NCBI RefSeq assembly: GCF_001422285.1
Contig: NZ_LMMO01000001.1
Coordinates: forward strand, 658,370 to 722,369
From: Frigoribacterium sp. Leaf263
GTDB taxonomy: Bacteria > Actinomycetota > Actinomycetes > Actinomycetales > Microbacteriaceae
Length of the DNA stretch: 64,000 bases
Reading direction: 5' to 3'
The translations under genes were made by a program, and so were the position numbers. Positions 1-64,000 of the stretch are shown here, piece after piece. The notes under the pieces were generated by a model. The model was given only the letters and a program-made list of their open reading frames with translations. It was not told where the DNA came from and ran no database searches. Numbering within the stretch: the stretch's first letter is position 1; each line of letters opens with the position of its first letter.

Positions 1-1981
1 GGTGGTTCCAGACGACGGGCGAGCACAGGTCGGTGCACATCCAGTCGGTCGTCGCCTGCCACGAGGCTCCGGCGGCGAGGGCGCCCGCACGGTCGGCGTC
101 CTCGGCGCCGGGGTCGACGAGGGCCGACGTCGGCAGGGCGCAGGCCCCCACGTCGTCGAGGTGCGCCGAGACGCACACGGCGGGCGGATCGGGCCACCGG
201 GGAGTGTCGCCGACCACGATCACCCGGCTCGTCTCGGGCAGCGCGTCGATGAAACGGGCGAGGGCGGCCTCCCAGTCGGCGTCGAAGTCGCCCGTCTCGG
301 CGACGAGGTCCCGGTAGCCGCTCACCGCATGCGAGATCACGACCGTGTCGACGGGGTCCGCCTGCAGGCGCGACAGGACGTCGGCGCCCCACTCGCGGCA
401 GTCGGTGAAGTCGCCCGTGCCGAGCGGGTGCTCCACGTCGAGGTCGACGACCGGGCAGCTCCGCTTCGTGTGGGTGACGAGCTCGTCGCCGAGGCGGGTC
501 GCCCGTGCTGCGAGAGGAGAGAACCACTGCACAGCGTGCGAGTCGCCGACCAGCGCCGTGGTCGCGCCCCCGGGTGCGCCGAACGTGCAGCCCGGCGAGA
601 CGTCGACGTCGTAGTCGACGTGGCAGTCGCCGTCGTAGAGCGCCGGGAGCGAGCCGTCGACGTCGGCCAGGGTGGGCGTCATGTCGCGCGGGACGAACGG
701 CGTCGCGACCGGTCCGGCGAGCACCTCGGCCACGGTGGGGTCGCCCACCGGTCGATCGGTGCTCAGGACCGGGGCCGAGAGGACGGTCGCCGAGAGCGCG
801 ACCACGCCGGCGGACGCGACGACGCCGCCGAGCACGGAGGTGCGCGGGCGCCACCGGGCGAGGCGGGGGATGCCCCGACGCTCGAGCGTCAGATGGGTGC
901 CGACCGAGAGGGCGACGGTCAGCAGGCACGCCCCCACGAGCTCGAGGGGGCGCAGGTCGCGACCGAGCGCCGCCGCGGACACGATCAGCAGCGGCCAGTG
1001 CCAGAGGTAGAGCGGGTACGAGGCGTCGCCCACCGCGGTGAGCGGGCGCCGTGCCAGGAGGGCGGTGGCCGTCGACGCGGACGGCCCGGTCGCGGCGGCG
1101 GGGGTCGGCGCGATCGCGCGCGGCGATCCGGCGGCGAGGACCAGGGCGGTCCCCACGACGGGCACGAGGGTGGCCGCGCCCGGGAACACGGTCGTCTCGT
1201 CGAACAACGCGACGGCCGTGAGGATCCCGCCGAGGCCGAGCCAGCCGCCCGCCCGCGAGACCCACCCGGCCGGCAGGGCCGCGCGGGTGCCGAGGCAGGC
1301 GAGGAGCGCGCCGACCCCGAGCTCCCACGCGCGGCTCGGCAGGGTGAAGAACGCCCACGGCTGCGACACGGTCACGAGCCACAGGCAGAGCACGAAGGAG
1401 GCGGCGGTCGCGACCCCGACGACGGCGGTCAGTCGTCGACGCCCGGCGATCGCGAGCGTCACCACCATGACGATCGGGAGCGCCACGTAGAACTGCTCTT
1501 CGACGCCGAGTGACCAGAAGTGCTGGAGGACCGAGGGGGAGTCGGTGCTGAGGTAGTCCGTCCCTCGTCGGGCGAACGCGATGTTCGCCACGCCGATCGT
1601 CGACGAGACGGCGTCTCGGAGGGTGGGGACCCAGAGCAGCGGAGGCGCCCAGACCGCGACCGCGAGCGTCGTCGCCGCGATGACGAGCAGGGCCGGCGGG
1701 GCGAGCCGCGACACCCGCCGGGCCCAGAACCGGGGCAGCGAGATCCGACCCGCCCGCGCGTGCTCGCGGAGGAGGTTGCCCGCGACCAGGAACCCCGACA
1801 CGACGAAGAAGACGTCTACCCCGACGTAACCCCCCGAGAGACCCGGGACCCGGACATGGTAGAGGACGACCGCGGTGACGGCGATCCCCCGGAGCCCTTG
1901 GATGTCCGCACGTCGAGGGTGGGTCGAGCGAGCGCCGCCCCCGCCTGGGCGACCCCCTGAGGCATCCGGGTCGATATGCAT
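1..1981 (-). CDS. Acyltransferase-3 / SGNH-domain membrane O-acyltransferase (partial)
   Basis: This gene reads leftward off the window, with 660 codons visible and no stop. After a short Arg/Gly-rich N-terminus comes DIQGLRGIAV, then GGYVGVDVFFVVSGFL, the hallmark start of the OafA/YrhL acyltransferase-3 family. About ten hydrophobic helices follow, and FWSLGVEEQFYV is the conserved third-helix motif. The C-terminal third is a periplasmic/extracellular SGNH esterase-like domain that contains VGDSHAVQW (block I, Ser nucleophile). Such proteins O-acetylate cell-surface polysaccharides or peptidoglycan; the substrate here is unknown. The ATG at 1981 has no ribosome binding site but has TACCCT 6 nt upstream, so the transcript is probably leaderless. 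Only the extreme C-terminus appears to be missing. Confidence 0.85.
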   Translation of the reverse strand, partial: MHIDPDASGGRPGGGGARSTHPRRADIQGLRGIAVTAVVLYHVRVPGLSGGYVGVDVFFVVSGFLVAGNLLREHARAGRISLPRFWARRVSRLAPPALLVIAATTLAVAVWAPPLLWVPTLRDAVSSTIGVANIAFARRGTDYLSTDSPSVLQHFWSLGVEEQFYVALPIVMVVTLAIAGRRRLTAVVGVATAASFVLCLWLVTVSQPWAFFTLPSRAWELGVGALLACLGTRAALPAGWVSRAGGWLGLGGILTAVALFDETTVFPGAATLVPVVGTALVLAAGSPRAIAPTPAAATGPSASTATALLARRPLTAVGDASYPLYLWHWPLLIVSAAALGRDLRPLELVGACLLTVALSVGTHLTLERRGIPRLARWRPRTSVLGGVVASAGVVALSATVLSAPVLSTDRPVGDPTVAEVLAGPVATPFVPRDMTPTLADVDGSLPALYDGDCHVDYDVDVSPGCTFGAPGGATTALVGDSHAVQWFSPLAARATRLGDELVTHTKRSCPVVDLDVEHPLGTGDFTDCREWGADVLSRLQADPVDTVVISHAVSGYRDLVAETGDFDADWEAALARFIDALPETSRVIVVGDTPRWPDPPAVCVSAHLDDVGACALPTSALVDPGAEDADRAGALAAGASWQATTDWMCTDLCSPVVWNH

Positions 1982-1993
1982 AACGACAGGGTA
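1982..1993 (-). promoter_or_regulatory. Predicted -10 element placing the transcript start on the ATG (leaderless)
   Basis: On the minus strand TACCCT (1993-1988) is followed by six bases and then the ATG at 1981. No purine-rich ribosome binding site lies between them. This matches the TAnnnT-6/7 nt-start pattern seen before several other genes in the window. Confidence 0.5.
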
Positions 1994-2059
1994 GAGCACG
2001 TCGGTGCGGATCAGCGCCGCGGTGCAACGCTCCGCAGGGAGCCGATCGGCGCCGTCCCC

Positions 2060-4462
2060 TCAGCGCGCGATCGGGTTCGCGAGCGTCCCGGCGTAGATCA
2101 GCGACGACGACTGGGCCGCGAGGTCGACCATCTGCCGGGCGTCGCGCAGCTGCAGACGGTTCAGGCACGAGTGGTCGAACCGGTCGACGCGCAGATCGAG
2201 CGCGTCGGCGAGCGACGGGTGCTCGTCGGCGTGCCGGTCGACGCACTCGCCGACCAGGCGCCAGAACTCCCGGGCGGGCAGCATGCCGTCGTCGTCCAGC
2301 GCCGCCGCGAGGTACCGGAACACCCCGTCGAACACGTCGGTGAACACGGCCAGGGCCTTCTCGCGGTCGTCGACGGGCTGCACGATCCGGTCGACCAGGG
2401 GCGGCACCTCGCGGGGTGCGAGCAGCACGACCTCCTCGCCGATGTCCTTCATGAACACCGCCGTCGGCACGTGCCCCTCGAGCACGAGGATGAGGTTCTC
2501 GCCGTGCGGCATGAACGCGAGCTCGTGGGCGCGCAGGCAGTGCACCACCGGCCGCAGGTACGCGTGCAGATACGAGCGCACCCAGTCCTCGGCGCGCCTC
2601 CCCGACGCCCGGATGAGCGCCGACGCCAGCAGATCGCCCGCCGCGTCGCGGTGCAGCAGGCCCGCCATCGTCATGAGCCGCTCGCCTGGGGCGGTCAGCG
2701 GCACCGGGCTCTCGCGCCAGAGGGCGGCGATCATCTTCCGCTGCGGCGACGGGGTCGGGGTGCGGTGGTAGGCGTCGCCGGTGTAGCCGACGGAGGCGCG
2801 CTCCCTCAGGATCCGGAACCGCGCCTCCTGCAGGGTCGGGTCGGTGGTGACGAGCTCGTGCACCCAGTCGTTGATCGCGGGCGTCGGCCGCATGTACGCC
2901 GGCGACAGCCCCCGGAGGAACCCCATGTTCTGGATCGCCAGCGCCGTCTTCACGTAGGCCCGCTCGGGATGCGACCGGTTCGCCAGCGTGCGGATCGACT
3001 GCTGCGCCTGATAGTCGTCGTCGCCCTCGCCGAGCAGCACGAGGTCGCGCCGCCCGACGTCGGCGGAGAACGTGATCGCGATGCGGTGCTGCCACTGCCA
3101 CGGATGCACCGGCAGGTAGTGGTGGTCGGCCGGGTCGAGTCCCTTCGCGGCCAGGGTCGCGGCGAACCGGGCGAGGGTGCGCTCGCCGAGCTCGGCGTCG
3201 AGCAGCGTCCGCTCGTCGAGGCCGTCGCCGAGCGCGAGATGCGTGCCCGAACGGCGGGCGGCGAGCCAGACGAGCCGGATGGGCGCCGCCGTCTCGGGGG
3301 CGTAGGCGCGGAACTCGTCGAGCCCGAAGCCGATGCGCCCGTTCGCGGCGACGAACGCCGGGTGGCCCTCGGTCATCGCCGCCTCGATGCTCTGGAAGTC
3401 GGCCGTCGTCAGACGCTCCGCCGTCGGGCCGCCCTGCAGCCGCTTCGCCGCGGCGCTCGCCAGGGTCGACGAGAGCTCCTCGAGGTAGACGGCCATCAGC
3501 TCGTCGGGCAGCCCGAGGGCGCCCTGCAGCTCGGCGATCAGGTCGAGCGCGTCGAGCTCGGCGGGTGCGCCGTCGATCTCGCGGGCGACGCTCGGCTCGT
3601 CGACCACCCAGTGCTCGAGCTCGTGCACCCGGGCCAGGAACCGGTACACCACCACCGTCGGCGGACCCGACCGGGCGGGGCCCGAGGAGGCGCGGCTCGC
3701 CTCGCGCGGCTCGCCCGCCCCCTCGACGGTCAGCGACCACCACCCGTCGCCCTCGTCGTGCGGGGCGATCAGCCGCTCGTGCGAGAACTCCGACAGAGAC
3801 TTCGCGACGAGGTGCCGGTGGGCCCAGCCCATCGGCCCGGGCGCCAGGTGCGCGGCCGCGGCGTCGTGCCGCGTCAGCACCGACAGCCGCGCCCGCTTGT
3901 CGGGCAGGTCGACGTCGCCGACGGCGCGGAACCCGACCTCGTCGTTCTTCGCGGCGATGCGGCGGTTCTCGACGTCGGGTTCGACCACCACACGCCGGGC
4001 GCCGAGTCGCTCGACGACGAAGCGCACGACGGACGCCATGATCGCCGAGGTCAGCCCCGGCACCCGCTGCTCGGGCGGCGGCGCCGGTGCGACCAGCAGG
4101 TGCATGCCGACGTCGCCCGGTTCGGCGTCGTGCACGTCGGTCAGCAGCACGTGCGCCGGGTCGTAGGTCTCGACGTAGAACAGCGGCTCGCCGTCGACCC
4201 GCCCGAGCCACGCGTTCTGGTGCGGGTCGGCCGCGATGCCCGCGGCGTGGGCGCGCACGTCGTCGCCGCTGACGCCGCTCATGCCCCACGCCGCCGACGC
4301 CGGGTGCGAGAGCCAGCGACGCAGCGGCACCGCGTACGGCTCCGGGTCGAAGGGCTCGAGGGTGACCGGACCGCAGGAGGTGCGGTGCGAGAACGGCGCG
4401 ACCCGCGCCTCCTCGGCGGTTCGGGGCTCGGCGACGCCGGGCTCGGGGGTGAGGATGCTCAT
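2060..4462 (-). CDS. dfoC: Fused GNAT acyltransferase / IucA-IucC (NIS) siderophore synthetase
   Basis: This 800-residue protein is predicted to acylate N-hydroxy-diamine and then join the units, the last steps of hydroxamate (desferrioxamine-type) siderophore assembly. Residues about 30-200 form an acetyltransferase domain of the IucB/RhbD/DesC kind. Residues about 225-640 are an IucA/IucC ATP-dependent synthetase with HPWQWQH near residue 450, KTALAIQN near 504 and HGENL near 652, followed by the FhuF-like C-terminal region. In Streptomyces these are separate proteins (DesC, DesD); Erwinia DfoC is a known fusion. The ATG overlaps the stop of the upstream gene (ATGA) and has GAGGAGG before it. 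Copies of the dispersed GGAGGCGCG motif encode the N-terminal EEARV stretch and the linker residues RASS between the domains. Confidence 0.88.
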   Translation of the reverse strand: MSILTPEPGVAEPRTAEEARVAPFSHRTSCGPVTLEPFDPEPYAVPLRRWLSHPASAAWGMSGVSGDDVRAHAAGIAADPHQNAWLGRVDGEPLFYVETYDPAHVLLTDVHDAEPGDVGMHLLVAPAPPPEQRVPGLTSAIMASVVRFVVERLGARRVVVEPDVENRRIAAKNDEVGFRAVGDVDLPDKRARLSVLTRHDAAAAHLAPGPMGWAHRHLVAKSLSEFSHERLIAPHDEGDGWWSLTVEGAGEPREASRASSGPARSGPPTVVVYRFLARVHELEHWVVDEPSVAREIDGAPAELDALDLIAELQGALGLPDELMAVYLEELSSTLASAAAKRLQGGPTAERLTTADFQSIEAAMTEGHPAFVAANGRIGFGLDEFRAYAPETAAPIRLVWLAARRSGTHLALGDGLDERTLLDAELGERTLARFAATLAAKGLDPADHHYLPVHPWQWQHRIAITFSADVGRRDLVLLGEGDDDYQAQQSIRTLANRSHPERAYVKTALAIQNMGFLRGLSPAYMRPTPAINDWVHELVTTDPTLQEARFRILRERASVGYTGDAYHRTPTPSPQRKMIAALWRESPVPLTAPGERLMTMAGLLHRDAAGDLLASALIRASGRRAEDWVRSYLHAYLRPVVHCLRAHELAFMPHGENLILVLEGHVPTAVFMKDIGEEVVLLAPREVPPLVDRIVQPVDDREKALAVFTDVFDGVFRYLAAALDDDGMLPAREFWRLVGECVDRHADEHPSLADALDLRVDRFDHSCLNRLQLRDARQMVDLAAQSSSLIYAGTLANPIAR

Positions 4463-5898
4463 CGGACGACCTCCTCGGCCGGCAGGCCGAAGCTCTGGAA
4501 CACCGTGCGGCGCTCGACGGGATGGACCTCGCGCCCGGTGATCGACGCGATGATGCTCGAGGCGCGCCAGGCGGCGAAGCCGAGATCGGGGGCGGTCAGA
4601 CCGTGGGTGTGCTCCTCGGCGTTCATCACGAACAGGCGCGGGCGGTGGGAGGCGCTCGCGGGATCGCCGCCGGGCGGGCGCTCGATCGAGTAGTCGCGGT
4701 TCACGGCGAGACGGCCCCGCTCGTCTCGCGCGACCACGTCGCCGAGCGGCTCGAGGAACGCGGGCACCCGCGCCGAGTACCCGGTCGCCAGCACGACCGC
4801 GGCCGTCTCGCGCTCGACGACCGTGCCGAGCTGCGCGTGCCGCAGGGTCAGCGTGAACACCCCGCGGTCCGGCCGCCACACGGCGCCGACCAGCTCGGTC
4901 CCGGTCAGCAGGGTCGTGTCGAGCGGCCCGTCGAGGGTGCGGCGGTAGAGCGTCTCGTGGATCTCGTCGACCAGATCGCCGCTGATGCCCTTGTAGAGAC
5001 TGCGCTGCTCGCGCCCCAGCCGGTCGCGCTCGCCCATCGGCAGCGCATGGAAGTGGTCGGTGTACTCGGGGCTCGTCAGCTCGAGCGTGAGCTTCGTGTA
5101 CTCCATCGGGAAGAACCGGGGCGAGCGGGTGACCCAGTCGAGGCGGTGACCGGTGCGGTCGTCGCGCGCTCGGGCGGTGTCGAGCAGATCGCGGTAGATC
5201 TCGGCGGCGGACTGCCCGCTGCCGATGATCGTGACCGAGTCGAGCCCGCGGAGGCGATCGCGCTCGCCGAGGTAGTCGGCGCTGTGCACGACCGGCCCGT
5301 CGAGGTCGCGGACGGCGTCGGGTCGGTGCGGCTCGGTGCCGATGCCGAGCACGACGTGCCGGGTGCGCCAGACCTCGCGCTCGCCGGTGGTCGTGCGCTC
5401 GGCCTCGACCAGCAGGGTGCCGTCGCCGAGCTCCGAGACGGAGGTGACGCGTCGGCCCCAGCGCAGGGTGTCGAGCTGCTCGGCGACCCACCGGCAGTAG
5501 GCGTCGTACTCGGCCCGCAGCGGGAAGAAGCTCTCGCGGATGTAGAAGGCGTAGAGCCGCCCCGTCGCCTTGAGGAACGCCAGGAACGAGAAGCGCGACG
5601 TCGGATCGGCCATCGTCACGAGATCGGCCAGGAACGGCACCTGGATCGTCGCGCCCTCGATCATCATCCCCGGATGCCAGTGGAACCCGTCGGCGGCGTC
5701 GACGAAGACCGCGTCGAGGTCGTCGACCGGGTCGGTGAGGGCCGCGAGTCCGAGGCCGAACGGGCCGATCCCGATGCCGACGAGGTCGTGGACGCGGTCG
5801 GGTGCCGGTGCGGGCGCCGGTGCCGGTGCCGGTGCGGGGGTGGACGCGGACGCCGGAGCGGACGCGGTCGCGGGGGTGGACGCGGGTGCGGCGCTCAT
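4459..5898 (-). CDS. desB: Lysine/diamine N-monooxygenase (siderophore hydroxylase)
   Basis: A 479-residue FAD/NADPH-dependent N-hydroxylase of the IucD/PvdA/DesB family. It makes the N-hydroxy-diamine (N-hydroxycadaverine if the upstream decarboxylase acts on lysine) used for hydroxamates. GIGIGPFGLG at 41-50 is the FAD-binding loop, GSGQSAAE near 228 is the NADPH loop, and ATGYSARVP near 370 is the C-terminal ATGY signature. Residues 5-33 form an Ala/Pro/Ser/Thr-rich tail with a run of PA repeats before the enzyme fold begins. I chose the ATG at 5898 because it overlaps the decarboxylase stop (ATGA); the longer in-frame extension would run deep into that gene. Confidence 0.9.
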   Translation of the reverse strand: MSAAPASTPATASAPASASTPAPAPAPAPAPAPDRVHDLVGIGIGPFGLGLAALTDPVDDLDAVFVDAADGFHWHPGMMIEGATIQVPFLADLVTMADPTSRFSFLAFLKATGRLYAFYIRESFFPLRAEYDAYCRWVAEQLDTLRWGRRVTSVSELGDGTLLVEAERTTTGEREVWRTRHVVLGIGTEPHRPDAVRDLDGPVVHSADYLGERDRLRGLDSVTIIGSGQSAAEIYRDLLDTARARDDRTGHRLDWVTRSPRFFPMEYTKLTLELTSPEYTDHFHALPMGERDRLGREQRSLYKGISGDLVDEIHETLYRRTLDGPLDTTLLTGTELVGAVWRPDRGVFTLTLRHAQLGTVVERETAAVVLATGYSARVPAFLEPLGDVVARDERGRLAVNRDYSIERPPGGDPASASHRPRLFVMNAEEHTHGLTAPDLGFAAWRASSIIASITGREVHPVERRTVFQSFGLPAEEVVR

Positions 5899-7448
5899 CG
5901 GGTCGACCCCTCGCCGGCCGGGGCGGTGGCGCCGGCCAGGTCGTCGCTCTCGAGCAGGGCCGCCGAGGAGGCGCGGATCAGCTCGAGCACGCCCGTCACG
6001 TCGGCGAGCACCGCCTCCGGGTTCAGCAGTGTGAGCTTCAGGCACGGTCGACCGTCGACGACCGTCTTCGCGACCACGGCGCGACCCGATTCGAAGAGCA
6101 CCCGCCGGACGAGCGGCACGAGGCGGTCGGCCGTCGCATCGTCGACGTGCCCGGGCTGCCAGCGGAACAGCACGGTGCTGAGCTGGGTCTCGGCGAGCAG
6201 CTCGAAGTCGTCGTCGTCGCGGACGACGGCGTGCACCTCGGCCGCGAGGTCGACGACGCGGTCGACCAGTCGACCGATCTCGTCGGCGCCGAGCGCGCGG
6301 AGGGTCGCCCAGAGCTTCAGCGCGTCGAAGCGGCGCGTGGTCTGCAGCGACTTCGCGACCTGGTTCGGCTCGGGGTCGGCGAGCGGGTTCAGGTAGTCGG
6401 CGTGCCAGGCGACGGGGTCGAGGTCGCGGCCGTCGCGCACGATGATCGCGCTCGACGACACCGGCTGGAAGAACGTCTTGTGGAAGTCGACGGTCACCGA
6501 GCGCGCCCGCTCGATGCCGTCGAGCAGGTGCCGCCGGGTCGGCGAGACGAGCAGGCCGCCGCCGTAGGCCGCGTCGACGTGCAGCCAGACGCCGGCGCGA
6601 TCGCAGACGGCGCCGATCGCCGCGAGGGGATCGATGCAGCCGCGGTCGGTGGTTCCGGCCGTCGCGACGACGGCGATCGGCAGATGCCCCGCCTGCACGA
6701 GGGCGTCGAGGGCGACCTCGAGGGCGTCGGCGCGCATCCGGCCCGCATCGTCCGTGGGCACGGTCACGACGGCGTCGTCGCCGAGACCCAGCAGGCGCGT
6801 CGCCTTCTGCACGCTGAAGTGGCTCTCGGCGGTGGCGACCACGACCATGCGGGCGAGCAGGTCGTGCAGCGACGTGGCACGGGGGAGGGGGCGGCGACCC
6901 GGGTCGCCCTGGTCGCGGACCCGCGCCTCCTCGGCCCGGCCCTCGTCGCGCGCCCTCGACGTGGCGCTCTCGCGGGCGAGCAGGAGGGCGTGCAGATTCG
7001 ACTGCGTGCCCCCCGAGGTGAAGACGCCGTCGCGGGTGGCGGGGTCGAATCCGATGCGACCGGCTGTCCAGTCGACGAGGCGGCGCTCCATCAGCGTGCC
7101 GACGGTCGACTGGTCGTAGGTGTCGACCGACGGGTTGATCGCGGCGAGCACCGCCTCGGCGGCGACGGCCGGCAGCGCGACGGGGCAGTTGAGGTGCGAC
7201 TGGTAGGCCGCGTCGTGGAACCAGACGGCGTTCGCGGCGAACAGCTCGTCGACCTCGCGGAGGGCGTCGGTCGTCCCGGTGCCGGGCGCGTCGAGATCGA
7301 CGGCGTCGACGAGCCGCTGCAGCTCGGCGCGGCTCTCGCCCGAGAAGGGCTGGCCGGTGGTGCGGAACCGGCCGGCGAGGCGATCGACGACCGCGGTCGT
7401 CTCGGCGGCGTAGGACTCCGCGGTGGAGGCGTTCAACAGATCGGACAC
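5895..7448 (-). CDS. desA: PLP-dependent decarboxylase of siderophore pathway (lysine to cadaverine)
   Basis: This 517-residue group II amino-acid decarboxylase resembles DesA/DfoJ and is the first gene of the siderophore operon. The PLP-binding lysine is K324 in the motif VDFHKTFF, and HVDAAYGGG is the usual cofactor-contact segment. The substrate is probably lysine, giving cadaverine; diaminobutyrate or ornithine cannot be excluded from sequence alone. The GTG start at 7448 has GGGAG about 10 nt upstream and lies 55 bp downstream of the iron box. A variable loop (residues about 155-190, rich in Arg, Glu and Asp) includes EEARV, encoded by a copy of the dispersed motif at 6922-6930 and probably not part of the fold. 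Confidence 0.88.
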   Translation of the reverse strand: MSDLLNASTAESYAAETTAVVDRLAGRFRTTGQPFSGESRAELQRLVDAVDLDAPGTGTTDALREVDELFAANAVWFHDAAYQSHLNCPVALPAVAAEAVLAAINPSVDTYDQSTVGTLMERRLVDWTAGRIGFDPATRDGVFTSGGTQSNLHALLLARESATSRARDEGRAEEARVRDQGDPGRRPLPRATSLHDLLARMVVVATAESHFSVQKATRLLGLGDDAVVTVPTDDAGRMRADALEVALDALVQAGHLPIAVVATAGTTDRGCIDPLAAIGAVCDRAGVWLHVDAAYGGGLLVSPTRRHLLDGIERARSVTVDFHKTFFQPVSSSAIIVRDGRDLDPVAWHADYLNPLADPEPNQVAKSLQTTRRFDALKLWATLRALGADEIGRLVDRVVDLAAEVHAVVRDDDDFELLAETQLSTVLFRWQPGHVDDATADRLVPLVRRVLFESGRAVVAKTVVDGRPCLKLTLLNPEAVLADVTGVLELIRASSAALLESDDLAGATAPAGEGSTR

Positions 7449-7500
7449 GGGGCTCCCGGGTGGTGCGTGGTCGCCGCCAGGCTCTCTGACGGCGCCGCCC

Positions 7501-7529
7501 AGGTTAGGTAAGGCTCACCTAAGTGTCAA
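7501..7529 (-). promoter_or_regulatory. Siderophore operon promoter with overlapping DtxR/IdeR-type iron box
   Basis: On the minus strand TTGACA (7529-7524) is followed by a 17-base spacer and TAACCT (7506-7501). The 19-bp near-palindrome at 7504-7522 reads TTAGGTGAGCCTTACCTAA on the minus strand. By eye it differs from the DtxR consensus TTAGGTTAGCCTAACCTAA at only two positions. It covers the spacer and most of the -10 hexamer, so an iron-loaded DtxR/IdeR repressor would block RNA polymerase directly. Confidence 0.9.
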
Positions 7530-7640
7530 GCGCGTCGGGCGGGTCGCCCGGCGTGTCGCGCGATGATGAAAACGCCTCATGATCAGGGGTTCAGGTGGTG
7601 TCCTCCGAAAGGGCGACGCGGGTGCGCACGGTGCTGCGGC

Positions 7641-9800
7641 CTACAGGGCGGTGACCTCGAGCAGCACGAGGCTCTCCGGGAACAGCACCGGGGCCTGCAC
7701 CCCGCCGAGGCGGAGGGCGCGGCCCGGAGCGACGACCCCATCGACGGCCCAGGGCAGCGGCGACTGCCCCGGTCCGCCGAGCACGGCGGTCGGCTCGGCC
7801 AGGGCGACGCGGTACGTCCGGTCGTCGTCGAGGCCGGGGAACGTCATCGGCCCGGGCGGGTAGCTCGCGCTCGCCGACACCTGGGTGAACGTGTAGAGGG
7901 CGTGCGACCGGTCGGCGGAGACGACGCCCCGGAGGTCCATCGACGCGTCGGGGAGGTCCGCGAAGACCGCGGTGCCCCGGTGCAGCAGGTCGCGGTGGCG
8001 CTTGTGGGCGGCGACCCAGCTCGTCAGCTCGGCCTCGACGTCGGGCTCGAGCGACGAGATGTCCCACTCGATGCCGAAGTGCCCGGGCAGGGCGACGCCG
8101 GCCCGCAGCGAAAGGTCGTGACGCCGACCGGTCGAGTGCGACCGCGGTCCGCTGACGTGGGCGCCGGTCAGCTCGTAGGGCACGAGGAGGTTCGTGTACC
8201 TCTGGATGGTCAGGCGCTCGATCGGGTCGATGCAGTCGCTGGCCCAGATGCGGTCGGTCCGGTCGAGGATCCCGAGGTCGACGCGCGCGCCGCCCGAGGC
8301 GCAGCTCTCGATCTCGACCGACGGGTGCCTCCGCCGCAGCTCGTCGAGCAGGGCGTAGAGCGCGACGACGTTCTCGTGGACCGCCGGGTGCGCGGGCGAC
8401 CCGGCCCCCGCCTCCAGCAGGTCCCGGTTGTGATCCCACTTGAGATAGGCGATGTCGTTCTCGGTCAGCAGGGCGTCGAGTCGTTCGAGCAGGTAGTCGG
8501 TCACGGCGGGGTTCGACAGGTCGAGCACCTGCTGCTGACGCGCCGGGACCGGGAGGCGCGAGCCGGGTCGCAGGATCCACTCCGGGTGCGCGCGGGCCAG
8601 GTCGGAGTCGGGGCTGACCATCTCGGGCTCGACCCACAGCCCGAACTGCAGGCCGAGTCCGGTGACGTGCTCGATGATCGGGGTGAGGCCGTCGGGCCAG
8701 ACCTCGTCGTCGACGTACCAGTCGCCGAGGGCCGACGTGTCGTCGCGACGACCGCGGAACCAGCCGTCGTCGAGCACGAAGCGCTCGGCGCCGACCCGCG
8801 CGCCCGCTTCGGCGAGGGCGCTGAGACGAGCGAGGTCGTGGTCGAAGTAGACGGCCTCCCACGTGTTGAGGGTGACCGGTCGAGGCGACGCCGGGTGCTG
8901 CGGGCGGGAGCGCAGGAGGCGGTGGTACCGACCCGAGAGCTCGGTCAGTCCGTCGCCCCACGAGCCGATCGCCGCGGGGGAGTCGTAGCTCTCGCCCGGT
9001 GCGAGACGGACCTCGCCGGCTCCGAGCAGCTCGGCGGCGCGCGTGAGGGTGCTGCCCGTGATGGTCCGCTCGACGCTGACGCGGTGGTTGCCGCTCCAGG
9101 CGAGGTGGACGGCGTGCACGAGGCCGCGCTCGAAGCCGAAGCCGGGGGTGCCGGCGGCGAGCACGAGGGTGGCCTCGGCCCCCGGACGCCCCCGACGGCT
9201 CTCGCGGTCGTATCGGCCGACGGTCACCGCGTGACGCTGCGGGGTGCGCTCGCGCAGGTGGCGGCCGGTGGTGTCGAGCACCTCGCCGGCCGTGTGCGGC
9301 AGGGGGAACGTCGCGGCGAGCTCGTGCAGGTCGTAGACGTCGTCGCCGGTGTTCGTGAGGCGGAGCGTCTGGTGCAGCAGTCCGTGCACGTCGAGGCGCA
9401 GCTCGATGCGGAGGCGCAGCCCGACCTCGGCGTCGTCGGCGGTGACGACGAGGGTCGCGCCGTCGCCTTCGACGTCTTCGGCGCCGGCGAGCTCGTCGAC
9501 CTCGAAGGCGGGGGCGAAGTCCGAGCCCGCGCGGCTGCCGACGAGACCGGGCGTCCCCTGCCAGCCGTCGGACTGCAGGGGCACGAGCGTCAGACGCGTG
9601 GGCTCGTCGACGCCGCCCGAGACCCTCTGCGGACGGGAGGCCGTGACCAGGCCGGCCAGCGCCTCCTCGGAGACCTCGCCCAGATCGGGCCCCCAGTACA
9701 CGATGCCGGGCAGGCCCTGCGCGGGAGTGTCGATCACGACGCTCGTGCCGCCGAGGCGGAGGTGGCGGGCGGGGGTCATCTCGTCGTCGCGTCGTCGCAT
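7641..9800 (-). CDS. Alpha-galactosidase, glycoside hydrolase family 36
   Basis: This 719-residue cytoplasmic enzyme should release terminal alpha-galactose from raffinose-family sugars or melibiose. The N-terminal beta-sandwich leads into the catalytic barrel with VLDDGWF and GLWVEPEMVSPDSDL. LKWDHN carries the predicted nucleophile D456, and WASDCIDP carries the predicted acid/base D522. No signal peptide is visible. The ATG at 9800 is placed by a promoter whose transcript would begin at about that base; an internal ATG at 9779 (MTPARH) is the alternative. Divergent from a ROK-family regulator, the likely local controller. Confidence 0.9.
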   Translation of the reverse strand: MRRRDDEMTPARHLRLGGTSVVIDTPAQGLPGIVYWGPDLGEVSEEALAGLVTASRPQRVSGGVDEPTRLTLVPLQSDGWQGTPGLVGSRAGSDFAPAFEVDELAGAEDVEGDGATLVVTADDAEVGLRLRIELRLDVHGLLHQTLRLTNTGDDVYDLHELAATFPLPHTAGEVLDTTGRHLRERTPQRHAVTVGRYDRESRRGRPGAEATLVLAAGTPGFGFERGLVHAVHLAWSGNHRVSVERTITGSTLTRAAELLGAGEVRLAPGESYDSPAAIGSWGDGLTELSGRYHRLLRSRPQHPASPRPVTLNTWEAVYFDHDLARLSALAEAGARVGAERFVLDDGWFRGRRDDTSALGDWYVDDEVWPDGLTPIIEHVTGLGLQFGLWVEPEMVSPDSDLARAHPEWILRPGSRLPVPARQQQVLDLSNPAVTDYLLERLDALLTENDIAYLKWDHNRDLLEAGAGSPAHPAVHENVVALYALLDELRRRHPSVEIESCASGGARVDLGILDRTDRIWASDCIDPIERLTIQRYTNLLVPYELTGAHVSGPRSHSTGRRHDLSLRAGVALPGHFGIEWDISSLEPDVEAELTSWVAAHKRHRDLLHRGTAVFADLPDASMDLRGVVSADRSHALYTFTQVSASASYPPGPMTFPGLDDDRTYRVALAEPTAVLGGPGQSPLPWAVDGVVAPGRALRLGGVQAPVLFPESLVLLEVTAL

Positions 9801-9836
9801 GACTAATTTCTACGGCGAAACGAATGGGGGTGTCAA
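9801..9836 (-). promoter_or_regulatory. Promoter of the alpha-galactosidase gene, predicted leaderless
   Basis: TTGACA (9836-9831), an 18-base spacer and TAGAAA (9812-9807) on the minus strand. The -10 ends six bases before the ATG at 9800, so transcription should begin at or next to the start codon. This stretch is noticeably AT-richer than its surroundings. Confidence 0.65.
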
Positions 9837-9898
9837 GTCGCCGCCGGACGATCGAGGAGGCGCGTCGCCGGGGGGACGGATCGCCTCGCCCCGGTGGC

Positions 9899-9910
9899 TA
9901 GGCTGCGCTC
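9899..9910 (+). promoter_or_regulatory. -10 element of the ROK gene (leaderless type)
   Basis: TAGGCT at 9899-9904, six bases, then ATG at 9911, with no ribosome binding site. A copy of the dispersed motif (9856-9864) lies about 35 bp further upstream. Confidence 0.5.
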
Positions 9911-11059
9911 ATGACCTCAGGCCCGCCCCTCGACTCGGCGTCGGAGCTCGCCCGGCTCGTGCTCGTGCACGGCCCGATCTCGCGGGCCGAGCTCGGTCGT
10001 CGCCTGGGCCTCTCGCCGGCGAGCCTCACCCGGCTCAGCCGGCCTCTGCTGGACCGGGGGCTGCTCGTCGAGGGCGTCGAGACGCCCGGCCGCGTCGTCG
10101 GACGCCCCGCGAAGCCGCTCGACGTGCTCGTCGACTCGCAGCGATTCGTCGGCGTGAAGCTGACCGGCGACCAGGCCTTCGGGGTGCTGACCGATCTGCG
10201 GGCGCGCCCGCTCGCCTCGGTCGTCGTCGACCTGCCCGGCCACGACGTCGAGCAGGTGCTGGAGGCGGTGGTCGCCGTCGTCTCGCGGCTCTCGGCGGGT
10301 GTCCGCGCTGACTCGCGGCCAGCGGCGGTCGGCGTCACCGTCGGGGGTCGGGTCGCCGGTTCGAGCGTGGTCGCGCGGGCGCCGTTCCTCGGGTGGCGCG
10401 ACGTCGACCTCGGGGCGCTGCTCGGCGAGCGACTCGGACTGCCGGTCGTGGTCGAGAACGACGTCGTGGCCCTCGTCGAGGCCGAGCACTGGTTCGGCCT
10501 CGGCCGGGGCGTCGACGACTTCGCCGTCGTGACGATCGGCGCGGGCGTCGGCTACGGGCTCGTCCGGAACGGGAGGCAGGTCGTGACCTCGGATGCCGGG
10601 CTCGGGCTGGGTGCGCACGCGCCCCTCGACGCGACCGGCCCGGTCTGCCCCGACGGGCACCGAGGGTGCGCGACGGGGATGCTGTCGGCACCGAGCCTCT
10701 GCGCTGCGGCGGGCGAGGCGCTCGGCCGCGACGTCGGATACGACGAGCTGCTGGCGCTGGCGGCCGCGGGCGACCCCGTGGCCGCCGACGTCGTCGCCGG
10801 TGCGGGGCGGGCGCTCGGACGGCTGCTCGCCATCGTCGCGAACTTCGCGATGATCGACGTCGTCGTGCTCTCGGGCGAGGGCGTCGGCCTGCTGGACGTG
10901 CCGCTCGCCGCCGCCGGGATGCGCGAGGCGCTCGCCGACGACCGCGACCCCGAGGCGGGCGAGGTCCGCGTGCTCGTCGGAGGCGCCGACTTCGGCGCCT
11001 GGGCGCGGGGCGCGGCCGCGGTGGCCGTGCAGGCGCGCTTCCGCGCGCTCGCGGGCTGA
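9911..11059 (+). CDS. ROK-family transcriptional regulator / sugar kinase homologue
   Basis: A 382-residue protein with an N-terminal winged helix-turn-helix (RAELGRRLGLSPASLTRL, about residues 26-43) fused to a ROK domain. The layout matches NagC/XylR-type regulators. The ROK part has VENDVVALVEAEHWFG, then GAGVGYGLV. The usual Zn-binding Cys/His cluster is represented by CPDGHRGCATG. Its divergent arrangement with the alpha-galactosidase gene suggests that it controls that gene in response to a galactoside or its product; this is inference from position. Start ATG 9911 is the leaderless start. Confidence 0.85.
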   Translation: MTSGPPLDSASELARLVLVHGPISRAELGRRLGLSPASLTRLSRPLLDRGLLVEGVETPGRVVGRPAKPLDVLVDSQRFVGVKLTGDQAFGVLTDLRARPLASVVVDLPGHDVEQVLEAVVAVVSRLSAGVRADSRPAAVGVTVGGRVAGSSVVARAPFLGWRDVDLGALLGERLGLPVVVENDVVALVEAEHWFGLGRGVDDFAVVTIGAGVGYGLVRNGRQVVTSDAGLGLGAHAPLDATGPVCPDGHRGCATGMLSAPSLCAAAGEALGRDVGYDELLALAAAGDPVAADVVAGAGRALGRLLAIVANFAMIDVVVLSGEGVGLLDVPLAAAGMREALADDRDPEAGEVRVLVGGADFGAWARGAAAVAVQARFRALAG

Positions 11060-11444
11060 GCGGTCGGCACGCTCGCCGCGGGTCAGGCCCCAGGAAGTCG
11101 CCGAGACCCCCGCGCGCGAGGCAGGGTGTGAGCGGCTTCCCGGGGTCTCGCCTGGACCTCCGGCTGGCATGGGCGCGAGGACGAGGCCGCTGCGCGAGTC
11201 CCCACAAAGGGGGACTCGATACCCGTGAGTATCGAGTGCTACCTTCTCAGACGACGGCGAATGAGTCACGCGGACGACCGGCCCGAACCGGGAGTCCTCC
11301 CCCTGCGTGGCGACCACCCGACGATCTGCACGGCACCTCGAGCCCCCGCGAGGTCGTGACCACCGGATCGACGGACCTCGCCGTCCGTGGCGGTCGCCGT
11401 CGAGCAGGGCATACCCACCCGTTCGACGGCGCCGCGCACCCCGT
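11060..11444. other. Gene-free 385-bp gap holding two overlapping hairpins
   Basis: The gap lies between the ROK gene (+) and the 3' end of the GntR gene (-). It contains stem A (11195-11203 with 11210-11218, CGAGTCCCC/GGGGACTCG, loop ACAAAG) and stem B (11214-11222 with 11229-11237, ACTCGATAC/GTATCGAGT, loop CCGTGA). The two stems share 11214-11218, so they cannot form together. They could be terminators for the convergent genes, or stem B could be a 24-bp operator. I see no convincing coding sequence in the rest. Confidence 0.5.
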
Positions 11445-12251
11445 TCAGTCGGCTGCGGCGGCGCCGCTCCGCAGCACCCGTTCGAGCAGCTCGAGGTCGA
11501 TCTTGACGTGCTCGCGCGCGATGCGCGCCGCCTCGGTCGAACGGCCGTCGCAGATCGCGTCGACGAGCGCCTCGTGGTCGCCGAGCGCCCGCAGCTCCAT
11601 CTCGCGCATGCCGTCGGGCCCGCCCCAGAGATGGGCCGGCGCTGCGATGCTGACCCGCGCCTCCAGGTCGAAGAGGACCCCGCGCAGCGTCGCGTTGTGC
11701 GCGGCATCGGCGATCGCGACGTGCAGCAGCTCGTCGGCCCGCTGCGACGCACGCCCCGACTCGGCCCGGCGGTAGCCCTCGAGCCGTTCGCGCAGCACCT
11801 CGGCGTCGGCGGTCGTGCGGTTCTCGGCGGCGGCCTCGGCGATCGTGCCGTGCAGGCGGCCGATCGCGTCGCTCGTGTCGCTGAGGTCGGCCCACCGCGC
11901 CCCGAGGGTCCGCTGCACGATCGCGTCCGACGACGTCGTGTGCTGCTCGCGGACGAACGAGCCGCCGCCGCGGCCGCGCTGGGTCTCGATCATGCCCTGC
12001 TCGACGAGGCGGGCGAGGGCGGCCCGGACGGTCATGCGCCCGGCCCGCAGCGAGGCGGCGAGGTCCCGCTCGGGAGGGAGGCGCTGGCCGGGCAGGTACT
12101 CGCCGGTCGCGATCGCGGTCACCAGCCGGTCGGTCACATCGTCGACGCGGCTCGACGACTCGACGGGCGCCGCGAGGGCTCCGGCGGGGGCGGAGGGGGT
12201 GCCGTCGGGCGCCCCGGCCGACCCGGCGTCGGCGGCCTCGTGTGGCGTCAT
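11445..12251 (-). CDS. GntR-family (FadR-type) transcriptional regulator
   Basis: A 268-residue regulator. After a 40-residue Ala/Gly/Pro-rich tail comes a GntR winged helix (GEYLPGQRLPPERDLAASL...MTVRAALARLVEQGMI), followed by an all-helical FCD-type ligand domain (ADELLHVAIADAAHN...GDHEALVDAI). The ATG at 12251 is preceded by GGGAGGG at good spacing, so I prefer it to the upstream GTG at 12287. It is divergent from the hydrolase/permease/amidase genes, with a palindrome between them, and is the likely repressor of that module. Confidence 0.85.
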   Translation of the reverse strand: MTPHEAADAGSAGAPDGTPSAPAGALAAPVESSSRVDDVTDRLVTAIATGEYLPGQRLPPERDLAASLRAGRMTVRAALARLVEQGMIETQRGRGGGSFVREQHTTSSDAIVQRTLGARWADLSDTSDAIGRLHGTIAEAAAENRTTADAEVLRERLEGYRRAESGRASQRADELLHVAIADAAHNATLRGVLFDLEARVSIAAPAHLWGGPDGMREMELRALGDHEALVDAICDGRSTEAARIAREHVKIDLELLERVLRSGAAAAD

Positions 12252-12301
12252 GCGTCGACCCTCCCGAGCGGCGTTTGTTACACCCACGTTAAGTCATCGG
12301 C

Positions 12302-12324
12302 AAAGGTCTAGGCGCGAGACCTTT
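12302..12324. promoter_or_regulatory. Palindrome in the GntR/hydrolase divergent promoter (candidate operator)
   Basis: AAAGGTCT (12302-12309), seven bases, then AGACCTTT (12317-12324): a perfect 8-bp inverted repeat. It encloses a -10-like TAGGCG (12309-12314) for the rightward hydrolase gene. Position and symmetry suit an operator for the divergent GntR protein. Confidence 0.5.
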
Positions 12325-12345
12325 CCGTGTCGCACACTGTCCCGC

Positions 12346-13251
12346 ATGTCGACGAGCACCTCCTCCACCCTCCCGTTCCGCGACGGCGTCACCTGGTACC
12401 AGGTCACGACCCCCGACCACCCGACGCCCGGCGCGCTGCCCCTCGTCGTGCTCCACGGCGGCCCGGGCATGGCCCACGACTACCTCCGCAACCTCGCCGC
12501 CCTCGCCGACGAGACCGGCCGCACCGTCGTGCACTACGACCAGTTCGGCTGCGGACGCAGCAGCCACCGCCCCGACGCCCCCACCGAGACCTGGACCCCG
12601 GCGCTCTTCGTCGCCGAGTTCGAGGCCGTCGTCGCGCACCTCGGTCTCGAGCGGTTCCACGTGCTCGGTCAGTCGTGGGGCGGCATGCTCGGCGCCGAGA
12701 TCGGCGTCCGCCAGCCCGCCGGTCTCGCGAGCCTCGCCATCTGCAACTCGCCCGCGTCGATGGAGCTCTGGGTCGAGGGAGCCGCCGAGCTGCGCGCCCA
12801 GCTGCCCGCCGAGACCGAGGAGGCGCTCAGCCGTCACGAGCGCGCCGGCACCACGACGGACCCCGAGTACCTCGCCGCGACCCGGGTCTTCTACGAGCGT
12901 CACGTCTGCCGGATCGTCCCCATGCCGCAGGACTTCGTCGACAGCGAGGAGCAGATGGAGGCCGAGCCGACGGTCTACCACACGATGAACGGACCGAACG
13001 AGTTCCACGTCATCGGCACGATGCGCGACTGGAGCATCATCGACCGGCTGCCCCGCGTCGCCGCCCCGACGCTCGTCGTCGCGGGAGAGCACGACGAGGC
13101 GACGCCGGCCACCTGGCAGCCGTTCGTCGACGGCATCGCCGACGTGCGCTCGCACGTCTTCGCCGGGGCGAGCCACTGCTCGCACCTCGAGCAGCCCGAG
13201 GAGTTCCGGGCCGTCGTCGCCGAGTTCCTCGCCGCGCACGACGCGGCCTGA
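12346..13251 (+). CDS. Alpha/beta hydrolase, proline iminopeptidase / L-amino-acid amidase type (S33)
   Basis: A 301-residue hydrolase with HGGPG (oxyanion-hole motif of the proline iminopeptidase group), GQSWGG (nucleophile elbow, Ser), GEHDEATP (Asp region) and ASHCSHLEQP (catalytic His). Family members release N-terminal proline from small peptides or hydrolyse amino-acid amides. Next to an amino-acid permease and an acetamidase/formamidase, an amide substrate is plausible. The ATG at 12346 has no strong ribosome binding site. The true specificity cannot be read from the sequence. Confidence 0.85.
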   Translation: MSTSTSSTLPFRDGVTWYQVTTPDHPTPGALPLVVLHGGPGMAHDYLRNLAALADETGRTVVHYDQFGCGRSSHRPDAPTETWTPALFVAEFEAVVAHLGLERFHVLGQSWGGMLGAEIGVRQPAGLASLAICNSPASMELWVEGAAELRAQLPAETEEALSRHERAGTTTDPEYLAATRVFYERHVCRIVPMPQDFVDSEEQMEAEPTVYHTMNGPNEFHVIGTMRDWSIIDRLPRVAAPTLVVAGEHDEATPATWQPFVDGIADVRSHVFAGASHCSHLEQPEEFRAVVAEFLAAHDAA

Positions 13252-13260
13252 CCGCGCGAC

Positions 13261-13316
13261 CGACCCGCGCCACCCGACCCGCGCCACCCGACCCGCGCCA
13301 CCCGACCCGCGCCTCC
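13261..13316. repeat. Four tandem 14-bp repeats after the hydrolase gene
   Basis: The unit CGACCCGCGCCACC is repeated at 13261, 13275 and 13289. The fourth unit (13303-13316) has changed to CGACCCGCGCCTCC, which creates a copy of the dispersed CGCGCCTCC motif. A further degenerate CGACCCGCACCTCC lies just beyond. Confidence 0.75.
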
Positions 13317-13382
13317 TGACCGACCCGACCCGCACCTCCCCGGCTCCACCCACCCCGCCCCACCCGAGCGAGAGAGCACACC

Positions 13383-14846
13383 ATGTCCACTGGAACGACG
13401 ACCGGCACCGCCGGCGGCGAGCTGAGCAACCAGCAGCAGCTCGAGCAGTACGGCTACAAGCAGGAGCTGAAGCGGTCGGTCACGACCGTCGACCTGCTCA
13501 TCTACGGCCTGATCTTCATGGTGCCGATCGCGCCCTGGGCGATCTTCGGCTCGGTGTACAACGCCTCGTCGGGCATGGTGCCGCTCGTCTACCTGATCGG
13601 GCTCGTCGCGATGATCTTCACCGCGCTCGCCTACGCGCAGATGGCGAAGTCGATCCCGCTGGCCGGTTCGGTGTTCTCGTACGTCGGTCGCGGCATCCAC
13701 CCGATCGCCGGGTTCTTCGCTGGCTGGGCGATCCTGCTCGACTACCTGCTCGTGCCGACGCTGCTCTACGTCTTCGCCGCCGAATCGATGATCGGCATCT
13801 TCCCCGGGAGCGCCCGCTGGATGTGGGCGCTGATCTTCGTCGCGATCAACACCGCGATCAACCTGCTCGGCATCAGCTCGATCAAGCTGATGAACCGGGT
13901 GTTCCTCGCCATCGAGGTCGTCTTCGTCGTGATCTTCGTCATCATCGCCGTCATCGCGCTGAACGACGGCACGATCCCCGGCGCCGAGTTCACCACCGAC
14001 CCGATCTGGGACTCCAGCAAGGTGACCGCGCCCCTGATTGCCTCGGCGCTGTCGATCGCGGTGCTGAGCTTCCTGGGCTTCGACGGCATCTCGACGCTGT
14101 CCGAGGAGAGCACCGGCAAGCGCGGCGGCGCCGGCAAGGCCATGATCATCGCCCTCGTCATCGTCGCGACCCTCTTCGTCGTGCAGACCTGGCTCGCCAG
14201 CGCCCTCGCGGCCGGTCGCGAGTCGTTCGGCGAGAACGAGGTCGGCAACGCGTTCTTCTCGCTCGTCGAGGCGGCGTCGAGCAGCGGCTGGTCGACGGCG
14301 TTCCTGGTCGTCAACGTGCTCGCCATCGGGATCGCCAACGCGATGGCCGCTCAGGCCGCCACGTCGCGACTGCTCTTCTCGATGAGCCGCGACCGCCAGC
14401 TGCCGAAGTTCCTGTCGACGATCAACAGCCGCCAGGTGCCGCAGGCCGCCATCCTGCTCGTCTCGGCGCTGTCGGCGGTGCTCGTGCTGTTCTTCGTCGG
14501 GCAGATCAACCTCATCGCGTCGCTGGTCAACTTCGGCGCCCTGTTCGGCTTCATGCTGCTGCATGTGTCGGTCGTCGTGCACTACATCGTCAAGAAGAAG
14601 TCGCGCAACTGGCTGCTGCACCTCGTCGTGCCCGTGATCGGGTTCCTCATCATCGGCTACGTGCTCGTGAACGCCGCACCCGAGGCCAAGATCGGCGGAA
14701 TCGTCTGGCTCGTGCTCGGCGCGGGCGTGTTCCTCTACTACCGGAGCCGAGGAGGCGCGGCGCCGTCGCTCGGACAGGGCGCCGACGACCCCGCGGTCGC
14801 CACCACCGCCACCCCGGCCGCCGACTCCGAACGCCGCGACGCGTGA
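13383..14846 (+). CDS. APC-superfamily amino acid permease
   Basis: A 487-residue inner-membrane transporter with about 12 hydrophobic helices. The N-terminal part has GLIFMVPIAPWAIFG and the family's first-helix unwound region. FLGFDGISTLSEES is the conserved segment after helix 6, and MAAQAATSRLLFSMSRDRQLP is the typical APC loop. It probably imports an amino acid, amine or amide for the neighbouring hydrolases. A C-terminal tail rich in Ala/Thr/Asp includes a copy of the dispersed motif (14751-14759). The stop overlaps the GTG of the next gene. Confidence 0.9.
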   Translation: MSTGTTTGTAGGELSNQQQLEQYGYKQELKRSVTTVDLLIYGLIFMVPIAPWAIFGSVYNASSGMVPLVYLIGLVAMIFTALAYAQMAKSIPLAGSVFSYVGRGIHPIAGFFAGWAILLDYLLVPTLLYVFAAESMIGIFPGSARWMWALIFVAINTAINLLGISSIKLMNRVFLAIEVVFVVIFVIIAVIALNDGTIPGAEFTTDPIWDSSKVTAPLIASALSIAVLSFLGFDGISTLSEESTGKRGGAGKAMIIALVIVATLFVVQTWLASALAAGRESFGENEVGNAFFSLVEAASSSGWSTAFLVVNVLAIGIANAMAAQAATSRLLFSMSRDRQLPKFLSTINSRQVPQAAILLVSALSAVLVLFFVGQINLIASLVNFGALFGFMLLHVSVVVHYIVKKKSRNWLLHLVVPVIGFLIIGYVLVNAAPEAKIGGIVWLVLGAGVFLYYRSRGGAAPSLGQGADDPAVATTATPAADSERRDA

Positions 14847-15853
14847 GCGGGGTGGAGGCGACCGCCCCGGGTTCCGGCGGGGGAGCGGGCGAGGCGACCC
14901 GCGCCTCCTCGGAGGGCGCCCGGGTGGACGGCATGGACCACTTCCTGGGCAAGGAGCACGGAAGACCCGGCTTCACCGCCGACGTCGAGCCCGCGCTCCG
15001 CATCACGCCCGGCACGGGGGAGCGCATCGGCTTCGAGACCAGCGACGCCGTCTACGCCGAGCTGCACGAGCACCGCGACCTGTCGCAGCTCTCGGTGCCG
15101 ATCAACCCCGTCACCGGCCCCGTGTTCGTCGAGGGCGCGCAGCCGGGCGACGCGCTCGCCGTGACGGTGCACGAGATCCGGCTCGTGGCGCACGGCTGGT
15201 CGGTGGCGCTGCCCGGGTCGGGCGCGCTGCAGCACGTCATGGGCGACGAGATGTTCACCCGCCGCGTGCCCATCGACGACGAGGGGGTGCACGTGACCGA
15301 CCGGCACGTCTTCGCGCCCCGTCCGATGATCGGCTGCATGGGCACCGCCCCGGCGACCGGCGAGAACTCGACGATCATGCCCGCGTACGCGCAGGGCGGC
15401 AACATGGACGTCACCGAGAACCGCGTCGGCTCGACCGTCTACCTGCCCGTCATGGTCGAGGGCGCGTACCTCTCGATCGGCGACGTGCACGCGATCATGG
15501 CCGAGGGCGAGTCGTCGTTCGTCGCCATCGAGGCCGAGGGCACGGCGGTCGTGTCGATCGACCTCGTCAAGGGCATGGGGCTGCGCGCCCCGCGCATCGA
15601 GACCGCCGACGACTGGATCTTCGTCGGACTCGGCGACCCCGTGCAGGAGAGCATCCGGCGAGGCTACGAGGACGCCTTCTCGTTCCTGGTGGACGACCAC
15701 GGGTGGACGCGGGGCGACGCCTACGCCGTGCTCAGCGCCGTCGGGCACTCCCGGCTCGGCGGACCGACGGGGTCGGGTGCTCCCGACCCGCTGCACCCCT
15801 TCGACGCGGTCGGGGCCGTGACGCTGCACCGCGTGCCGAAGAGCGTGCTGTAG
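14843..15853 (+). CDS. Acetamidase/formamidase family protein
   Basis: A protein of up to 336 residues of the FmdA/AmdA family, which hydrolyses formamide or acetamide to ammonia and the acid. Recognisable segments are VFVEGAQPGDALAVTV, PRPMIGCMGTAP, GGNMDVTENRVGSTVYLPV and LSIGDVHAIMAEGE. The start is ambiguous. GTG 14843 gives a 4-bp GTGA overlap with the permease. GTG 14924, with GGAGGG 7 nt upstream, would remove a 27-residue tail that includes RASS from the dispersed motif (14900-14908). Homology appears to begin only near MDHFLGKEH, so the shorter form is quite possible. Confidence 0.88.
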   Translation: MSGVEATAPGSGGGAGEATRASSEGARVDGMDHFLGKEHGRPGFTADVEPALRITPGTGERIGFETSDAVYAELHEHRDLSQLSVPINPVTGPVFVEGAQPGDALAVTVHEIRLVAHGWSVALPGSGALQHVMGDEMFTRRVPIDDEGVHVTDRHVFAPRPMIGCMGTAPATGENSTIMPAYAQGGNMDVTENRVGSTVYLPVMVEGAYLSIGDVHAIMAEGESSFVAIEAEGTAVVSIDLVKGMGLRAPRIETADDWIFVGLGDPVQESIRRGYEDAFSFLVDDHGWTRGDAYAVLSAVGHSRLGGPTGSGAPDPLHPFDAVGAVTLHRVPKSVL

Positions 15854-15875
15854 CGCGCCCGCCGCCCGCCGCGCG

Positions 15876-15909
15876 CCGCGGTGGGCGCCGGCTGCGACCG
15901 TCACCGCGG
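15876..15909. terminator. Possible terminator between convergent amidase and peptidase genes
   Basis: CCGCGGTG (15876-15883) and CACCGCGG (15902-15909) form an 8-bp perfect inverted repeat around an 18-base loop in the 64-bp convergent gap. There is no T-tract, so this is a weak call. Confidence 0.35.
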
Positions 15910-15917
15910 GTGCGGCG

Positions 15918-17081
15918 TCAGGCGAGGTCGGCGAACAGGGCGACGACGAACTCGGTGCGCTCGACCATGCCCGCCAGGCTGATCCACTCGTGGCGGGCGT
16001 GGGCGCCGCCGCCGACGCCGCCCACCCCGTCGAGCACGGCGCAGCCGAGAGCCGCCGCGAAGTTGCCGTCGCTCGCACCGCCGACCGACACCTCGCGGAG
16101 CTCGAACCCGAGCCCCGAGGCCACCCGGGCCGCACGCTCGTAGAGGGCGGCCGTGGGCGGTGTGCGCTCCATCGGCGGACGATTCCAGCCGCCGGTCACC
16201 TGCACGCGCGCCAGCGGATCGTGCGGGGCGAGGTCGGCGAGCACCCGCTCGATGCGTGCGACCTCGGCGGCCGACGTGACCCGCACGTCGACCGAGGCGC
16301 GGGCGTGACCGGCCCGGACGTTCGTCCGGGTGCCGCCCTGCACGATGCCCACGTTCAGCGAGGTGCCCGCGTCGATGTCGGCGGCGCCGTGCAGGTGCAG
16401 GATGATGCGGGCCATCTCGTCGATCGCGCTCGCGCCCGACCGGGGGTGCAGACCCGCGTGGACCTCGACGCCGAACGTCTCGATCTCGTAGATGCCGACG
16501 CCCTTGCGGGCCGTCTTGACCGCCCCCTCGGCGGCGGACTCGAAGACCAGCACCGCGCCTCCACGGCTCACCTCCGCCTCGATGACGGGCCGCGAGGCGA
16601 TGCTGCCGACCTCCTCGTCGCCGTTCAGCACGATGCGGACGCCCGGGCGGGGCAGCCCCAGCAGGTCGGACGCCGCGACGGCGTGACCCAGCTGCACGAG
16701 CCCCGACTTCATGTCGAAGACGCCGGGGCCGGTCATGACGTCGCCGTCGATGGTGACGGGCCAGTCGTCCAGGGTGCCCTCGGACCACACCGTGTCGTAG
16801 TGGCAGAGCGCCGTGACCCACTCGGACGAACCGGTCGGCGACGGGTACTCGAGCGTGACCGAGTCGCCGTAGCCCTCGACGAGGTGGGCCCGGCGCACCG
16901 CGGCCGGACCGACGGTCGCCGTCAGCCACGACTCGATCCAGGCGAGACCGGTCGCCAGCAGCTCGACGTCGTCGGAGGGCGTCTCGAGCGACGCGTAGGC
17001 GACGAGGTCCGCGATCATCCGCTCGTGACGCGCCTCGACCTCGGTGCGGAGGGCGGTCGGGTCGATGGTCTCGTGGTTCAC
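15918..17081 (-). CDS. M20-family metallopeptidase (glutamate carboxypeptidase / deacylase type)
   Basis: A 387-residue cytosolic Zn peptidase. The metal and catalytic residues lie in CHYDTVW, GPGVFDMKSG and LNGDEEVGS (Glu-Glu). The lid domain carries GVEVHAGLHPRSGASAIDEM, and HARHEW near the end holds the last metal ligand. It resembles CPG2-like carboxypeptidases and N-acyl-amino-acid hydrolases. The GTG at 17081 is preceded by GGAGGAG and is preferred over the 27-residue longer form. It faces the amidase gene and probably belongs to the same catabolic module. Confidence 0.88.
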   Translation of the reverse strand: MNHETIDPTALRTEVEARHERMIADLVAYASLETPSDDVELLATGLAWIESWLTATVGPAAVRRAHLVEGYGDSVTLEYPSPTGSSEWVTALCHYDTVWSEGTLDDWPVTIDGDVMTGPGVFDMKSGLVQLGHAVAASDLLGLPRPGVRIVLNGDEEVGSIASRPVIEAEVSRGGAVLVFESAAEGAVKTARKGVGIYEIETFGVEVHAGLHPRSGASAIDEMARIILHLHGAADIDAGTSLNVGIVQGGTRTNVRAGHARASVDVRVTSAAEVARIERVLADLAPHDPLARVQVTGGWNRPPMERTPPTAALYERAARVASGLGFELREVSVGGASDGNFAAALGCAVLDGVGGVGGGAHARHEWISLAGMVERTEFVVALFADLA

Positions 17082-17164
17082 GGTGCGGTTCTCCTCCGGC
17101 GCTGCGGTGTCGGACCTCGACGCTACAGTGACGACGACCCACCGGCACCGCAGAGAGGACACCC

Positions 17165-18331
17165 GTGCTGATCCTGCACACGAGCGACTGGCATCTCGGC
17201 CGCACGCTGCACGGTGTCGATCTGCACGAGCATCAGGCGGCGTTCGTCGATCACCTCGTCGAGCTCGTCCGCGACCGGGGCGTGCAGGTGGTCGTCGTGG
17301 CCGGCGACGTGTACGACCGGGCCGTGCCCGCGGTGCCCAGCGTGCGCCTCCTCGGGTCGGCCCTGCAGCGGCTGAGCGAGCTGGCGACCGTCGTCGTCAC
17401 ACCGGGCAACCACGATTCGGCGGTGCGACTCGGCTTCGCGGCCGAGCTGATGCGACCGGGGCTGCACCTCCGCGCCCGGGTCGACGAGCTCGCGACGCCG
17501 GTCGTCGTCGACGACCCCGACGGGCCGGTCGCGTTCTACGGTCTGCCGTACCTCGACCCCGACACCGTGCGGCACGCCCTCGCGGGGCCCGACGCCGACG
17601 GCCCGCTCGCGCGATCGCACGAGGCCGTCGTGGCCGCGGCCATGCGCCGCGTGCGGGCCGACCTCGCCGGGCGCCCCGGCACCCGTGCGGTGGTGATCGC
17701 CCACGCCTTCGTCTCCGGAGGCGCGGCGAGCGAGAGCGAGAGGGACATCCGGGTCGGCGGGGTCGACTCCGTGCCGGCGGGGGTGCTCGACGGCGTCGAC
17801 TACGTCGCCCTCGGGCATCTGCACGGTGCCCAGCGGGTCGGCGCGGTCGACGCCCGGCCCGTCATCCGCTACTCGGGGTCGCCGCTCGCGTTCTCGTTCG
17901 GCGAGCGGGGGCACGTCAAGTCGTCGGCGCTCGTGACGCTCGCGGCCGACGGCGGCGTGACCGTCGAGACCGTGCCGACCCCCGTGCCGCGACCGCTCGT
18001 CGAGTTCGATGACACGATCGACCGGCTGCTCGACGGTCGGTACGACGATCACGTCGGGGCGTGGTCGCGCATCACGGCCACCGACCCCGTGCACCCCGAC
18101 CGGCTGTACGCCCGGGTCCGCGAGCGGTTCCCCCACGCCCTCGCCATCCACCACGTCCCCGTCGGCGCCGTCGACGCGCCGGCGCTCCGGGCCGTGACGG
18201 TCGAGACCGACCCCGTCGAGGTCGCCGCCGACTTCGTCGCCTTCGCCTCGGGCGCGCCGGCCGACGAGCTCGAGCTCGACATCGTCCGCTCCGCCTACGA
18301 GGCGGCCCGCGCGACGGAGTCCAGCGAATGA
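17165..18331 (+). CDS. sbcD: Exonuclease SbcCD subunit D
   Basis: The 388-residue nuclease subunit (Mre11 homologue) of the SbcCD complex, which opens DNA hairpins and trims ends during repair. The five metallophosphoesterase motifs are visible: SDWHLG, VVAGDVYDR, TPGNHD, VVIAHAFVSG and ALGHLH. GTG start 17165 with AGAGAGGA upstream. Its last codons overlap the start of sbcC (ATGA), so the two subunits are translationally coupled. Confidence 0.95.
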   Translation: MLILHTSDWHLGRTLHGVDLHEHQAAFVDHLVELVRDRGVQVVVVAGDVYDRAVPAVPSVRLLGSALQRLSELATVVVTPGNHDSAVRLGFAAELMRPGLHLRARVDELATPVVVDDPDGPVAFYGLPYLDPDTVRHALAGPDADGPLARSHEAVVAAAMRRVRADLAGRPGTRAVVIAHAFVSGGAASESERDIRVGGVDSVPAGVLDGVDYVALGHLHGAQRVGAVDARPVIRYSGSPLAFSFGERGHVKSSALVTLAADGGVTVETVPTPVPRPLVEFDDTIDRLLDGRYDDHVGAWSRITATDPVHPDRLYARVRERFPHALAIHHVPVGAVDAPALRAVTVETDPVEVAADFVAFASGAPADELELDIVRSAYEAARATESSE

Positions 18332-21300
18332 TCCTCCACCGTCTCACCCTGCGGGCCATCGGGCCGTACGCGGGCGAGCACAGCATCGACTTCGCCGCGC
18401 TCGGGGCGTCGGGGGTGTTCCTGCTCGAGGGGCCGACCGGGTCGGGCAAGTCGACGATCATCGACGCCCTGGTGTTCGCCCTCTACGGCGGGCTCGCCGG
18501 CTCGACCTCGAGCACCGACCGGCTGCGCAGTCACCACGCCGCACCCACCGTCGAGCCGTTCGTCGAGGTCGTGTTCGAGACGGCGGCGGGCATCCACCGG
18601 GTGCGGCGCACTCCCGCCTACCGTCGACCGAAGACCCGGGGCACGGGCACGACCCCTCAGAACCAGACCGTGACCCTGGTGCTGCTGACCTCGCCCGACG
18701 CCGTCGAGGGCACCGTGATCTCGACGAGCGCGCAAGAGACCGGTGCCGAGATCGGTCGCATCCTGGGCCTCACCCGCCAGCAGTTCGTGCAGACCGTCGT
18801 GCTGCCGCAGGGCGAGTTCGCGGCGTTCCTCCGGTCGACCGGTGAGAAGCGCAAAGAGGTGCTGCAGTCGCTGTTCGGCACCGAGATCTACGAGAGGACC
18901 ACGGCCCAGCTCGTCGACCGCCGGGTCGCGGCCCGTGCCTCGATCGCCGCGGCCGAGCACGAGGTCGAGCTCGCGCTCGGGCGGCTGCGCGAGGCGACGG
19001 GGGCGGACGACGAGGTGTTCGCCGAGGCGCTCGCCGCCGAGGGAGCCGGCGGTCGGGGCGGGTCGGAGGGGCCGTCCCGGCCGGGCGGACCGACCGGGCC
19101 CGGCGGGCTGGCCGGGCTGGTCTCGGCCCTGGCCGACGAGGCCGACGACCTCGAGGGACGGCGGTCGGCAGCGGTCGCCGCCCGCGACACCGCGCGGGCG
19201 CGGCTCGACGAGCAGCGCCGACGGGTGCGCGCCCTCGAGCGGCGTGCCGGCCTGCTGCGACGCGAGGCAGCGGTCCGCGAGGCCGAGACCGGGGTGCGGG
19301 CGTCGCAGGCCCTCGTCGAGCGGGCACGCCGCGCCTCCTCGGTCTCCATCGCCCTCGAGGGCCTGCGCCGGGCCGACGAGCGTCTCGCGGCGACGGGCGA
19401 GCAGGTGCGGGCGGCCCGGGGGGCGGACGACCTCGACCCCGACCTGGTCGAGTCGGATGATCGCGAGAGCGCGGCCGGCCGCCGCGACGCCCTGACCGCC
19501 GAGCTCGGATCGTCGACCGAGACCGCGCGCCTCGAGGCGACGCTCGCCGGTCGTCGCGCGGCCCTGGCCGAGGCCGACGAGGCGGTGTCCGCCGAGACCG
19601 AGCGCCTGGCCCGACTCGAGAGCGCCCTGGCCGAGAGGCCGGCCGCCCGCCACGACCTCGAGATCGCTCTGACGACGCTGACCGAGGCGGTCGTCGCCGT
19701 GGGGCCGGCGGAGGCCGACGTGCTCGCCGCGGTCGACCGGGGCGTGCGTCTCGACGAGCTCGAACGCCTCGACGCCGAGGCGGAGCACGCGACGAGCGAG
19801 GTGCACACGGCGGCCCGCGCGGCACTCGCCGCCGCCGCCATCGAAGACGCCCTGCGCCGACGCAAGATCGCGGGCATGGCGGGCGAGCTCGCCGCTGGTC
19901 TCGTCGACGGCGACCCGTGTCCCGTCTGCGGGGCCGAGCACCACCCCGCGCCCGCGGTCATCACCGCCGACCATCCCGACGACGACGCGATCGACCGGGC
20001 CGCCGACGAGCGCAGCCGGCTCGAGACCGTCCTGGCCGACGCGGCCGCACGCCGGTCCGTGGCGATCGACCGACGAGACGAGCGGGCCGCGGCGCTCGAG
20101 GGCGTGACCCGGGCCCGGGTCGAGACCGAGCTGCGCGACGCCCGGGCCCGTGTCGACGCCGCCCGGCGGGCGATCGACGCGCGCGATGCCGCCGCTCTCG
20201 CGCTCGAGCAGCACGACACCGCGACGGAGGCCCGGCGTGCCGAGCTGACGCAGGCTCGTGTCGACGCCGCGACCGGTCGGGAGCGCGCCGAGGCGGACCG
20301 TCGGCGTCTCGACGACGACGCGGCCGCCGTCGAGCGGCACCTCGCGGGGCGGGCCGCGAGCGTGGCCGAGCTGGTCGACGCGCTGCGGCGCCGTCACGGC
20401 GCGGCGGTGCGACTCGTCGACGCGCTCGACGCCCACCGGCCGGCCTCCGCCGAGGTGGAGCGCCGCCGGGTCGACCTCGACGACTCGCTCGCAGCGGCCG
20501 GCTTCGCCGACGTCGAGGCCGTGGCGGCGGCCACCCTGCCCGGTGCCGAGGTCGACCGGCTCGCGGCCGTCGTCGCAGCGCACGAGCGCGAGGTCGCCGT
20601 CGTCGCCGCCGGGCTCGCGGAACCCGAGATCGTCGCCCTGGGGGCAGCATCGCTCGAGCCGGTCGGGGCGACCGACGGCGGCGGGGCGGTGGCCGAGGTC
20701 GACTCCGACGCTGAGATCGACGCCGCCCGTGCGGGCGAGACCTCCGCCACGGCCGATCTCGCCGCCTCGGAGGCCACGGCGGCCGAGGTCGCCGATCGGT
20801 CGGCGCGCGCTCGGGAACGTGCGACGCGGTCGGCGACGGCGCTCGACGCGCTGACGCGGGCTTCCGCCGTGGGCGACGAGGCGGCGGAGCGGGCCCGGGC
20901 GGTGGTGCGGATGGCCGACCTGGCCAGCGCCTCCTCGGCCGTCAACGTCAAGGGCGTCACGCTCGGCACCTACGTGCTGCTGCGGCGCTTCGACGACGTC
21001 GTCGCCGCGGCCAACGTGCGCCTGTCGGTGATGTCGAGCGGGCGCTACCAGCTCGAGTCGTCCGACGAGCGCGAGGCGACGTCGCGGTCGCGCAAGACCG
21101 GCCTGTCGCTCGCGATCCGCGACCACGCCACCGACACGACCCGCGACCCCGGCAGCTTCTCGGGCGGCGAGACGTTCTACGCGTCGCTCAGCCTGGCCCT
21201 CGGCCTCGCCGACGTCGTCCAGGCCGAGGCCGGCGGGCTCGAGCTCGGCACGCTGTTCGTCGACGAGGGGTTCGGCTCGCTCGACCCGACCACGCTCGAC

Positions 21301-21456
21301 GCCGTCATGACCGAGCTGGGTCGGCTCTCGGCCTCGGGCCGCGTCGTCGGGATCGTCAGCCACGTCGACGAGCTGAAGCAGCGCATCGCCGACCGCATCG
21401 AGGTGCGTCGCCTGCCCGACGGATCGTCGACCCTCCGGTCGACGGCCGCGGGCTGA
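18328..21456 (+). CDS. sbcC: Exonuclease SbcCD subunit C
   Basis: The 1042-residue SMC-like ATPase (Rad50 homologue), partner of SbcD. Walker A is GPTGSGKST near residue 37. Then comes a very long Ala/Arg/Glu-rich coiled coil interrupted near residue 530 by the zinc hook CPVCGAEH. The signature SFSGGETFYASL and Walker B TLFVDEGFGSLD lie near the end. The residues around 235-255 (GGRGGSEGPSRPGGPTGPGG) form an unusual Gly/Pro-rich break in the first coil. Confidence 0.95.
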   Translation: MILHRLTLRAIGPYAGEHSIDFAALGASGVFLLEGPTGSGKSTIIDALVFALYGGLAGSTSSTDRLRSHHAAPTVEPFVEVVFETAAGIHRVRRTPAYRRPKTRGTGTTPQNQTVTLVLLTSPDAVEGTVISTSAQETGAEIGRILGLTRQQFVQTVVLPQGEFAAFLRSTGEKRKEVLQSLFGTEIYERTTAQLVDRRVAARASIAAAEHEVELALGRLREATGADDEVFAEALAAEGAGGRGGSEGPSRPGGPTGPGGLAGLVSALADEADDLEGRRSAAVAARDTARARLDEQRRRVRALERRAGLLRREAAVREAETGVRASQALVERARRASSVSIALEGLRRADERLAATGEQVRAARGADDLDPDLVESDDRESAAGRRDALTAELGSSTETARLEATLAGRRAALAEADEAVSAETERLARLESALAERPAARHDLEIALTTLTEAVVAVGPAEADVLAAVDRGVRLDELERLDAEAEHATSEVHTAARAALAAAAIEDALRRRKIAGMAGELAAGLVDGDPCPVCGAEHHPAPAVITADHPDDDAIDRAADERSRLETVLADAAARRSVAIDRRDERAAALEGVTRARVETELRDARARVDAARRAIDARDAAALALEQHDTATEARRAELTQARVDAATGRERAEADRRRLDDDAAAVERHLAGRAASVAELVDALRRRHGAAVRLVDALDAHRPASAEVERRRVDLDDSLAAAGFADVEAVAAATLPGAEVDRLAAVVAAHEREVAVVAAGLAEPEIVALGAASLEPVGATDGGGAVAEVDSDAEIDAARAGETSATADLAASEATAAEVADRSARARERATRSATALDALTRASAVGDEAAERARAVVRMADLASASSAVNVKGVTLGTYVLLRRFDDVVAAANVRLSVMSSGRYQLESSDEREATSRSRKTGLSLAIRDHATDTTRDPGSFSGGETFYASLSLALGLADVVQAEAGGLELGTLFVDEGFGSLDPTTLDAVMTELGRLSASGRVVGIVSHVDELKQRIADRIEVRRLPDGSSTLRSTAAG

Positions 21457-21529
21457 CGACCGCCGCGGGCTGACGACCGGTGGGAGGATCGACGCCGGGG
21501 GCGATCGTCGCGCCCGAGGGGGTCAGACC

Positions 21530-21859
21530 ATGAGCAGGATCACGACCGCGACCGCAGTCTTCATCACGGCGGCCGCGATGGTCGTCGGTGTCGCCGGCTG
21601 CAGCGCCGAGGCCACGCCGACGGTGTCGGCGGACGCGTTCGCCACGGTCGTCGCGGACGCGCTCGAGGAGAGCGTGGGCCAGCGACCCGTCGTCGACTGC
21701 GGTGACGAGGCGATCGGCGTCGTGGACGGCGACGAGGTGCACTGCGACATCGGGGCCGCAGGCGACGACACGGTCTACGACTCCGTGTCGACGATCAGCG
21801 CCGACGGGGGCGGCGACTACTCCGTCGCCGTTGAGGTCGACCAGACACCCCGGAGCTGA
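21530..21859 (+). CDS. DUF4333-like lipoprotein
   Basis: A 109-residue exported lipoprotein. A hydrophobic signal segment ends in VAGC (lipobox, Cys 24), followed by a compact domain with two Cys (VVDCGDEAIGV and EVHCDIG), the pattern of DUF4333 proteins of actinobacteria. Its function is unknown. It stands alone downstream of sbcC, with GAGGGGG before the ATG. Confidence 0.75.
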   Translation: MSRITTATAVFITAAAMVVGVAGCSAEATPTVSADAFATVVADALEESVGQRPVVDCGDEAIGVVDGDEVHCDIGAAGDDTVYDSVSTISADGGGDYSVAVEVDQTPRS

Positions 21860-21877
21860 GTCGCCGACCCGAGACCC

Positions 21878-21913
21878 GACCGACCGTCGCCCGGAACGGG
21901 GCGGCGGTCGGTC
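21878..21913. terminator. Bidirectional terminator-like hairpin
   Basis: GACCGACCGTCGCCC (21878-21892) pairs with GGGCGGCGGTCGGTC (21899-21913) around a 6-base loop, a 15-bp stem with one mismatch. It sits in the 62-bp gap between the convergent lipoprotein gene and the permease gene. Confidence 0.65.
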
Positions 21914-21921
21914 CGGTCGCC

Positions 21922-22977
21922 TCAGCGGCTGCTGGTCCGCGAGCGGCGGGTCAGCAGGCGCTGGATGAGGATGAAGATCAGGAGGAGTCCTCCGATGACG
22001 ATCTTCGTCCACCACGAGCTGAGGGTCCCTTCGAAGCTGATGACGGTCTGGATCAGACCGAGGACCAGCACGCCGAGCAGCGACCCGAGGACGAACCCCG
22101 TCCCGCCCGTCAGCAGCGTGCCTCCGATGACGACGGCCGCGATGGCGTCGAGCTCGAGGCCGATGCCGGTCAGGCTGTAGCCCGAGAGCGTGTAGAAGCT
22201 GAACAGGATGCCCGCGATACCGCTGCACAGGCCGCTGACCGTGTAGACGAGCACCTTGGTGCGGACGACGGGGAGGCCCATGAGCCGCGCCGACTGCTCG
22301 TTGCCGCCGATCGCGTACACGGTGCGCCCGAAGCGGGTGTACTTCAGGACGAGCGCGGCGAGCACGACGATCGCGACGGCGATCAGGGCCGCCGGGGTGA
22401 TCGAGATCCGGGGGGCCAGCTGGATGCGCGCCTGGGCCAGCTCGGTGAACAGCGGGTCGGTGATCGCGATCGACTTGAGGCTGATGAGGTAGCAGAGGCC
22501 GCGGGCCAGGAACATCGCCGCGAGCGTCGCGATGAACGGCTGCACGTCGAAGTAGTGGATCATCAGCCCGACGAGCAGGCCGAGGACGGTCGCGGCGGCG
22601 ATGACGAGCACGATCACGACGGGGGCCGGCCACCCCGTCTGCAGCAGGGACGCAGCGATCATCGTGGACAGCGCCACGACGGATCCGACGCTCAGATCGA
22701 TGCCGCCGGTGAGGATGACGAAGGTCATCCCGACCGCGAGGACGATCAGGAACGCGTTGTCGACGAACAGGTTCAGCACCACCTGAGGCGACGCGAAGTT
22801 GTCGTAGCGGCCCGCCCCCACGGAGAACATCGTGACCAGCAGGGCCACGGTGATGAGCACCGAGGCGTACTTGCCGAGGAACGGGCTCGTGAGGATGCTC
22901 GTCCGGCCGGGGCGACCCGCGCCTCCTCGCTGAGGAGGCCGGGCGGGGGAGTCGAGGTGCGGGACGGTGGCGGTCAC
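21922..22977 (-). CDS. yjfF: Sugar ABC transporter permease (YjfF-like)
   Basis: A 351-residue inner-membrane permease of the BPD/AraH family and last gene of the sugar-uptake operon. GMTFVILTGGIDLSVGSVVALS is the family's central motif, and AVVIGGTLLTGGTG the later loop. The Pro/Gly/Arg-rich N-terminus (about 30 residues before the first helix) contains a copy of the dispersed motif and a small GCCTCCTC/GAGGAGGC hairpin (22921-22939). GTG 22977 overlaps the stop of the previous gene (GTGA), the better start than a longer in-frame one. Confidence 0.9.
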   Translation of the reverse strand: MTATVPHLDSPARPPQRGGAGRPGRTSILTSPFLGKYASVLITVALLVTMFSVGAGRYDNFASPQVVLNLFVDNAFLIVLAVGMTFVILTGGIDLSVGSVVALSTMIAASLLQTGWPAPVVIVLVIAAATVLGLLVGLMIHYFDVQPFIATLAAMFLARGLCYLISLKSIAITDPLFTELAQARIQLAPRISITPAALIAVAIVVLAALVLKYTRFGRTVYAIGGNEQSARLMGLPVVRTKVLVYTVSGLCSGIAGILFSFYTLSGYSLTGIGLELDAIAAVVIGGTLLTGGTGFVLGSLLGVLVLGLIQTVISFEGTLSSWWTKIVIGGLLLIFILIQRLLTRRSRTSSR

Positions 22978-23999
22978 GAGACGACCTCCTTCGTGAGAGG
23001 GGTGAGGCGGCGGGGGCGTGCGAGACGCCGTGACAGGGCCGGCGACTGGAGGAGGCACACGGCCACGACCACGAGGGCCTTGAAGATGAGCGTCAGCTCG
23101 GGGGCGATCCCGACGCTGTAGACCGTCGTGGTCAGCATCTGGATGACGAGGGCTCCGAGGAGCGTCCCGATCAGGGAGAAGCGGCCGCCGGCCAGCGACG
23201 TGCCGCCGATCACGACGGCCAGGATGGCGTCGAGCTCGATGAAGAGGCCGGCGTTGTTGGCGTCGGCGGCCGTCACGTTGGAGCTGATCATGAGACCGGC
23301 GACGGCGGCGCAGACGGCGCTGAAGACGTAGACCGTCATCATGATGCTGCGGGAGCGGACGCCGGCGAGGCGGCTGGCCTCGGGGTTGATGCCGACCGAC
23401 TCGATCAGCATCCCCAGGGCGGTCTTGCGGGTCAGGAGGGCGGTGCCGGCGAAGATGACCGCCGCGATGAGGACCGAGACCGGCAGCAGGAGGAAGAACC
23501 CGCCGCCGATCACCTGATAGGCCGGAGACGACACGCTGATGATCTGACCCTCGGTGATCAGCATGGCGATTCCTCGGCCCGCGGTCATGAGGATGAGCGT
23601 GGCGACGATGGGCTGAACGCCCACGATGCTCACCAGGGTCCCGTTGACACCGCCGAGGACGAGCGCGACGGCGACGGCGGTGAGGATGGCGACGGCGACG
23701 ACTCCGATCGAGCCGGGATCGGGGGAGCCCGCGATGATCGTGCAGGCGATCGATCCGGAGATGGCGACGACCGCCCCGACGGAGAGGTCGATGCCCCGTG
23801 TCGCGATGACGAGGGTCATCCCGAGGGCGACGAGCAGGGTCGGCGAGCCGTTCCTCAGGACGTCGATGATGCTGCCGAAGAGGTGTCCGTCCTGCAGGCG
23901 GACGGAGGCGAACCCGGGTTCCGCGATGATGTTCAGCGCGAGCAGGGCGACCAGCAGGGCGGTCGGCCAGAAGAGCCGGCGGTGCACGAGGCCGGTCAC
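22974..23999 (-). CDS. ytfT: Sugar ABC transporter permease (YtfT-like)
   Basis: A 341-residue inner-membrane permease of the same family as its neighbour. It has GMTLVIATRGIDLSVGAVVAIS, VSIVGVQPIVATLILMTAGRG and LAVVIGGTSLAGG. It should form the transmembrane heterodimer with the YjfF-like protein. GTG 23999 overlaps the ATPase stop (GTGA), and its own stop overlaps the next start, so the two permeases are made in step. Confidence 0.92.
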   Translation of the reverse strand: MTGLVHRRLFWPTALLVALLALNIIAEPGFASVRLQDGHLFGSIIDVLRNGSPTLLVALGMTLVIATRGIDLSVGAVVAISGSIACTIIAGSPDPGSIGVVAVAILTAVAVALVLGGVNGTLVSIVGVQPIVATLILMTAGRGIAMLITEGQIISVSSPAYQVIGGGFFLLLPVSVLIAAVIFAGTALLTRKTALGMLIESVGINPEASRLAGVRSRSIMMTVYVFSAVCAAVAGLMISSNVTAADANNAGLFIELDAILAVVIGGTSLAGGRFSLIGTLLGALVIQMLTTTVYSVGIAPELTLIFKALVVVAVCLLQSPALSRRLARPRRLTPLTKEVVS

Positions 24000-25522
24000 G
24001 ACACGCCTCCGGCGGCGATGACGTCCAGGACGTCGTCCACGGTCAGGTCACGGTTGGGCATCTCGGCGATCTTCCTTCTGTCTTTCATGACCACGACTCG
24101 GTGGCTGATGCGGAGGACCTCTTCGAGCTCGGCCGAGATGAAGACGACGGACATGCCGTCGTTCGCCAACGTCGTCACGAGCTTCTGGATCTCGGTCTTG
24201 GCCCCGATGTCGATGCCGCGGGTGGGCTCGTCGAGGATGAGGATCTCGGGCGATGTCGCCAGCCAGCGGGCGAGCAGCACCTTCTGCTGATTGCCGCCGC
24301 TGAGATTCCTGATGAGGGCGTCGGGGTCGGGCGGGCGGATGTTGAGCCGTTCGATGTAGTCCGCGGCCAGCGCGTCGAGCTCGGCCCGGGGGATCGGGCG
24401 CATCCAGCCACGGCCCGCCTGGACGGCGAGGGCGATGTTGTCGCGGACGGAGAGGTCGTCGATGATGCCCTCGTGCTTGCGGTCCTCGGACGAGAACGCG
24501 ATCTTCGACGTGAGGGCGCCTCGCGGGTGGCTGACGGACCGATCCTGGCGGGAGACGCGGACGTCACCCGTGTCCGACCGGTCGGCTCCGTACATGAGTC
24601 GGGCGAGCTCTGTGCGGCCGCTGCCGAGCAGCCCGGCGAGACCGACGACCTCGCCCTCGAACAGCTCGAGATCCGTCTCCTCGAGGGTGTTCCTGCGTCC
24701 GACGCCGACGACGGTCAGCACCGGCTGGGCGGTGGTCGATCGAGGAGGCGCGGACGCGTCGACGGCGTCGTCGAGCGCATCGAGGGTGTCGAGTTCACGG
24801 CCGATCATGAGTCGGATCAGGTCGCCCTTCGGAAGATCCGACACGAGGTGCTCGCCCACGAGGGCGCCGTTCCGGAGGACCGTGAGCCGGTCGGAGACCT
24901 CGTAGACCTGGTCGAGGAAGTGCGACACGAAGAGGATCGCGACGCCTTGCGCACGGAGGTCGCGCATGACCCGGAAGAGCTCCTCGACCTCGTCGGCGTC
25001 GAGGCTCGAGGTGGGCTCGTCGAGCACGAGGACGCGGCAGTCGAGATCGACGGCACGGCCGATGGCGACCAGCTGCTGGACGGCGATCGAGTGCGTCCCG
25101 AGGGTGGACCGGGGGTCGATGTCGAGGTTCAGGCCCATGAGGATCGCTCGAGCCTTCGAGGACATCGCCGACCAGTCGATCCGGCCGCCGCTGCGGGGCT
25201 CGTGTCCGAGCAGCAGATTCTCGGCGACGCTCAGATTCGTGACCAGGTTGACCTCCTGGTACACGGTGCTGATGCCCGCAGCCTGCGAGTCGGCGGGCCC
25301 GGTGAAGGTGGTCTGCTCGCCGAGCACCGTGATCGTGCCGGCGTCGATGCCGTAGACGCCGGTGAGCGCCTTGATCAGCGTCGACTTCCCGGCGCCGTTC
25401 TCTCCCATCAGGGAGTGGATCTCGCCGGGGAAGAGGCGGAAGGACACACCGTCCAGTGCCTTCACGCCGGGGAAGCCGATCTCGATGTCTCGCATCTCGA
25501 CCAGGGGTGACGTCGTCGTCAT
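23996..25522 (-). CDS. ytfR: Sugar ABC transporter ATP-binding protein (YtfR-like)
   Basis: A 508-residue double ATPase that powers the transporter. The first half has GENGAGKST, VYQEVNLVTNLSVAEN and LDEPTSSLD. The second half has GLLGSGRTELAR (the usual degenerate Walker A), LSGGNQQKVLLARWL and LDEPTRGID. The linker between the halves (about residues 255-270) is encoded in part by a dispersed-motif copy (24744-24752). It lies 28 bp downstream of the binding-protein gene in the same operon. Confidence 0.95.
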   Translation of the reverse strand: MTTTSPLVEMRDIEIGFPGVKALDGVSFRLFPGEIHSLMGENGAGKSTLIKALTGVYGIDAGTITVLGEQTTFTGPADSQAAGISTVYQEVNLVTNLSVAENLLLGHEPRSGGRIDWSAMSSKARAILMGLNLDIDPRSTLGTHSIAVQQLVAIGRAVDLDCRVLVLDEPTSSLDADEVEELFRVMRDLRAQGVAILFVSHFLDQVYEVSDRLTVLRNGALVGEHLVSDLPKGDLIRLMIGRELDTLDALDDAVDASAPPRSTTAQPVLTVVGVGRRNTLEETDLELFEGEVVGLAGLLGSGRTELARLMYGADRSDTGDVRVSRQDRSVSHPRGALTSKIAFSSEDRKHEGIIDDLSVRDNIALAVQAGRGWMRPIPRAELDALAADYIERLNIRPPDPDALIRNLSGGNQQKVLLARWLATSPEILILDEPTRGIDIGAKTEIQKLVTTLANDGMSVVFISAELEEVLRISHRVVVMKDRRKIAEMPNRDLTVDDVLDVIAAGGVS

Positions 25523-25550
25523 GGGGTGTCCTTCCGCCTCTTCCGGGTGC

Positions 25551-26534
25551 TCAGTACTTGCGGTCGGGCAGTGCGGCGGTGGCCTGCTCCTGGTCGAACG
25601 TCGTCTCCTCGGTCACGATCCGCTTCTCGACCTCCTCGCCGGCCGCGACCTTCTCGACCGTCTCCATCAGCTGGTCGCCCAGCAGCGGGGAGCACTCGAC
25701 GATGAAGTTGATCTGCCCTTCGGACAGGGCGGTCATGCCGTCCTTCACCGCGTCGATCGAGACGATCTTCACGTCGGTCCCGGGCTTCTTGCCCGCCGCC
25801 TCCAGGGCCTCGATGGCGCCCAGGGCCATGTCGTCGTTGTGGGCGAAGATGAGGTCGATGTCGGGGTTGGACTTCAGGATCGCCTCGGTGACCTGCTTGC
25901 CGCCGGAGCGGGTGAAGTCACCGCTCTGCGAGGCGACGATCTCGAACTTGGAGTCCTCGCCGATCACGTCGGCGAAGCCCTCCTGCCGGTCCACCGCCGG
26001 AGCGGAGCCGGTGGTGCCCTGCAGCTCGGCGATCGTCACCGAGTCGGCGTCGGCGAACTCGTCGACGACCCAGTCGCCGGCCTTCTCGCCCTCCTCGACG
26101 AAGTCCGAGCCGATGAACGACTCGTAGAGCGTCTCGTCGGCCGAGTCGACGGCGCGGTCGGTCAGCACGACGGGGATGCCCGCGGCCTTGGCCTCCTTCA
26201 GCACGGTGTCCCAACCGCTCTCGACGACGGGCGAGAAGGCGATGACGTCGACGTTCTGCTGGATGAACGAGCGGATGGCCTTGATCTGGTTCTCCTGCTT
26301 CTGCTGCGCGTCGGAGAACTTGAGGTCGATGCCGGCGGTCTTGGCGGACTCCTGCACGGAGGCGGTGTTCGCCGTCCGCCAGCCGCTCTCGGCTCCGACC
26401 TGCGAGAAGCCCAGCGTGAGACCGTCGGTCGATCCGCCGTCCGACCCCGAGGCCGAGCATCCCGCCAGCGAGGCGGTGAGGGCCGTGACGATCGCGATTG
26501 CTCCGATCGAGCGCGCTGCGAGGGATTTCTTCAT
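25551..26534 (-). CDS. ytfQ: Sugar-binding lipoprotein (YtfQ-like)
   Basis: A 327-residue periplasmic-type substrate-binding protein. Signal peptide with lipobox LAGC near residue 26, then the type I fold. LGFSQVGAESGWRTAN, SDAQQKQENQIKAIRSFIQQ and SPVVESGWDTVLKEAK closely resemble E. coli YtfQ, the galactofuranose-binding protein. The sugar here may be galactofuranose, another furanose or a relative. AAGGAGG precedes the ATG. First gene of the operon, under a LacI-type operator. Confidence 0.92.
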   Translation of the reverse strand: MKKSLAARSIGAIAIVTALTASLAGCSASGSDGGSTDGLTLGFSQVGAESGWRTANTASVQESAKTAGIDLKFSDAQQKQENQIKAIRSFIQQNVDVIAFSPVVESGWDTVLKEAKAAGIPVVLTDRAVDSADETLYESFIGSDFVEEGEKAGDWVVDEFADADSVTIAELQGTTGSAPAVDRQEGFADVIGEDSKFEIVASQSGDFTRSGGKQVTEAILKSNPDIDLIFAHNDDMALGAIEALEAAGKKPGTDVKIVSIDAVKDGMTALSEGQINFIVECSPLLGDQLMETVEKVAAGEEVEKRIVTEETTFDQEQATAALPDRKY

Positions 26535-26590
26535 GTCGAACCTCCTTGTTCGGGTACACCACCATGGTGTGACCGGCCGAGCCGGTGGCT

Positions 26591-26621
26591 AATTGTTAGC
26601 GTTCACAATTAGCTGCGTCAA
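26591..26621 (-). promoter_or_regulatory. Promoter and LacI-type operator of the sugar ABC operon
   Basis: On the minus strand TTGACG (26621-26616), 17 bases, then TAACAA (26598-26593). The 20-bp near-palindrome AATTGTTAGCGTTCACAATT (26591-26610) has the central CG typical of LacI-family sites and covers spacer and -10. Its core TTGTTAGCGTTCACAA recurs exactly upstream of the second ATPase gene. Confidence 0.8.
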
Positions 26622-26657
26622 GTGCGTGATCGAAATGAGATCCGATCCGATCGCCCG

Positions 26658-27695
26658 TCAGCGAGGGGCGGGGGGACGCTCGCGCGTCGAGGAGCGGCGG
26701 ATCAGCGAGACGGGCAGGCGGTGCCCGGAGGGCTCTCCGCCGTCGATGAGGACGAGGGCGTCCTCGAGCGCCCGTCGTCCGAGCGCGGCGAAGTCCTGAC
26801 GGATCGTGGTGAGCGCCGGACGGTAGAACTCGGCGTCCGGGAGATCGTCGAATCCGACGACGCTGACGCTCCAGGGGACGCCCATCCCCCGGGTCTCGAG
26901 CGCCGCGACCGCGCCGAGGGCGAGATGGTCGTTGGCGCAGAAGAGACCCGTCCAGGAGGCCGTGTCGAGCAGGTGGCTCGCCGTCCGGAAGCCGGCGGCC
27001 GCCGACCAGTCGGCCTGCACGATCAGGGAGGGATCGAGGCCCGCCCGGGTCATGGTGTCGGTGAAGCCGCGACGTCTCTCGGTGGCGTCGGAGGCCCACG
27101 CGGGGCCGGCGAGGTGCGCTATCCGCGTGTGGCCGAGATCGATGAGGTGCTGGGTTGCGAGCACGCCGCCGGCGTACTGGTCGAGGGCGACGGACGCGAC
27201 GCCGGGCGGCGGGTCGGCGTCGACGACGAGGATCGGGACCTTCACGTCGAGCCCCGCGGCCGTCGCGGCGACCGAGCGGTCGCCGCTGATGACGACGATG
27301 GCCTCGACGTTCTGCGACAGGAAGCGCTCGAAGGCGGCCAGGAGGTACTGCTCGCTGAGCTCCGTCCGCGATTCGACGGTCACCTGGTACTGCGCGGCCC
27401 GCGCGGCGTCGGTGAAGTCCCGGGTGACGTAGGCGGAGCCCTCGTCGGGTTGACCGACGGCGAGCAGGCCGAGCGTGCGGGATCTCCTGGTGACGAGGGC
27501 GCGTGCGAGGGCGCTCGGTCGGTAGCCCAGCTCGGCGATCGCCTTCTCGACGCGGTCCTTGGTCGACGCCCGGACGTTCGGGAGGTCGTTGACGACGCGC
27601 GAGACGGTCTGGTGCGAGACCCCGGCGAGCCGGGCGACGTCGAAGATGTTCGGGGCGTAGTCGCGCTCCGTCACGTTCTTCTTCTTCGCGCTCAC
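26658..27695 (-). CDS. LacI-family transcriptional regulator of the sugar ABC genes
   Basis: A 345-residue repressor. The N-terminal HTH is NIFDVARLAGVSHQTVSRVVN, the hinge helix region is GYRPSALARALVTRRS, and a periplasmic-binding-protein-like effector domain follows. It lies between the binding-protein gene and the second ATPase gene, both of which carry the same operator, so it probably controls both. GTG start 27695 has GGAGAGAG upstream. Confidence 0.92.
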   Translation of the reverse strand: MSAKKKNVTERDYAPNIFDVARLAGVSHQTVSRVVNDLPNVRASTKDRVEKAIAELGYRPSALARALVTRRSRTLGLLAVGQPDEGSAYVTRDFTDAARAAQYQVTVESRTELSEQYLLAAFERFLSQNVEAIVVISGDRSVAATAAGLDVKVPILVVDADPPPGVASVALDQYAGGVLATQHLIDLGHTRIAHLAGPAWASDATERRRGFTDTMTRAGLDPSLIVQADWSAAAGFRTASHLLDTASWTGLFCANDHLALGAVAALETRGMGVPWSVSVVGFDDLPDAEFYRPALTTIRQDFAALGRRALEDALVLIDGGEPSGHRLPVSLIRRSSTRERPPAPR

Positions 27696-27768
27696 GGCGA
27701 CTCTCTCCGATTCCCAGCGTGATGCGGCGTCCCGGTCGGACCGCGGCTGTCGTCACGCCAGGCTAGCG

Positions 27769-29253
27769 TCAGCTCATGAGCGTCAGGAGGGTGCGTGATG
27801 TCACCTGCTCGGCGGCCAGATCGCCGACGAGTCGCCGGTCTCGGAACACGAGTATCCGGTCGCTGACCCGCCGGACCTCGTCGATGTCGGCGGACGAGTA
27901 GACGACGCTCATGCCGTCCGCGGCCAGTTCGCGCACGATCTGCTGGATGGTGAACCGACCGCCGACGTCGACGCCCCGGGTCGGTTCGTCGAGCAGGAGC
28001 ACCCGAGGCGCGGTGGCCAGGGCGCGGGCGAGCATGACCTTCTGCTGGTTCCCGCCGCTCAGGGTGTCGGCTCGGGCATCGGGGTCGAGCGGCTTGATGT
28101 CGAGCGACTCCATCCAGCTCAGCGCGAGCTCCCGGGCTCGCGCAGCGGACATGCGGCGCCACCAGCCCTGGTCGGCGCGGACGCTGATCAGGATGTTCTC
28201 CTGGACGGTCAGGGCTCCGACGATGCCGTCGCGACGGCGGTCCTCCGTCAGATAGACGACCCCGTTGGCCAGCGCATCCCGCGGCGCCCGCACCAGCGCG
28301 CCTCCCGAGGTCGTGACGGAGCCCTCCGAGACGGGGTCGACGCCCCCGAGGAGGCGCGCGGCGGTCGTGCGCCCGCTGCCCCTCAGCCCGGACAGGCCGG
28401 TCACCTGGCCGGCGTGCACGGAGAGGGTCAGAGCGTCGGGGAGGCGGTCGGACACCACTCCCCGGGCGTGGAGGACGGTGGGTCCGACGTCGTCGAGGTC
28501 GGGGCGCGTCGGATCCGTCGAGGCGGAGTCGGGGTGCCCCGCGCCCATCACGTCCGCCACGGCCCCGGCGGCGAGGACGTCGCTCGTCTCCCAGCAGCCG
28601 ACGAGGTGGCCGTCCCGCAGGACGGTCAGGCGGTCGGCGATCTCGTAGACCTGGTCGAGGAAGTGCGACACGAAGAGCACCGCCACCCCGCGATCGGTGA
28701 GGGCGCGGATCGCGCCGAACAAGTCGGTGACCTCGTCGGCGCCCAGGCTCGACGTCGGCTCGTCGAGGATGACCACCCGGGCGCTGGCGTGCACGGCGCG
28801 CGCGACCGCGACGAGCTGCCGTCGCGACGGGCTCAGGTGCTCGACCAGCGTCGCCGGGTCGAGGTCGCACGAGATGGCGGCGAGCGCGGCGTCGACGTCC
28901 GCTCGGGATCGACGCCGGCTGACCCAGGGGGTCCGGTCGGTCGTGAGCGAGATGTTCTCGGCGACCGTCAGGTTGGGGAGCACGGCCGGATCCTGGTGCA
29001 CCATCCCGATGCCGGCCCTCAGCGCATCGGCCGGACCGGAGAAACGGACGGGCTCGTCGTCGAGGAGCAGCACCCCCGAATCGGGGCGGATCAGACCCCC
29101 GAGGACCGCCGCGACCGTCGACTTGCCCGCCCCGTTCTCGCCGATGAGAGCGTGGACCTCCCCGGGAAGCAGGCTGATGTCGACGCCTTTCACGGCCAGC
29201 GAGCCGGGGTAGGAGAGACGGATGTCGCGCGCCTGGAGCACGGGTGACGTCAT
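27769..29253 (-). CDS. Second sugar ABC ATPase without adjacent permeases
   Basis: A 494-residue double ATPase of the same family as the YtfR-like protein. The first half has GENGAGKST, VHQDPAVLPNLTVAEN and ILDEPTSSLG, but the signature is LSPSRRQL, not LSGGQ. The second half has GLRGSGRTTAAR, LSGGNQQKVMLARAL and LDEPTRGVD. No permease or binding protein accompanies it. It is transcribed toward the LacI gene (73-bp gap) and has the same operator upstream as the complete operon. It may be an alternative motor for those permeases, a remnant of a duplicated operon, or serve distant permeases. The ribosome binding site is a GAGGAGG. Confidence 0.88.
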   Translation of the reverse strand: MTSPVLQARDIRLSYPGSLAVKGVDISLLPGEVHALIGENGAGKSTVAAVLGGLIRPDSGVLLLDDEPVRFSGPADALRAGIGMVHQDPAVLPNLTVAENISLTTDRTPWVSRRRSRADVDAALAAISCDLDPATLVEHLSPSRRQLVAVARAVHASARVVILDEPTSSLGADEVTDLFGAIRALTDRGVAVLFVSHFLDQVYEIADRLTVLRDGHLVGCWETSDVLAAGAVADVMGAGHPDSASTDPTRPDLDDVGPTVLHARGVVSDRLPDALTLSVHAGQVTGLSGLRGSGRTTAARLLGGVDPVSEGSVTTSGGALVRAPRDALANGVVYLTEDRRRDGIVGALTVQENILISVRADQGWWRRMSAARARELALSWMESLDIKPLDPDARADTLSGGNQQKVMLARALATAPRVLLLDEPTRGVDVGGRFTIQQIVRELAADGMSVVYSSADIDEVRRVSDRILVFRDRRLVGDLAAEQVTSRTLLTLMS

Positions 29254-29399
29254 GGTCCCTGCCTCCTCGTCGAGTGGACTCTCGTGTCGATCGGGCACAA
29301 GGTACCACCGAAGGTGCGGCGCCTCTCGAGCGGCGGTCCGTCCACGGGCCGCACGAGACGAGCGTGAACCGCCGTGGCACCCGCTGACCGGAGCATCGT

Positions 29400-29419
29400 G
29401 GTTGTTAGCGTTCACAACC
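29400..29419 (-). promoter_or_regulatory. LacI-type operator upstream of the second ATPase gene
   Basis: GGTTGTTAGCGTTCACAACC shares a 16-base identical core (TTGTTAGCGTTCACAA) with the operator at 26591-26610. It lies about 147 bp before the ATPase start at 29253. I could not assign a convincing -35 here. Confidence 0.75.
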
Positions 29420-29467
29420 GTGTTCGCCCGCCGGCGTCCGCGTCGACGACCTGACGCGGGTGGCGTG

Positions 29468-30283
29468 CTACCCGCCGGGGCAGTCCCCGCTCGTGCCGAA
29501 GCAGGGGCGCGGGCCGTCACGAGGGCCCTGATCCGACCCGCGGAACCGACTGTCGAAGTACTCGGCGGCGTACTGGATCTCGAGCACGTAGCCGGCTCCC
29601 GTGGCGCGGACCGCGGTCGTGAGGTCGTCCCCCTCCAGCCCGGGCGTCGACGCGACGACGACGTCCGTCGCACGCGGGTATCCGCGGTCCGAGAGCTCCT
29701 CGGCGGTCGCCAGGGTGATCGTGGTCTCGTCCGACCCGTACGCCTTCGACGCCGGATGCGTCGTGACGACGCCGGTCGACGGATCGCCGAGAGACGAGGG
29801 GGCGTCCCCCTCGACGAACGGGTTCACGGGCGACACGTTCGAATCACGCAGAACCCTCGCCGCCGCCGTGAGCGCCTGGTCCGGAGTCGTGGCGCCGAGC
29901 AGCGCGTAGACGACCCGGCCCTGCTGAGAGCACCGCGTCCCGCTCGGCTCGGTGAACCACCCGGACGGCTCGGCGGAGGTGCAGGTGTCCTCGCGGGTGA
30001 GCGTCACGCGGGGCGCGGAGGCCGAGCCGGGCCAGGCCAGGGCGTCGTCCGCCCGCGCGATCGCCTCGGGCCGCACCCGCTCGGCCAGCGAGGGGTCGAC
30101 GGTCTCGGCGGCGCAACCCGCGAGCAGCAGCGACGCGAGCGCCAGCACGGCCAGGCCACCGCCTCCCCTCCTGGCACCGGGGGTCCCGGCTACGGAGTTC
30201 CCGGCACCGGTGGTGCCGACGCCGACGGCCCCGCTCCACCGCCGCGAGGGCGGGGAGACGGGGCCGTCGGTCGACCGGTGCAT
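29468..30283 (-). CDS. Putative lipoprotein of unknown function
   Basis: A 271-residue exported protein. A 40-residue Ser/Arg/Gly-rich head precedes LAVLALASLLLAGC (lipobox Cys about 57), so the true start may be downstream of 30283. The mature part has paired cysteines (DTCTS...TRCSQ, then CFGTSGDC at the C-terminus) and no family I recognise. It starts 7 bp after the small membrane protein gene, so the two probably share a transcript. Confidence 0.65.
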   Translation of the reverse strand: MHRSTDGPVSPPSRRWSGAVGVGTTGAGNSVAGTPGARRGGGGLAVLALASLLLAGCAAETVDPSLAERVRPEAIARADDALAWPGSASAPRVTLTREDTCTSAEPSGWFTEPSGTRCSQQGRVVYALLGATTPDQALTAAARVLRDSNVSPVNPFVEGDAPSSLGDPSTGVVTTHPASKAYGSDETTITLATAEELSDRGYPRATDVVVASTPGLEGDDLTTAVRATGAGYVLEIQYAAEYFDSRFRGSDQGPRDGPRPCFGTSGDCPGG

Positions 30284-30289
30284 GCTCGC

Positions 30290-30550
30290 TCAGACGAGCG
30301 GGCCGCCGCCGTCCTCGGTCGAGCGACGCGTCACGCGCTCACCCGTGGTGGGGTCGACCGCCGAGCGCGAGGTCGAGGTGACCTGGCGACGACGGGTCAG
30401 CAGCACGATGCCGAGCAGGGTCACGAGGACCCCGGCGGCGATGAGGATGTAGCCGATCAGCTGGATGTCGATGCCAGCCACCTGCACGTCGAGTGCGAAC
30501 GCGAGGATCGCGCCGATCACGATCAAGGCGATTCCGCCGCCGATGCTCAT
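30290..30550 (-). CDS. Small two-helix membrane protein (DUF6458-like)
   Basis: An 86-residue protein with two hydrophobic helices (GGGIALIVIGAILAFAL and IGYILIAAGVLVTLLGIVLL) and a charged Arg/Thr tail, the appearance of the DUF6458 family of actinobacteria. Function unknown. ATG 30550 with GGAGAA just upstream is preferred over the ATG 21 bases earlier. Confidence 0.7.
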   Translation of the reverse strand: MSIGGGIALIVIGAILAFALDVQVAGIDIQLIGYILIAAGVLVTLLGIVLLTRRRQVTSTSRSAVDPTTGERVTRRSTEDGGGPLV

Positions 30551-30816
30551 GGGTTCTCCTTCGTCGCGCATCCGGGGGTCCGACCGGGGGATGTCCCGGA
30601 CGACCGGATGCAGTCCGGCCCAGGCTACGCACGACGACGCCCCCGTGGTGCGTGCAGCCCCGAGCTGGGGGTGGCGGGTCGCCTCTCAGCGACGCCCGCG
30701 CGAGGGCTCGACCAGACCCCCCACGACGGGATAACCTCGTCTGACTCCGAGGTGAGCCCTTCCCGACGGCCCTTGTTGAGCGACGACCGTCGCTCGTCTT
30801 CCCGGTGGTAGGGCCC

Positions 30817-30842
30817 GGGCGGGCTCCCTCGGAGACCCGCCC
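30817..30842 (-). terminator. Terminator-like hairpin after aroD
   Basis: GGGCGGGCTCC and GGAGACCCGCCC pair around CTC with a small bulge. The stem ends immediately before the aroD stop codon. The rest of the 292-bp gap (30551-30842) shows no gene. Confidence 0.5.
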
Positions 30843-31616
30843 TCAGCCGCGGTGCAGCAGCTCGAGCGCCGCCCGCAACCCCGCCGCGTCGAGCTGACCG
30901 GGGGCGCTCGCGTCGCCGACGGTGCCGAACGTCAGGCACGACCCGAAGGTCTCGCCCACCACGCGCGACACGGCCCCGAGAGGCCCCATCGACATGGTCA
31001 CGGCGGGTACGAGCCCTGCCCCGGCCCGGAACTCGCTCGTGGCCGAGAGCACCGTCAGCACGTCGTCGACCGTGCGGGGCATGGCGGCGAGCTTGACGAT
31101 GTCGGCGCCGAGCTCCTGCTGCAGCAGCAGTCGCGAGACGATCTCGTCGCGTGTCGGCGTGGCCGAGAAGTCGTGCGACGACATGACGACGACGACGCCG
31201 GAGGCGCGGGCCGCGTCGACGACGGACTCGAGCACGTCGGGCTGGGTGAACATCTCGACGTCGACGGCATCGGCGGCGCCGGTGCCGATCAGGGCGCGCA
31301 GCAGCAGCCCGTAGTCGTCGGGGGTGATGTCGCGCTCGCCGCCCTCCTGCTTCGTGCGGAAGGTCGCGATGAGGGGCACCTCGTCGGGGAGCGCGCCTCG
31401 GACGGCGACCAGGGCGGACATGGCCTGGGCGATGTCGTCGACGGCGGTCAGCCAGTCGACCCGCAGCTCGACGACGTCGTACGCCTCGCGGGGGAGGGCG
31501 GCGGCGGTGGCGACCAGCGCCTCCTCGGTCCGACCGGTCAGCGGCACGCAGACGGCCGGCCGGCCGTCGCCGAGCACGACCGACCGCAGGGTCACGGGAC
31601 GCGGGGTGGGGATCAT
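30843..31616 (-). CDS. aroD: Type I 3-dehydroquinate dehydratase
   Basis: A 257-residue Schiff-base enzyme of the shikimate pathway (3-dehydroquinate to 3-dehydroshikimate). The catalytic His is H148 in MSSHDF, the Schiff-base lysine K175 in ADIVKLA, and ELRVDW and ATFRTKQEGG are the other active-site strands. Type I enzymes are uncommon in actinobacteria, where type II (AroQ) usually does this job in the main pathway. The ATG overlaps the aroE stop (ATGA), so the pair may serve quinate/shikimate use or be a second biosynthetic set. Confidence 0.93.
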   Translation of the reverse strand: MIPTPRPVTLRSVVLGDGRPAVCVPLTGRTEEALVATAAALPREAYDVVELRVDWLTAVDDIAQAMSALVAVRGALPDEVPLIATFRTKQEGGERDITPDDYGLLLRALIGTGAADAVDVEMFTQPDVLESVVDAARASGVVVVMSSHDFSATPTRDEIVSRLLLQQELGADIVKLAAMPRTVDDVLTVLSATSEFRAGAGLVPAVTMSMGPLGAVSRVVGETFGSCLTFGTVGDASAPGQLDAAGLRAALELLHRG

Positions 31617-32584
31617 GCCGGGCGGCCTTCCCGGGCGGGAGCCGAGGAGGCGCGGGTCGGCTCGGAAGGGAGCCCCACCGACCGACGCATCGCGCCCCGC
31701 ACCCGAGCCGCCTCGACCGGTTCGTCGACCAGCGGATCGCCGAGCCCGGCACCGGCCGCGTCGGGGCCGCCGGACCCCGCGCCGCCGTCCAGGCCCGCGC
31801 GGGCATCACCCGCACCCCCGTCGGCGAAGAGCGCGACCTGCGAGATCGCCTGCTCGACGAGCATGTCGAGCCCGTTCAGCACGGTGCCGCCGGCGTCGGA
31901 CCAGCGGGACGCGGCCCGCGTCGGCCACGGCTCGTAGGCGACGTCGAACAGCAGGGACGCCTCGTCGGCCGGGACCAGCGGGAGGTCGTCCGCCGCGCCT
32001 CCGGGGAGGGTGGAGACGACGAAGTCGAGAGCTCCGAGCCCGCCGAGCGACGACAGAGGTGCGATCGTGAGATCGACGCCGAGCCCCGCTGCGAGCGGTT
32101 CGAGGTCGCCGGCCCGGGCGGTGTCTCGCACGAGCACGACGGCCGTGCGGGCTCCGAGACGGTGGGCGGCGAAGAGGGCGGAGGCCGCGGTCGCACCGCC
32201 GCCGAGCACCACGACGGTCGATGGCCGGGGCCGGTTCAGCAGCGCGACCGAGCGCACGATGCCGTCGACGTCGGTGTTGTGGCCGTGCCGCCGACCCGCG
32301 GCGTCGACGACGAGGGTGTTCGCCACGCCCAGACGACGGGCGAGGGGCGACACGGTGTCGAGGAGGGGCAGCACCTCGCGCTTGAGCGGCATCGTGAGAC
32401 TGAGCCCGCGCCAACCGCCGTCGAGCGAGTCGACGAACGATGACAGCGACCCCGCCGCGACCTCGACCCGGTCGTAGGAGAAGGGCAGACCGAGCACGTC
32501 GTAGGCGGCTCGATGCAGCACGGGCGACAGCGAGTGCGCGATGGGCGAGCCGAGCACGGCCAGGCGGCTGCGGTCGAGGGTCAC
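31613..32584 (-). CDS. aroE: Shikimate dehydrogenase
   Basis: A 323-residue NADP(H)-type enzyme that reduces 3-dehydroshikimate, or oxidises shikimate/quinate. GSPIAHSLSP binds substrate, K68 in LTMPLKREV and D105 in HNTDVDG are the catalytic pair, and VVLGGGATAASAL is the nucleotide loop. About 50 extra C-terminal residues, rich in Gly/Ala and ending in TRASSAPAREGRPA, extend past the fold and include a dispersed-motif copy (31646-31654). GTG 32584 with GGAGG upstream is preferred over the longer frame. Confidence 0.93.
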   Translation of the reverse strand: MTLDRSRLAVLGSPIAHSLSPVLHRAAYDVLGLPFSYDRVEVAAGSLSSFVDSLDGGWRGLSLTMPLKREVLPLLDTVSPLARRLGVANTLVVDAAGRRHGHNTDVDGIVRSVALLNRPRPSTVVVLGGGATAASALFAAHRLGARTAVVLVRDTARAGDLEPLAAGLGVDLTIAPLSSLGGLGALDFVVSTLPGGAADDLPLVPADEASLLFDVAYEPWPTRAASRWSDAGGTVLNGLDMLVEQAISQVALFADGGAGDARAGLDGGAGSGGPDAAGAGLGDPLVDEPVEAARVRGAMRRSVGLPSEPTRASSAPAREGRPA

Positions 32585-32719
32585 GCGGGCACCTCCGGGC
32601 TCTGTCGGCGGACGCCCACAGCCTAGCTCGACCCTCCGACACGGCCTGAGTCCGTGCCGCGTCGATCCCCTCACAGTGGTCGCCCGCGTGAACAACACGT
32701 GACGTTCGTCAGCGGATCC

Positions 32720-32748
32720 TTGCCGAACACCCAGCGGAAACCTAGGCT
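32720..32748 (+). promoter_or_regulatory. Promoter of the 5'-nucleotidase gene
   Basis: TTGCCG (32720-32725), 17-base spacer, TAGGCT (32743-32748). The transcript would have a leader of about 60 nt, and AGGAG lies about 10 nt before the ATG at 32817. Confidence 0.55.
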
Positions 32749-32816
32749 CGCCGGGACGACCCCCCTACAGGGGTGCCGCCGGCCCCGATCCGCACGTACC
32801 AGGAGCACAACCGCCC

Positions 32817-35366
32817 ATGCGCACAAGCCCCCCGTCCCCATCGAGCACCAGCCAGGGAGGCGGTCGTCGCGTCCGCCGCTTCGCCCTCGTCGGCGCCACC
32901 GTCACCGCACTCGGTCTCGGCACGCTCGTCGCGGTGCCCGCCCAGGCGGCCACCACGACGATCGACATCCTCGGCATCAACGACTTCCACGGGCGTCTCG
33001 CGCAGGAGGCCAGCCCGACGGCCGGGGCCGCGGTCATGGCCGGCAAGGTGAACCAGTTCCGCGCCGCCAACCCGAACACGCTCTTCGTGTCGTCGGGCGA
33101 CAACATCGGCGCCTCGACCTTCACGTCGTTCATCCAGGACGACCAGCCGACCCTCGACGCCCTCAACTCGATGGGCCTCGACGTCAGCACGCCGGGCAAC
33201 CACGAGTTCGACAAGGGCCGCGCCGACTTCGACGACCGCGTCGTGCCGGCCAGCGACTTCCCGTACGTCAGCTCGAACATCCTCGACAGCGCCACGGGCG
33301 AGCCGGTCTACGACCCCTACTACGTCGAAGAGGTCGGCGGCGTGAAGGTCGGGTTCATCGGGGCGATCACCGAGCTGATGCCCGAGCTGGTCAGCCCGGC
33401 CGGCATCGAGGGGCTCGAGTTCGGCGACATCGTCGACTCGGTCAACCTGGCGGCCGCCGAGCTGACCGACGGCGTCGACGACGCCGAGAACGGCGAGGCC
33501 GACGTGCTCGTGCTGCTGGTGCACGAGGGCAACGCGACCGCCGTCGAGGCCGACGCGACCGGCGACTCCGACTTCGCCGACATCGCGAAGAACGTCTCGC
33601 CCGAGGTCGACGCCATCCTCTCGGCGCACACGCACGCCACCTACGACTTCGAGAACATCGTGCCCACCGGCGGCACCGTCCCGCGCCCGATCATCCAGAC
33701 GGGCAGCTACGGCGCGAACCTCAGCCACCTCGAGGTCACCTACGACAGCGTCACCGACCAGGCGTCGGTCACCGGCTCGCTCGTGCCTCTCTACCAGTCG
33801 GCGACACCCGACCCCGCCGTCGCGAAGATCGTCTCCGACGCGGTCGCCGTCGCCGCGGTCGAGGGTCGCAAGCCCATCGGCACGATCACGGCCGACGTCC
33901 TCCGCGCCAAGCAGCTCGACGGCAGCGAGAACCGCGGCGGCGAGTCGACCCTCGGCAACCTCGTCGCGGACGCCCAGCTCGCCGCGACGGTCGAGAACGG
34001 TGCGCAGATCGCGTTCATGAACCCGGGTGGTCTCCGCGCCGACCTGCGCTACGCCTCGAGCGGCGACGCCGCCGTCGACCCCGACGGACGGGTGACCTTC
34101 CAGGAGGCCGCCGCCGTGCAGCCCTTCGCCAACACCCTCGTCGTGTCGACCCTCACGGGTGCTCAGATCCGGCAGACGCTCGAGCAGCAGTGGCAGCCCG
34201 CGGGCTCGTCGCGACCGTTCCTCAAGCTCGGCGTCTCGAAGGGCCTCAGCTACACGTACGACCCGACGGCCGCCGCCGGATCGCGCATCGGTCAGATCCT
34301 GTTCGAGGGTCGCCCCCTCGACGCCGCGGCCAGCTACAAGGTCACGGTCAACTCGTTCCTCGCCTCGGGCGGCGACAACTTCACGGCCCTGAACGGCGCC
34401 TCGTCGAAGGCCGACAGCGGCAAGGTCGACCTGCAGAGCCAGGTGGACTACTTCGCCGCGAACCCGGTCGTCTCGCCCGATCTCGCCCAGCGCGCCGTCG
34501 GCGTGACGAAGACCGCCGCGCCCGAGGGCGGCTTCGCGGCCGGTGACACCGTGTCGCTCGGTCTCTCGTCGCTCCTGTTCAGCAACGGCGGTCCGACCAC
34601 GGGCACCGTCACGGCCTCGATCGACGGCACGACGGTCGGATCGGCCCCCATCGACGGCACCGTCGTCACCGGGACCGACGAGCAGGGTCGCGCCACGCTC
34701 GCGGTGACCGTGCCCGAGGGGCTCGAGCCCGGCACCCGCCAGCTGACGCTCACAGTCGACGGCACCGGGACGACCGTGTCCGTCCCGCTCGAGATCGCCG
34801 CGCCTCCTGCGCTGCCCGTCGAGTCGGTCACGGCGCCCCGCATCTCGGGCGACGCCCGCGTCGGCCGCACCCTCCGGACCGACGGAGGCGCGTGGGACGT
34901 CGACGACGTCACCCGCGCCTACCAGTGGACCCGTGACGGCCAGGCCATCGACGGCGCGACCTCCGACCGGTACCGCCTCGTGGCGGCCGACGCCGGTCGC
35001 TCGATCGCCGTCACCGTGACGGCGACCGCCGAGGGTCGCACCGAGGCCGCGGCGAGCTCGACGTCGGTCACGGTCGACAAGCTGTCGTCGCGCATCCGCG
35101 GCGGGGCCTCGTCGCTCTTCGCGACGTCTCGCCAGTCGGTGAGCTACACGGCCACCGTCACCGGCGCCGTCGCCCCCACCGGCACGGTCGCCGTGCGCGA
35201 CAACGGCCGCACCGTCGGCACCGTCGCGGTCGGGTCCGACGGCCGGGCCACCGTCCCCCTCGGCCGACTCGGCCGCGGCGTCCACCTGCTGACGAGCGAG
35301 TACAGCGGCGACGCCGCCCTCGACGGCTCGGCAGGCGGTCTCTCCGTGGTGATCGTCCTGTTCTAG
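32817..35366 (+). CDS. ushA: Secreted 5'-nucleotidase / 2',3'-cyclic phosphodiesterase with Ig-like C-terminus
   Basis: An 849-residue exported enzyme that frees phosphate and nucleosides from nucleotides. A Tat/Sec-like signal (RRVRRFALVGATVTALGLGTLVAVPAQA) is followed by the metallophosphatase domain (LGINDFHGRL, SSGDNIGAS, GNHEFD, AHTHATYDFEN). Next comes the substrate-specificity domain (NPGGLRADL, PFANTLVVSTLTGAQI, SFLASGGDNF). From about residue 590 there are three beta-rich modules, including an RVGRTLRTDGGAW type and a final Ig-like module (TGTVAVRDNGRTVG). No LPxTG or membrane anchor is visible, so it is probably released or wall-associated. Confidence 0.92.
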   Translation: MRTSPPSPSSTSQGGGRRVRRFALVGATVTALGLGTLVAVPAQAATTTIDILGINDFHGRLAQEASPTAGAAVMAGKVNQFRAANPNTLFVSSGDNIGASTFTSFIQDDQPTLDALNSMGLDVSTPGNHEFDKGRADFDDRVVPASDFPYVSSNILDSATGEPVYDPYYVEEVGGVKVGFIGAITELMPELVSPAGIEGLEFGDIVDSVNLAAAELTDGVDDAENGEADVLVLLVHEGNATAVEADATGDSDFADIAKNVSPEVDAILSAHTHATYDFENIVPTGGTVPRPIIQTGSYGANLSHLEVTYDSVTDQASVTGSLVPLYQSATPDPAVAKIVSDAVAVAAVEGRKPIGTITADVLRAKQLDGSENRGGESTLGNLVADAQLAATVENGAQIAFMNPGGLRADLRYASSGDAAVDPDGRVTFQEAAAVQPFANTLVVSTLTGAQIRQTLEQQWQPAGSSRPFLKLGVSKGLSYTYDPTAAAGSRIGQILFEGRPLDAAASYKVTVNSFLASGGDNFTALNGASSKADSGKVDLQSQVDYFAANPVVSPDLAQRAVGVTKTAAPEGGFAAGDTVSLGLSSLLFSNGGPTTGTVTASIDGTTVGSAPIDGTVVTGTDEQGRATLAVTVPEGLEPGTRQLTLTVDGTGTTVSVPLEIAAPPALPVESVTAPRISGDARVGRTLRTDGGAWDVDDVTRAYQWTRDGQAIDGATSDRYRLVAADAGRSIAVTVTATAEGRTEAAASSTSVTVDKLSSRIRGGASSLFATSRQSVSYTATVTGAVAPTGTVAVRDNGRTVGTVAVGSDGRATVPLGRLGRGVHLLTSEYSGDAALDGSAGGLSVVIVLF

Positions 35367-35399
35367 CGGGTACCGGTCTCGGCGTCCGCGCCGGTCCTC

Positions 35400-35440
35400 A
35401 CGGCCCGTGCCGCACCTCCCGGGGTGTCGGCACGGGCCGT
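35400..35440 (+). terminator. Strong terminator-like hairpin after the 5'-nucleotidase gene
   Basis: ACGGCCCGTGCCG (35400-35412) and CGGCACGGGCCGT (35428-35440) pair perfectly over 13 bp. CACC/GGTG inside the loop can extend the stem. No clear T-tract, as usual in this GC-rich DNA. Confidence 0.75.
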
Positions 35441-35481
35441 TCCGCTGCGCGGACGCCCGCCGGATCGTCAGACGCGAGCCG

Positions 35482-35493
35482 TACCCTCGACGC
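35482..35493 (+). promoter_or_regulatory. -10 element of the CPBP protease gene (leaderless type)
   Basis: TACCCT at 35482-35487, six bases, then GTG at 35494, with no ribosome binding site. Confidence 0.5.
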
Positions 35494-36459
35494 GTGACCG
35501 TCGCCTACCACCGCATGTTCCGCGCGCTGCCGACCTACCGCTGGTACAAGCCCGTGCTCGCGGCGGTGATGGCGGTCGTGTTCTACCTCGTGTTCTCGGG
35601 TGCGGTGGGGCTCGGCATCTCGGCGGTGCTGACGGCCGTCGCGGGCCCGACCGAGGCCGATCGCGTCTTCGGCGCGCTGCGAGCCGACCCGCTCGACGCG
35701 TCCGAGCCGGTGGTCATGCTGCTCAGCCTCGGATCGATCGCCACGATGCTGCCCGCCGTGCTGCTGGCGACGCGTCTCGCCGGGCTCGGCGGGGCGGGTC
35801 GCCTGTCGAGCGTCGCCGGGCGGATGCGCTGGGGCTGGCTCGCCCGATGCATCGTGCCCGCCGTCGTCTTCATGGCGCTGACCCTGCTGCTGAGCAGCGT
35901 CGTCGCGCCCCTGCTCGTCGGCGAGTCGCTCGGGTCCGGCCCGGTGACGACACCGCCCTCCGCGCTCGTCTGGTCGCTGATCATCATCGTGCTGCTCGTG
36001 CCGCTGCAGGCCACGGCCGAGGAGTTCGCGTTCCGCGGCTTCGCCATGCAGGCCCTCGGCTCGTGGATCGCCTGGCCCGTCGTCGCCATCGTCGTGCCGA
36101 CCATCGCCTTCGCGGCCGCCCACGCGTACAACCCCTGGGGTCTCGCCGACGTGGCCGTCTTCGGCGTGGCCGCGGCCTGGCTGACCTGGCGGACGGGCGG
36201 CCTCGAGGCGGCGATCGTCGCGCACGTGCTGAACAACGTCGTCCTCTTCGCGCTGCTGGCGCCGTTCGCCGGCACGCTGTCGAGCGACGGCAGCCCCGTC
36301 GGGCTGATCGTGACGCTCATCACGACGCCGGTCTACCTGTGGCTCGTCCTGCGGGCGTTCGGCCGGTCGGGGGTCGACCGGTCCTCCCCGGACGGCCTCT
36401 CCGGGGCGGCTCTCCCCAGGAGGCGCGGGGCCGGTGAGGCTGTCGGTCGCGCCTCCTAG
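35494..36459 (+). CDS. CPBP-family intramembrane glutamic protease (CAAX/Abi type)
   Basis: A 321-residue membrane protein with about eight helices. The family's EExxxR motif is EEFAFRG (E176, E177), the second His motif is AFAAAHAYNPWG (H210), and HVLNNVV carries the last conserved residues. Members cleave peptides within the membrane or modify bacteriocin/immunity systems; the target here is unknown. The C-terminus is Arg/Ala-rich and formed from an inverted pair of dispersed-motif copies (36418-36457). The GTG at 35494 is the leaderless start. Confidence 0.85.
   Translation: MTVAYHRMFRALPTYRWYKPVLAAVMAVVFYLVFSGAVGLGISAVLTAVAGPTEADRVFGALRADPLDASEPVVMLLSLGSIATMLPAVLLATRLAGLGGAGRLSSVAGRMRWGWLARCIVPAVVFMALTLLLSSVVAPLLVGESLGSGPVTTPPSALVWSLIIIVLLVPLQATAEEFAFRGFAMQALGSWIAWPVVAIVVPTIAFAAAHAYNPWGLADVAVFGVAAAWLTWRTGGLEAAIVAHVLNNVVLFALLAPFAGTLSSDGSPVGLIVTLITTPVYLWLVLRAFGRSGVDRSSPDGLSGAALPRRRGAGEAVGRAS
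36418..36457. repeat. Inverted pair of the dispersed motif at the CPBP/recQ junction
   Basis: AGGAGGCGCG (36418-36427) and CGCGCCTCCT (36448-36457) are perfect 10-bp inverted repeats 20 bases apart. The last base is the first of the CPBP stop codon TAG, which also forms the recQ -10 TAGACT. A hairpin here could separate the two transcripts. Confidence 0.7.
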
Positions 36460-36468
36460 ACTCGCCTG
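36457..36468 (+). promoter_or_regulatory. -10 element of recQ (leaderless type)
   Basis: TAGACT at 36457-36462, six bases, then GTG at 36469. The first three bases of the hexamer are the stop codon of the upstream gene. Confidence 0.5.
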
Positions 36469-38625
<2,157 letters not shown>

Positions 38626-38694
38626 GCCGAGCCGCCGCGGCGCCGGCGCGGCCGGGCCCGGCGCGGACGCGGGGCGGCGCGGACGCGGGGCGGT

Positions 38695-39345
38695 CTAGGA
38701 GCGCGACCGGCGCGACAGCAGCACGAGCGAGAGCGTCGTCAACAGCATCGCCGCCCAGCCGCCTGCGAAGGCGCCGCCGTTCAGCTGCGAGACATAGGCC
38801 CCTGCCAGCATCAGAGCACCGGTGAAGGGGCTGGTCGAGTAGACGAGCGGGATCGTCAGGGCGGGTAGAGCCCCTCCGCGTCGCACGCGCAGGCGCATGG
38901 TCACGATCAGCGCGGTCAAGAAGAACGACAGCAGCGCCGACGACAGATACAGGAGCCGCGCGACCGTCGCCGCCATCGGCCCGAGGTCCGCCTCGCTCAT
39001 CGCCGCGGCACCGGCGACGGCCAGCACGCCGAACAGGCCGTGCACGATCGGCGACAGCAGATACACCGCCCGGCGGACGGGGCCGGGTCGCATCGGGACG
39101 GCGGCGTCCGGCGACTCCGCCGTCGTCGTCCGTGCGCCGAGCGGGTCGTGGCGTCCGTGCGAGTCGAAGCGCGCATGCGTGTCGCGACCACCGTGCCGGT
39201 CGTGACCGCCGTGTGAATCGCGCACCACGCCTCCTCGGCTCGTCGGCTCGTGCCCGGGCGCGCCCGGACCCGCTTCAGCCCTCTGGCTTCTCGCGCCGTC
39301 CATCAGCAGTCGCGACCCCCGCGCTGCCCGTCTCTTCGGTGTCAT
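38695..39345 (-). CDS. Four-helix membrane protein with His/Asp/Arg-rich N-terminal tail
   Basis: A protein of about 216 residues with no family I recognise. Residues about 40-70 are packed with His, Asp, Arg and Gly (HGGHDRHGGRDTHARF), then four hydrophobic segments: LLSPIVHGLFGVLAVAGAAA, RLLYLSSALLSFFLTALIV, IPLVYSTSPFTGALMLAGAY and GGWAAMLLTTLSLVLL. The His-rich tail could bind metal, but no metal genes lie nearby. The start is uncertain: ATG 39345 and ATG 39303 are both possible, and neither has a good ribosome binding site. Confidence 0.6.
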   Translation of the reverse strand: MTPKRRAARGSRLLMDGARSQRAEAGPGAPGHEPTSRGGVVRDSHGGHDRHGGRDTHARFDSHGRHDPLGARTTTAESPDAAVPMRPGPVRRAVYLLSPIVHGLFGVLAVAGAAAMSEADLGPMAATVARLLYLSSALLSFFLTALIVTMRLRVRRGGALPALTIPLVYSTSPFTGALMLAGAYVSQLNGGAFAGGWAAMLLTTLSLVLLSRRSRS

Positions 39346-39826
39346 CCCCACGGGGCGAGCATAGGAGGCACGGTGCACCGCGACAACGCTCCTCGCGGAG
39401 GACACCCGCCCGTGTCGCCCGCATCCCGCCCGCTCGCCCAGCTGATACCCGCAGGTATCACCCGACCGGCTCACCCGCATGAGACGCCGCTCGCCCCATC
39501 GAGCCGCACTCAGCGGCCAGAGGCGCGTGCCGGGGAGGCGAGTGTCCCCGGAGCGTCGGCGCCCGCGTCCCCGCCCCGCAGATCGCGGGCCCTCGCCGGC
39601 GACCAGCCGGCCAGGACGCTCAGCCGGGTCGGCTCCACGAGCAGGGCCAGCGCGCTCGGCAGGGCCCGCGCGACCCGCAGGGCCCTCGCGACCCGCGCGA
39701 CCCGCGCGACCCGGAGGGCCCGCGCGACCAGCGCGACCACAGCACCAGGAGGCGCGGGTCTCCCTCCGAGCGTAGGTTCGACTGACGATCAGGCGGGCTC
39801 CGGCCCCGAGCGGAACGGACGTCACG
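39346..39826. other. Gene-poor 481-bp stretch with low-complexity repeats and a palindrome
   Basis: Between divergent genes. TGATACC-CGCA-GGTATCA (39443-39460) is a perfect 7-bp inverted repeat and possible operator. From about 39640 to 39740 GCGACCCGC and AGGGCCC units recur in a head-to-tail mosaic. A dispersed-motif copy lies at 39748-39756. TAGGTT at 39772-39777 may be the -10 for the dehydrogenase gene. I see no credible coding sequence. Confidence 0.55.
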
Positions 39827-40684
39827 ATGAGGGTCGCAGTACTCGGCACGGGGATCATGGGTCAGGGAGTCGCCCGCTCGCTGCACCGCGAGGGTCATGA
39901 GGTCACGGCCTGGAATCGCACCCGCGAGCGCGCCGAGCCCCTGGCTGCCGACGGCATCACCGTCGTCGACACCGCCGAGGAGGCGGTCGCGGAGGCCGAC
40001 GTCGTGCTGCTCGTGCTCTTCGACGGCGACGCCGTGCTCGAGGTGCTCGACGCTGCGGCGCAGGCCGGCCCCGCCTCCGCCGTCTGGGTGCAGGCGAGCA
40101 CGATCGGTCTCGAGGCGACCTCCCGGGTGGTGGCCCGGGCCGACGAGCTCGGGGTCGACCTGGTCGAGGCGATGATGCTCGGCACGAAGAAGCCCGCCGC
40201 CGACGGCAAGCTGGTCATGCTGGCCGCCGGCCCGACCGCTCTCGTCGAACGGGTCGCTCCGGTGCTCGACGCGATGGGCGCGAAGACCGTCACCGCAGGG
40301 GATCGCGTGGGCGCGGGCACCGCGCTCAAGCTCGCGGCGAACGCCTGGATCGCGAGCGTCACGGCGGCCACGGCGCAGTCGATCGCACTCGCCGAGGGGC
40401 TGGGGCTCGACCCGCAGCTGTTCCTCGACGCCATCTCGGGCGGGCAGTCCGACACCCCGTACGCGCACGTCAAGGGCGCGTCGATGATCGCGGGCGACTA
40501 CCCGGCGCAGTTCGCCCTCGACGGGCTGCGGAAGGACGTCGACCTGATGCGGGCAGCAGCCCCCGGCGCGTCGCTCGACCCGACCCTCCTCGACGCGCTC
40601 GCCGAGGTCTTCGCCGCGGCGTCCGAACGCGGTCACGGCGGGGACGACATCGCGGCGGTCCGAGCAGGATTCACCGCGAGCTAG
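39827..40684 (+). CDS. Beta-hydroxyacid dehydrogenase (3-hydroxyisobutyrate dehydrogenase family)
   Basis: A 285-residue NAD(P)-dependent oxidoreductase. GTGIMGQGVARSL is the Rossmann loop, VWVQASTIGLE corresponds to the substrate-binding segment, and GAGTALKLAANAW holds the catalytic lysine. NRTRERAEPL after beta-2 suggests NADP preference, as in glyoxylate/succinic-semialdehyde reductases. The substrate is not certain. It stands alone. Confidence 0.87.
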   Translation: MRVAVLGTGIMGQGVARSLHREGHEVTAWNRTRERAEPLAADGITVVDTAEEAVAEADVVLLVLFDGDAVLEVLDAAAQAGPASAVWVQASTIGLEATSRVVARADELGVDLVEAMMLGTKKPAADGKLVMLAAGPTALVERVAPVLDAMGAKTVTAGDRVGAGTALKLAANAWIASVTAATAQSIALAEGLGLDPQLFLDAISGGQSDTPYAHVKGASMIAGDYPAQFALDGLRKDVDLMRAAAPGASLDPTLLDALAEVFAAASERGHGGDDIAAVRAGFTAS

Positions 40685-40929
40685 GGTCGCCCGCCGGGTA
40701 TCGCCCGACCGGCCGTGCCGCCTGGCCGACGGTGTCGCCGGGCCGACCGTGTCGCCTCGCTGAGGCCCCGCCGGGCCGACGACACCCACCAGCCGGGCCG
40801 CGCCTCCCTGTGAGACCGCTGCGGAACGCCGACGTGACGTCCGCGGCCGGAATGAGCGCGCCTCCTCGGGGGTTCGTCTCGGGGTGCGCTCCGGCGCGCA
40901 ACGACATCCGTCTTCGAAAGGACTCCCCT

Positions 40930-42015
40930 GTGGACCTGTTCTCCTCCGCCACCTTCGGCGATCTCGTGCTCGCGAACCGCGTCACGATGGCCCCGCTCAC
41001 CCGTGTGCGCGCGAACGCCGACGGCGTGCCGAGCGACCTCCAGGTCGAGCACTACGCGCAGCGCGCCACGATGGGTCTCATCGTGACCGAGGGGACCTGG
41101 CCGACGCAGGAGGGCAAGGCCTACCCGGGTCAGCCCGGCATCGTCACCGACGAGCAGGTCGCCGGCTGGAAGCGCATCGCCGACGCCGTGCACGCCAAGG
41201 GCGGCACCATCGTCATGCAGGTCATGCACGGCGGTCGCGTCTCGCACCCCGAGGTGACCGGCACCGAGCGCATCGTCGCTCCGAGCGCCGTCGCCATCGA
41301 CGGCGTCGTCCGCACCCCCGAGGGCAAGCGCGACTTCCCCGTGCCCCACGCCCTCACCACCGAGGAGGTGCACCAGGCGATCGCCGACATCGTCACCGCC
41401 TCGAAGCGCGCCGTCCTCGAGGCCGGTCTCGACGGCGTCGAGCTGCACAGCGCAAACGGCTACCTGCTGCACGAGTTCCTGTCGCCCGTGTCGAACGTCC
41501 GCACCGACGAGTTCGGCGGCACCCCCGAGAACCGCGCCCGCATCGCCATCGACACCGCCACCGCGGTCGCCGAAGCCATCGGAGCCGGCCGCGTCGGCAT
41601 GCGCATCTCGCCGATGCACAACATCCAGGACGTCGTCGAGACCGACCTCGACGACGTGACCGCGACGTACGACGCGCTCGTCGACGGTCTCGCGCCCCTG
41701 GGGCTCGCCTACCTGAGCGTGCTGCACGCCGACCCGCGGGGCGACCTCGTGCAGCGCCTGCGCCGCCGGTTCGACGGCAACGTCATCACCAACAGCGGCT
41801 TCGGCACGGTCACCGACCTCGCCGAGGCCCGTGATCTGGTCGAGAGCGACTTCGCCGACGCCATCGCCGTGGGACGCCTCGCCATCGCCAACCCCGACCT
41901 CGTCGCCCGCTGGGAGCGCGGCACCGAGCTGAACGAGCCGAACCCGGCCACGTTCTACGGCGAGGGCGCCGAGGGCTACACGGACTACCCCGCGCTCGAG
42001 TCCGCGACGCGCTAG
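40930..42015 (+). CDS. Old Yellow Enzyme-type alkene reductase
   Basis: A 361-residue FMN oxidoreductase that reduces activated C=C bonds, of the NemA/OYE type. N-terminal APLTRVRAN, MQVMHGGRVSHP, and the signature HSANGYLLHEFLSPVSNVRT with FGGTPENRAR are present, with His/Asn as the substrate-binding pair. GTG 40930 with AAAGGA before it. It may detoxify electrophiles. Two copies of the dispersed motif lie in the 245-bp gap upstream (40799, 40857). Confidence 0.92.
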   Translation: MDLFSSATFGDLVLANRVTMAPLTRVRANADGVPSDLQVEHYAQRATMGLIVTEGTWPTQEGKAYPGQPGIVTDEQVAGWKRIADAVHAKGGTIVMQVMHGGRVSHPEVTGTERIVAPSAVAIDGVVRTPEGKRDFPVPHALTTEEVHQAIADIVTASKRAVLEAGLDGVELHSANGYLLHEFLSPVSNVRTDEFGGTPENRARIAIDTATAVAEAIGAGRVGMRISPMHNIQDVVETDLDDVTATYDALVDGLAPLGLAYLSVLHADPRGDLVQRLRRRFDGNVITNSGFGTVTDLAEARDLVESDFADAIAVGRLAIANPDLVARWERGTELNEPNPATFYGEGAEGYTDYPALESATR

Positions 42016-42054
42016 TCGCGACGCGCCTCTCGCACCCCCGCCGCTCGGTCGACT

Positions 42055-42158
42055 GGTCGGAAGGTGCTCTCCGCTTCGCGTGCGAGGGCATCTTCCGACC
42101 ACTCGATCGAGTGGTCGGAAAGTGCCCTCCGCCTCGCGCGCGAGGGCATCTCCTGACC
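42055..42158. repeat. Two hairpin units joined by a perfect 28-bp palindrome
   Basis: Unit 1 (42055-42100) pairs GGTCGGAAGGTGCTCTC with GAGGGCATCTTCCGACC. Unit 2 (42113-42158) repeats it as GGTCGGAAAGTGCCCTC with GAGGGCATCTCCTGACC. The join, 42093-42120, is a perfect gapless palindrome of 14+14 bases, centred in ACTCGATCGAGT. It lies just after the alkene reductase gene and may be a terminator or a REP-like element. Confidence 0.8.
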
Positions 42159-42250
42159 GACGTCCTCGGGCGGGCGCGCTCCCCGGAGGCGCCCGACCGC
42201 CGCCGGATACGATCATCGGGCGGCACCGCATCCGCCGCGAGGAGAAGACC

Positions 42251-43300
42251 GTGACGAACTCGTACCTGCCGCCGCTCTTCGACCAGCTGGCGGCCCGGCT
42301 CCGGCGGGCTCTGCCCGGTGTCGAGATCGACGGGCGCCCCTCCGACTACCTGCCCGGCGGCGCGGCCCTGCGGCTGCGGCTCGGGCACCGGCTCTACCTC
42401 GACCTCGCCGACGACGGGCGCGAGTGGTTCGTCGCCGGCCTCTCGGCCGACGCGGCCGGTGTGACGCCGGTGGCCGAACGCTCGGTCGAGCGGCTCGGGC
42501 TGCCCCTGCACAGCGATCAGGCCGTGGTCGTCGACGCGGTCGTCGCCTCCGTGGGGCGCTGGGTCGAGGCCGTCGGTCCGGATGAGGCGGATGCGCCGGC
42601 CGTCCTCGCTCGCCGACCCGCGCCTCCCGCGATCCCCTCGCCGTCGTCGTTCGGCGCGCCGACCCCCGCCCCGTACATCCCCCGCGATCAGGCGTACGGG
42701 CCCGACGGGCTCTGGCAGCCGTCGCCCGAGGGGTCGCCGAGCCCGTTGCGTCGCCGCCGGCCGCTCGTCGCCGTGGCGGCCGTGGTCGTCATCATCATGC
42801 TCGGGCTGTCGTCGGTCGGTCTCATCCAGGCGGTGCGCGGTGTCGTCGAGGCGGCGTCGAGCAGCGGTCTCCGCGGCGGCTCGGCCGGGCCGGACGGAGG
42901 CGCGGGTGACGGAGGCGCGGGCGGCAGCGGATCGGGCACGCCCGTCGACCAGCTCCGGCTCGGCGACTGCTTCTCGTTCGGCAGCGGCACGACCGGGGGA
43001 GTGGTCGTCGAGGTCGAGCGCGTCGAGTGCACCGTGCCGCACGACAACGAGGTGTTCTTCGAGAGCGAGGCCGCCGCGACGGAGTTCCCCGGCGAGCAGG
43101 CTCTGACCGAGACGTCCGACCAGCTCTGCTTCGAGGCCTTCCCGGACTTCGTCGGGCTCGACTACGAGAGCTCGGTCGTCGAGTACGACTTCCTCCAGCC
43201 GACCGAGGAGGGGTGGCGCGCGGGCGACCGGGTCATCAGCTGCTACGTCTACGTCGAGGGCCGCCTCGTGTCGAGCAGCCTGCGCGGTTTCGGCGGCTGA
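42251..43300 (+). CDS. Membrane protein with septum-formation domain
   Basis: A 349-residue protein. The N-terminal half (about residues 1-115) is a cytoplasmic alpha/beta domain (LPPLFDQLAARLRRALPGVEI...RLYLDLADDG) I do not recognise. A Pro-rich linker leads to one transmembrane helix (VAVAAVVVIIMLGLSSVGL, about 178-196) and a Gly-rich spacer encoded by two direct copies of the dispersed motif (42896, 42911). The extracellular part has LRLGDCF, VECTVPHDNEVFF and DQLCFEAF, the Cys pattern of the actinobacterial septum formation family. GTG 42251 with GAGGAGAAG upstream. Confidence 0.75.
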   Translation: MTNSYLPPLFDQLAARLRRALPGVEIDGRPSDYLPGGAALRLRLGHRLYLDLADDGREWFVAGLSADAAGVTPVAERSVERLGLPLHSDQAVVVDAVVASVGRWVEAVGPDEADAPAVLARRPAPPAIPSPSSFGAPTPAPYIPRDQAYGPDGLWQPSPEGSPSPLRRRRPLVAVAAVVVIIMLGLSSVGLIQAVRGVVEAASSSGLRGGSAGPDGGAGDGGAGGSGSGTPVDQLRLGDCFSFGSGTTGGVVVEVERVECTVPHDNEVFFESEAAATEFPGEQALTETSDQLCFEAFPDFVGLDYESSVVEYDFLQPTEEGWRAGDRVISCYVYVEGRLVSSSLRGFGG

Positions 43301-43304
43301 CCCG

Positions 43305-43368
43305 CCCCGAGGAGGCGCGGCTCGGCCCCGGAGGAGGCGCGGCTCTGCCCCGAGGAGGCGCGGCTCGG
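43305..43368. repeat. Three tandem copies of the dispersed motif
   Basis: CCCCGAGGAGGCGCGGCTCGG (43305-43325), an almost identical unit with CTCTG at its end (43326-43347) and a third (43348-43368), identical to the first. They sit head to tail between the septum-domain gene and the phosphatidyltransferase gene. Confidence 0.85.
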
Positions 43369-43432
43369 CCCCGTAGGATCGATTCACCGAACACGTCGCC
43401 ACCCGGTCGACGCCCGAGCGAGAGGACGCCGC

Positions 43433-44044
43433 GTGACGCTCGTCGATCGACTGTTCCGCCAGGACGAGTGGCGGACGGTGCCGAACGCGATCACCCTGGT
43501 GCGCCTCCTGCTGCTCCCCGTCTTCATCGTCCTGATCGTCGACGAGCACTACTGGTCGTCGATGGTCGTCATCGCGATCGTGTTCCTGACCGACTTCGTC
43601 GACGGGTTCGTCGCTCGCCGGACGGGCGCGATCTCCGAGCTCGGCAAATGGCTCGACCCCGTCGCCGATCGGCTCACCGTCATCGCGGTCGTCGCCGCGT
43701 TCGCGCTCGGCGGGCTGCTCAGCTGGCCGGTGTTCGTGCTGATCCTGCTGCCGGACGTGCTGCTGAGCATCGTGTCGCTGGTCACGTTCGGCGGGGCGTC
43801 GTTCCCCGTCACCTGGATCGGCAAGGTCCGCACCGCGTTCATCTTCACGGGTCTGCTGCTGCTGCTCGTCGGGGTCGCTCTGGTGGATCAGGGCCGGGTC
43901 GACGGGGTCGCCGGGCTGCAGTCCGCCGGGCGGACGACCGAGACCGTCGCCGGAGTCCTGCTCGTCATCGGGCTGATCGGGCACTACGTCGCCGCCGTCG
44001 TCTACGCCGTGGCGCTGACCCGGCGTCTGCGCGCCCGCGACTGA
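43433..44044 (+). CDS. CDP-alcohol phosphatidyltransferase
   Basis: A 203-residue membrane enzyme that transfers a phosphatidyl group from CDP-diacylglycerol to an alcohol. The family motif D-x2-DG-x2-AR-x8-G-x3-D-x3-D is FVDGFVARRTGAISELGKWL followed by DPVAD. About six hydrophobic helices. The length and NAITLVRLLLLPVF suit a PgsA/Cls-type enzyme, but the acceptor alcohol (glycerol-phosphate, phosphatidylglycerol or inositol phosphate) cannot be read. GTG 43433 with AGAGGA upstream. Confidence 0.87.
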   Translation: MTLVDRLFRQDEWRTVPNAITLVRLLLLPVFIVLIVDEHYWSSMVVIAIVFLTDFVDGFVARRTGAISELGKWLDPVADRLTVIAVVAAFALGGLLSWPVFVLILLPDVLLSIVSLVTFGGASFPVTWIGKVRTAFIFTGLLLLLVGVALVDQGRVDGVAGLQSAGRTTETVAGVLLVIGLIGHYVAAVVYAVALTRRLRARD

Positions 44045-44114
44045 CCGGGTCGGCGCGGCCCGCGCCTCCTGCGCTCCGGCGTCCGACCCTCACCGGCGTC
44101 TCGACGGGACGGCG

Positions 44115-44127
44115 TAGCGTCCCCTCC
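44115..44127 (+). promoter_or_regulatory. -10 element of the SDR gene (leaderless type)
   Basis: TAGCGT at 44115-44120, seven bases, then ATG at 44128. Confidence 0.45.
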
Positions 44128-45084
44128 ATGACTCGCATGACGACACCGTTCACCGCCGGCACCACCGCACGCGAGGTCGTCGAGGGCCTCGACCTGACCG
44201 GCACCCGCGTCGTCGTCACCGGAGGGTCGTCGGGGATCGGCGTCGAGACCGTCCGGGCCCTGGTCTCGGCCGGAGCCGACGTCACCATCGCCGCCCGCAA
44301 CCTGGAGCAGGCCGAGGAGGTGCGGGCCGGCATCGCGGGCTCCACCGACTCCGGCGAGGTCCGGGTCGCCTACCTCGACCTGCAGAAGCGCGACACCCTG
44401 CGGGCCTTCGCCGACGACTGGCAGGGGCCGCTCGACGTGCTGATCGACAACGCCGGCGTGATGGCGACCCCCGAGACGCGCACGCCCGAGGGGTGGGAGC
44501 TGCAGTTCAGCAACAACCACCTGGGGCACTTCGCCCTCGCGACCGCGCTTCGTGGCGCACTCGTCGCGGGTGCGGAGGCCTCGGGGTCGCCGTCACGGCT
44601 CGTGTCGCTCAGCTCGACGGGGCACCACATGTCACCCGTGGTGTTCGACGACGTCATGTTCGAGCGACGCGCGTACGACCCGTGGGCGGCTTACGGGCAG
44701 TCGAAGACGGCGAACTCGCTCTTCGCGGTCGGGGTCACGGCTCGCTGGGCGGATGACGGCGTGCTCGCGAACGCCGTCCACCCCGGCGGCATCATCACCC
44801 CGCTGCAGCGTCACCTGCCGAAGCAGGAGATGATCGACCGCGGCTGGATCGACGCCGACGGCACCCCGAACCCGGCGTTCAAGACGACCGAGCAGGGCGC
44901 GGCGACCTCGGTCCTCGCCGCCGTGCACCCGCTCGTCGAGGGCGTGGGGGCTCGCTACTTCGAGGACGTCGCCGAGGCGGAGCCGTTCCGCGACGACGCC
45001 CCCGGTCGTGGCGTGAAGGGCTACGCGCTCGATCCCGAGCAGGCCGACCGCCTGTGGGATCTTAGCGAGGGGCTGCTCGCCTAA
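44128..45084 (+). CDS. Short-chain dehydrogenase/reductase
   Basis: A 318-residue NAD(P)-dependent oxidoreductase of the retinol-dehydrogenase/WWOX-like SDR branch. TGGSSGIG (31-38) is the cofactor loop, AARN after beta-2 suggests NADP, DNAGVMATP follows beta-4, SLSSTGHHMSPV carries the Ser, and YGQSKTANS the Tyr/Lys pair. VHPGGIITPL closes the active site. Substrate unknown; no pathway neighbours. Start by the leaderless pattern; a second in-frame ATG lies 9 bases on. Confidence 0.87.
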   Translation: MTRMTTPFTAGTTAREVVEGLDLTGTRVVVTGGSSGIGVETVRALVSAGADVTIAARNLEQAEEVRAGIAGSTDSGEVRVAYLDLQKRDTLRAFADDWQGPLDVLIDNAGVMATPETRTPEGWELQFSNNHLGHFALATALRGALVAGAEASGSPSRLVSLSSTGHHMSPVVFDDVMFERRAYDPWAAYGQSKTANSLFAVGVTARWADDGVLANAVHPGGIITPLQRHLPKQEMIDRGWIDADGTPNPAFKTTEQGAATSVLAAVHPLVEGVGARYFEDVAEAEPFRDDAPGRGVKGYALDPEQADRLWDLSEGLLA

Positions 45085-45304
45085 CCGCTCACGCCGACCG
45101 GAGAGGCGGACGAGGAGGGGTCTCGATCGCCCGCACCGCGCCTCCGCCCGCCGAGGGACTGCGCATCGCCGCGTCGTTGTCAAGCCGCTCGCGTCGGCGC
45201 TCACGGGGCCTAGTGTTGATCAGGTCGCACGTGAACCCTGCACTCGTCACTCCAGCCCCCGGTGATGAGAGTCGGTCGCGGAAGCTGCGACCACAAAGGG
45301 CACA

Positions 45305-45592
45305 ATGCTGATCAACAAGCTGCGCATCGACAGCCAGATGTTCTACCTCGAACCCGACGAGGACATCGAGGCGCTGAAGAAGCAGATCCTCGAGACGGCC
45401 CGCGGGGTCGCCGACTTCATCGTCTTCACACCCATCGGCCTCGGCAAGGTGTCCGTGCTCATGACTCCGCACACACCGGTGCGCTTCGAAGAGCAGGAGC
45501 ACACGTCGGACGAGCTGCAGGAGTGGGAGGACGAGACTCCGCGCACCGACTACGACCTCGACTTCGACGCGTTCGGCGGCAGTCCGGCCTAG
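45305..45592 (+). CDS. Small acidic protein of unknown function
   Basis: A 95-residue protein that begins MLINKLRIDSQMFYL and then turns strongly acidic (EEQEHTSDELQEWEDET, DYDLDFDAF). It looks soluble, with an alpha/beta start and a disordered acidic tail. I do not recognise a family. AAAGGG precedes the ATG, and the leader holds GGTCGC/GCGACC as a small stem. Confidence 0.6.
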   Translation: MLINKLRIDSQMFYLEPDEDIEALKKQILETARGVADFIVFTPIGLGKVSVLMTPHTPVRFEEQEHTSDELQEWEDETPRTDYDLDFDAFGGSPA

Positions 45593-45722
45593 GCCCGTGC
45601 TCGGCTCGACCCCACGCCGAGCGGACCGCCTCGGTCGATGCTCCCGTCATCGGCGATCCCGGTGACCGCGAGGCCGACCCCTCGTCCGTGCCTCCGGAGC
45701 GCAGGGTGATGCGGCTTCATGC

Positions 45723-46046
45723 TCAGCGGTCGCCCCTCGGCCCGGCCGGCGAGTTCGGCTCTTCCAGGATCTGGAGCCCGCCGTTGCTGTTCGCGGACTG
45801 CTCGAGGGCGATGAGCCAGTCCCGGTTCACCGCGGGCATCCGACTGCCGTAGTACTTGAACACCAGCGAGATGGTGGGGTGGACCCAGATGGTGGTGCGC
45901 CCGTCACCGACCCGCTGGTCGTCGCGCCACGAGAAGTAGAACGACTCGTTGCGGCGCAGCTTCGCACCGATCACGAGCTGCAGGTGCCCGAGAACCCGAT
46001 CGTCGAACTCGACGGACAGGGAATGGTCGTATGTCAGGCTTCCCAC
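45723..46046 (-). CDS. DUF7882-like small protein
   Basis: A 107-residue protein with the pattern of a family common in Microbacteriaceae. It starts VGSLTYDHSLSVEFDDRVL, then LVIGAKLRRNESFYFSW, TTIWVHPTISLVFKYYGSR and NRDWLIALEQSANSNGGL. The role is unknown; database names sometimes link it to DNA ligase, without visible ligase motifs. GTG 46046, with GGGAGCGAGG upstream, is preferred to the longer frame. Confidence 0.7.
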   Translation of the reverse strand: MGSLTYDHSLSVEFDDRVLGHLQLVIGAKLRRNESFYFSWRDDQRVGDGRTTIWVHPTISLVFKYYGSRMPAVNRDWLIALEQSANSNGGLQILEEPNSPAGPRGDR

Positions 46047-46296
46047 GACATCGCCTCGCTCCCTGATCGGCACCCGCCGGCCCCGGAGGCAGGCGCTGTA
46101 CGACGGCCTCCGCGTGAGCGGATCCATCGTCCAGAAGGATACCGTCCGGCACAGAACTGCCCCGGAGGGGTTGTGGAGCAGGCTGAGGTTCGGCTATGCG
46201 ATCTGCCGCCCGCCTCGCCCGCGGCCTCCATCCGTTCCACCCGCTGACTGACCCCGCCCCTGATGTCAAGGGTCGGCTCGAAACCGCCCCTCCGCC

Positions 46297-46309
46297 TACC
46301 GTCGGGCGC
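46297..46309 (+). promoter_or_regulatory. -10 element of the 46310 gene (leaderless type)
   Basis: TACCGT at 46297-46302, seven bases, then ATG at 46310. Confidence 0.45.
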
Positions 46310-46651
46310 ATGAAGCACATCACGTATGCCGAGAAGTCCCTCCTCCTCGGCGATGCCACGGCCGATCTCCTGCTCGAGTACGCCGCGGCGCTCGGCTCGG
46401 ACGGCACGAGCGACTCGATCTCGATCCGCGCCATCAGCTCCGACGGCGACGAGGTCGACGCCACGTTCCTGATCGGCGAGGGGGCCCCGCTCATGAGCGA
46501 GACGACGACGAGCACTCTGCCCGAGCCCGACAACACCGCCGCCGAGGAGCACATGCGCGAGCGCATCGGGCGACTCGCCCGGCCCCCGCACGGCGGCTCG
46601 CTCGACGACGACGAGATGCTGCGCGACGACTACGACGAGTTCCCGGGCTGA
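46310..46651 (+). CDS. Small hypothetical protein
   Basis: A 113-residue acidic protein starting MKHITYAEKSLLLGDATADLLLEYAAALG, with ISIRAISSDGDEVDATFLIGEG and an acidic tail (DDDEMLRDDYDEF). The body looks like a small alpha/beta domain. No family recognised. It ends 3 bp before the GTG of the metallo-hydrolase gene, so the two are probably co-transcribed. Confidence 0.6.
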   Translation: MKHITYAEKSLLLGDATADLLLEYAAALGSDGTSDSISIRAISSDGDEVDATFLIGEGAPLMSETTTSTLPEPDNTAAEEHMRERIGRLARPPHGGSLDDDEMLRDDYDEFPG

Positions 46652-46654
46652 CCC

Positions 46655-47416
46655 GTGGTGCTCCTCCGCCCCTCCGCAGTGCTCGAGCGCGACGTCGTCG
46701 CCGGGGTGCACCGGCTCGAGGTCGCCGACACGAACCTCTACCTCGTCGAGCACGACGACCGGGTGCTCGTCGTCGACGCGGGCCTCCCCGCCGCGTGGCC
46801 GTACCTCCTGCAGGCCCTCTTCGAGACCGGTCACGGACGCGACGACGTCGACGGGGTGCTGCTCACGCATGCGCACTTCGATCACGTCGGCTGCGCTCGG
46901 CAGGTGCGGCGTCGCTGGGGCCTGCCCGTCTGGGTGCACGACGCCGATGCGCGTCTCGCGGCCCATCCCTACGCGTACCGGCACGAGAGGCCGCGCTGGC
47001 GGTACCCGGTCGAGCACAGGGCCGCCCTGCCGGCACTCGCCCGGATGACCCTCGCCGGGGCCCTCGCCGTGCGCGGCGTGCGCGACACGCGGCCCCTCGG
47101 ATCGGACACCCCTCTGCCCACAGGGGCCGTCGTCATCCCCACCCCGGGTCACACCGACGGGCACATCGCCCTGCACCTGCCCGATCGCGACGCCGTCATC
47201 GTCGGCGACGCGCTCGTGACCCTCGATCCCTACACCGGCGAGCGGGGTCCGCAGATCGTCGCGGGGGCGGCGACGGCCGACAGCGACGCGGCCCTGGCCT
47301 CGCTCGACGCCCTCGTCGCGACCGGGGCCGGCGTCGTGCTGCCCGGGCACGGCGCCCCGTGGCGGGAGGGCGTGGGCCGCGCGGTCGAGCTCGCGCGCCG
47401 TCGCGGAGCCCACTGA
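46655..47416 (+). CDS. Metallo-beta-lactamase-fold hydrolase
   Basis: A 253-residue hydrolase with THAHFDHVG (HxHxDH metal site), TPGHTDGHIA (third His), VGDALVT (bridging Asp) and LPGHGAP (last His). The layout is that of glyoxalase-II-like or lactonase-like enzymes. Neither substrate nor pathway can be told. GTG 46655 follows the small protein gene by 3 bp. Confidence 0.85.
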   Translation: MVLLRPSAVLERDVVAGVHRLEVADTNLYLVEHDDRVLVVDAGLPAAWPYLLQALFETGHGRDDVDGVLLTHAHFDHVGCARQVRRRWGLPVWVHDADARLAAHPYAYRHERPRWRYPVEHRAALPALARMTLAGALAVRGVRDTRPLGSDTPLPTGAVVIPTPGHTDGHIALHLPDRDAVIVGDALVTLDPYTGERGPQIVAGAATADSDAALASLDALVATGAGVVLPGHGAPWREGVGRAVELARRRGAH

Positions 47417-47490
47417 GTCGCTGCGCTGCGCTGCGGCTGCCGCCGTGACGGTCGCCGCTGCCGCAGGCGCCGATCGGCGCCCCCACGAGA

Positions 47491-47518
47491 GAGACCCCCG
47501 TGCGAACACGGGGGTCTC
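47491..47518. terminator. Perfect bidirectional terminator hairpin
   Basis: GAGACCCCCGTG (47491-47502), loop CGAA, CACGGGGGTCTC (47507-47518): a 12-bp perfect stem. It is between the convergent metallo-hydrolase (+) and small membrane protein (-) genes and can serve both. Confidence 0.85.
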
Positions 47519-47532
47519 GTCGTCGGCGTGAG

Positions 47533-47745
47533 TCAGCTGCCGAGCTTGTGGGCCTTCTTGACGGCGGCCTTGCGGGCCTTCAGCACGTCCTTCTTGGCGG
47601 CCTTGCGGGCCTTCTTGACCTTGGGGTCGTTCCAGAACGAGCCGAGGTAGTTCGAGATCTCCTTGTAACGACCCTTTCCGGCCTTGGCTCCGTAGGTGTA
47701 CGCGATGAACGCGATGACGGCGATGACGAGGTAACGGAAACGCAT
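47533..47745 (-). CDS. Small membrane protein with Lys/Ala-rich tail
   Basis: A 70-residue protein with one N-terminal helix (FRYLVIAVIAFIAYTYGAKAG) followed by a basic helix built of KKARKAAKKDV/KARKAAVKKA repeats. It resembles YtxH-type small membrane proteins; the tail could contact nucleic acid or membrane. ATG 47745 with GGGAGGA upstream is preferred to the longer frame. Confidence 0.65.
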   Translation of the reverse strand: MRFRYLVIAVIAFIAYTYGAKAGKGRYKEISNYLGSFWNDPKVKKARKAAKKDVLKARKAAVKKAHKLGS

Positions 47746-47842
47746 TGAGGGTCCTCCCGGTGGGCGATCTGGTGTCGATACGACGGTAGTCCTCCGGCCT
47801 GGGCGCGTGTCCACCCGGGCCGGAGGCGGCCGACGGCGGCGG

Positions 47843-49366
47843 TCAGGCCGAGCGGCGACGGCGGGCGACGACGAGCGCGCCGAGGCCGAGGGCGACGAGC
47901 AGCCCGCCGATCAGGCCGAGCGTCGCGGTGCCCTCGTCGGTGCCGGTGTAGGCCAGGTCGCCACCGGCGCCGGTGCCCGTCGCGGTCCCGCTGCCGGAGC
48001 CGGCCGGGGTGCCCTGCGCCCCTCCGGTGCCGGCGGGGTCGACGCCCGGGGCGCTCTCGCCGTCGGCGGTGACGACGGAGAACGAGGTCGACACGGTGGG
48101 GGAGATGCGGCGCACCTCGGCGTCGACCGGCCGCGAGTCGTCGGCGTAGGTGACCGCGCGGGCCGTGTAGCGGAGCTCACCGGGCCGTTCGACGCTGTGC
48201 ACCGACCAGGCGCCCGAGGGGTCGACCCGCGCCGAGATGACCGGGCCGTCGGCGAGGGTCAGCTCGACCCATCCGCCGGGCGTGCCGGTCCCCTGGACGT
48301 CGAACGCGGCGGCGGGGTCGTACAGCCCGACGTGCCCTTCGGGGACGGGGAAGGTGTCCTGCGGGTACTCGACGTCCGCCACGATGCGACCGCCGTCGCG
48401 GGGCGTCGTGATGGTCGGCGCGGCCAGCGTGACCGGGCGCAGGTCGATCGCCCGACCGCCCGAGACGGGCGATTTCTCGCTGAGCTGCAGGCCGCTGGGC
48501 GACACGAGGTACTGGCGGGTGCTGATGCGCCACTTGCCCGAGGGGATGACGGCGTCGTAGACGAGGGTCCCCGAGGCCGGGATCGTGGGCTCCGGAACGG
48601 CGGTGCGGTAGCGGTTGCCGCCGATCTCGCGGTACGAGAACTCGGCCTTCGCCCCCGGGACGCCGGTGATGACGATCCGGACGGGCCCGCTGTCGCCGTC
48701 GGCCCCGTCGACCGCGGTCGGCTCGATCTGCGCGCCGTCGACCGGCGTGATCATGACCGGGGCGGCGGGCGTCGCCCGGAACGCCGTCTCGAGCGTGAAC
48801 GAGAACACCGTCTCGGGCGAGGCGGCGCCCACGGGGGAGCCGTCGGCACCGGCTTCGTACTGACGGCTGGTGAGCTTCCAGGTCGTGTTCGCGAGCGTGA
48901 GCGTCGTCGACCACGCGCCGTCGGCGGCGACCGGGACCTCGGCGTAGCGGACGGGCGAGACCGAGGAGGCCGGGTCGAGGCGGAGCTTGACCACGGAGCC
49001 CGGCTGCGCCGTGCCGGTGAAGGCGAGCGGCGCGGTGGTGGCGGTGCCGCCGTCCTCCGGGGTCACGCCGACGGTCTGTCCGGAGCGGGGGCTCGTGACG
49101 ACCGGGGCGGCCGCGATGGCGGCGGCGCCGATCGGCGCGTCGTCGGTGACGGCCTCGTCGGCGACTGGCTCGTCGGCGACGGGCGTCTCGACAGGAGCGT
49201 CCGTGGCGGGAGCCCCGACCTCGGGAGTCGCGCCCTCCGACGCCTCGGCGGTCGGTGCGGCGGCGGGCTCGGCGCCCAGAGCGGGGCCGACCGAGATCAG
49301 CGCGCCCCCGAGAGCGATCGACACGGTCGCCGGGATGGCGAGCGCCTTCTGCCAGGTGGTGTTCAT
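47843..49366 (-). CDS. Secreted, LAYTG-anchored surface protein with Ig-like repeats
   Basis: A 507-residue exported protein. Signal peptide (LAIPATVSIALGGALISVGPALGA), an Ala/Pro/Asp/Val-rich stalk (DAPVETPVADEPVADEAV), then three or four beta-sandwich modules. Each contains a PxITxPxxG-type strand and GTGTPGGWVEL/GTAQPGSVVKL, as in bacterial Ig-like adhesin repeats. The C-terminus is LAYTG, a hydrophobic helix and RRRR, the sorting signal of class E sortases. ATG 49366 with AAGGGC upstream. Ligand unknown. Confidence 0.8.
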   Translation of the reverse strand: MNTTWQKALAIPATVSIALGGALISVGPALGAEPAAAPTAEASEGATPEVGAPATDAPVETPVADEPVADEAVTDDAPIGAAAIAAAPVVTSPRSGQTVGVTPEDGGTATTAPLAFTGTAQPGSVVKLRLDPASSVSPVRYAEVPVAADGAWSTTLTLANTTWKLTSRQYEAGADGSPVGAASPETVFSFTLETAFRATPAAPVMITPVDGAQIEPTAVDGADGDSGPVRIVITGVPGAKAEFSYREIGGNRYRTAVPEPTIPASGTLVYDAVIPSGKWRISTRQYLVSPSGLQLSEKSPVSGGRAIDLRPVTLAAPTITTPRDGGRIVADVEYPQDTFPVPEGHVGLYDPAAAFDVQGTGTPGGWVELTLADGPVISARVDPSGAWSVHSVERPGELRYTARAVTYADDSRPVDAEVRRISPTVSTSFSVVTADGESAPGVDPAGTGGAQGTPAGSGSGTATGTGAGGDLAYTGTDEGTATLGLIGGLLVALGLGALVVARRRRSA

Positions 49367-49636
49367 GATGAAGCCCTTCGTGTGGATCGTCCCCTGCGAA
49401 CCGCCCGGATCCACCGAGGGCGAGAACCGCCGGCCCGGTGATCCCGACGCCGACGTGCTCGACGCTACGTCGTCCCTCCGTCGACCGAACCACCTGTTGC
49501 GGTTCCGTTACACGAAGTCGTCCGCTCGGATGAGGGGGACTCATCAGAGCGGCGCACCAGAGGTGTCGCACGACGGACGCGCGGCTGCGCAACACCCCCG
49601 CCGCCCACCGGAAACACCCTCGCAACACCGCCTCGC

Positions 49637-49648
49637 TACCGTCATGCC
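49637..49648 (+). promoter_or_regulatory. -10 element of the ATP-grasp operon (leaderless type)
   Basis: TACCGT at 49637-49642, six bases, then ATG at 49649. The 282-bp gap upstream shows only a 5-bp GAACC/GGTTC inverted repeat near 49485. Confidence 0.5.
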
Positions 49649-51427
49649 ATGGGCGACCTCTTCAGCGGTTACGCGGCCACGGCCACCGGCGGCGGCACGG
49701 GCAGAAGGAGGCGCGTGGTCGAGAGCGCGCGGGTCGCGCCGCGTGCCTGGGACGAGATGTTCGACACCGACGGGCAGGCCCGCCGCGCCTACGCCGACAT
49801 CCACGCGACCCTCGAGGGCATGACGCAGGACGACCTGCGCGGTCGGACGGCGGCGCTCGCCGACTCGTACCTCGCGCAGGGCGTCACGTTCGACTTCGCG
49901 GGCGAGGAGCGCCCGTTCCCCCTCGACGCCGTGCCGCGGGTCGTCGAGCACGACGAGTGGTCGGGCGTCGAGGCGGGCATCGCGCAGCGGGTCAAGGCGC
50001 TCGAGGCGTTCCTGTCCGACGTCTACGGCGCGCAGCGAGCGGTCGCCGACGGCGTCATCCCCGCGAGCCTGCTGACCTCGTCGAGCCACTTCCATCGTCA
50101 GGCGGCGGGCATCGAGCCGGCCAACGGCGTGCGCATCCAGGTCTCGGGCATCGATCTCGTGCGCGACGAGGCGGGCGCCTGGTGCGTGCTCGAAGACAAC
50201 GTGCGGGTGCCGAGCGGCGTCAGCTACGTCATCTCGAACCGCCGCGTCATGGCCCAGACGCTGCCCGAGCTGTTCGTCTCGATGCGGGTGCGCCCGGTCG
50301 GCGACTACCCGAACCGTCTGCTGTCGGCCCTGAAGAAGAGCGCGCCGTCGGGCGTCGACGAGCCGACCGTCGTCGTGCTGACCCCGGGGGTCTTCAACTC
50401 GGCGTACTACGAGCACACCCTGCTGGCGCGTCTGATGGGCGTCGAGCTCGTCGAGGGCCGCGATCTCTACTGCTCGGGCGGCCGGGTGTTCATGCGGACG
50501 ACCGGCGGCCCCGAGCGGGTCGACGTCATCTACCGCCGGGTCGACGACGAGTTCCTCGACCCGCTGCAGTTCCGGGCCGACTCCGTGCTCGGTTCGCCGG
50601 GCCTCCTGATGGCGGCTCGTCTCGGCACCGTGACGATCGCGAACGCGGTCGGCAACGGGGTCGCCGACGACAAGCTCGTCTACACGTACCTGCCCGAGCT
50701 GATCCGCTACTACCTCGGCGAGGAGGCGCTCCTCCCGAACGTCCGCACCTGGCGTCTCGAGGACCCGGGCGCCCTCGACGAGGTGCTCGACCGCCTCGAC
50801 GAGCTCGTCGTGAAGCCCGTCGACGGCTCGGGCGGCAAGGGGCTGGTCGTCGGGCCGGCCGCCAGCCGTCGCGAGCTCGACGTGCTGCGGTCGCAGCTGC
50901 TCGCCGACCCGCGCGGCTGGATCGCGCAGCCGGTCGTGCAGCTGAGCACCATCCCGACCCTCGTCGACGAGGGACTCCGCCCCCGGCACGCCGACCTGCG
51001 GCCCTTCGCCGTGCACGACGGCGACGACGTCTGGGTGCTGCCCGGCGGGCTCACCCGGGTCGCCCTGCCCGAGGGCCAGCTGGTCGTCAACAGCAGTCAG
51101 GGCGGCGGCTCGAAGGACACCTGGATCGTCGGCGGCGACGTCAACGCCTGGGCCGGACACGACGTCAGCGCGCTGATCGCCGAGCAGACGACCCCGACCC
51201 AGTCGATCCCGATCGTCGACGCGTCGGCGCACCACGGCGACCACAGCCCCGATCACGCCCCTCAGGACGACCCGCGCAACGACCAGCAGGCGCAGCAGCA
51301 GCAGGAGCACCAGGAGCAGCAGCAACAGGCCCGGGAGGCGCGGGTCGGCCCACGAGGCCGCGCCGCGCCTCCTGCGGGCCCCCGCCCCGACCCCGGGGTC
51401 ACCACGTCGGAAGGAACGTCATGCTGA
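49649..51427 (+). CDS. Circularly permuted type 2 ATP-grasp protein
   Basis: A 592-residue predicted carboxylate-amine ligase. WDEMFDTDGQARRAY and QRVKALEAFLSDVYG open the fold; GIDLVRD, VLEDNVRVPSGVSYV, VVLTPGVFNSAYYEHTLLA and NAVGNGVADDKLVYTY are core motifs. VKPVDGSGGKG is the ATP loop. It is co-transcribed with alpha-E and transglutaminase-like genes, a widespread actinobacterial trio of unknown product. The last 90 residues (His, then Gln-rich, then Arg/Pro) are extra, and the end is encoded by an inverted pair of dispersed motifs. Confidence 0.9.
   Translation: MGDLFSGYAATATGGGTGRRRRVVESARVAPRAWDEMFDTDGQARRAYADIHATLEGMTQDDLRGRTAALADSYLAQGVTFDFAGEERPFPLDAVPRVVEHDEWSGVEAGIAQRVKALEAFLSDVYGAQRAVADGVIPASLLTSSSHFHRQAAGIEPANGVRIQVSGIDLVRDEAGAWCVLEDNVRVPSGVSYVISNRRVMAQTLPELFVSMRVRPVGDYPNRLLSALKKSAPSGVDEPTVVVLTPGVFNSAYYEHTLLARLMGVELVEGRDLYCSGGRVFMRTTGGPERVDVIYRRVDDEFLDPLQFRADSVLGSPGLLMAARLGTVTIANAVGNGVADDKLVYTYLPELIRYYLGEEALLPNVRTWRLEDPGALDEVLDRLDELVVKPVDGSGGKGLVVGPAASRRELDVLRSQLLADPRGWIAQPVVQLSTIPTLVDEGLRPRHADLRPFAVHDGDDVWVLPGGLTRVALPEGQLVVNSSQGGGSKDTWIVGGDVNAWAGHDVSALIAEQTTPTQSIPIVDASAHHGDHSPDHAPQDDPRNDQQAQQQQEHQEQQQQAREARVGPRGRAAPPAGPRPDPGVTTSEGTSC
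51334..51372. repeat. Inverted pair of the dispersed motif inside the ATP-grasp gene end
   Basis: GGAGGCGCGG (51334-51343) and CCGCGCCTCC (51363-51372) form 10-bp perfect inverted arms 19 bases apart, almost the geometry of the pair at 36418-36457. Together they encode the non-conserved AREARVGPRGRAAPPAGP tail. Confidence 0.7.
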
Positions 51428-52350
51428 GCCGCATCGCCGAGAGCCTGTTCTGGATCGGCCGGTACATCGAACGGTCGGACGGCACCGCGCGCATCCTCGA
51501 CGTCCACCTGCAGCTGCTGCTGGAGGACCCGTGGATCGAGGAGGACACCGCCTGCCGCAGCCTCCTCGCGGTGATGGGCAGCGAGGCCCCCGCCGACGTC
51601 GAGCTGACGCGGGGCGACGTGCTCTCGATGCTCGCCGTCGACCGTCACAACCCGGCGTCGATCGCGTACTCGCTCGGCGCCGCGCGCGAGAACGCCAGGC
51701 GGGCCCGCGAGATCGTCTCGACCGAGCTCTGGGAGTGCCTGAACACCACCCGGGCCCGCATGCCGCGCAAGGTCGCCGACGACAAGGTGCACGAGTTCTT
51801 CGGGTGGGTGCGCGAGCGCAGCGCCCTCGCCGTCGGCATCATCGAGTCGGCCACCAGCCGCGACGAGGTGTGGCAGTTCTTCACCCTCGGCCGGTCGATC
51901 GAGCGCGCCGACATGACCGCCCGGCTGCTGGCGACGCGCACGCTCACCGAGGCGTCCGGCCCGTCGTGGACGACCATCCTCCGCTCGTGCGGCGCCTACG
52001 AGGCGTACCTGCGCACCTACAAGGGGGTGCCGAGCGCTCGCAACGCCGCCGAGTTCCTGCTGCTCGACCGGCTGTTCCCCCGCAGCGTCCTGTTCGCGAT
52101 CAGTCGCGCCGAGGCCTGCCTGCGCGAGGTCGAGCCGTCGAACCACCGGGTGGCCGCCTCGGACAGCGGGGTGCGCATCCTCGGTCAGATGCGCAGCGAG
52201 CTCGAGTACAAGCCCATCGGGCAGATCCTCGACGACCTGCCCGGTCAGATGGACGTCGTGCAGGAGGCGACGAGCGCCGCCTCCGAGGCGATCCGTCAGC
52301 GGTACTTCCCCACCAGCGCGGCGCCCACCTGGGTCGGTGAGCGCTCGTGA
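51421..52350 (+). CDS. Alpha-E domain-containing protein
   Basis: A 309-residue all-helical protein of the alpha-E family. It begins MLSRIAESLFWIGRYIERSDGTARILDVHL and later has FFTLGRSIERADMTARLL, the two repeat-like halves of the fold. Companion of ATP-grasp in a predicted peptide-making or -modifying system. It starts 7 bases inside the end of the ATP-grasp gene. Confidence 0.9.
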   Translation: MLSRIAESLFWIGRYIERSDGTARILDVHLQLLLEDPWIEEDTACRSLLAVMGSEAPADVELTRGDVLSMLAVDRHNPASIAYSLGAARENARRAREIVSTELWECLNTTRARMPRKVADDKVHEFFGWVRERSALAVGIIESATSRDEVWQFFTLGRSIERADMTARLLATRTLTEASGPSWTTILRSCGAYEAYLRTYKGVPSARNAAEFLLLDRLFPRSVLFAISRAEACLREVEPSNHRVAASDSGVRILGQMRSELEYKPIGQILDDLPGQMDVVQEATSAASEAIRQRYFPTSAAPTWVGERS

Positions 52351-53192
52351 GCCGCCTGCGGATCCGCCACCGGACCGGCTTCTCGTACCGGGGCGAGGCC
52401 GTCGCGAGCTACAACGAGGCGCGCATGCTGCCGGCCCACACCGAGGGCCAGTTCGTGCTGTCGTCGCATCTGCGCATCGAGCCGGTCGCGGCCACGCACG
52501 AGTACATCGACTACTGGGGCACCCGGGTGTCGTCGTTCGAGGTGCTGCTGCCGCACCGCGAGCTCTCGCTGACGGCGACGTCGCTCGTCGAGGTGCGCCC
52601 GCTCGAGCACCCCGACTCCGAGATGGACTGGACCGAGCTCGCCGCCGTCGCGGGGGCGACCACCGAGTTCGTCGAGCACCTCGAGCAGACGCCGCTCACC
52701 CGGCCGCCCGCCGAGCTCGTCGCCCTGGCCCGCGAGACCGCGGCGAAGGCCTCGTCGCCCCGCGCCGCCGGGCTCGCGATCTGCGAGCAGCTCGGCGACG
52801 CGGTCGCCTACCTGCCCGGGGTGACGAACGTGAAGACGACCGCCTCCGAAGCCTGGGAGGCGCGGGCCGGGGTCTGCCAGGACATCGCCCACATCACCGT
52901 GGGCGCGTTGCGCGCCGTGGGCATCCCCGCACGGTACGTCAGCGGCTACCTGCACCCGAAGCCGGCCGCCGAGCTGCGCGAGACCGTCACGGGCGAGTCG
53001 CACGCGTGGGTCGAGTACTACTGCGGATCGTGGCGCGGCTACGACCCGACCAACCTGATCGACATCGGCGAGCGGCACGTCATCGTCGGGCAGGGGCGCG
53101 ACTACCGCGACGTGCCGCCGTTGCGCGGCGTGTACGCGGGGTCGTCGAACTCGACGCTGTTCGTGACGGTCGAGATCACCCGGGAGGCGTGA
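52347..53192 (+). CDS. Transglutaminase-like cysteine protease family protein
   Basis: A 281-residue cytosolic protein. The N-terminal beta domain (LRIRHRTGFSYRGEAVASYNEARMLP) is typical of the family. The Cys-His-Asp triad lies in AGVCQDIAH (C about 177), GESHAWVEYY (H about 218) and GYDPTN (D about 233). It may cut or cross-link the product of the ATP-grasp partner. The GTG overlaps the alpha-E stop (GTGA). Confidence 0.9.
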   Translation: MSRLRIRHRTGFSYRGEAVASYNEARMLPAHTEGQFVLSSHLRIEPVAATHEYIDYWGTRVSSFEVLLPHRELSLTATSLVEVRPLEHPDSEMDWTELAAVAGATTEFVEHLEQTPLTRPPAELVALARETAAKASSPRAAGLAICEQLGDAVAYLPGVTNVKTTASEAWEARAGVCQDIAHITVGALRAVGIPARYVSGYLHPKPAAELRETVTGESHAWVEYYCGSWRGYDPTNLIDIGERHVIVGQGRDYRDVPPLRGVYAGSSNSTLFVTVEITREA

Positions 53193-54081
53193 GGGGCGGG
53201 GCGCCGGTGGCGGTGCCGGTGCCCGTCGTCGCCAGGTCGGCGTCGAGCTGTCGGAGGCCGGGGTGGTTCGCCACGCCGTCGAGGCCGTGCGTGCCGAACA
53301 GGGTCATCACCGCGGCGAGGGGCACGGCGACGCCGCGGAGGCGCAGGGGAGCGCTCAGGCCGTCGAACTCGCACACCAGGGCCCAGTCGGCGATCTCGGG
53401 GTGGACGGCCGTCATCGCCGAGTAGGGGAAGCTCAGCCACTGCCCGCCGGCCAGGCAGATGAGCCGCTGGTTCGAGACGACGAGTCGCCCGTGCTGGTGC
53501 TCGCGCCACTGGTCACGGGCCTGCGCCTCGGCGCTCCGTCGGGCCGACGCGCTGCTCACCGTCGAGACCGCGAGCCCGGCGAGCATCGCCGCGGGGCTGC
53601 CGAAGAAGAAGCGCGGACCGCCGCCGGGCGCGACGCTCTGCCCGTAGTAGCGCTCGTACTCGACGGGGAGGTCGTGGAAGAAGACCTCGCCGGGCTGCGG
53701 CACGACCTCCCAGACGGCGATCGTCGGCGGGACGCGGTGCTCGAGCAGGCTGCCGCGCAGGTGCCGTGCGTCTCGCCACGCGATCTCGCTCGCGGTCCAC
53801 CGGTCGACCCGGGCGAGCTCGGCACCGCGCTCGGCCGCGGTGAGGCGGCCGGTCCGATGGCGCCAGTCCCGGAAGGTGCGGAGCGCGCCCCGCACCGTGA
53901 GGACGATCGCGACGGCGGCGACCGCGGGGATGGCCAGCGCGAGGGCCGGAGACGCGAACGACATCGCGGTGACCGTGCCGTCGGCCGTCGCGGCGGAGGC
54001 GGCTGACGAGAGCAGGAGGAGCGCGATGACACCCGCGGCACCGGCCGCGAGCGGCACGACCCAGCGGAGATGACGCCTCAT
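53176..54081 (-). CDS. Two-helix membrane protein of unknown function
   Basis: A 301-residue protein. Two N-terminal hydrophobic helices (VVPLAAGAAGVIALLLLSSA and ALALAIPAVAAVAIVLTV) anchor a soluble domain. The part HGRLVVSNQRLICLAGGQWLSF...VCEFDG looks like a PH/GRAM-type beta domain. Its end overlaps the transglutaminase gene by 17 bp in convergent direction. Leaderless-type start. Confidence 0.65.
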   Translation of the reverse strand: MRRHLRWVVPLAAGAAGVIALLLLSSAASAATADGTVTAMSFASPALALAIPAVAAVAIVLTVRGALRTFRDWRHRTGRLTAAERGAELARVDRWTASEIAWRDARHLRGSLLEHRVPPTIAVWEVVPQPGEVFFHDLPVEYERYYGQSVAPGGGPRFFFGSPAAMLAGLAVSTVSSASARRSAEAQARDQWREHQHGRLVVSNQRLICLAGGQWLSFPYSAMTAVHPEIADWALVCEFDGLSAPLRLRGVAVPLAAVMTLFGTHGLDGVANHPGLRQLDADLATTGTGTATGAPPLTPPG

Positions 54082-54093
54082 CCCGCGAGTCTA
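54082..54093 (-). promoter_or_regulatory. -10 element (leaderless type) of the 54081 gene
   Basis: Minus strand TAGACT (54093-54088), six bases, then ATG at 54081. Confidence 0.5.
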
Positions 54094-54169
54094 GAGCGGC
54101 GCGGTGCCGGCCCCCGTCCGCCATCCTGGCCGCCGGGCGGGCGATGCCGATCCCGCCGCCGAGCCCGGG

Positions 54170-55075
54170 TCAGCAGGCGGTGTACGAGTAGCCCGGCTCG
54201 TCCGCCGGCACGAGGTCGCGGTCCCGCACGATGGTCGACGGCGCGGTGTCGAGTGCGTCGACGCGTGCGCACACCTCGTCGGCCGTGCCCCGCAGGTCGT
54301 CGGTGTACTCGATGTCGAAGACGAGTCCGCCGTAGACGTCGGTGAAGGCTTCGCACTCGTCGAACAGATCGCACTCCTCGGTGACCGCGAAGTCGAAGCC
54401 GATCTCGTCGCGCCCCCGGGCCGCGAGATCGGTGGAGTTCTTCTGCGCCGCGGCGAGCCCGGCGTCGTGCGCCTCGGCGACGAGCAGGGTGGCGAACGCC
54501 ACGGCGTCCTCTTCGTCGAAGGCGCCCTCCGATCGGGTCCACGAGTCGAGGTTGTCGAACTCGACGGCCTGGTAGCCGGCATCGGCGCAGGCGGTGATCG
54601 TCTCGGCCTGGCGTGCGGCGATGGCCTGGCGGTTCACGTCGGTCGCGATGTCGAGCAGGTGCTCGTCGGGCCAGCCCGGGTCGACCAGGGGATCGCCGCC
54701 GGGCAGACGGACGAGCAGGTCGCGCGGCCAGTCGACGCCCGGCTGCGTCTGGAATCCGTTGACGTAGCAGACGCCGTACGCGTCGGCGGCGGGCGCCTCG
54801 GTGCTGTCGCGGGCGACGACGGCGGCTCCGTCGGGGACGGGCGACGCGCCTCCCAGCTGGTAGTCGAAGCGGGCTCCCGCGGGTGGCAGGGCGATGTCGG
54901 CGGCGTCGGACGAGGAGGCGCGGGTCGACGCGTCGCCCGCCCCCGCCGAGCAGGCGGTCGCGCCGAGCACGAGCGCGGTGGCCGCCAGCACGGCCGCCCC
55001 GATGCGACGGCCCCGGGCGTCGAGACGCCGACGGCCGGATCGGACGGGAGGGGGTACGACGGGGGACTGCTTCAC
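54170..55075 (-). CDS. GH114-type endo-alpha-1,4-polygalactosaminidase-like lipoprotein
   Basis: A 301-residue exported lipoprotein with lipobox LGATAC (Cys about 42). The mature part follows the GH114 barrel: ARFDYQLGGA, CYVNGFQTQPGVDW, GYQAVEFDNLDSW, AAAQKNSTDL, FDFAVTEECDLFDECEAF and VFDIEYTDD. The family cleaves galactosaminogalactan-like polymers. The variable stretch after the lipobox (STRASSSDA) contains a dispersed-motif copy. TAGGCT (55087-55082) lies six bases before the GTG. Confidence 0.82.
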   Translation of the reverse strand: MKQSPVVPPPVRSGRRRLDARGRRIGAAVLAATALVLGATACSAGAGDASTRASSSDAADIALPPAGARFDYQLGGASPVPDGAAVVARDSTEAPAADAYGVCYVNGFQTQPGVDWPRDLLVRLPGGDPLVDPGWPDEHLLDIATDVNRQAIAARQAETITACADAGYQAVEFDNLDSWTRSEGAFDEEDAVAFATLLVAEAHDAGLAAAQKNSTDLAARGRDEIGFDFAVTEECDLFDECEAFTDVYGGLVFDIEYTDDLRGTADEVCARVDALDTAPSTIVRDRDLVPADEPGYSYTAC

Positions 55076-55087
55076 GGTCAGAGCCTA
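55076..55087 (-). promoter_or_regulatory. -10 element (leaderless type) of the GH114 gene
   Basis: Minus strand TAGGCT (55087-55082), six bases, then GTG at 55075. Confidence 0.5.
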
Positions 55088-55136
55088 GGTCAGCGTCTCG
55101 CCGTCGGAGGGTCGAGGTGCCGTGAGCGTCGGCGCG

Positions 55137-55841
55137 TCAGCCCGCAGGCGTGCGAGTGGGCGTCTCGGCGGTCGTCGACGTCGGCGCCGCGGTCGGAGCG
55201 TCGCGCGCGACGAGGAACCTCGCCCGCGCCTCGGCGGAGGCCTGCTCGCGCTCGAGATCCTGACGCTCCCGGTTCGACCGCGCGCTCTCGCGTGCGGCGC
55301 CGAGGGCCCGCGAGTTCTCTCGCGCGAGCCCGGCGGCGGCGGCGGAGGCGCGCCGCACGCCGTCTCCGGCGGTGCGCCCGGTGCTGCGCACGCGCTCCCA
55401 CGACGATCGGGCCAACGGCGCCGCGCCGGTTGCGAGGGCGGCGCCTCGTGCCCGGAGGCGGTCGGCCGACCCCGGCCCGCTCAGCACGCTCGACGGGGGT
55501 GCGTCGACGGGCGAGCCGTCCGCGGGGGCGACGGGGGCGTCGGAGGTGGCGGGTCGCGCCTCCTCGGCAGGGTCGTCGTCGAACGTGCCGTCGGAGCCGG
55601 GTGGCAGCGCCCCGAGAGTCCGGTCGACGACCCCGACGAGCGCGAGGGCGAGACCGGCGACGACGAGACCGACACCGAGCAGCGCGAACGCGACCGCCTC
55701 GAAGTCGAGGTCGGTGAACGCGAGGTAGTCGTCGCCGAAGAGTCCCATCTGCGCGAGACGGAACGTGGAGGCGACCGAGACCAGCACGCCGGCGGTGGTC
55801 ATGGTGAGTCCTGCGGTGACCGCAGCGCTCGCTCGACTCAT
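55137..55841 (-). CDS. Two-helix membrane protein with Ala/Arg-rich tail
   Basis: A 234-residue protein. Two N-terminal helices (AAVTAGLTMTTAGVLVSVAS and AVAFALLGVGLVVAGLALALVG) and a long cytoplasmic tail, first Pro/Asp-rich, then a charged helix (LARENSRALGAARESARSNRERQDLEREQASAEARAR). No family recognised. Three dispersed-motif copies lie in or beside it (55344, 55555, 55870). ATG 55841 with GGAGG. Confidence 0.6.
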   Translation of the reverse strand: MSRASAAVTAGLTMTTAGVLVSVASTFRLAQMGLFGDDYLAFTDLDFEAVAFALLGVGLVVAGLALALVGVVDRTLGALPPGSDGTFDDDPAEEARPATSDAPVAPADGSPVDAPPSSVLSGPGSADRLRARGAALATGAAPLARSSWERVRSTGRTAGDGVRRASAAAAGLARENSRALGAARESARSNRERQDLEREQASAEARARFLVARDAPTAAPTSTTAETPTRTPAG

Positions 55842-56042
55842 GGGGCACCTCCGTTCGCGGATCGGTTCAGGAGGCGCGCGAAGGCGTGCTCTCCTGGTGC
55901 GAATGTAGTCCCCGGCCGGGATCGCCGCGTAACGATCGGGCGGCGACGGGTGACGCGCCGACTCGTGCACACCCCGCACGTTCCGGGCGGTTGCACGGTC
56001 GATGCGTGGGCTTTACCGATCTGGAGCCGACACGATCGCCTC

Positions 56043-56909
56043 ATGGCTGACTTCTCACGACTCATCGGCGCGGCCGCCCGCGCGCTCGGCAACTCGAACC
56101 AGGGCCGCGGCGGCTCGGGGTCGGGCTCGGGCTCGACCGACTGGCGCGACATGGTGCGCAAGGTCTCCGACAAGGTGACCGGCGACGACCGCGGGGACGG
56201 CAGGCAGGGGCAGCAGGGTCAGTACGGCGTGCAGGGCAGGCAGGGCCAGCAGTACGGGGCGGGTCAGGGCGACCCTCGTCGGGTCCCGGTCCAGGGCGGG
56301 AACCCCTCGCGCGGCGGGTCGTCGATGTCGGCGGCCGACCGTCAGGCCCTCGCGAAGTACGACTACCTGCTGCAGACGGCACCTCCGCAGCAGCTCGAGC
56401 AGGTGCACCGCGACGCGTTCGAGCGCCTGACGCCCGAGCAGCGCGAGCAGGTGCTCGCCCGTCTGACGGCCGAGTCGCCGGCGGACCGTCCCGCCTCGAG
56501 CAGCCCCGCCGACCTCGCCCGGTCGGCCACACGCGGCGAGGTCGCCCGCCCTGGACTCATGAGGCGCGTGCTCGGCAGCACGGGCGGCAAGGTCGGCGCC
56601 GGCGCCGCAGCGGGCATCGGCATCGGCGCGCTGGGCGGGCTGGCCGTCGCCGTGGCCGGTGGCGCCGCCCTCAGCGCCGTGGCCGCGCCGATGCTCGGCG
56701 ACGCGCTCGCGAACGGCGTCGACTTCGAGCAGTTCGCCGGCGGATTCGAGGGCCTCGACGGCCTGGCCGCGAGCGGCGAGGAGTTCGTCGGCGGCCTCGG
56801 CGAGCAGGCGAGCGGCTTGGGCGAGCAGGCCAGCGGTCTCGGCGAGCAGGCGAGCGAGTTCGGCTCGAACTTCCAGATCCCCGGGCTCAGCGACTTCTTC
56901 GACCGGTAG
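56043..56909 (+). CDS. Low-complexity protein with GLGEQAS repeats
   Basis: A 288-residue protein. A short helical head (MADFSRLIGAAARALG), a Gly/Gln linker (QGQYGVQGRQGQQYGAGQG), and a helical domain (LAKYDYLLQTAPPQQLEQVHRDAFERLTPEQREQVLARL). A Gly/Ala hydrophobic stretch (GAAAGIGIGALGGLAVAVAGG) follows, then three exact GLGEQAS heptads before a short tail. The middle domain suggests a regulator or scaffold. Function unknown. Confidence 0.6.
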   Translation: MADFSRLIGAAARALGNSNQGRGGSGSGSGSTDWRDMVRKVSDKVTGDDRGDGRQGQQGQYGVQGRQGQQYGAGQGDPRRVPVQGGNPSRGGSSMSAADRQALAKYDYLLQTAPPQQLEQVHRDAFERLTPEQREQVLARLTAESPADRPASSSPADLARSATRGEVARPGLMRRVLGSTGGKVGAGAAAGIGIGALGGLAVAVAGGAALSAVAAPMLGDALANGVDFEQFAGGFEGLDGLAASGEEFVGGLGEQASGLGEQASGLGEQASEFGSNFQIPGLSDFFDR

Positions 56910-57011
56910 AGCTCCGTCGGAGCCCCCGCGGTCCCCGACGCGCGTCGCCCTCTCGGCGGGTGACGCCGGTCGTCCGTCGCGGCGGGCGGCGCGGGTCGCC
57001 GGCGCCGCCTG

Positions 57012-58313
57012 CTAGGCGCGAGGCTGGCTGGTGCGCGCCGGCTCGAACGTCGCCGCCATGACGGTGACGTCGTCGGGGCGCTCCTCGGCTCCGGCCGTGT
57101 TCGCGATCGACTGCACGATCTCGGCCGCGCCCGGCGTCCGGCGGACGAGGTCCTCGAAGCGGTTGACCGCCTCCAGCTCGTCGTCGTAGAGGTCGAGCAC
57201 GCCGTCGCTGACGCAGATGAGCGTGTCGCCGGCCTGGGCCTGCGTGGTGAACGTGGTCCACTCGGAGCCGATGCCGATGGGCAGGTTCAGCGAGCGCAGA
57301 CGCTCGACCCGGCCGTCGGCGCGACGCAGCACGGCGAGGCCGTGCCCGGCGTCGGCCCAGTGGATGACCCCGTCCATGCCGATGCGGGCATGGAAGCACG
57401 TCGTGAACTGCGTCTCGATGTCGGCTCCGGTCTCGACTCCGGCCGAGGCGCGCCGCAGGGCGGCCGCGGGGTCGGGCTCGTCGGCCGAGCTGCGGATGAC
57501 CGAGCGCACGGCGGCGGCGATCATGCCGGCGCCGACGCCCTTGCCCATGACGTCGCCGAGCGTGATGGCGATGCCGTCGTCGGTGGGGTACCAGTCGAAG
57601 AAGTCACCGCCGACGGTGCGGGCCGGCACGCAGGCGCCGTACACCGAGAAGGAGGCGGGCAGCGTCGACGCGTCGGGCGGCAGCAGCGACTGCTGCACCA
57701 CGGCTGCTCGGTCGAGCTCGCCCTGCACGGCGCGACGCCGGGCCTGCGACAGGGTGAGGCGCAGTTCGGCCTGCCGGGCCAGCTCGTTCACGGCGACCGC
57801 GAGGGTGCCGTAGACCATCAGCGACAGCGCCAACCGCACGACCTCGCTCGACGGCGGGCCCGACGGGTCGAACAGGAACGGCATCAGCAGCGTGACCAGC
57901 GAGCCGATCATCGCGAAGACCACGTGTCCTCGACCGGGGCGCGACGCCATCCAGACGATGGCGAGGATCACGATGTTCAAGAAGACCGAGCGGCTGTCGC
58001 CGGTGCCGTGACGGAGCATCCCGACGGCGACGAAGCCGGACCCGGGGATGAGCAGCTCCCATCGCAGGGACACGTGGCCTCGGGCGATCAGCTCGGCGAA
58101 GCCCAACGCGGCGACGGCCAGCACGACGCCGGCCCACATCACGGGGGCGTCCGTGACCATCAGCCAGGGGGTGGTGACGCTGAGGACGGCCGAGAGCGCG
58201 ATCAGCAGGGCGATGAACGACTGCTTGACGAACGGCACGCGCTTCGCGGGCACGCGCTCGATGGCCCTGGTGAGAATTCGTGATCGAGGCCCGGTGGTGC
58301 TCTGATCCGACAT
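57012..58313 (-). CDS. SpoIIE/RsbU-type PP2C serine phosphatase with membrane domain
   Basis: A 433-residue protein. Six hydrophobic helices (about residues 28-190), a short coiled linker (LRLTLSQARRRAVQGELDRAAVVQQSLLPP), then the phosphatase domain with VGGDFFDWY, GDVMGKGVGAGMI, ADAGHGLAVLR and CVSDGVLD (metal Asp residues). Such proteins dephosphorylate anti-anti-sigma factors to turn on stress sigma factors. No sensor PAS/GAF domain and no RsbV/RsbW gene nearby. GGAGGA precedes the ATG. Confidence 0.9.
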   Translation of the reverse strand: MSDQSTTGPRSRILTRAIERVPAKRVPFVKQSFIALLIALSAVLSVTTPWLMVTDAPVMWAGVVLAVAALGFAELIARGHVSLRWELLIPGSGFVAVGMLRHGTGDSRSVFLNIVILAIVWMASRPGRGHVVFAMIGSLVTLLMPFLFDPSGPPSSEVVRLALSLMVYGTLAVAVNELARQAELRLTLSQARRRAVQGELDRAAVVQQSLLPPDASTLPASFSVYGACVPARTVGGDFFDWYPTDDGIAITLGDVMGKGVGAGMIAAAVRSVIRSSADEPDPAAALRRASAGVETGADIETQFTTCFHARIGMDGVIHWADAGHGLAVLRRADGRVERLRSLNLPIGIGSEWTTFTTQAQAGDTLICVSDGVLDLYDDELEAVNRFEDLVRRTPGAAEIVQSIANTAGAEERPDDVTVMAATFEPARTSQPRA

Positions 58314-58499
58314 GCGTCCTCCATGGCGGGCGGCGGTGACCGTCCGTTTCGTGCCTGTGGTACCCGTCGCACGAAGAGGTGGAAAGGTCCGTCCAGTTTA
58401 GATGCTGGGACATCCTCATCGGTCAGCCTAGAGGGGAGCGGTGGACCGGCAGGCCCCCAGTGCGCGGGTCGACAGAACCGTCGGCCGAGGAGGCGCGGG

Positions 58500-59903
58500 T
58501 CAGGTCGACTGACCCGTCGCGGTCCCCTCGTCCAGGCCGAGATCGCGGGCCGCCTCCTCGCGCGCGGCGCGCTCGCGAGCGGCGGTCTGCCCGGCCGCGT
58601 CGCCGTCGTGCTGCAGCGTGTAGTGGAACCGCCCCGCACCCACCACGGGAAGCGCGCCCGTCGCCACCGCCGGGTCGTCGGGCAGCACCCGATGCACGCG
58701 CAGATGCCGACCCCGCACGAGCCACACGATCGCCACGGCGGCGGCGACGAAGCCCGAGGCGGCGGCCACGCCGATGGCCCAGCGGGGGCCGGCCACGTTC
58801 GCGATCCAGCCGACGGCCGGTGCGCCGAGCGGCGTGCCGCCGGTGAAGACCGCCATGTAGAGGGCCATGACGCGGCCGCGCATCCTCGGTGCCGTCGTCA
58901 GCTGCACGGTCGCGTTCGCGGTCGTCATGAGGGTGATCGACGACAGCCCGACCGTGACGAGCACGGCGGCGAAGCTCCAGTACGACGGCATGAGGGCCGA
59001 GACGAGGCAGGTGACGCCGAAGGCGAGCGCGGCTGCGATCAGCACGCGCCATCGGGGCTGCTCGCGTCGTGCCGAGAGCAGGGCGCCGACCAGCGAGCCG
59101 ACGGCGATGCACGACGAGAGCAGGCCGAAGCCGCTCGCGTCGGTGCCGAACTCGACGCTCGCCATCGTCGACGTGAAGATGGCGAAGTTGAGACCGAAGG
59201 TGCCGATCACGAACACCATCACGAAGACGACCACGAGGTCGGGGCGTTCGCGGACGTACCGGAACCCCTCTCTGATCTGGCCCTTCGCGCGCGAGACGAC
59301 CGGTTTCAGCTCGAGCTGCGCCACCCGGAGGAACCGCAGCGACAGCAGCACCGCCGCGAACGAGCCGGCGTTGATGATGAACACCCAGCCCGTGCCGATC
59401 GTCGCGATGAGCACCCCCGCGACGGCCGGGCCGATCAGGCGGGCGCCGTTGAACGAGGCCGAGTTGAGGCTGACGGCGTTGGTGAGATGACCGGGCGGGA
59501 CGAGCTCGGAGACGAAGCTCTGCCGCACGGGCGCATCGATGGCCGCGGCGACGCCGAGCAGCAGCGCGAAGACGTAGACCATCCAGAGCTCGACCGTGTC
59601 GGTCAGCACGAGCAGACCGAGGGCGAGTCCGAGCAGGCCCATGCTCAGCTGCGTCACCATCAGCAGCCGTCTCCGGTCGAACCGGTCGGCGATCAGCCCC
59701 GTGATGGGCACCATCAGGATGGGCGGGGCGAACTGCAGCGCCATCGTGATGCCGAGCGCCGTCGCATCGTCGTCGGTCAGATCGGTGAGGACGAGCCAGT
59801 CCTGGGCGGTGCGCTGCATCCAGGTGCCGATGTTCGACACCAGGGCCCCGGCGAACCAGAGCCGGTAGTTGAACAGCGACAGGCTGCGGAACATCGTGCT
59901 CAC
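58500..59903 (-). CDS. MFS transporter, drug/efflux type
   Basis: A 467-residue 12-helix transporter of the MFS group with FNYRLWFAGALVSNIGTWMQRTAQDWLVL and LIADRFDRRRLL (loop 2-3 motif) and SARREQPRWRVL in the second half. Similar proteins export enterobactin-like siderophores, macrolides or other drugs; the substrate is not known. The start is uncertain: GTG 59903 overlaps the stop of a 20-codon leader frame, and ATG 59894 is three codons further. The soluble tail is Ala/Arg/Glu-rich. Confidence 0.85.
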   Translation of the reverse strand: MSTMFRSLSLFNYRLWFAGALVSNIGTWMQRTAQDWLVLTDLTDDDATALGITMALQFAPPILMVPITGLIADRFDRRRLLMVTQLSMGLLGLALGLLVLTDTVELWMVYVFALLLGVAAAIDAPVRQSFVSELVPPGHLTNAVSLNSASFNGARLIGPAVAGVLIATIGTGWVFIINAGSFAAVLLSLRFLRVAQLELKPVVSRAKGQIREGFRYVRERPDLVVVFVMVFVIGTFGLNFAIFTSTMASVEFGTDASGFGLLSSCIAVGSLVGALLSARREQPRWRVLIAAALAFGVTCLVSALMPSYWSFAAVLVTVGLSSITLMTTANATVQLTTAPRMRGRVMALYMAVFTGGTPLGAPAVGWIANVAGPRWAIGVAAASGFVAAAVAIVWLVRGRHLRVHRVLPDDPAVATGALPVVGAGRFHYTLQHDGDAAGQTAARERAAREEAARDLGLDEGTATGQST

Positions 59904-59962
59904 GACACGACCGGCGGACGCACGACGGCCGTCCCGGGTCGAGGAGGCGCGGTGTCGGTCAT
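59900..59962 (-). other. Possible 20-codon leader ORF before the MFS gene
   Basis: ATG at 59962 opens MTDTAPPRPGTAVVRPPVVS and stops in TGA that overlaps the GTG of the MFS gene (GTGA). TATCGT (59977-59972) lies 9 bases before the ATG. Proline- and arginine-rich leaders can slow ribosomes. Coding status is unproven; it could be chance. Confidence 0.25.
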
Positions 59963-60111
59963 CGAGTGACCACGATAATCGCTCCGCCGCGTCGCCGCCG
60001 AGGTCGGTGCGGATCGTGCGACTCTGCGGCGCGCGCAGTGCGTTCCGTGGCCCGACACCCGTCGGACACCGGGCGGACACGCGCTGTTGACGACGGACCG
60101 GTCGACTGACG

Positions 60112-60136
60112 GGGTCCCCCGATCAGGGGTGGACCC
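60112..60136 (+). promoter_or_regulatory. Hairpin in the alkaline phosphatase leader
   Basis: GGGTCC-CCC (60112-60120), loop GATCA, GGG and GGACCC (60126-60136) form a two-part stem about 33 bases before the GTG start. The role is not known. TTGACG at about 60087 may belong to the promoter. Confidence 0.4.
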
Positions 60137-60168
60137 GCACCGTCGATCACCTGGAGCAGGAGCACGAA

Positions 60169-62148
60169 GTGACCCCCACGACCCGCCGCCGCCGCGCGGC
60201 CCTCATCACGGGGGCGGTGGCGATCAGCGCCTCCCTGGCCCTCGCCCCCGCCGTCGCGTCCGCGGCGACGCCGTCCGACGTCGCCGAGAACGGCGGCGCC
60301 GCCCGCAGCATCGACGACAGCACGCAGGTGCTGCTCGACTCGGTGAAGGCCGGCCCCGCGAAGAACGTCATCCTGCTGATCGGCGACGGCATGGGCGACT
60401 CCGAGATCACCTCGGCGCGCAACTACGCCTACGGCGCCGGCGGGCAGCTGCCCGGCATCGACGCCCTGCCGCTGACCGGCCAGTACACGACGTACTCGCT
60501 GTACCGCGACGGTGCGAACAAGGGCGAGCCCGACTACGTGCCCGACTCCGCCGCGACCGGCTCGGCCTGGGCCACCGGCACCAAGACGTACGACAACGCG
60601 ATCTCGGTCGACATCGACGGCGTCCCGCAGGACACCCTGCTCGAGATCGCGAAAGCGAACGGCAAGAAGACCGGCAACGTGTCGACGGCGGAGCTGCAGG
60701 ACGCGACGCCGGCCGTGCAGGCCGCCCACGTCGCCGCGCGGAGCTGCTACGGCCCCGACTCGGTGACCCAGTGCGGCGCCGACGCCCTCGACCAGGGCGG
60801 TCTCGGCTCGATCAGCGAGCAGATCATCGGCACCCGTGCCGACGTCACCCTCGGAGGAGGCGCGGCGTCGTTCACGCAGACCGCCCGCGCCGGTCAGTGG
60901 CAGGGCGAGACCCTGTTCGACCAGGCGGCCGACCGCGGATACCAGATCGTCCGCGACGCCGCGGGCCTCGACGCCGTGGCCGCGGCCGGCCAGGCGGCCC
61001 CGGTGCTCGGCACCTTCACCGACGGCAACTTCCCGACGCGCTTCGCCGCGACGACAGCGACCGTCGGCGGGGCCGACCTCGCGCCGCAGACCTGCACGCC
61101 GAACCCCGAGCGCCTCTCGACCGACCTCTCGCTGCGCTCGCTCACCGAGAAGTCGATCGATCTGCTCGACACCGGCGACCAGGGCTTCTTCCTGCAGGTC
61201 GAGGGGGCGTCGATCGACAAGCGCGACCACAGCGCCGACGCCTGCGGCCAGATCGGCGAGGTGCTCGACCTCGACGAGGCCGTGCGGGCCGCGCTCGACT
61301 TCGCCATCGCCGACGGCGACACGATGGTCATCGTCACCGCCGACCACGCGCACACCAGCCAGATCGTCGACAGCACGCCGCCCGCGACGCTCAGCACCGC
61401 GCTGACCACGGTCGACGGCACCACGATGAAGATCGCCTACGGCACGGCCGCGGCCGGCGGATCGCAGCAGCACACCGGTTCGCAGCTGCGGGTCGCGGGC
61501 TACGGCCCCGGCGCCGGCAACGTGGTCGGCCTCATCGACCAGACGGACAACTTCTTCACGATCAGCAACGCCCTCGAGCTCGACCGCGACCTCGACGGAC
61601 TGAGCGCCGCCGCGACGGTCTCGGCCCCGAGCGAGGTCTCACCCGAGACCTCCTTCACGGTCTCGGGCGCGGGGCTGAACGGCGACCGCCAGGTGCGGGC
61701 CGTCCTCGACGCCGGTGACGGCGCCGACCCGGTCGACCTCGGTCTGTCCGACGTGGTCGACGGCACCGTGACGCTCACCGCGACGGCTCCCGCCGAGGCG
61801 GGGAACGCGACGGTCACCCTGACCGGCGTGCAGTCGGGAGTCACCGCGAGCGCGGTCGTGGCGGTCGTCGACGGCGCGGTCGCGCCGGTTCCGACGGCGA
61901 CCCCGGCGCCCGGCGACCCCTCGGCGACGCCCACCGACCCGGCCGGCGTCGTGCCGGTCGGAGACGACGGCAGCGCCGGCGGTGCGGGCACGGCCGGCTC
62001 CGGCCCGCTGGCCTTCACCGGGTCGGAGGCGCTGCCGGCGCTGGTGCTCGCCCTGATGCTCGTCGTCTCGGGCGCCGTGCTCGTGGCTCGCCGTCGTCGC
62101 CAGCAGCAGCTCGCCTCGGCGAACGGGGACCTGGGGCCGCAGCTGTAG
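60169..62148 (+). CDS. phoA: Alkaline phosphatase with LAFTG cell-wall sorting signal
   Basis: A 659-residue exported enzyme. Twin-Arg-rich signal ([28 protein letters not shown]), then the PhoA domain: [18 protein letters not shown] (metal Asp), [15 protein letters not shown] with nucleophile S127, [13 protein letters not shown] and [10 protein letters not shown] (metal ligands). A C-terminal Ig-like domain (about 480-575) and a Pro/Thr/Gly linker lead to LAFTG, a hydrophobic helix and RRRRQQQ, the class E sortase signal. So it is probably a wall-anchored phosphate scavenger. GTG 60169 follows GGAGCAGGAG. Confidence 0.93.
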
Positions 62149-62172
62149 CCCGCTCCGGATCTCGAGGACTCG

Positions 62173-62220
62173 AAGCGAAGGGGACACCGTCGAACACGGC
62201 GGTGTCGCCTCCGCTTCGCG
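62173..62220. terminator. Terminator-like hairpin between phoA and lacI
   Basis: GCGAAGGGGACACCG (62175-62189) can pair with CGGTGTC..CTTCGC (62200-62219), with a small bulge. Convergent position between the phosphatase gene and the repeat-flanked regulator gene. Confidence 0.6.
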
Positions 62221-62334
62221 CTGTCTCGCGCCGTGCCCGCCAGGCGCTGTCGCGCGCAGTGCCCGCCAGGCGCTGTCGCGCGCGGTGCCCGCTAGGCGCT
62301 GTCGCGCGCAGTGCCCGCTAGGCGCTGTCGCGCC
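62217..62334. repeat. 26-bp tandem repeats spanning the lacI stop codon
   Basis: The unit GGCGCTGTCGCGCGCAGTGCCCGCTA (shown only in part: first 15 bases GGCGCTGTCGCGCGC) begins at 62243, 62269, 62295 and, as a partial copy, 62321. A diverged copy is at 62217. The last copies overlap the final five codons and stop of the regulator gene, so the array looks like slippage copies of the gene's own 3' end. Confidence 0.85.
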
Positions 62335-63337
62335 ACATGATGTCGGTGGGCAGCAGGACTCCGCCGGGGCGGTCGGTGCCGCCGAGCTGGTCGAGCACCT
62401 GCTGGGCGGCCCGGCGGCCGAGGTCCTCCGCGGGCTGACGCACCGTCGAGAGCGCGGGGGTGCAGCGCAGCGCCCATGAGCTGTCGTCGAAGCCGACGAT
62501 CCCGACCCGGCCGGGCACGTCGATGCCGCGACGGTGCAGCACGTCGAGCGCGCCGGCCGCGACGGCGTCGGACGCGGCGAAGACCCCGTCGACCGTCGGG
62601 TCGCGGCGCAGCAGCTCGGACATGCCGTCGACGCCGGCCGTGTAGCTGTAGAACGGGTTGCGGACCACGAGGTCGGGGTCGAAGAGCTCGCCGAGCGCCG
62701 TGCGGAAGCCCGCGAGTCGGTCTTCGCCCGAGTCGCGGTCGAGCCCCGAGGCGAGCATGCCGATGCGGCGACGCCCCGTGCCGACCAGCCGACGGACGAT
62801 CGCCTCGGCCGCGGCGCGGTTGTCGATGCCGATGAAGGGGATGTCGGGGGCGTCGGGCGGATGGCCGACGAACGACGCCGGAAGACGCAGCTCGGCGACG
62901 GCCTCGGAGATCGGGTCGCCGGTGCGGGCCGAGAGGATGATCGCGCCGTCGACGAAACCGCCGCGGAGGTACTCGATGACGCGGTCGCTGTCGCGCTGCG
63001 AGTCGATCATCAGGGTGACGAGCTGATGGTCGGCCTGCGAGAGCACGGCGTTCGTGCCGATCAGGATGTTGCCGATGTTGGGGTCGTCGAGCACGACCGA
63101 GTGCGGCTCGTGGACGATCAGCGCGATGGCACGCGAGCGCTGCGTGACGAGGTTGCGGGCCGCGGCGTTGCGCACGTAGCCGACCTTCGCCACGGCCGCC
63201 TCGACGGCCTCGCGCGCCTGCGCCGAGACGTACGGCTCGTTGTTCAGCACGCGGGACACGGTGCCTCGCGAGATGCCCGCCTCGGCGGCGACGTCGTGGA
63301 TCGTGGCCCGGCGTCTCGGGGATCTCGGACCGGACAT
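62318..63337 (-). CDS. LacI-family transcriptional regulator of the beta-galactosidase gene
   Basis: A 339-residue repressor. HTH ATIHDVAAEAGISRGTVSRVLN, hinge VRNAAARNLVTQRS, then the effector domain (VHEPHSVVLDDPNIGNIL, GIDNRAAAEAIVRRL, FAASDAVAAGALDVL). It is divergent from the GH42 gene, and two operator-like sites lie between. ATG 63337 is chosen because TAAGGT ends seven bases upstream; a GTG at 63346 is in frame but would lie in the -10. Confidence 0.9.
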   Translation of the reverse strand: MSGPRSPRRRATIHDVAAEAGISRGTVSRVLNNEPYVSAQAREAVEAAVAKVGYVRNAAARNLVTQRSRAIALIVHEPHSVVLDDPNIGNILIGTNAVLSQADHQLVTLMIDSQRDSDRVIEYLRGGFVDGAIILSARTGDPISEAVAELRLPASFVGHPPDAPDIPFIGIDNRAAAEAIVRRLVGTGRRRIGMLASGLDRDSGEDRLAGFRTALGELFDPDLVVRNPFYSYTAGVDGMSELLRRDPTVDGVFAASDAVAAGALDVLHRRGIDVPGRVGIVGFDDSSWALRCTPALSTVRQPAEDLGRRAAQQVLDQLGGTDRPGGVLLPTDIMWRDSA

Positions 63338-63350
63338 GGGAGTCACCTTA
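63338..63350 (-). promoter_or_regulatory. -10 element (leaderless type) of the second lacI gene
   Basis: Minus strand TAAGGT (63350-63345), seven bases, ATG at 63337. Confidence 0.5.
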
Positions 63351-63394
63351 GCCGAGCCTGAACGCCCCGGCGCGGTCGTCGCGCGGCCGTGATG

Positions 63395-63438
63395 TTGACA
63401 AACGCGAGAGCCTGGGTTTTACTCTGTGAACCTTCCCA
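63395..63438 (+). promoter_or_regulatory. GH42 promoter with first LacI-type half-site
   Basis: TTGACA (63395-63400), 17 bases, TTTACT (63418-63423). TGTGAACCTTCCCA (63425-63438) begins right after it and is a diverged copy of the palindrome at 63495. Confidence 0.65.
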
Positions 63439-63494
63439 GAAAAACTCGCCGCGGTTCCCGAGCGGCGAATGTGGGAACGATCACAGACATCATG

Positions 63495-63508
63495 TGTGAA
63501 CCTTCACA
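63495..63508 (+). promoter_or_regulatory. Second LacI-type operator in the GH42 leader
   Basis: TGTGAACCTTCACA: TGTGAA and TTCACA are inverted repeats around CC. It is exactly 70 bp downstream of the first copy, a spacing that would allow DNA looping by a tetrameric repressor. Confidence 0.6.
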
Positions 63509-63568
63509 GACGAAGGGCTCCGGCCTCGAGTCGGCTGGGGGATCGCCCGCCGACGAAGCCGAGGCCCC

Positions 63569-64000
63569 GTGCTCACCCAGACCCTCCCGCAGCAGACCGC
63601 GCTCGACCTCGGGCTCGACGGTCTCGTCTTCGGCTGCGACTACAACCCCGAGCAGTGGTCGCCCGAGACCTGGGTCGACGACGTCGCCCTGATGCGCGAG
63701 GCCGGGGTCAACCTCGTCGCCATCAACATCTTCGGCTGGTCGCACGTCGAGCCCGAGCCCGGTCGGTTCCGGTTCGACGACCTCGACACCGTCATCGAGC
63801 TGCTCCACGCCGCGGGCATCGGGGTCAACCTCGGCACCGGCACGTCGTCGCCGCCCCCGTGGCTGACGACGCGTCACCCCGAGGTGCTGCCCGTCGCAGC
63901 CGACGGCACCACGCGCTGGCCGGGCGGCCGTCAGGCCTACTGCCCCAGCTCGCCCGTATTCCGCGAGCGCGCCCTCGAGCTCGTCCGCGCCACCGCCGAG
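63569..64000 (+). CDS. Beta-galactosidase, glycoside hydrolase family 42 (partial)
   Basis: The first 144 codons run off the window. LVFGCDYNPEQW is the family start. WSHVEPEPGRFRFDDLDTVIELLHAAGI and TSSPPPWLTTRHPEVL belong to the barrel, and RQAYCPSSPVFRERA is a conserved GH42 segment. It should release beta-galactose from oligosaccharides such as those from plant arabinogalactan. No signal peptide. GTG 63569 is a weakly supported start, with no clear ribosome binding site. Confidence 0.88.
   Translation, partial: MLTQTLPQQTALDLGLDGLVFGCDYNPEQWSPETWVDDVALMREAGVNLVAINIFGWSHVEPEPGRFRFDDLDTVIELLHAAGIGVNLGTGTSSPPPWLTTRHPEVLPVAADGTTRWPGGRQAYCPSSPVFRERALELVRATAE

What the first reader, a model, noticed from the sequence alone, without database searches (positions are those of the whole stretch)
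2593..60864. A short sequence, GGAGGCGCG (extended CCGAGGAGGCGCGGGTCGG), is scattered about 50 times over 64 kb
I counted about 27 copies on the plus strand and 22 on the minus strand. With about 70% GC and independent bases, only about four or five would be expected on both strands, so this is roughly a tenfold excess. Both strands are used about equally, which argues against a segregation signal of KOPS type. It could be an uptake- or recombination-type signal, a protein-binding site, or a self-spreading miniature sequence. I know of no described role in Microbacteriaceae.
Basis: partly seen in the sequence, partly recalled or inferred. Interest (0 to 1): 0.8.

Follow-up and report, generated by a model that had tools for sequence, protein, structure and literature searches.

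The report
Likely DNA-uptake tag in Frigoribacterium
These bacteria carry about a thousand exact copies of one short DNA word, and many related genera carry their own spelling of a similar word, which looks like the self-DNA tags that some other bacteria use to recognise DNA worth taking up; I found no report of such a tag in this branch of bacteria.

Summary
GGAGGCGCG occurs 28+/22- in the window, against 4.7 expected. The 11-mer AGGAGGCGCGG occurs 945 times in the 3.24-Mb genome; its mirror control 19. The genus is Frigoribacterium. All 10 of its genomes counted carry 383-1106 copies; 388 other Microbacteriaceae genomes carry 0-78, about the level of the mirror.

It is not codon usage (5- and 18-fold above synonymous shuffles), not a decaying repeat (one-base variants of the inner core are at background), and not strongly strand-polar. 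Copies lie in genes in both orientations, are 5-7 times denser between genes (more between convergent than divergent genes), often pair as inverted repeats, and are retained at orthologous sites.

Other Microbacteriaceae have related motifs (CGGATGCCGCGG, CGGATGCC[T/A]CG, GGCGGATGCGG). CGGATGCSGCG is at least 3-fold above control in 61 of 84 other genera (one genome each), but at background in 4 of 4 Frigoribacterium and in 144 of 148 genomes of other families of the order.

Best explanation (0.6): a DNA-uptake-sequence system with genus dialects, as in Neisseriaceae and Pasteurellaceae, in a third, Gram-positive family. Uptake is inferred, not shown; comEA/comEC are present, but also in genera without the motif.

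The parts
2593..2601 (-). 9-mer GGAGGCGCG
2792..2800 (+). 9-mer; convergent inverted pair with 2819
2819..2829 (-). 11-mer AGGAGGCGCGG, in gene, kept in 4 of 4 aligned relatives
3685..3695 (+). 11-mer
4403..4413 (-). 11-mer
5966..5976 (+). 11-mer, in gene, kept in 6 of 6 aligned relatives
6921..6931 (-). 11-mer, in gene, kept in 6 of 6 aligned relatives although flanks differ
8552..8560 (+). 9-mer
9856..9864 (+). 9-mer, intergenic
11656..11664 (-). 9-mer
13307..13317 (-). 11-mer, intergenic
14750..14760 (+). 11-mer near the 3' end of an amino-acid permease gene; the 6 aligned relatives without it each differ by one core base, no gap
14899..14909 (-). 11-mer, intergenic
16554..16562 (-). 9-mer
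17717..17725 (+). 9-mer
19329..19339 (-). 11-mer, in gene, kept in 2 of 2 aligned relatives
22917..22927 (-). 11-mer
24743..24753 (+). 11-mer
28297..28305 (-). 9-mer; divergent inverted pair with 28350
28350..28358 (+). 9-mer
31200..31208 (+). 9-mer
31645..31655 (+). 11-mer within the full CCGAGGAGGCGCGGGTCGG
31994..32002 (-). 9-mer
34798..34808 (-). 11-mer, in gene, kept in 1 of 2 aligned relatives
34884..34892 (+). 9-mer
36418..36428 (+). 11-mer close to the 3' end of an Rce1-like (CAAX protease) gene, upstream of recQ; 11 of 14 relatives have the exact 11-mer at this gene end though flanks differ
36448..36456 (-). 9-mer forming a convergent inverted pair with 36418 at the gene end; the predicted hairpin is not better than shuffles (z -0.5)
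39747..39757 (+). 11-mer
40799..40807 (-). 9-mer, intergenic
40857..40865 (-). 9-mer, intergenic
42619..42627 (-). 9-mer
42896..42904 (+). 9-mer
42911..42919 (+). 9-mer
43310..43320 (+). 11-mer, first of three in tandem 21-22 bp apart, intergenic
43332..43342 (+). 11-mer, second of three in tandem
43353..43363 (+). 11-mer, third of three in tandem
44060..44070 (-). 11-mer, intergenic
45137..45145 (-). 9-mer
49707..49715 (+). 9-mer
51334..51342 (+). 9-mer; convergent inverted pair with 51363; strong predicted hairpin (-47.2 kcal/mol, z -4.8)
51363..51373 (-). 11-mer, partner of 51334
52856..52864 (+). 9-mer
54845..54853 (-). 9-mer
54913..54923 (+). 11-mer
55344..55352 (+). 9-mer
55555..55563 (-). 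9-mer
55870..55878 (+). 9-mer
58488..58498 (+). 11-mer just past the 3' end of an MFS transporter gene
59942..59952 (+). 11-mer
60855..60865 (+). 11-mer, in gene, kept in 1 of 7 aligned relatives; the others differ by substitutions without gaps

Best explanation
The motif is a self-DNA tag that works like the DNA uptake sequences of Neisseriaceae (DUS) and Pasteurellaceae (USS). Frigoribacterium spells it AGGAGGCGCGG, at its longest CCGAGGAGGCGCGGGTCGG. Inferred mechanism: DNA released by kin is caught at the surface of a competent cell by a receptor that reads the motif (unidentified; a Tad/Flp-pilus subunit or a protein working with ComEA is my guess), passes through ComEA and ComEC, and recombines with the chromosome. 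Because motif-bearing fragments enter more often, copies made by point mutation are kept and spread by biased recombination. They settle where they do least harm: between genes, at gene ends, and as inverted pairs that may serve as terminators. Sister genera read other spellings, so the tag would also limit gene flow between genera. Shown here: the excess, genus restriction, dialects, sharpness of the core, placement, conservation, and presence of comEA-, comEC- and pilus-ATPase-type genes. Inferred: competence, the receptor, uptake bias and drive.
For: Copy number and control: 945 against 19. Genus restriction: 10 of 10 Frigoribacterium genomes 383-1106, 388 other family genomes at most 78; 16 of 16 genus genomes carry the 19-mer, 4-74 copies, control 0. 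Not coding: synonymous shuffle. No strand polarity by block. Near-exponential spacing apart from an excess of close, mostly inverted pairs: 25 inverted against 9 direct under 120 bp. Intergenic density 5-7 times coding; 20 9-mers in 3.9 kb of convergent against 9 in 7.8 kb of divergent intergenic DNA. Retention at aligned sites: 56 of 91 for the 11-mer against 0.16 pooled for 11-mers of the same GC count; substitutions without gaps at well-aligned coding sites. Sharp core: variants at 0-based positions 1-5, 7 and 8 are at background; position 0, the C at 6 and the last two bases are soft (same shape in 924 kb). Fewer in likely foreign DNA: 0 11-mers in 28 kb of GC below 66%, 8.5 expected from the mean rate. 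Dialects in sister genera, above every synonymous shuffle in 11 of 12 genomes tested (the twelfth, G017, gave 0 against 0, where my gene finder found nothing useful). The same change (C to T at the sixth base of GGA[G/T]GC) is tolerated in both dialects. ComEC in 30 of 30 and a ComEA-type HHH match in 30 of 30 family genomes (17 of 30 over the curated cut-off), neighbouring in G000; T2SSE-family ATPase in 25 of 25. The published DUS profile matches: dialects, one of them differing by a one-base insertion, inverted pairs at terminators, high conservation, absence from recent acquisitions (passages of PMC3630211 and PMC2397512).
Against: No uptake or transformation experiment was possible. comEA and comEC are equally present in genera without the motif, so they permit but do not predict it. 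A pair of neighbouring PilB- and PilT-like ATPase hits (my labels) does not track the motif: absent from the hits in motif-rich G000, G074, G093 and G155, present in motif-poor G019 and G101. Frigoribacterium's word differs from the main family word by a substitution and probably a deleted base, so their common origin is inferred from shape. Retention is high but not the highest: the 11-mer ranks 19th of 456 11-mer classes, the 9-mer 70th of 736. Orientation hints: in the complete genome G006, 100 of 181 + strand copies of a 14-mer lie in the first 46% (p 0.014, - strand not listed); in G155 the family word is 47+/27- in one 100-kb block (p 0.027), the only one of 12 blocks from other genomes below 0.05; between tandem genes of G000 the 9-mer is 10 sense to 26 antisense (p 0.011), the 11-mer 10 to 13. 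The low-GC depletion is partly composition, and 11-mers are not clearly rarer in the part of the window without relatives (3 of 24 in 15.3 of 64 kb). Copies are spread evenly along genes, without the gene-end bias reported for Pasteurellaceae (abstract of PMC2346458).
Confidence: 0.6

Rival explanations
1. Chi-like site: the motif tells a RecBCD- or AdnAB-type nuclease to stop degrading and start recombination, and has diverged between genera.
For: Genome-wide, short, non-palindromic, conserved, genus-specific; in genes and in conserved DNA; weak orientation hints in G006 and G155.
Against: Chi sites act in one orientation and are strand-biased (recalled); here strands are balanced in all six G000 blocks and in 11 of 12 blocks of other genomes. 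Strong enrichment between genes and in inverted pairs is not expected. An 11-base core is long for Chi (recalled).
Confidence: 0.13
2. Binding site of a nucleoid-organising or chromosome-maintenance protein present throughout the family.
For: Near-random spacing over the sampled chromosome, hundreds to thousands of sites, family-wide with drift.
Against: Sharp 9-11 base core with background-level neighbours, non-palindromic, kept in both orientations even at the cost of codon choice, inverted pairs at gene ends. No known nucleoid factor with this pattern comes to mind (recalled).
Confidence: 0.13
3. Small repeated or mobile element (REP/BIME-like or terminator hairpin) amplified in the genus.
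For: Intergenic enrichment, inverted pairs of which some can fold, some tandem copies (43310-43363); CGGATGCGGCG occurs in the E. coli REP consensus as I recall it.
Against: No excess of decayed inner-core copies, no flank pairing (4.36 against 4.54 shuffled), most 11-mers in predicted genes (75 of 116), substitutions without gaps at well-aligned coding sites, no Y1_Tnp in G000 or in 14 further genomes.
Confidence: 0.07
4. By-product of codon usage, peptide preference (EEAR, GGA) or GC-rich composition.
For: Some coding copies encode EEAR or GGA; composition is 73% GC.
Against: Synonymous shuffles, mirror controls and 388 other family genomes at background.
Confidence: 0.01

Closest known systems
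DNA uptake sequence (DUS) of Neisseriaceae, with dialects
   Same: Hundreds to thousands of exact short copies, coding and intergenic, inverted pairs at gene ends, high conservation, genus/species dialects of a shared heart, one of them with a one-base insertion (passages of PMC3630211 and PMC2397512).
   Different: Another sequence, another phylum (Actinomycetota, Gram-positive), uptake not shown, no ComP-like receptor identified, 73% GC host.
Uptake signal sequence (USS) of Pasteurellaceae
   Same: A 9-base word with many copies and a second variant in some species (passages of PMC1939737), also inside genes (abstract of PMC2346458).
   Different: In-gene copies are even along the gene here, not biased to gene ends as that abstract says; no AT-rich flanking tracts (recalled for USS; here flank information fades within about 8 bp); uptake not shown.
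Micrococcus luteus competence (ComEA-ComEC with Tad/Flp pili)
   Same: An actinobacterium transformed through comEA-comEC and a tad cluster (passages of PMC6370729 and PMC8467076); matches to the same gene families in the Frigoribacterium genome.
   Different: 'Uptake sequence' has 0 occurrences in the main text of PMC8467076.
HIP1 of cyanobacteria (recalled)
   Same: Very abundant short word in coding and non-coding DNA.
   Different: HIP1 is palindromic; this motif is not and shows inverted pairing and genus dialects.

Membership tests
DUS/USS (uptake sequences) | Great excess of one exact short word on both strands of the whole genome | tested here: met
   945 against mirror 19; 16 of 16 genomes of the genus carry the 19-mer
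DUS/USS (uptake sequences) | Copies inside genes beyond codon usage, plus intergenic enrichment | tested here: met
DUS/USS (uptake sequences) | Inverted pairs near gene ends | tested here: met
   25 inverted against 9 direct close pairs; several near-perfect hairpins by 3' ends, others inside genes; of three inverted pairs of the window that were folded, one clearly beats shuffles
DUS/USS (uptake sequences) | Core conserved above its surroundings between species | tested here: inconclusive
   Retention well above words of the same GC and clear single cases; but the column-by-column profile around the core is noisy and does not show a clean step
DUS/USS (uptake sequences) | Rare in recently acquired DNA | tested here: inconclusive
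   0 11-mers in 28 kb of low-GC DNA; 5 of 50 9-mers in the 15.3 kb of the window that aligns to no relative, p 0.02; GC confounds, and 3 of 24 11-mers lie there
DUS/USS (uptake sequences) | Related dialects in sister taxa | tested here: met
DUS/USS (uptake sequences) | Competence genes present | tested here: met
   ComEC 30 of 30, ComEA-type 30 of 30 (17 over cut-off), T2SSE ATPase 25 of 25; not discriminating
DUS/USS (uptake sequences) | DNA with the motif is taken up preferentially | not testable with these tools
   needs a transformation assay
DUS/USS (uptake sequences) | Sequence-specific surface receptor | not tested
   no candidate identified
Chi | Orientation bias relative to replication | tested here: not met
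   six G000 blocks balanced; no whole-replichore map; weak hints in G006 and G155
KOPS | Strong strand skew on each replichore | tested here: not met
REP/RAYT | Palindromic unit with flanking complementarity | tested here: not met
   stem score 4.36 against 4.54 shuffled
REP/RAYT | Y1 transposase in the host | tested here: not met
   0 of 1 and 0 of 14 genomes; the search rings in 5 of 14 control genomes
REP/RAYT | Confined to intergenic DNA | tested here: not met
   75 of 116 11-mers in predicted genes

The most novel reading that the evidence does not exclude
Microbacteriaceae as a family run a sequence-specific DNA-uptake system with genus dialects of one word (GGA[T/G]GC plus a variable tail). 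It would be the first in Gram-positive bacteria, would have arisen independently of Neisseriaceae and Pasteurellaceae, would be absent or lost in several genera including many with reduced genomes, and would act as a mating-type-like barrier between genera. Frigoribacterium would be a genus whose receptor and word changed together.
Probability: 0.5. Interest if true: 0.93.

Novelty: new variant of a known kind. Interest (0 to 1): 0.86.

Why it matters
A 2016 review names two families with sequence-specific DNA uptake, Pasteurellaceae and Neisseriaceae (PMC5031613, passage). A third, in Actinomycetota, with a related word over most of the genera sampled, would allow a direct test of whether such words arise by molecular drive, how receptor and word change together, and whether they isolate lineages. 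It would also predict how to transform these bacteria in the laboratory: put their word on the donor DNA.

Tried and rejected
Hairpin with a constant loop: suggested by CCGA...TCGG; flank pairing is not above shuffled flanks. The first attempt at a pair-covariation table stopped with a division error (after its base-composition tables had printed) and was replaced by that stem test.

Ribosome-binding site (AGGAGG): rejected because copies lie in all frames and both orientations and the sister motifs lack AGGAGG.

Mobile element: Y1_Tnp sought in G000 and 14 others, none.

Competence genes as a predictor: ComEC, ComEA and T2SSE ATPase surveyed; none separates motif-rich from motif-poor genera. 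The pilus idea (a PilB-like plus a PilT-like ATPase) failed, since motif-rich G000, G074, G093 and G155 have no strong PilB-like hit.

Genera sampled de novo without a clear motif: G069, G031, G033 and G059 (the last with 20 kb only), G065 and G082. G022, G085 and G192 showed other words, not followed. For G017, G041, G043 and G026 the GGATGC-type word stands at z 4-7, about as high as the best unrelated words in samples without a motif, so those four dialects are tentative. G069 has 78 copies of AGGAGGCGCGG against mirror 27, but its 80 kb shows no enriched motif.

Replichore map: not obtained; see below.

Print: searches listed no paper on an uptake sequence or family-wide repeat in Microbacteriaceae or other Actinomycetota. 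I saw only the 10-20 best rows of each (up to 904 hits); most subscription papers and all preprints are not held.

Rows set aside: one search used alignments of 300 bases or more and ungapped columns only; one search counted as intergenic only gaps of 350 bp or less. The gene finder is my own simple one (83% coding) and misses genes in atypical DNA. The G017 line (0 against 0) is uninformative. One search counts one genome per genus (84), not all 195 non-Frigoribacterium rows; its numbers were copied by hand, and genomes of one genus differ (e.g. g85: 556 against 19 in G120, 59 against 19 in G177).

Full report
WHAT IS THERE. The window is part of a 3.24-Mb genome (G000:C1:658370-722369). GGAGGCGCG occurs 28 times on + and 22 on - in the window, against 4.7 expected from an order-4 Markov model. 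AGGAGGCGCGG occurs 457 + and 488 - in the genome against 9 and 10 for the mirrored word.

HOW WIDE. All 16 Frigoribacterium genomes searched carry the 19-mer CCGAGGAGGCGCGGGTCGG, 4 to 74 copies each, mirror 0. In 398 Microbacteriaceae genomes the 11-mer is at 383-1106 copies in the 10 Frigoribacterium genomes (mirror 7-27) and at 0-78 in the other 388, about the level of the mirror (the 78 are in G069, mirror 27).

NOT CODONS. In 384 kb of G000 (window plus 320 kb) with genes called by a simple gene finder (312 genes, 83% coding), 90 sense and 86 antisense copies of the 9-mer lie in genes; 30 shuffles of synonymous codons give means of 20 and 13 and maxima of 26 and 20. For the 11-mer it is 41 and 34 against 2.6 and 1.5.

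THE CORE IS SHARP. Of the single-base variants of AGGAGGCGCGG, those at the second to sixth, eighth and ninth bases are at background (17 in all against about 24 expected, my sum over the rows), while the exact word has 116 against 1.8. The first base, the C at the seventh place and the last two bases are soft. In 924 kb of ten Frigoribacterium genomes: 330 exact copies, 0-7 copies per variant at the inner positions, but 47 of AGGAGGCGCTG and 17 of AGGAGGTGCGG; the mirrored word 4 (no expectation computed there). A decaying repeat family should leave many near copies. Flank information fades within about 8 bases, and the two flanks do not pair.

WHERE THE COPIES LIE. Per kb: 9-mer 0.55 in genes and 2.76 in short intergenic DNA; 11-mer 0.24 and 1.65. 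Convergent intergenic DNA has 20 9-mers in 3.9 kb, divergent 9 in 7.8 kb (p 1e-4). Between tandem genes the 9-mer is 10 sense to 26 antisense (p 0.011), the 11-mer 10 to 13. Along genes the copies are even (40, 29, 35, 37, 35 by fifths). Distances between neighbours are near exponential except below 100 bp (31 against 16); of 34 pairs under 120 bp, 25 are inverted, some of them near-perfect hairpins beside gene 3' ends, others inside genes. In the window, the pair 51334/51363 folds far better than shuffles (z -4.8), while the pairs 36418/36448 (z -0.5) and 2792/2819 (z -1.2) do not.

STRANDS. They are balanced in each of six blocks of G000 (p 0.89). In 12 blocks of other genomes the family word is balanced in 11; in G155 it is 47+/27- (p 0.027) in a block whose genes lie mostly on one strand. 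In the finished genome G006 the first 100 of 181 + copies of a 14-mer lie in the first 46% (p 0.014; - copies not listed), so a mild bias remains possible.

EVOLUTION. At orthologous places of the window in 14 same-genus genomes (about 79-86% identity), the 11-mer is exactly kept in 56 of 91 aligned cases, against 0.16 pooled for 11-mers of the same GC count; the 9-mer in 117 of 235 against 0.18. Some other words are kept better (rank 19 of 456 11-mer classes, 70 of 736 9-mer classes), and the column-by-column identity profile around the core is noisy. At the well-aligned coding sites 14750 and 60855 the genomes without the word show no gap and one or few changed core bases; intergenic sites mostly align poorly, with gaps. 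At the gene end at 36418, 11 of 14 genomes have the exact word although the surroundings differ. In 2-kb bins below 66% GC there are 0 11-mers in 28 kb where the mean rate gives 8.5 (lower GC itself explains part of this). In the 15.3 kb of the window that aligns to none of the 14 there are 5 of the 50 9-mers (p 0.02), but 3 of 24 11-mers, a density like that of the part aligned in most genomes.

DIALECTS. De novo counting in 60-100-kb samples of other Microbacteriaceae gave as top or near-top word: CGGATGCCGCG(G) in G353 (34 against 1.6), G155 (33 against 2.0), G180 (17 against 0.8) and, as CGGATGCCGC or a close register, G016 (24 against 2.0), G094, G103 and G077; CGGATGCC[T/A]CG in G093 (same genus as G353 and G155); GGCGGATGCGG in G366 (12 against 0.8); CCGGATGCC in G249 (26 against 4.4). 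Tentative, at noise level: ACGGATGC in G017, CGGATGCGC in G026 and G043, CGGATGCG in G041. G026's CGGATGCGC is one substitution from Frigoribacterium's CGGAGGCGC. In 11 of 12 genomes these words exceed every synonymous shuffle (the twelfth, G017, uninformative). CGGATGCSGCG was counted in 199 family genomes: with one genome per non-Frigoribacterium genus, 61 of 84 are at least 3-fold above the mirror, 51 of 84 with at least 50 copies; 14 are below 2-fold, 7 of these with genomes under 2 Mb. The highest is G155, 2086 against 48. The 4 Frigoribacterium genomes are at background (16-31 against 33-41). In a draw of 159 genomes of the order, 11 are Microbacteriaceae; of the 148 from 19 other families, 144 are below 3-fold and 4 are above by my reading of the table (G520 53 against 7, G457 26 against 6, G462 28 against 7, G510 54 against 15). 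The sixth base of the heart tolerates C to T in both dialects (12 against 1.7 in CGGATGCCGCG; 9 against 1.1 in AGGAGGCGCGG).

MACHINERY. G000 has comEA- and comEC-type matches side by side (C3:586953 and 587837). ComEC is found in 30 of 30 family genomes, ComEA-type in 30 of 30 (17 over the curated cut-off), a T2SSE-family ATPase, probably Tad-type, in 25 of 25. None of these separates genera with and without the motif. PilB-like hits above 450 bits occur in 11 of 25, not in G000 nor in motif-rich G074, G093 and G155. In Micrococcus luteus, another actinobacterium, transformation needs comEA-comEC and a tad cluster (passages of PMC8467076 and PMC6370729).

READING. Most of this is what uptake sequences look like. 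The published profile is: thousands of copies; eight Neisseriaceae dialects, one with an inserted base; inverted pairs associated with terminators; conservation above the surroundings; single-mismatch forms at sites of loss; absence from recent acquisitions (passages of PMC3630211 and PMC2397512). The claim that it works like a DUS rests on this; the claim that it is one needs an uptake assay. Chi and KOPS fit badly on polarity and placement, REP on structure, placement and transposase. A nucleoid-protein site is not excluded.

NOVELTY. A 2016 review names Pasteurellaceae and Neisseriaceae as the two families with sequence tags for uptake (PMC5031613, passage). My eight searches of the open library (best rows only) listed nothing of the kind on Microbacteriaceae or other Actinomycetota.

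Noticed in passing
G000:C3 about 138400-139930 (locus L148, about 18400-19930): A dense local array of roughly 15-bp tandem units (GTGACTGGCAC / GCACTGACGTGAC / GTCACGTCGGTG), 19, 13 and 29 word matches, within the 384 kb found only at this place; perhaps a repetitive coding stretch.
   Followed up: partly
window 43310-43363: Three copies of the motif in tandem, 21-22 bp apart, downstream of a Septum_form-domain gene; G014 aligns with two exact copies and G002 with one.
   Followed up: partly
G085 sample (L252-L253): GTCCCTGAG / GACCGTGTGGG words, 8-10 copies in 40 kb against 0.3 or fewer expected: another short repeat in that genome.
   Followed up: no
G192 sample (L263-L265): GGTTGAGTAGC, 12 copies in 60 kb against less than 0.1 expected, in a genome that also has 738 CGGATGCSGCG: an AT-richer short repeat of its own.
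   Followed up: no
G022 sample (L231-L233): GCGAGGCGCGG, 12 against 0.3 in 60 kb, resembling the Frigoribacterium tail GAGGCGCGG; local repeat or another dialect.
   Followed up: no
G005:C1:324164-327263, G015:C1:3261355-3264379, and G016, G044, G077, G103, G180, G192, G019, G101, G031: Neighbouring PilB-like (454-468 bits) and PilT-like ATPase hits (my labels) in 11 of 25 Microbacteriaceae genomes, suggesting a type-IVa pilus locus that G000 lacks among the hits.
   Followed up: partly
CGGATGCGGCG: As I recall it, the E. coli REP (PU) consensus contains GCCGGATGCGGCG, matching one form of the family pattern; perhaps coincidence, since no Y1_Tnp was found in 15 genomes.
   Followed up: partly
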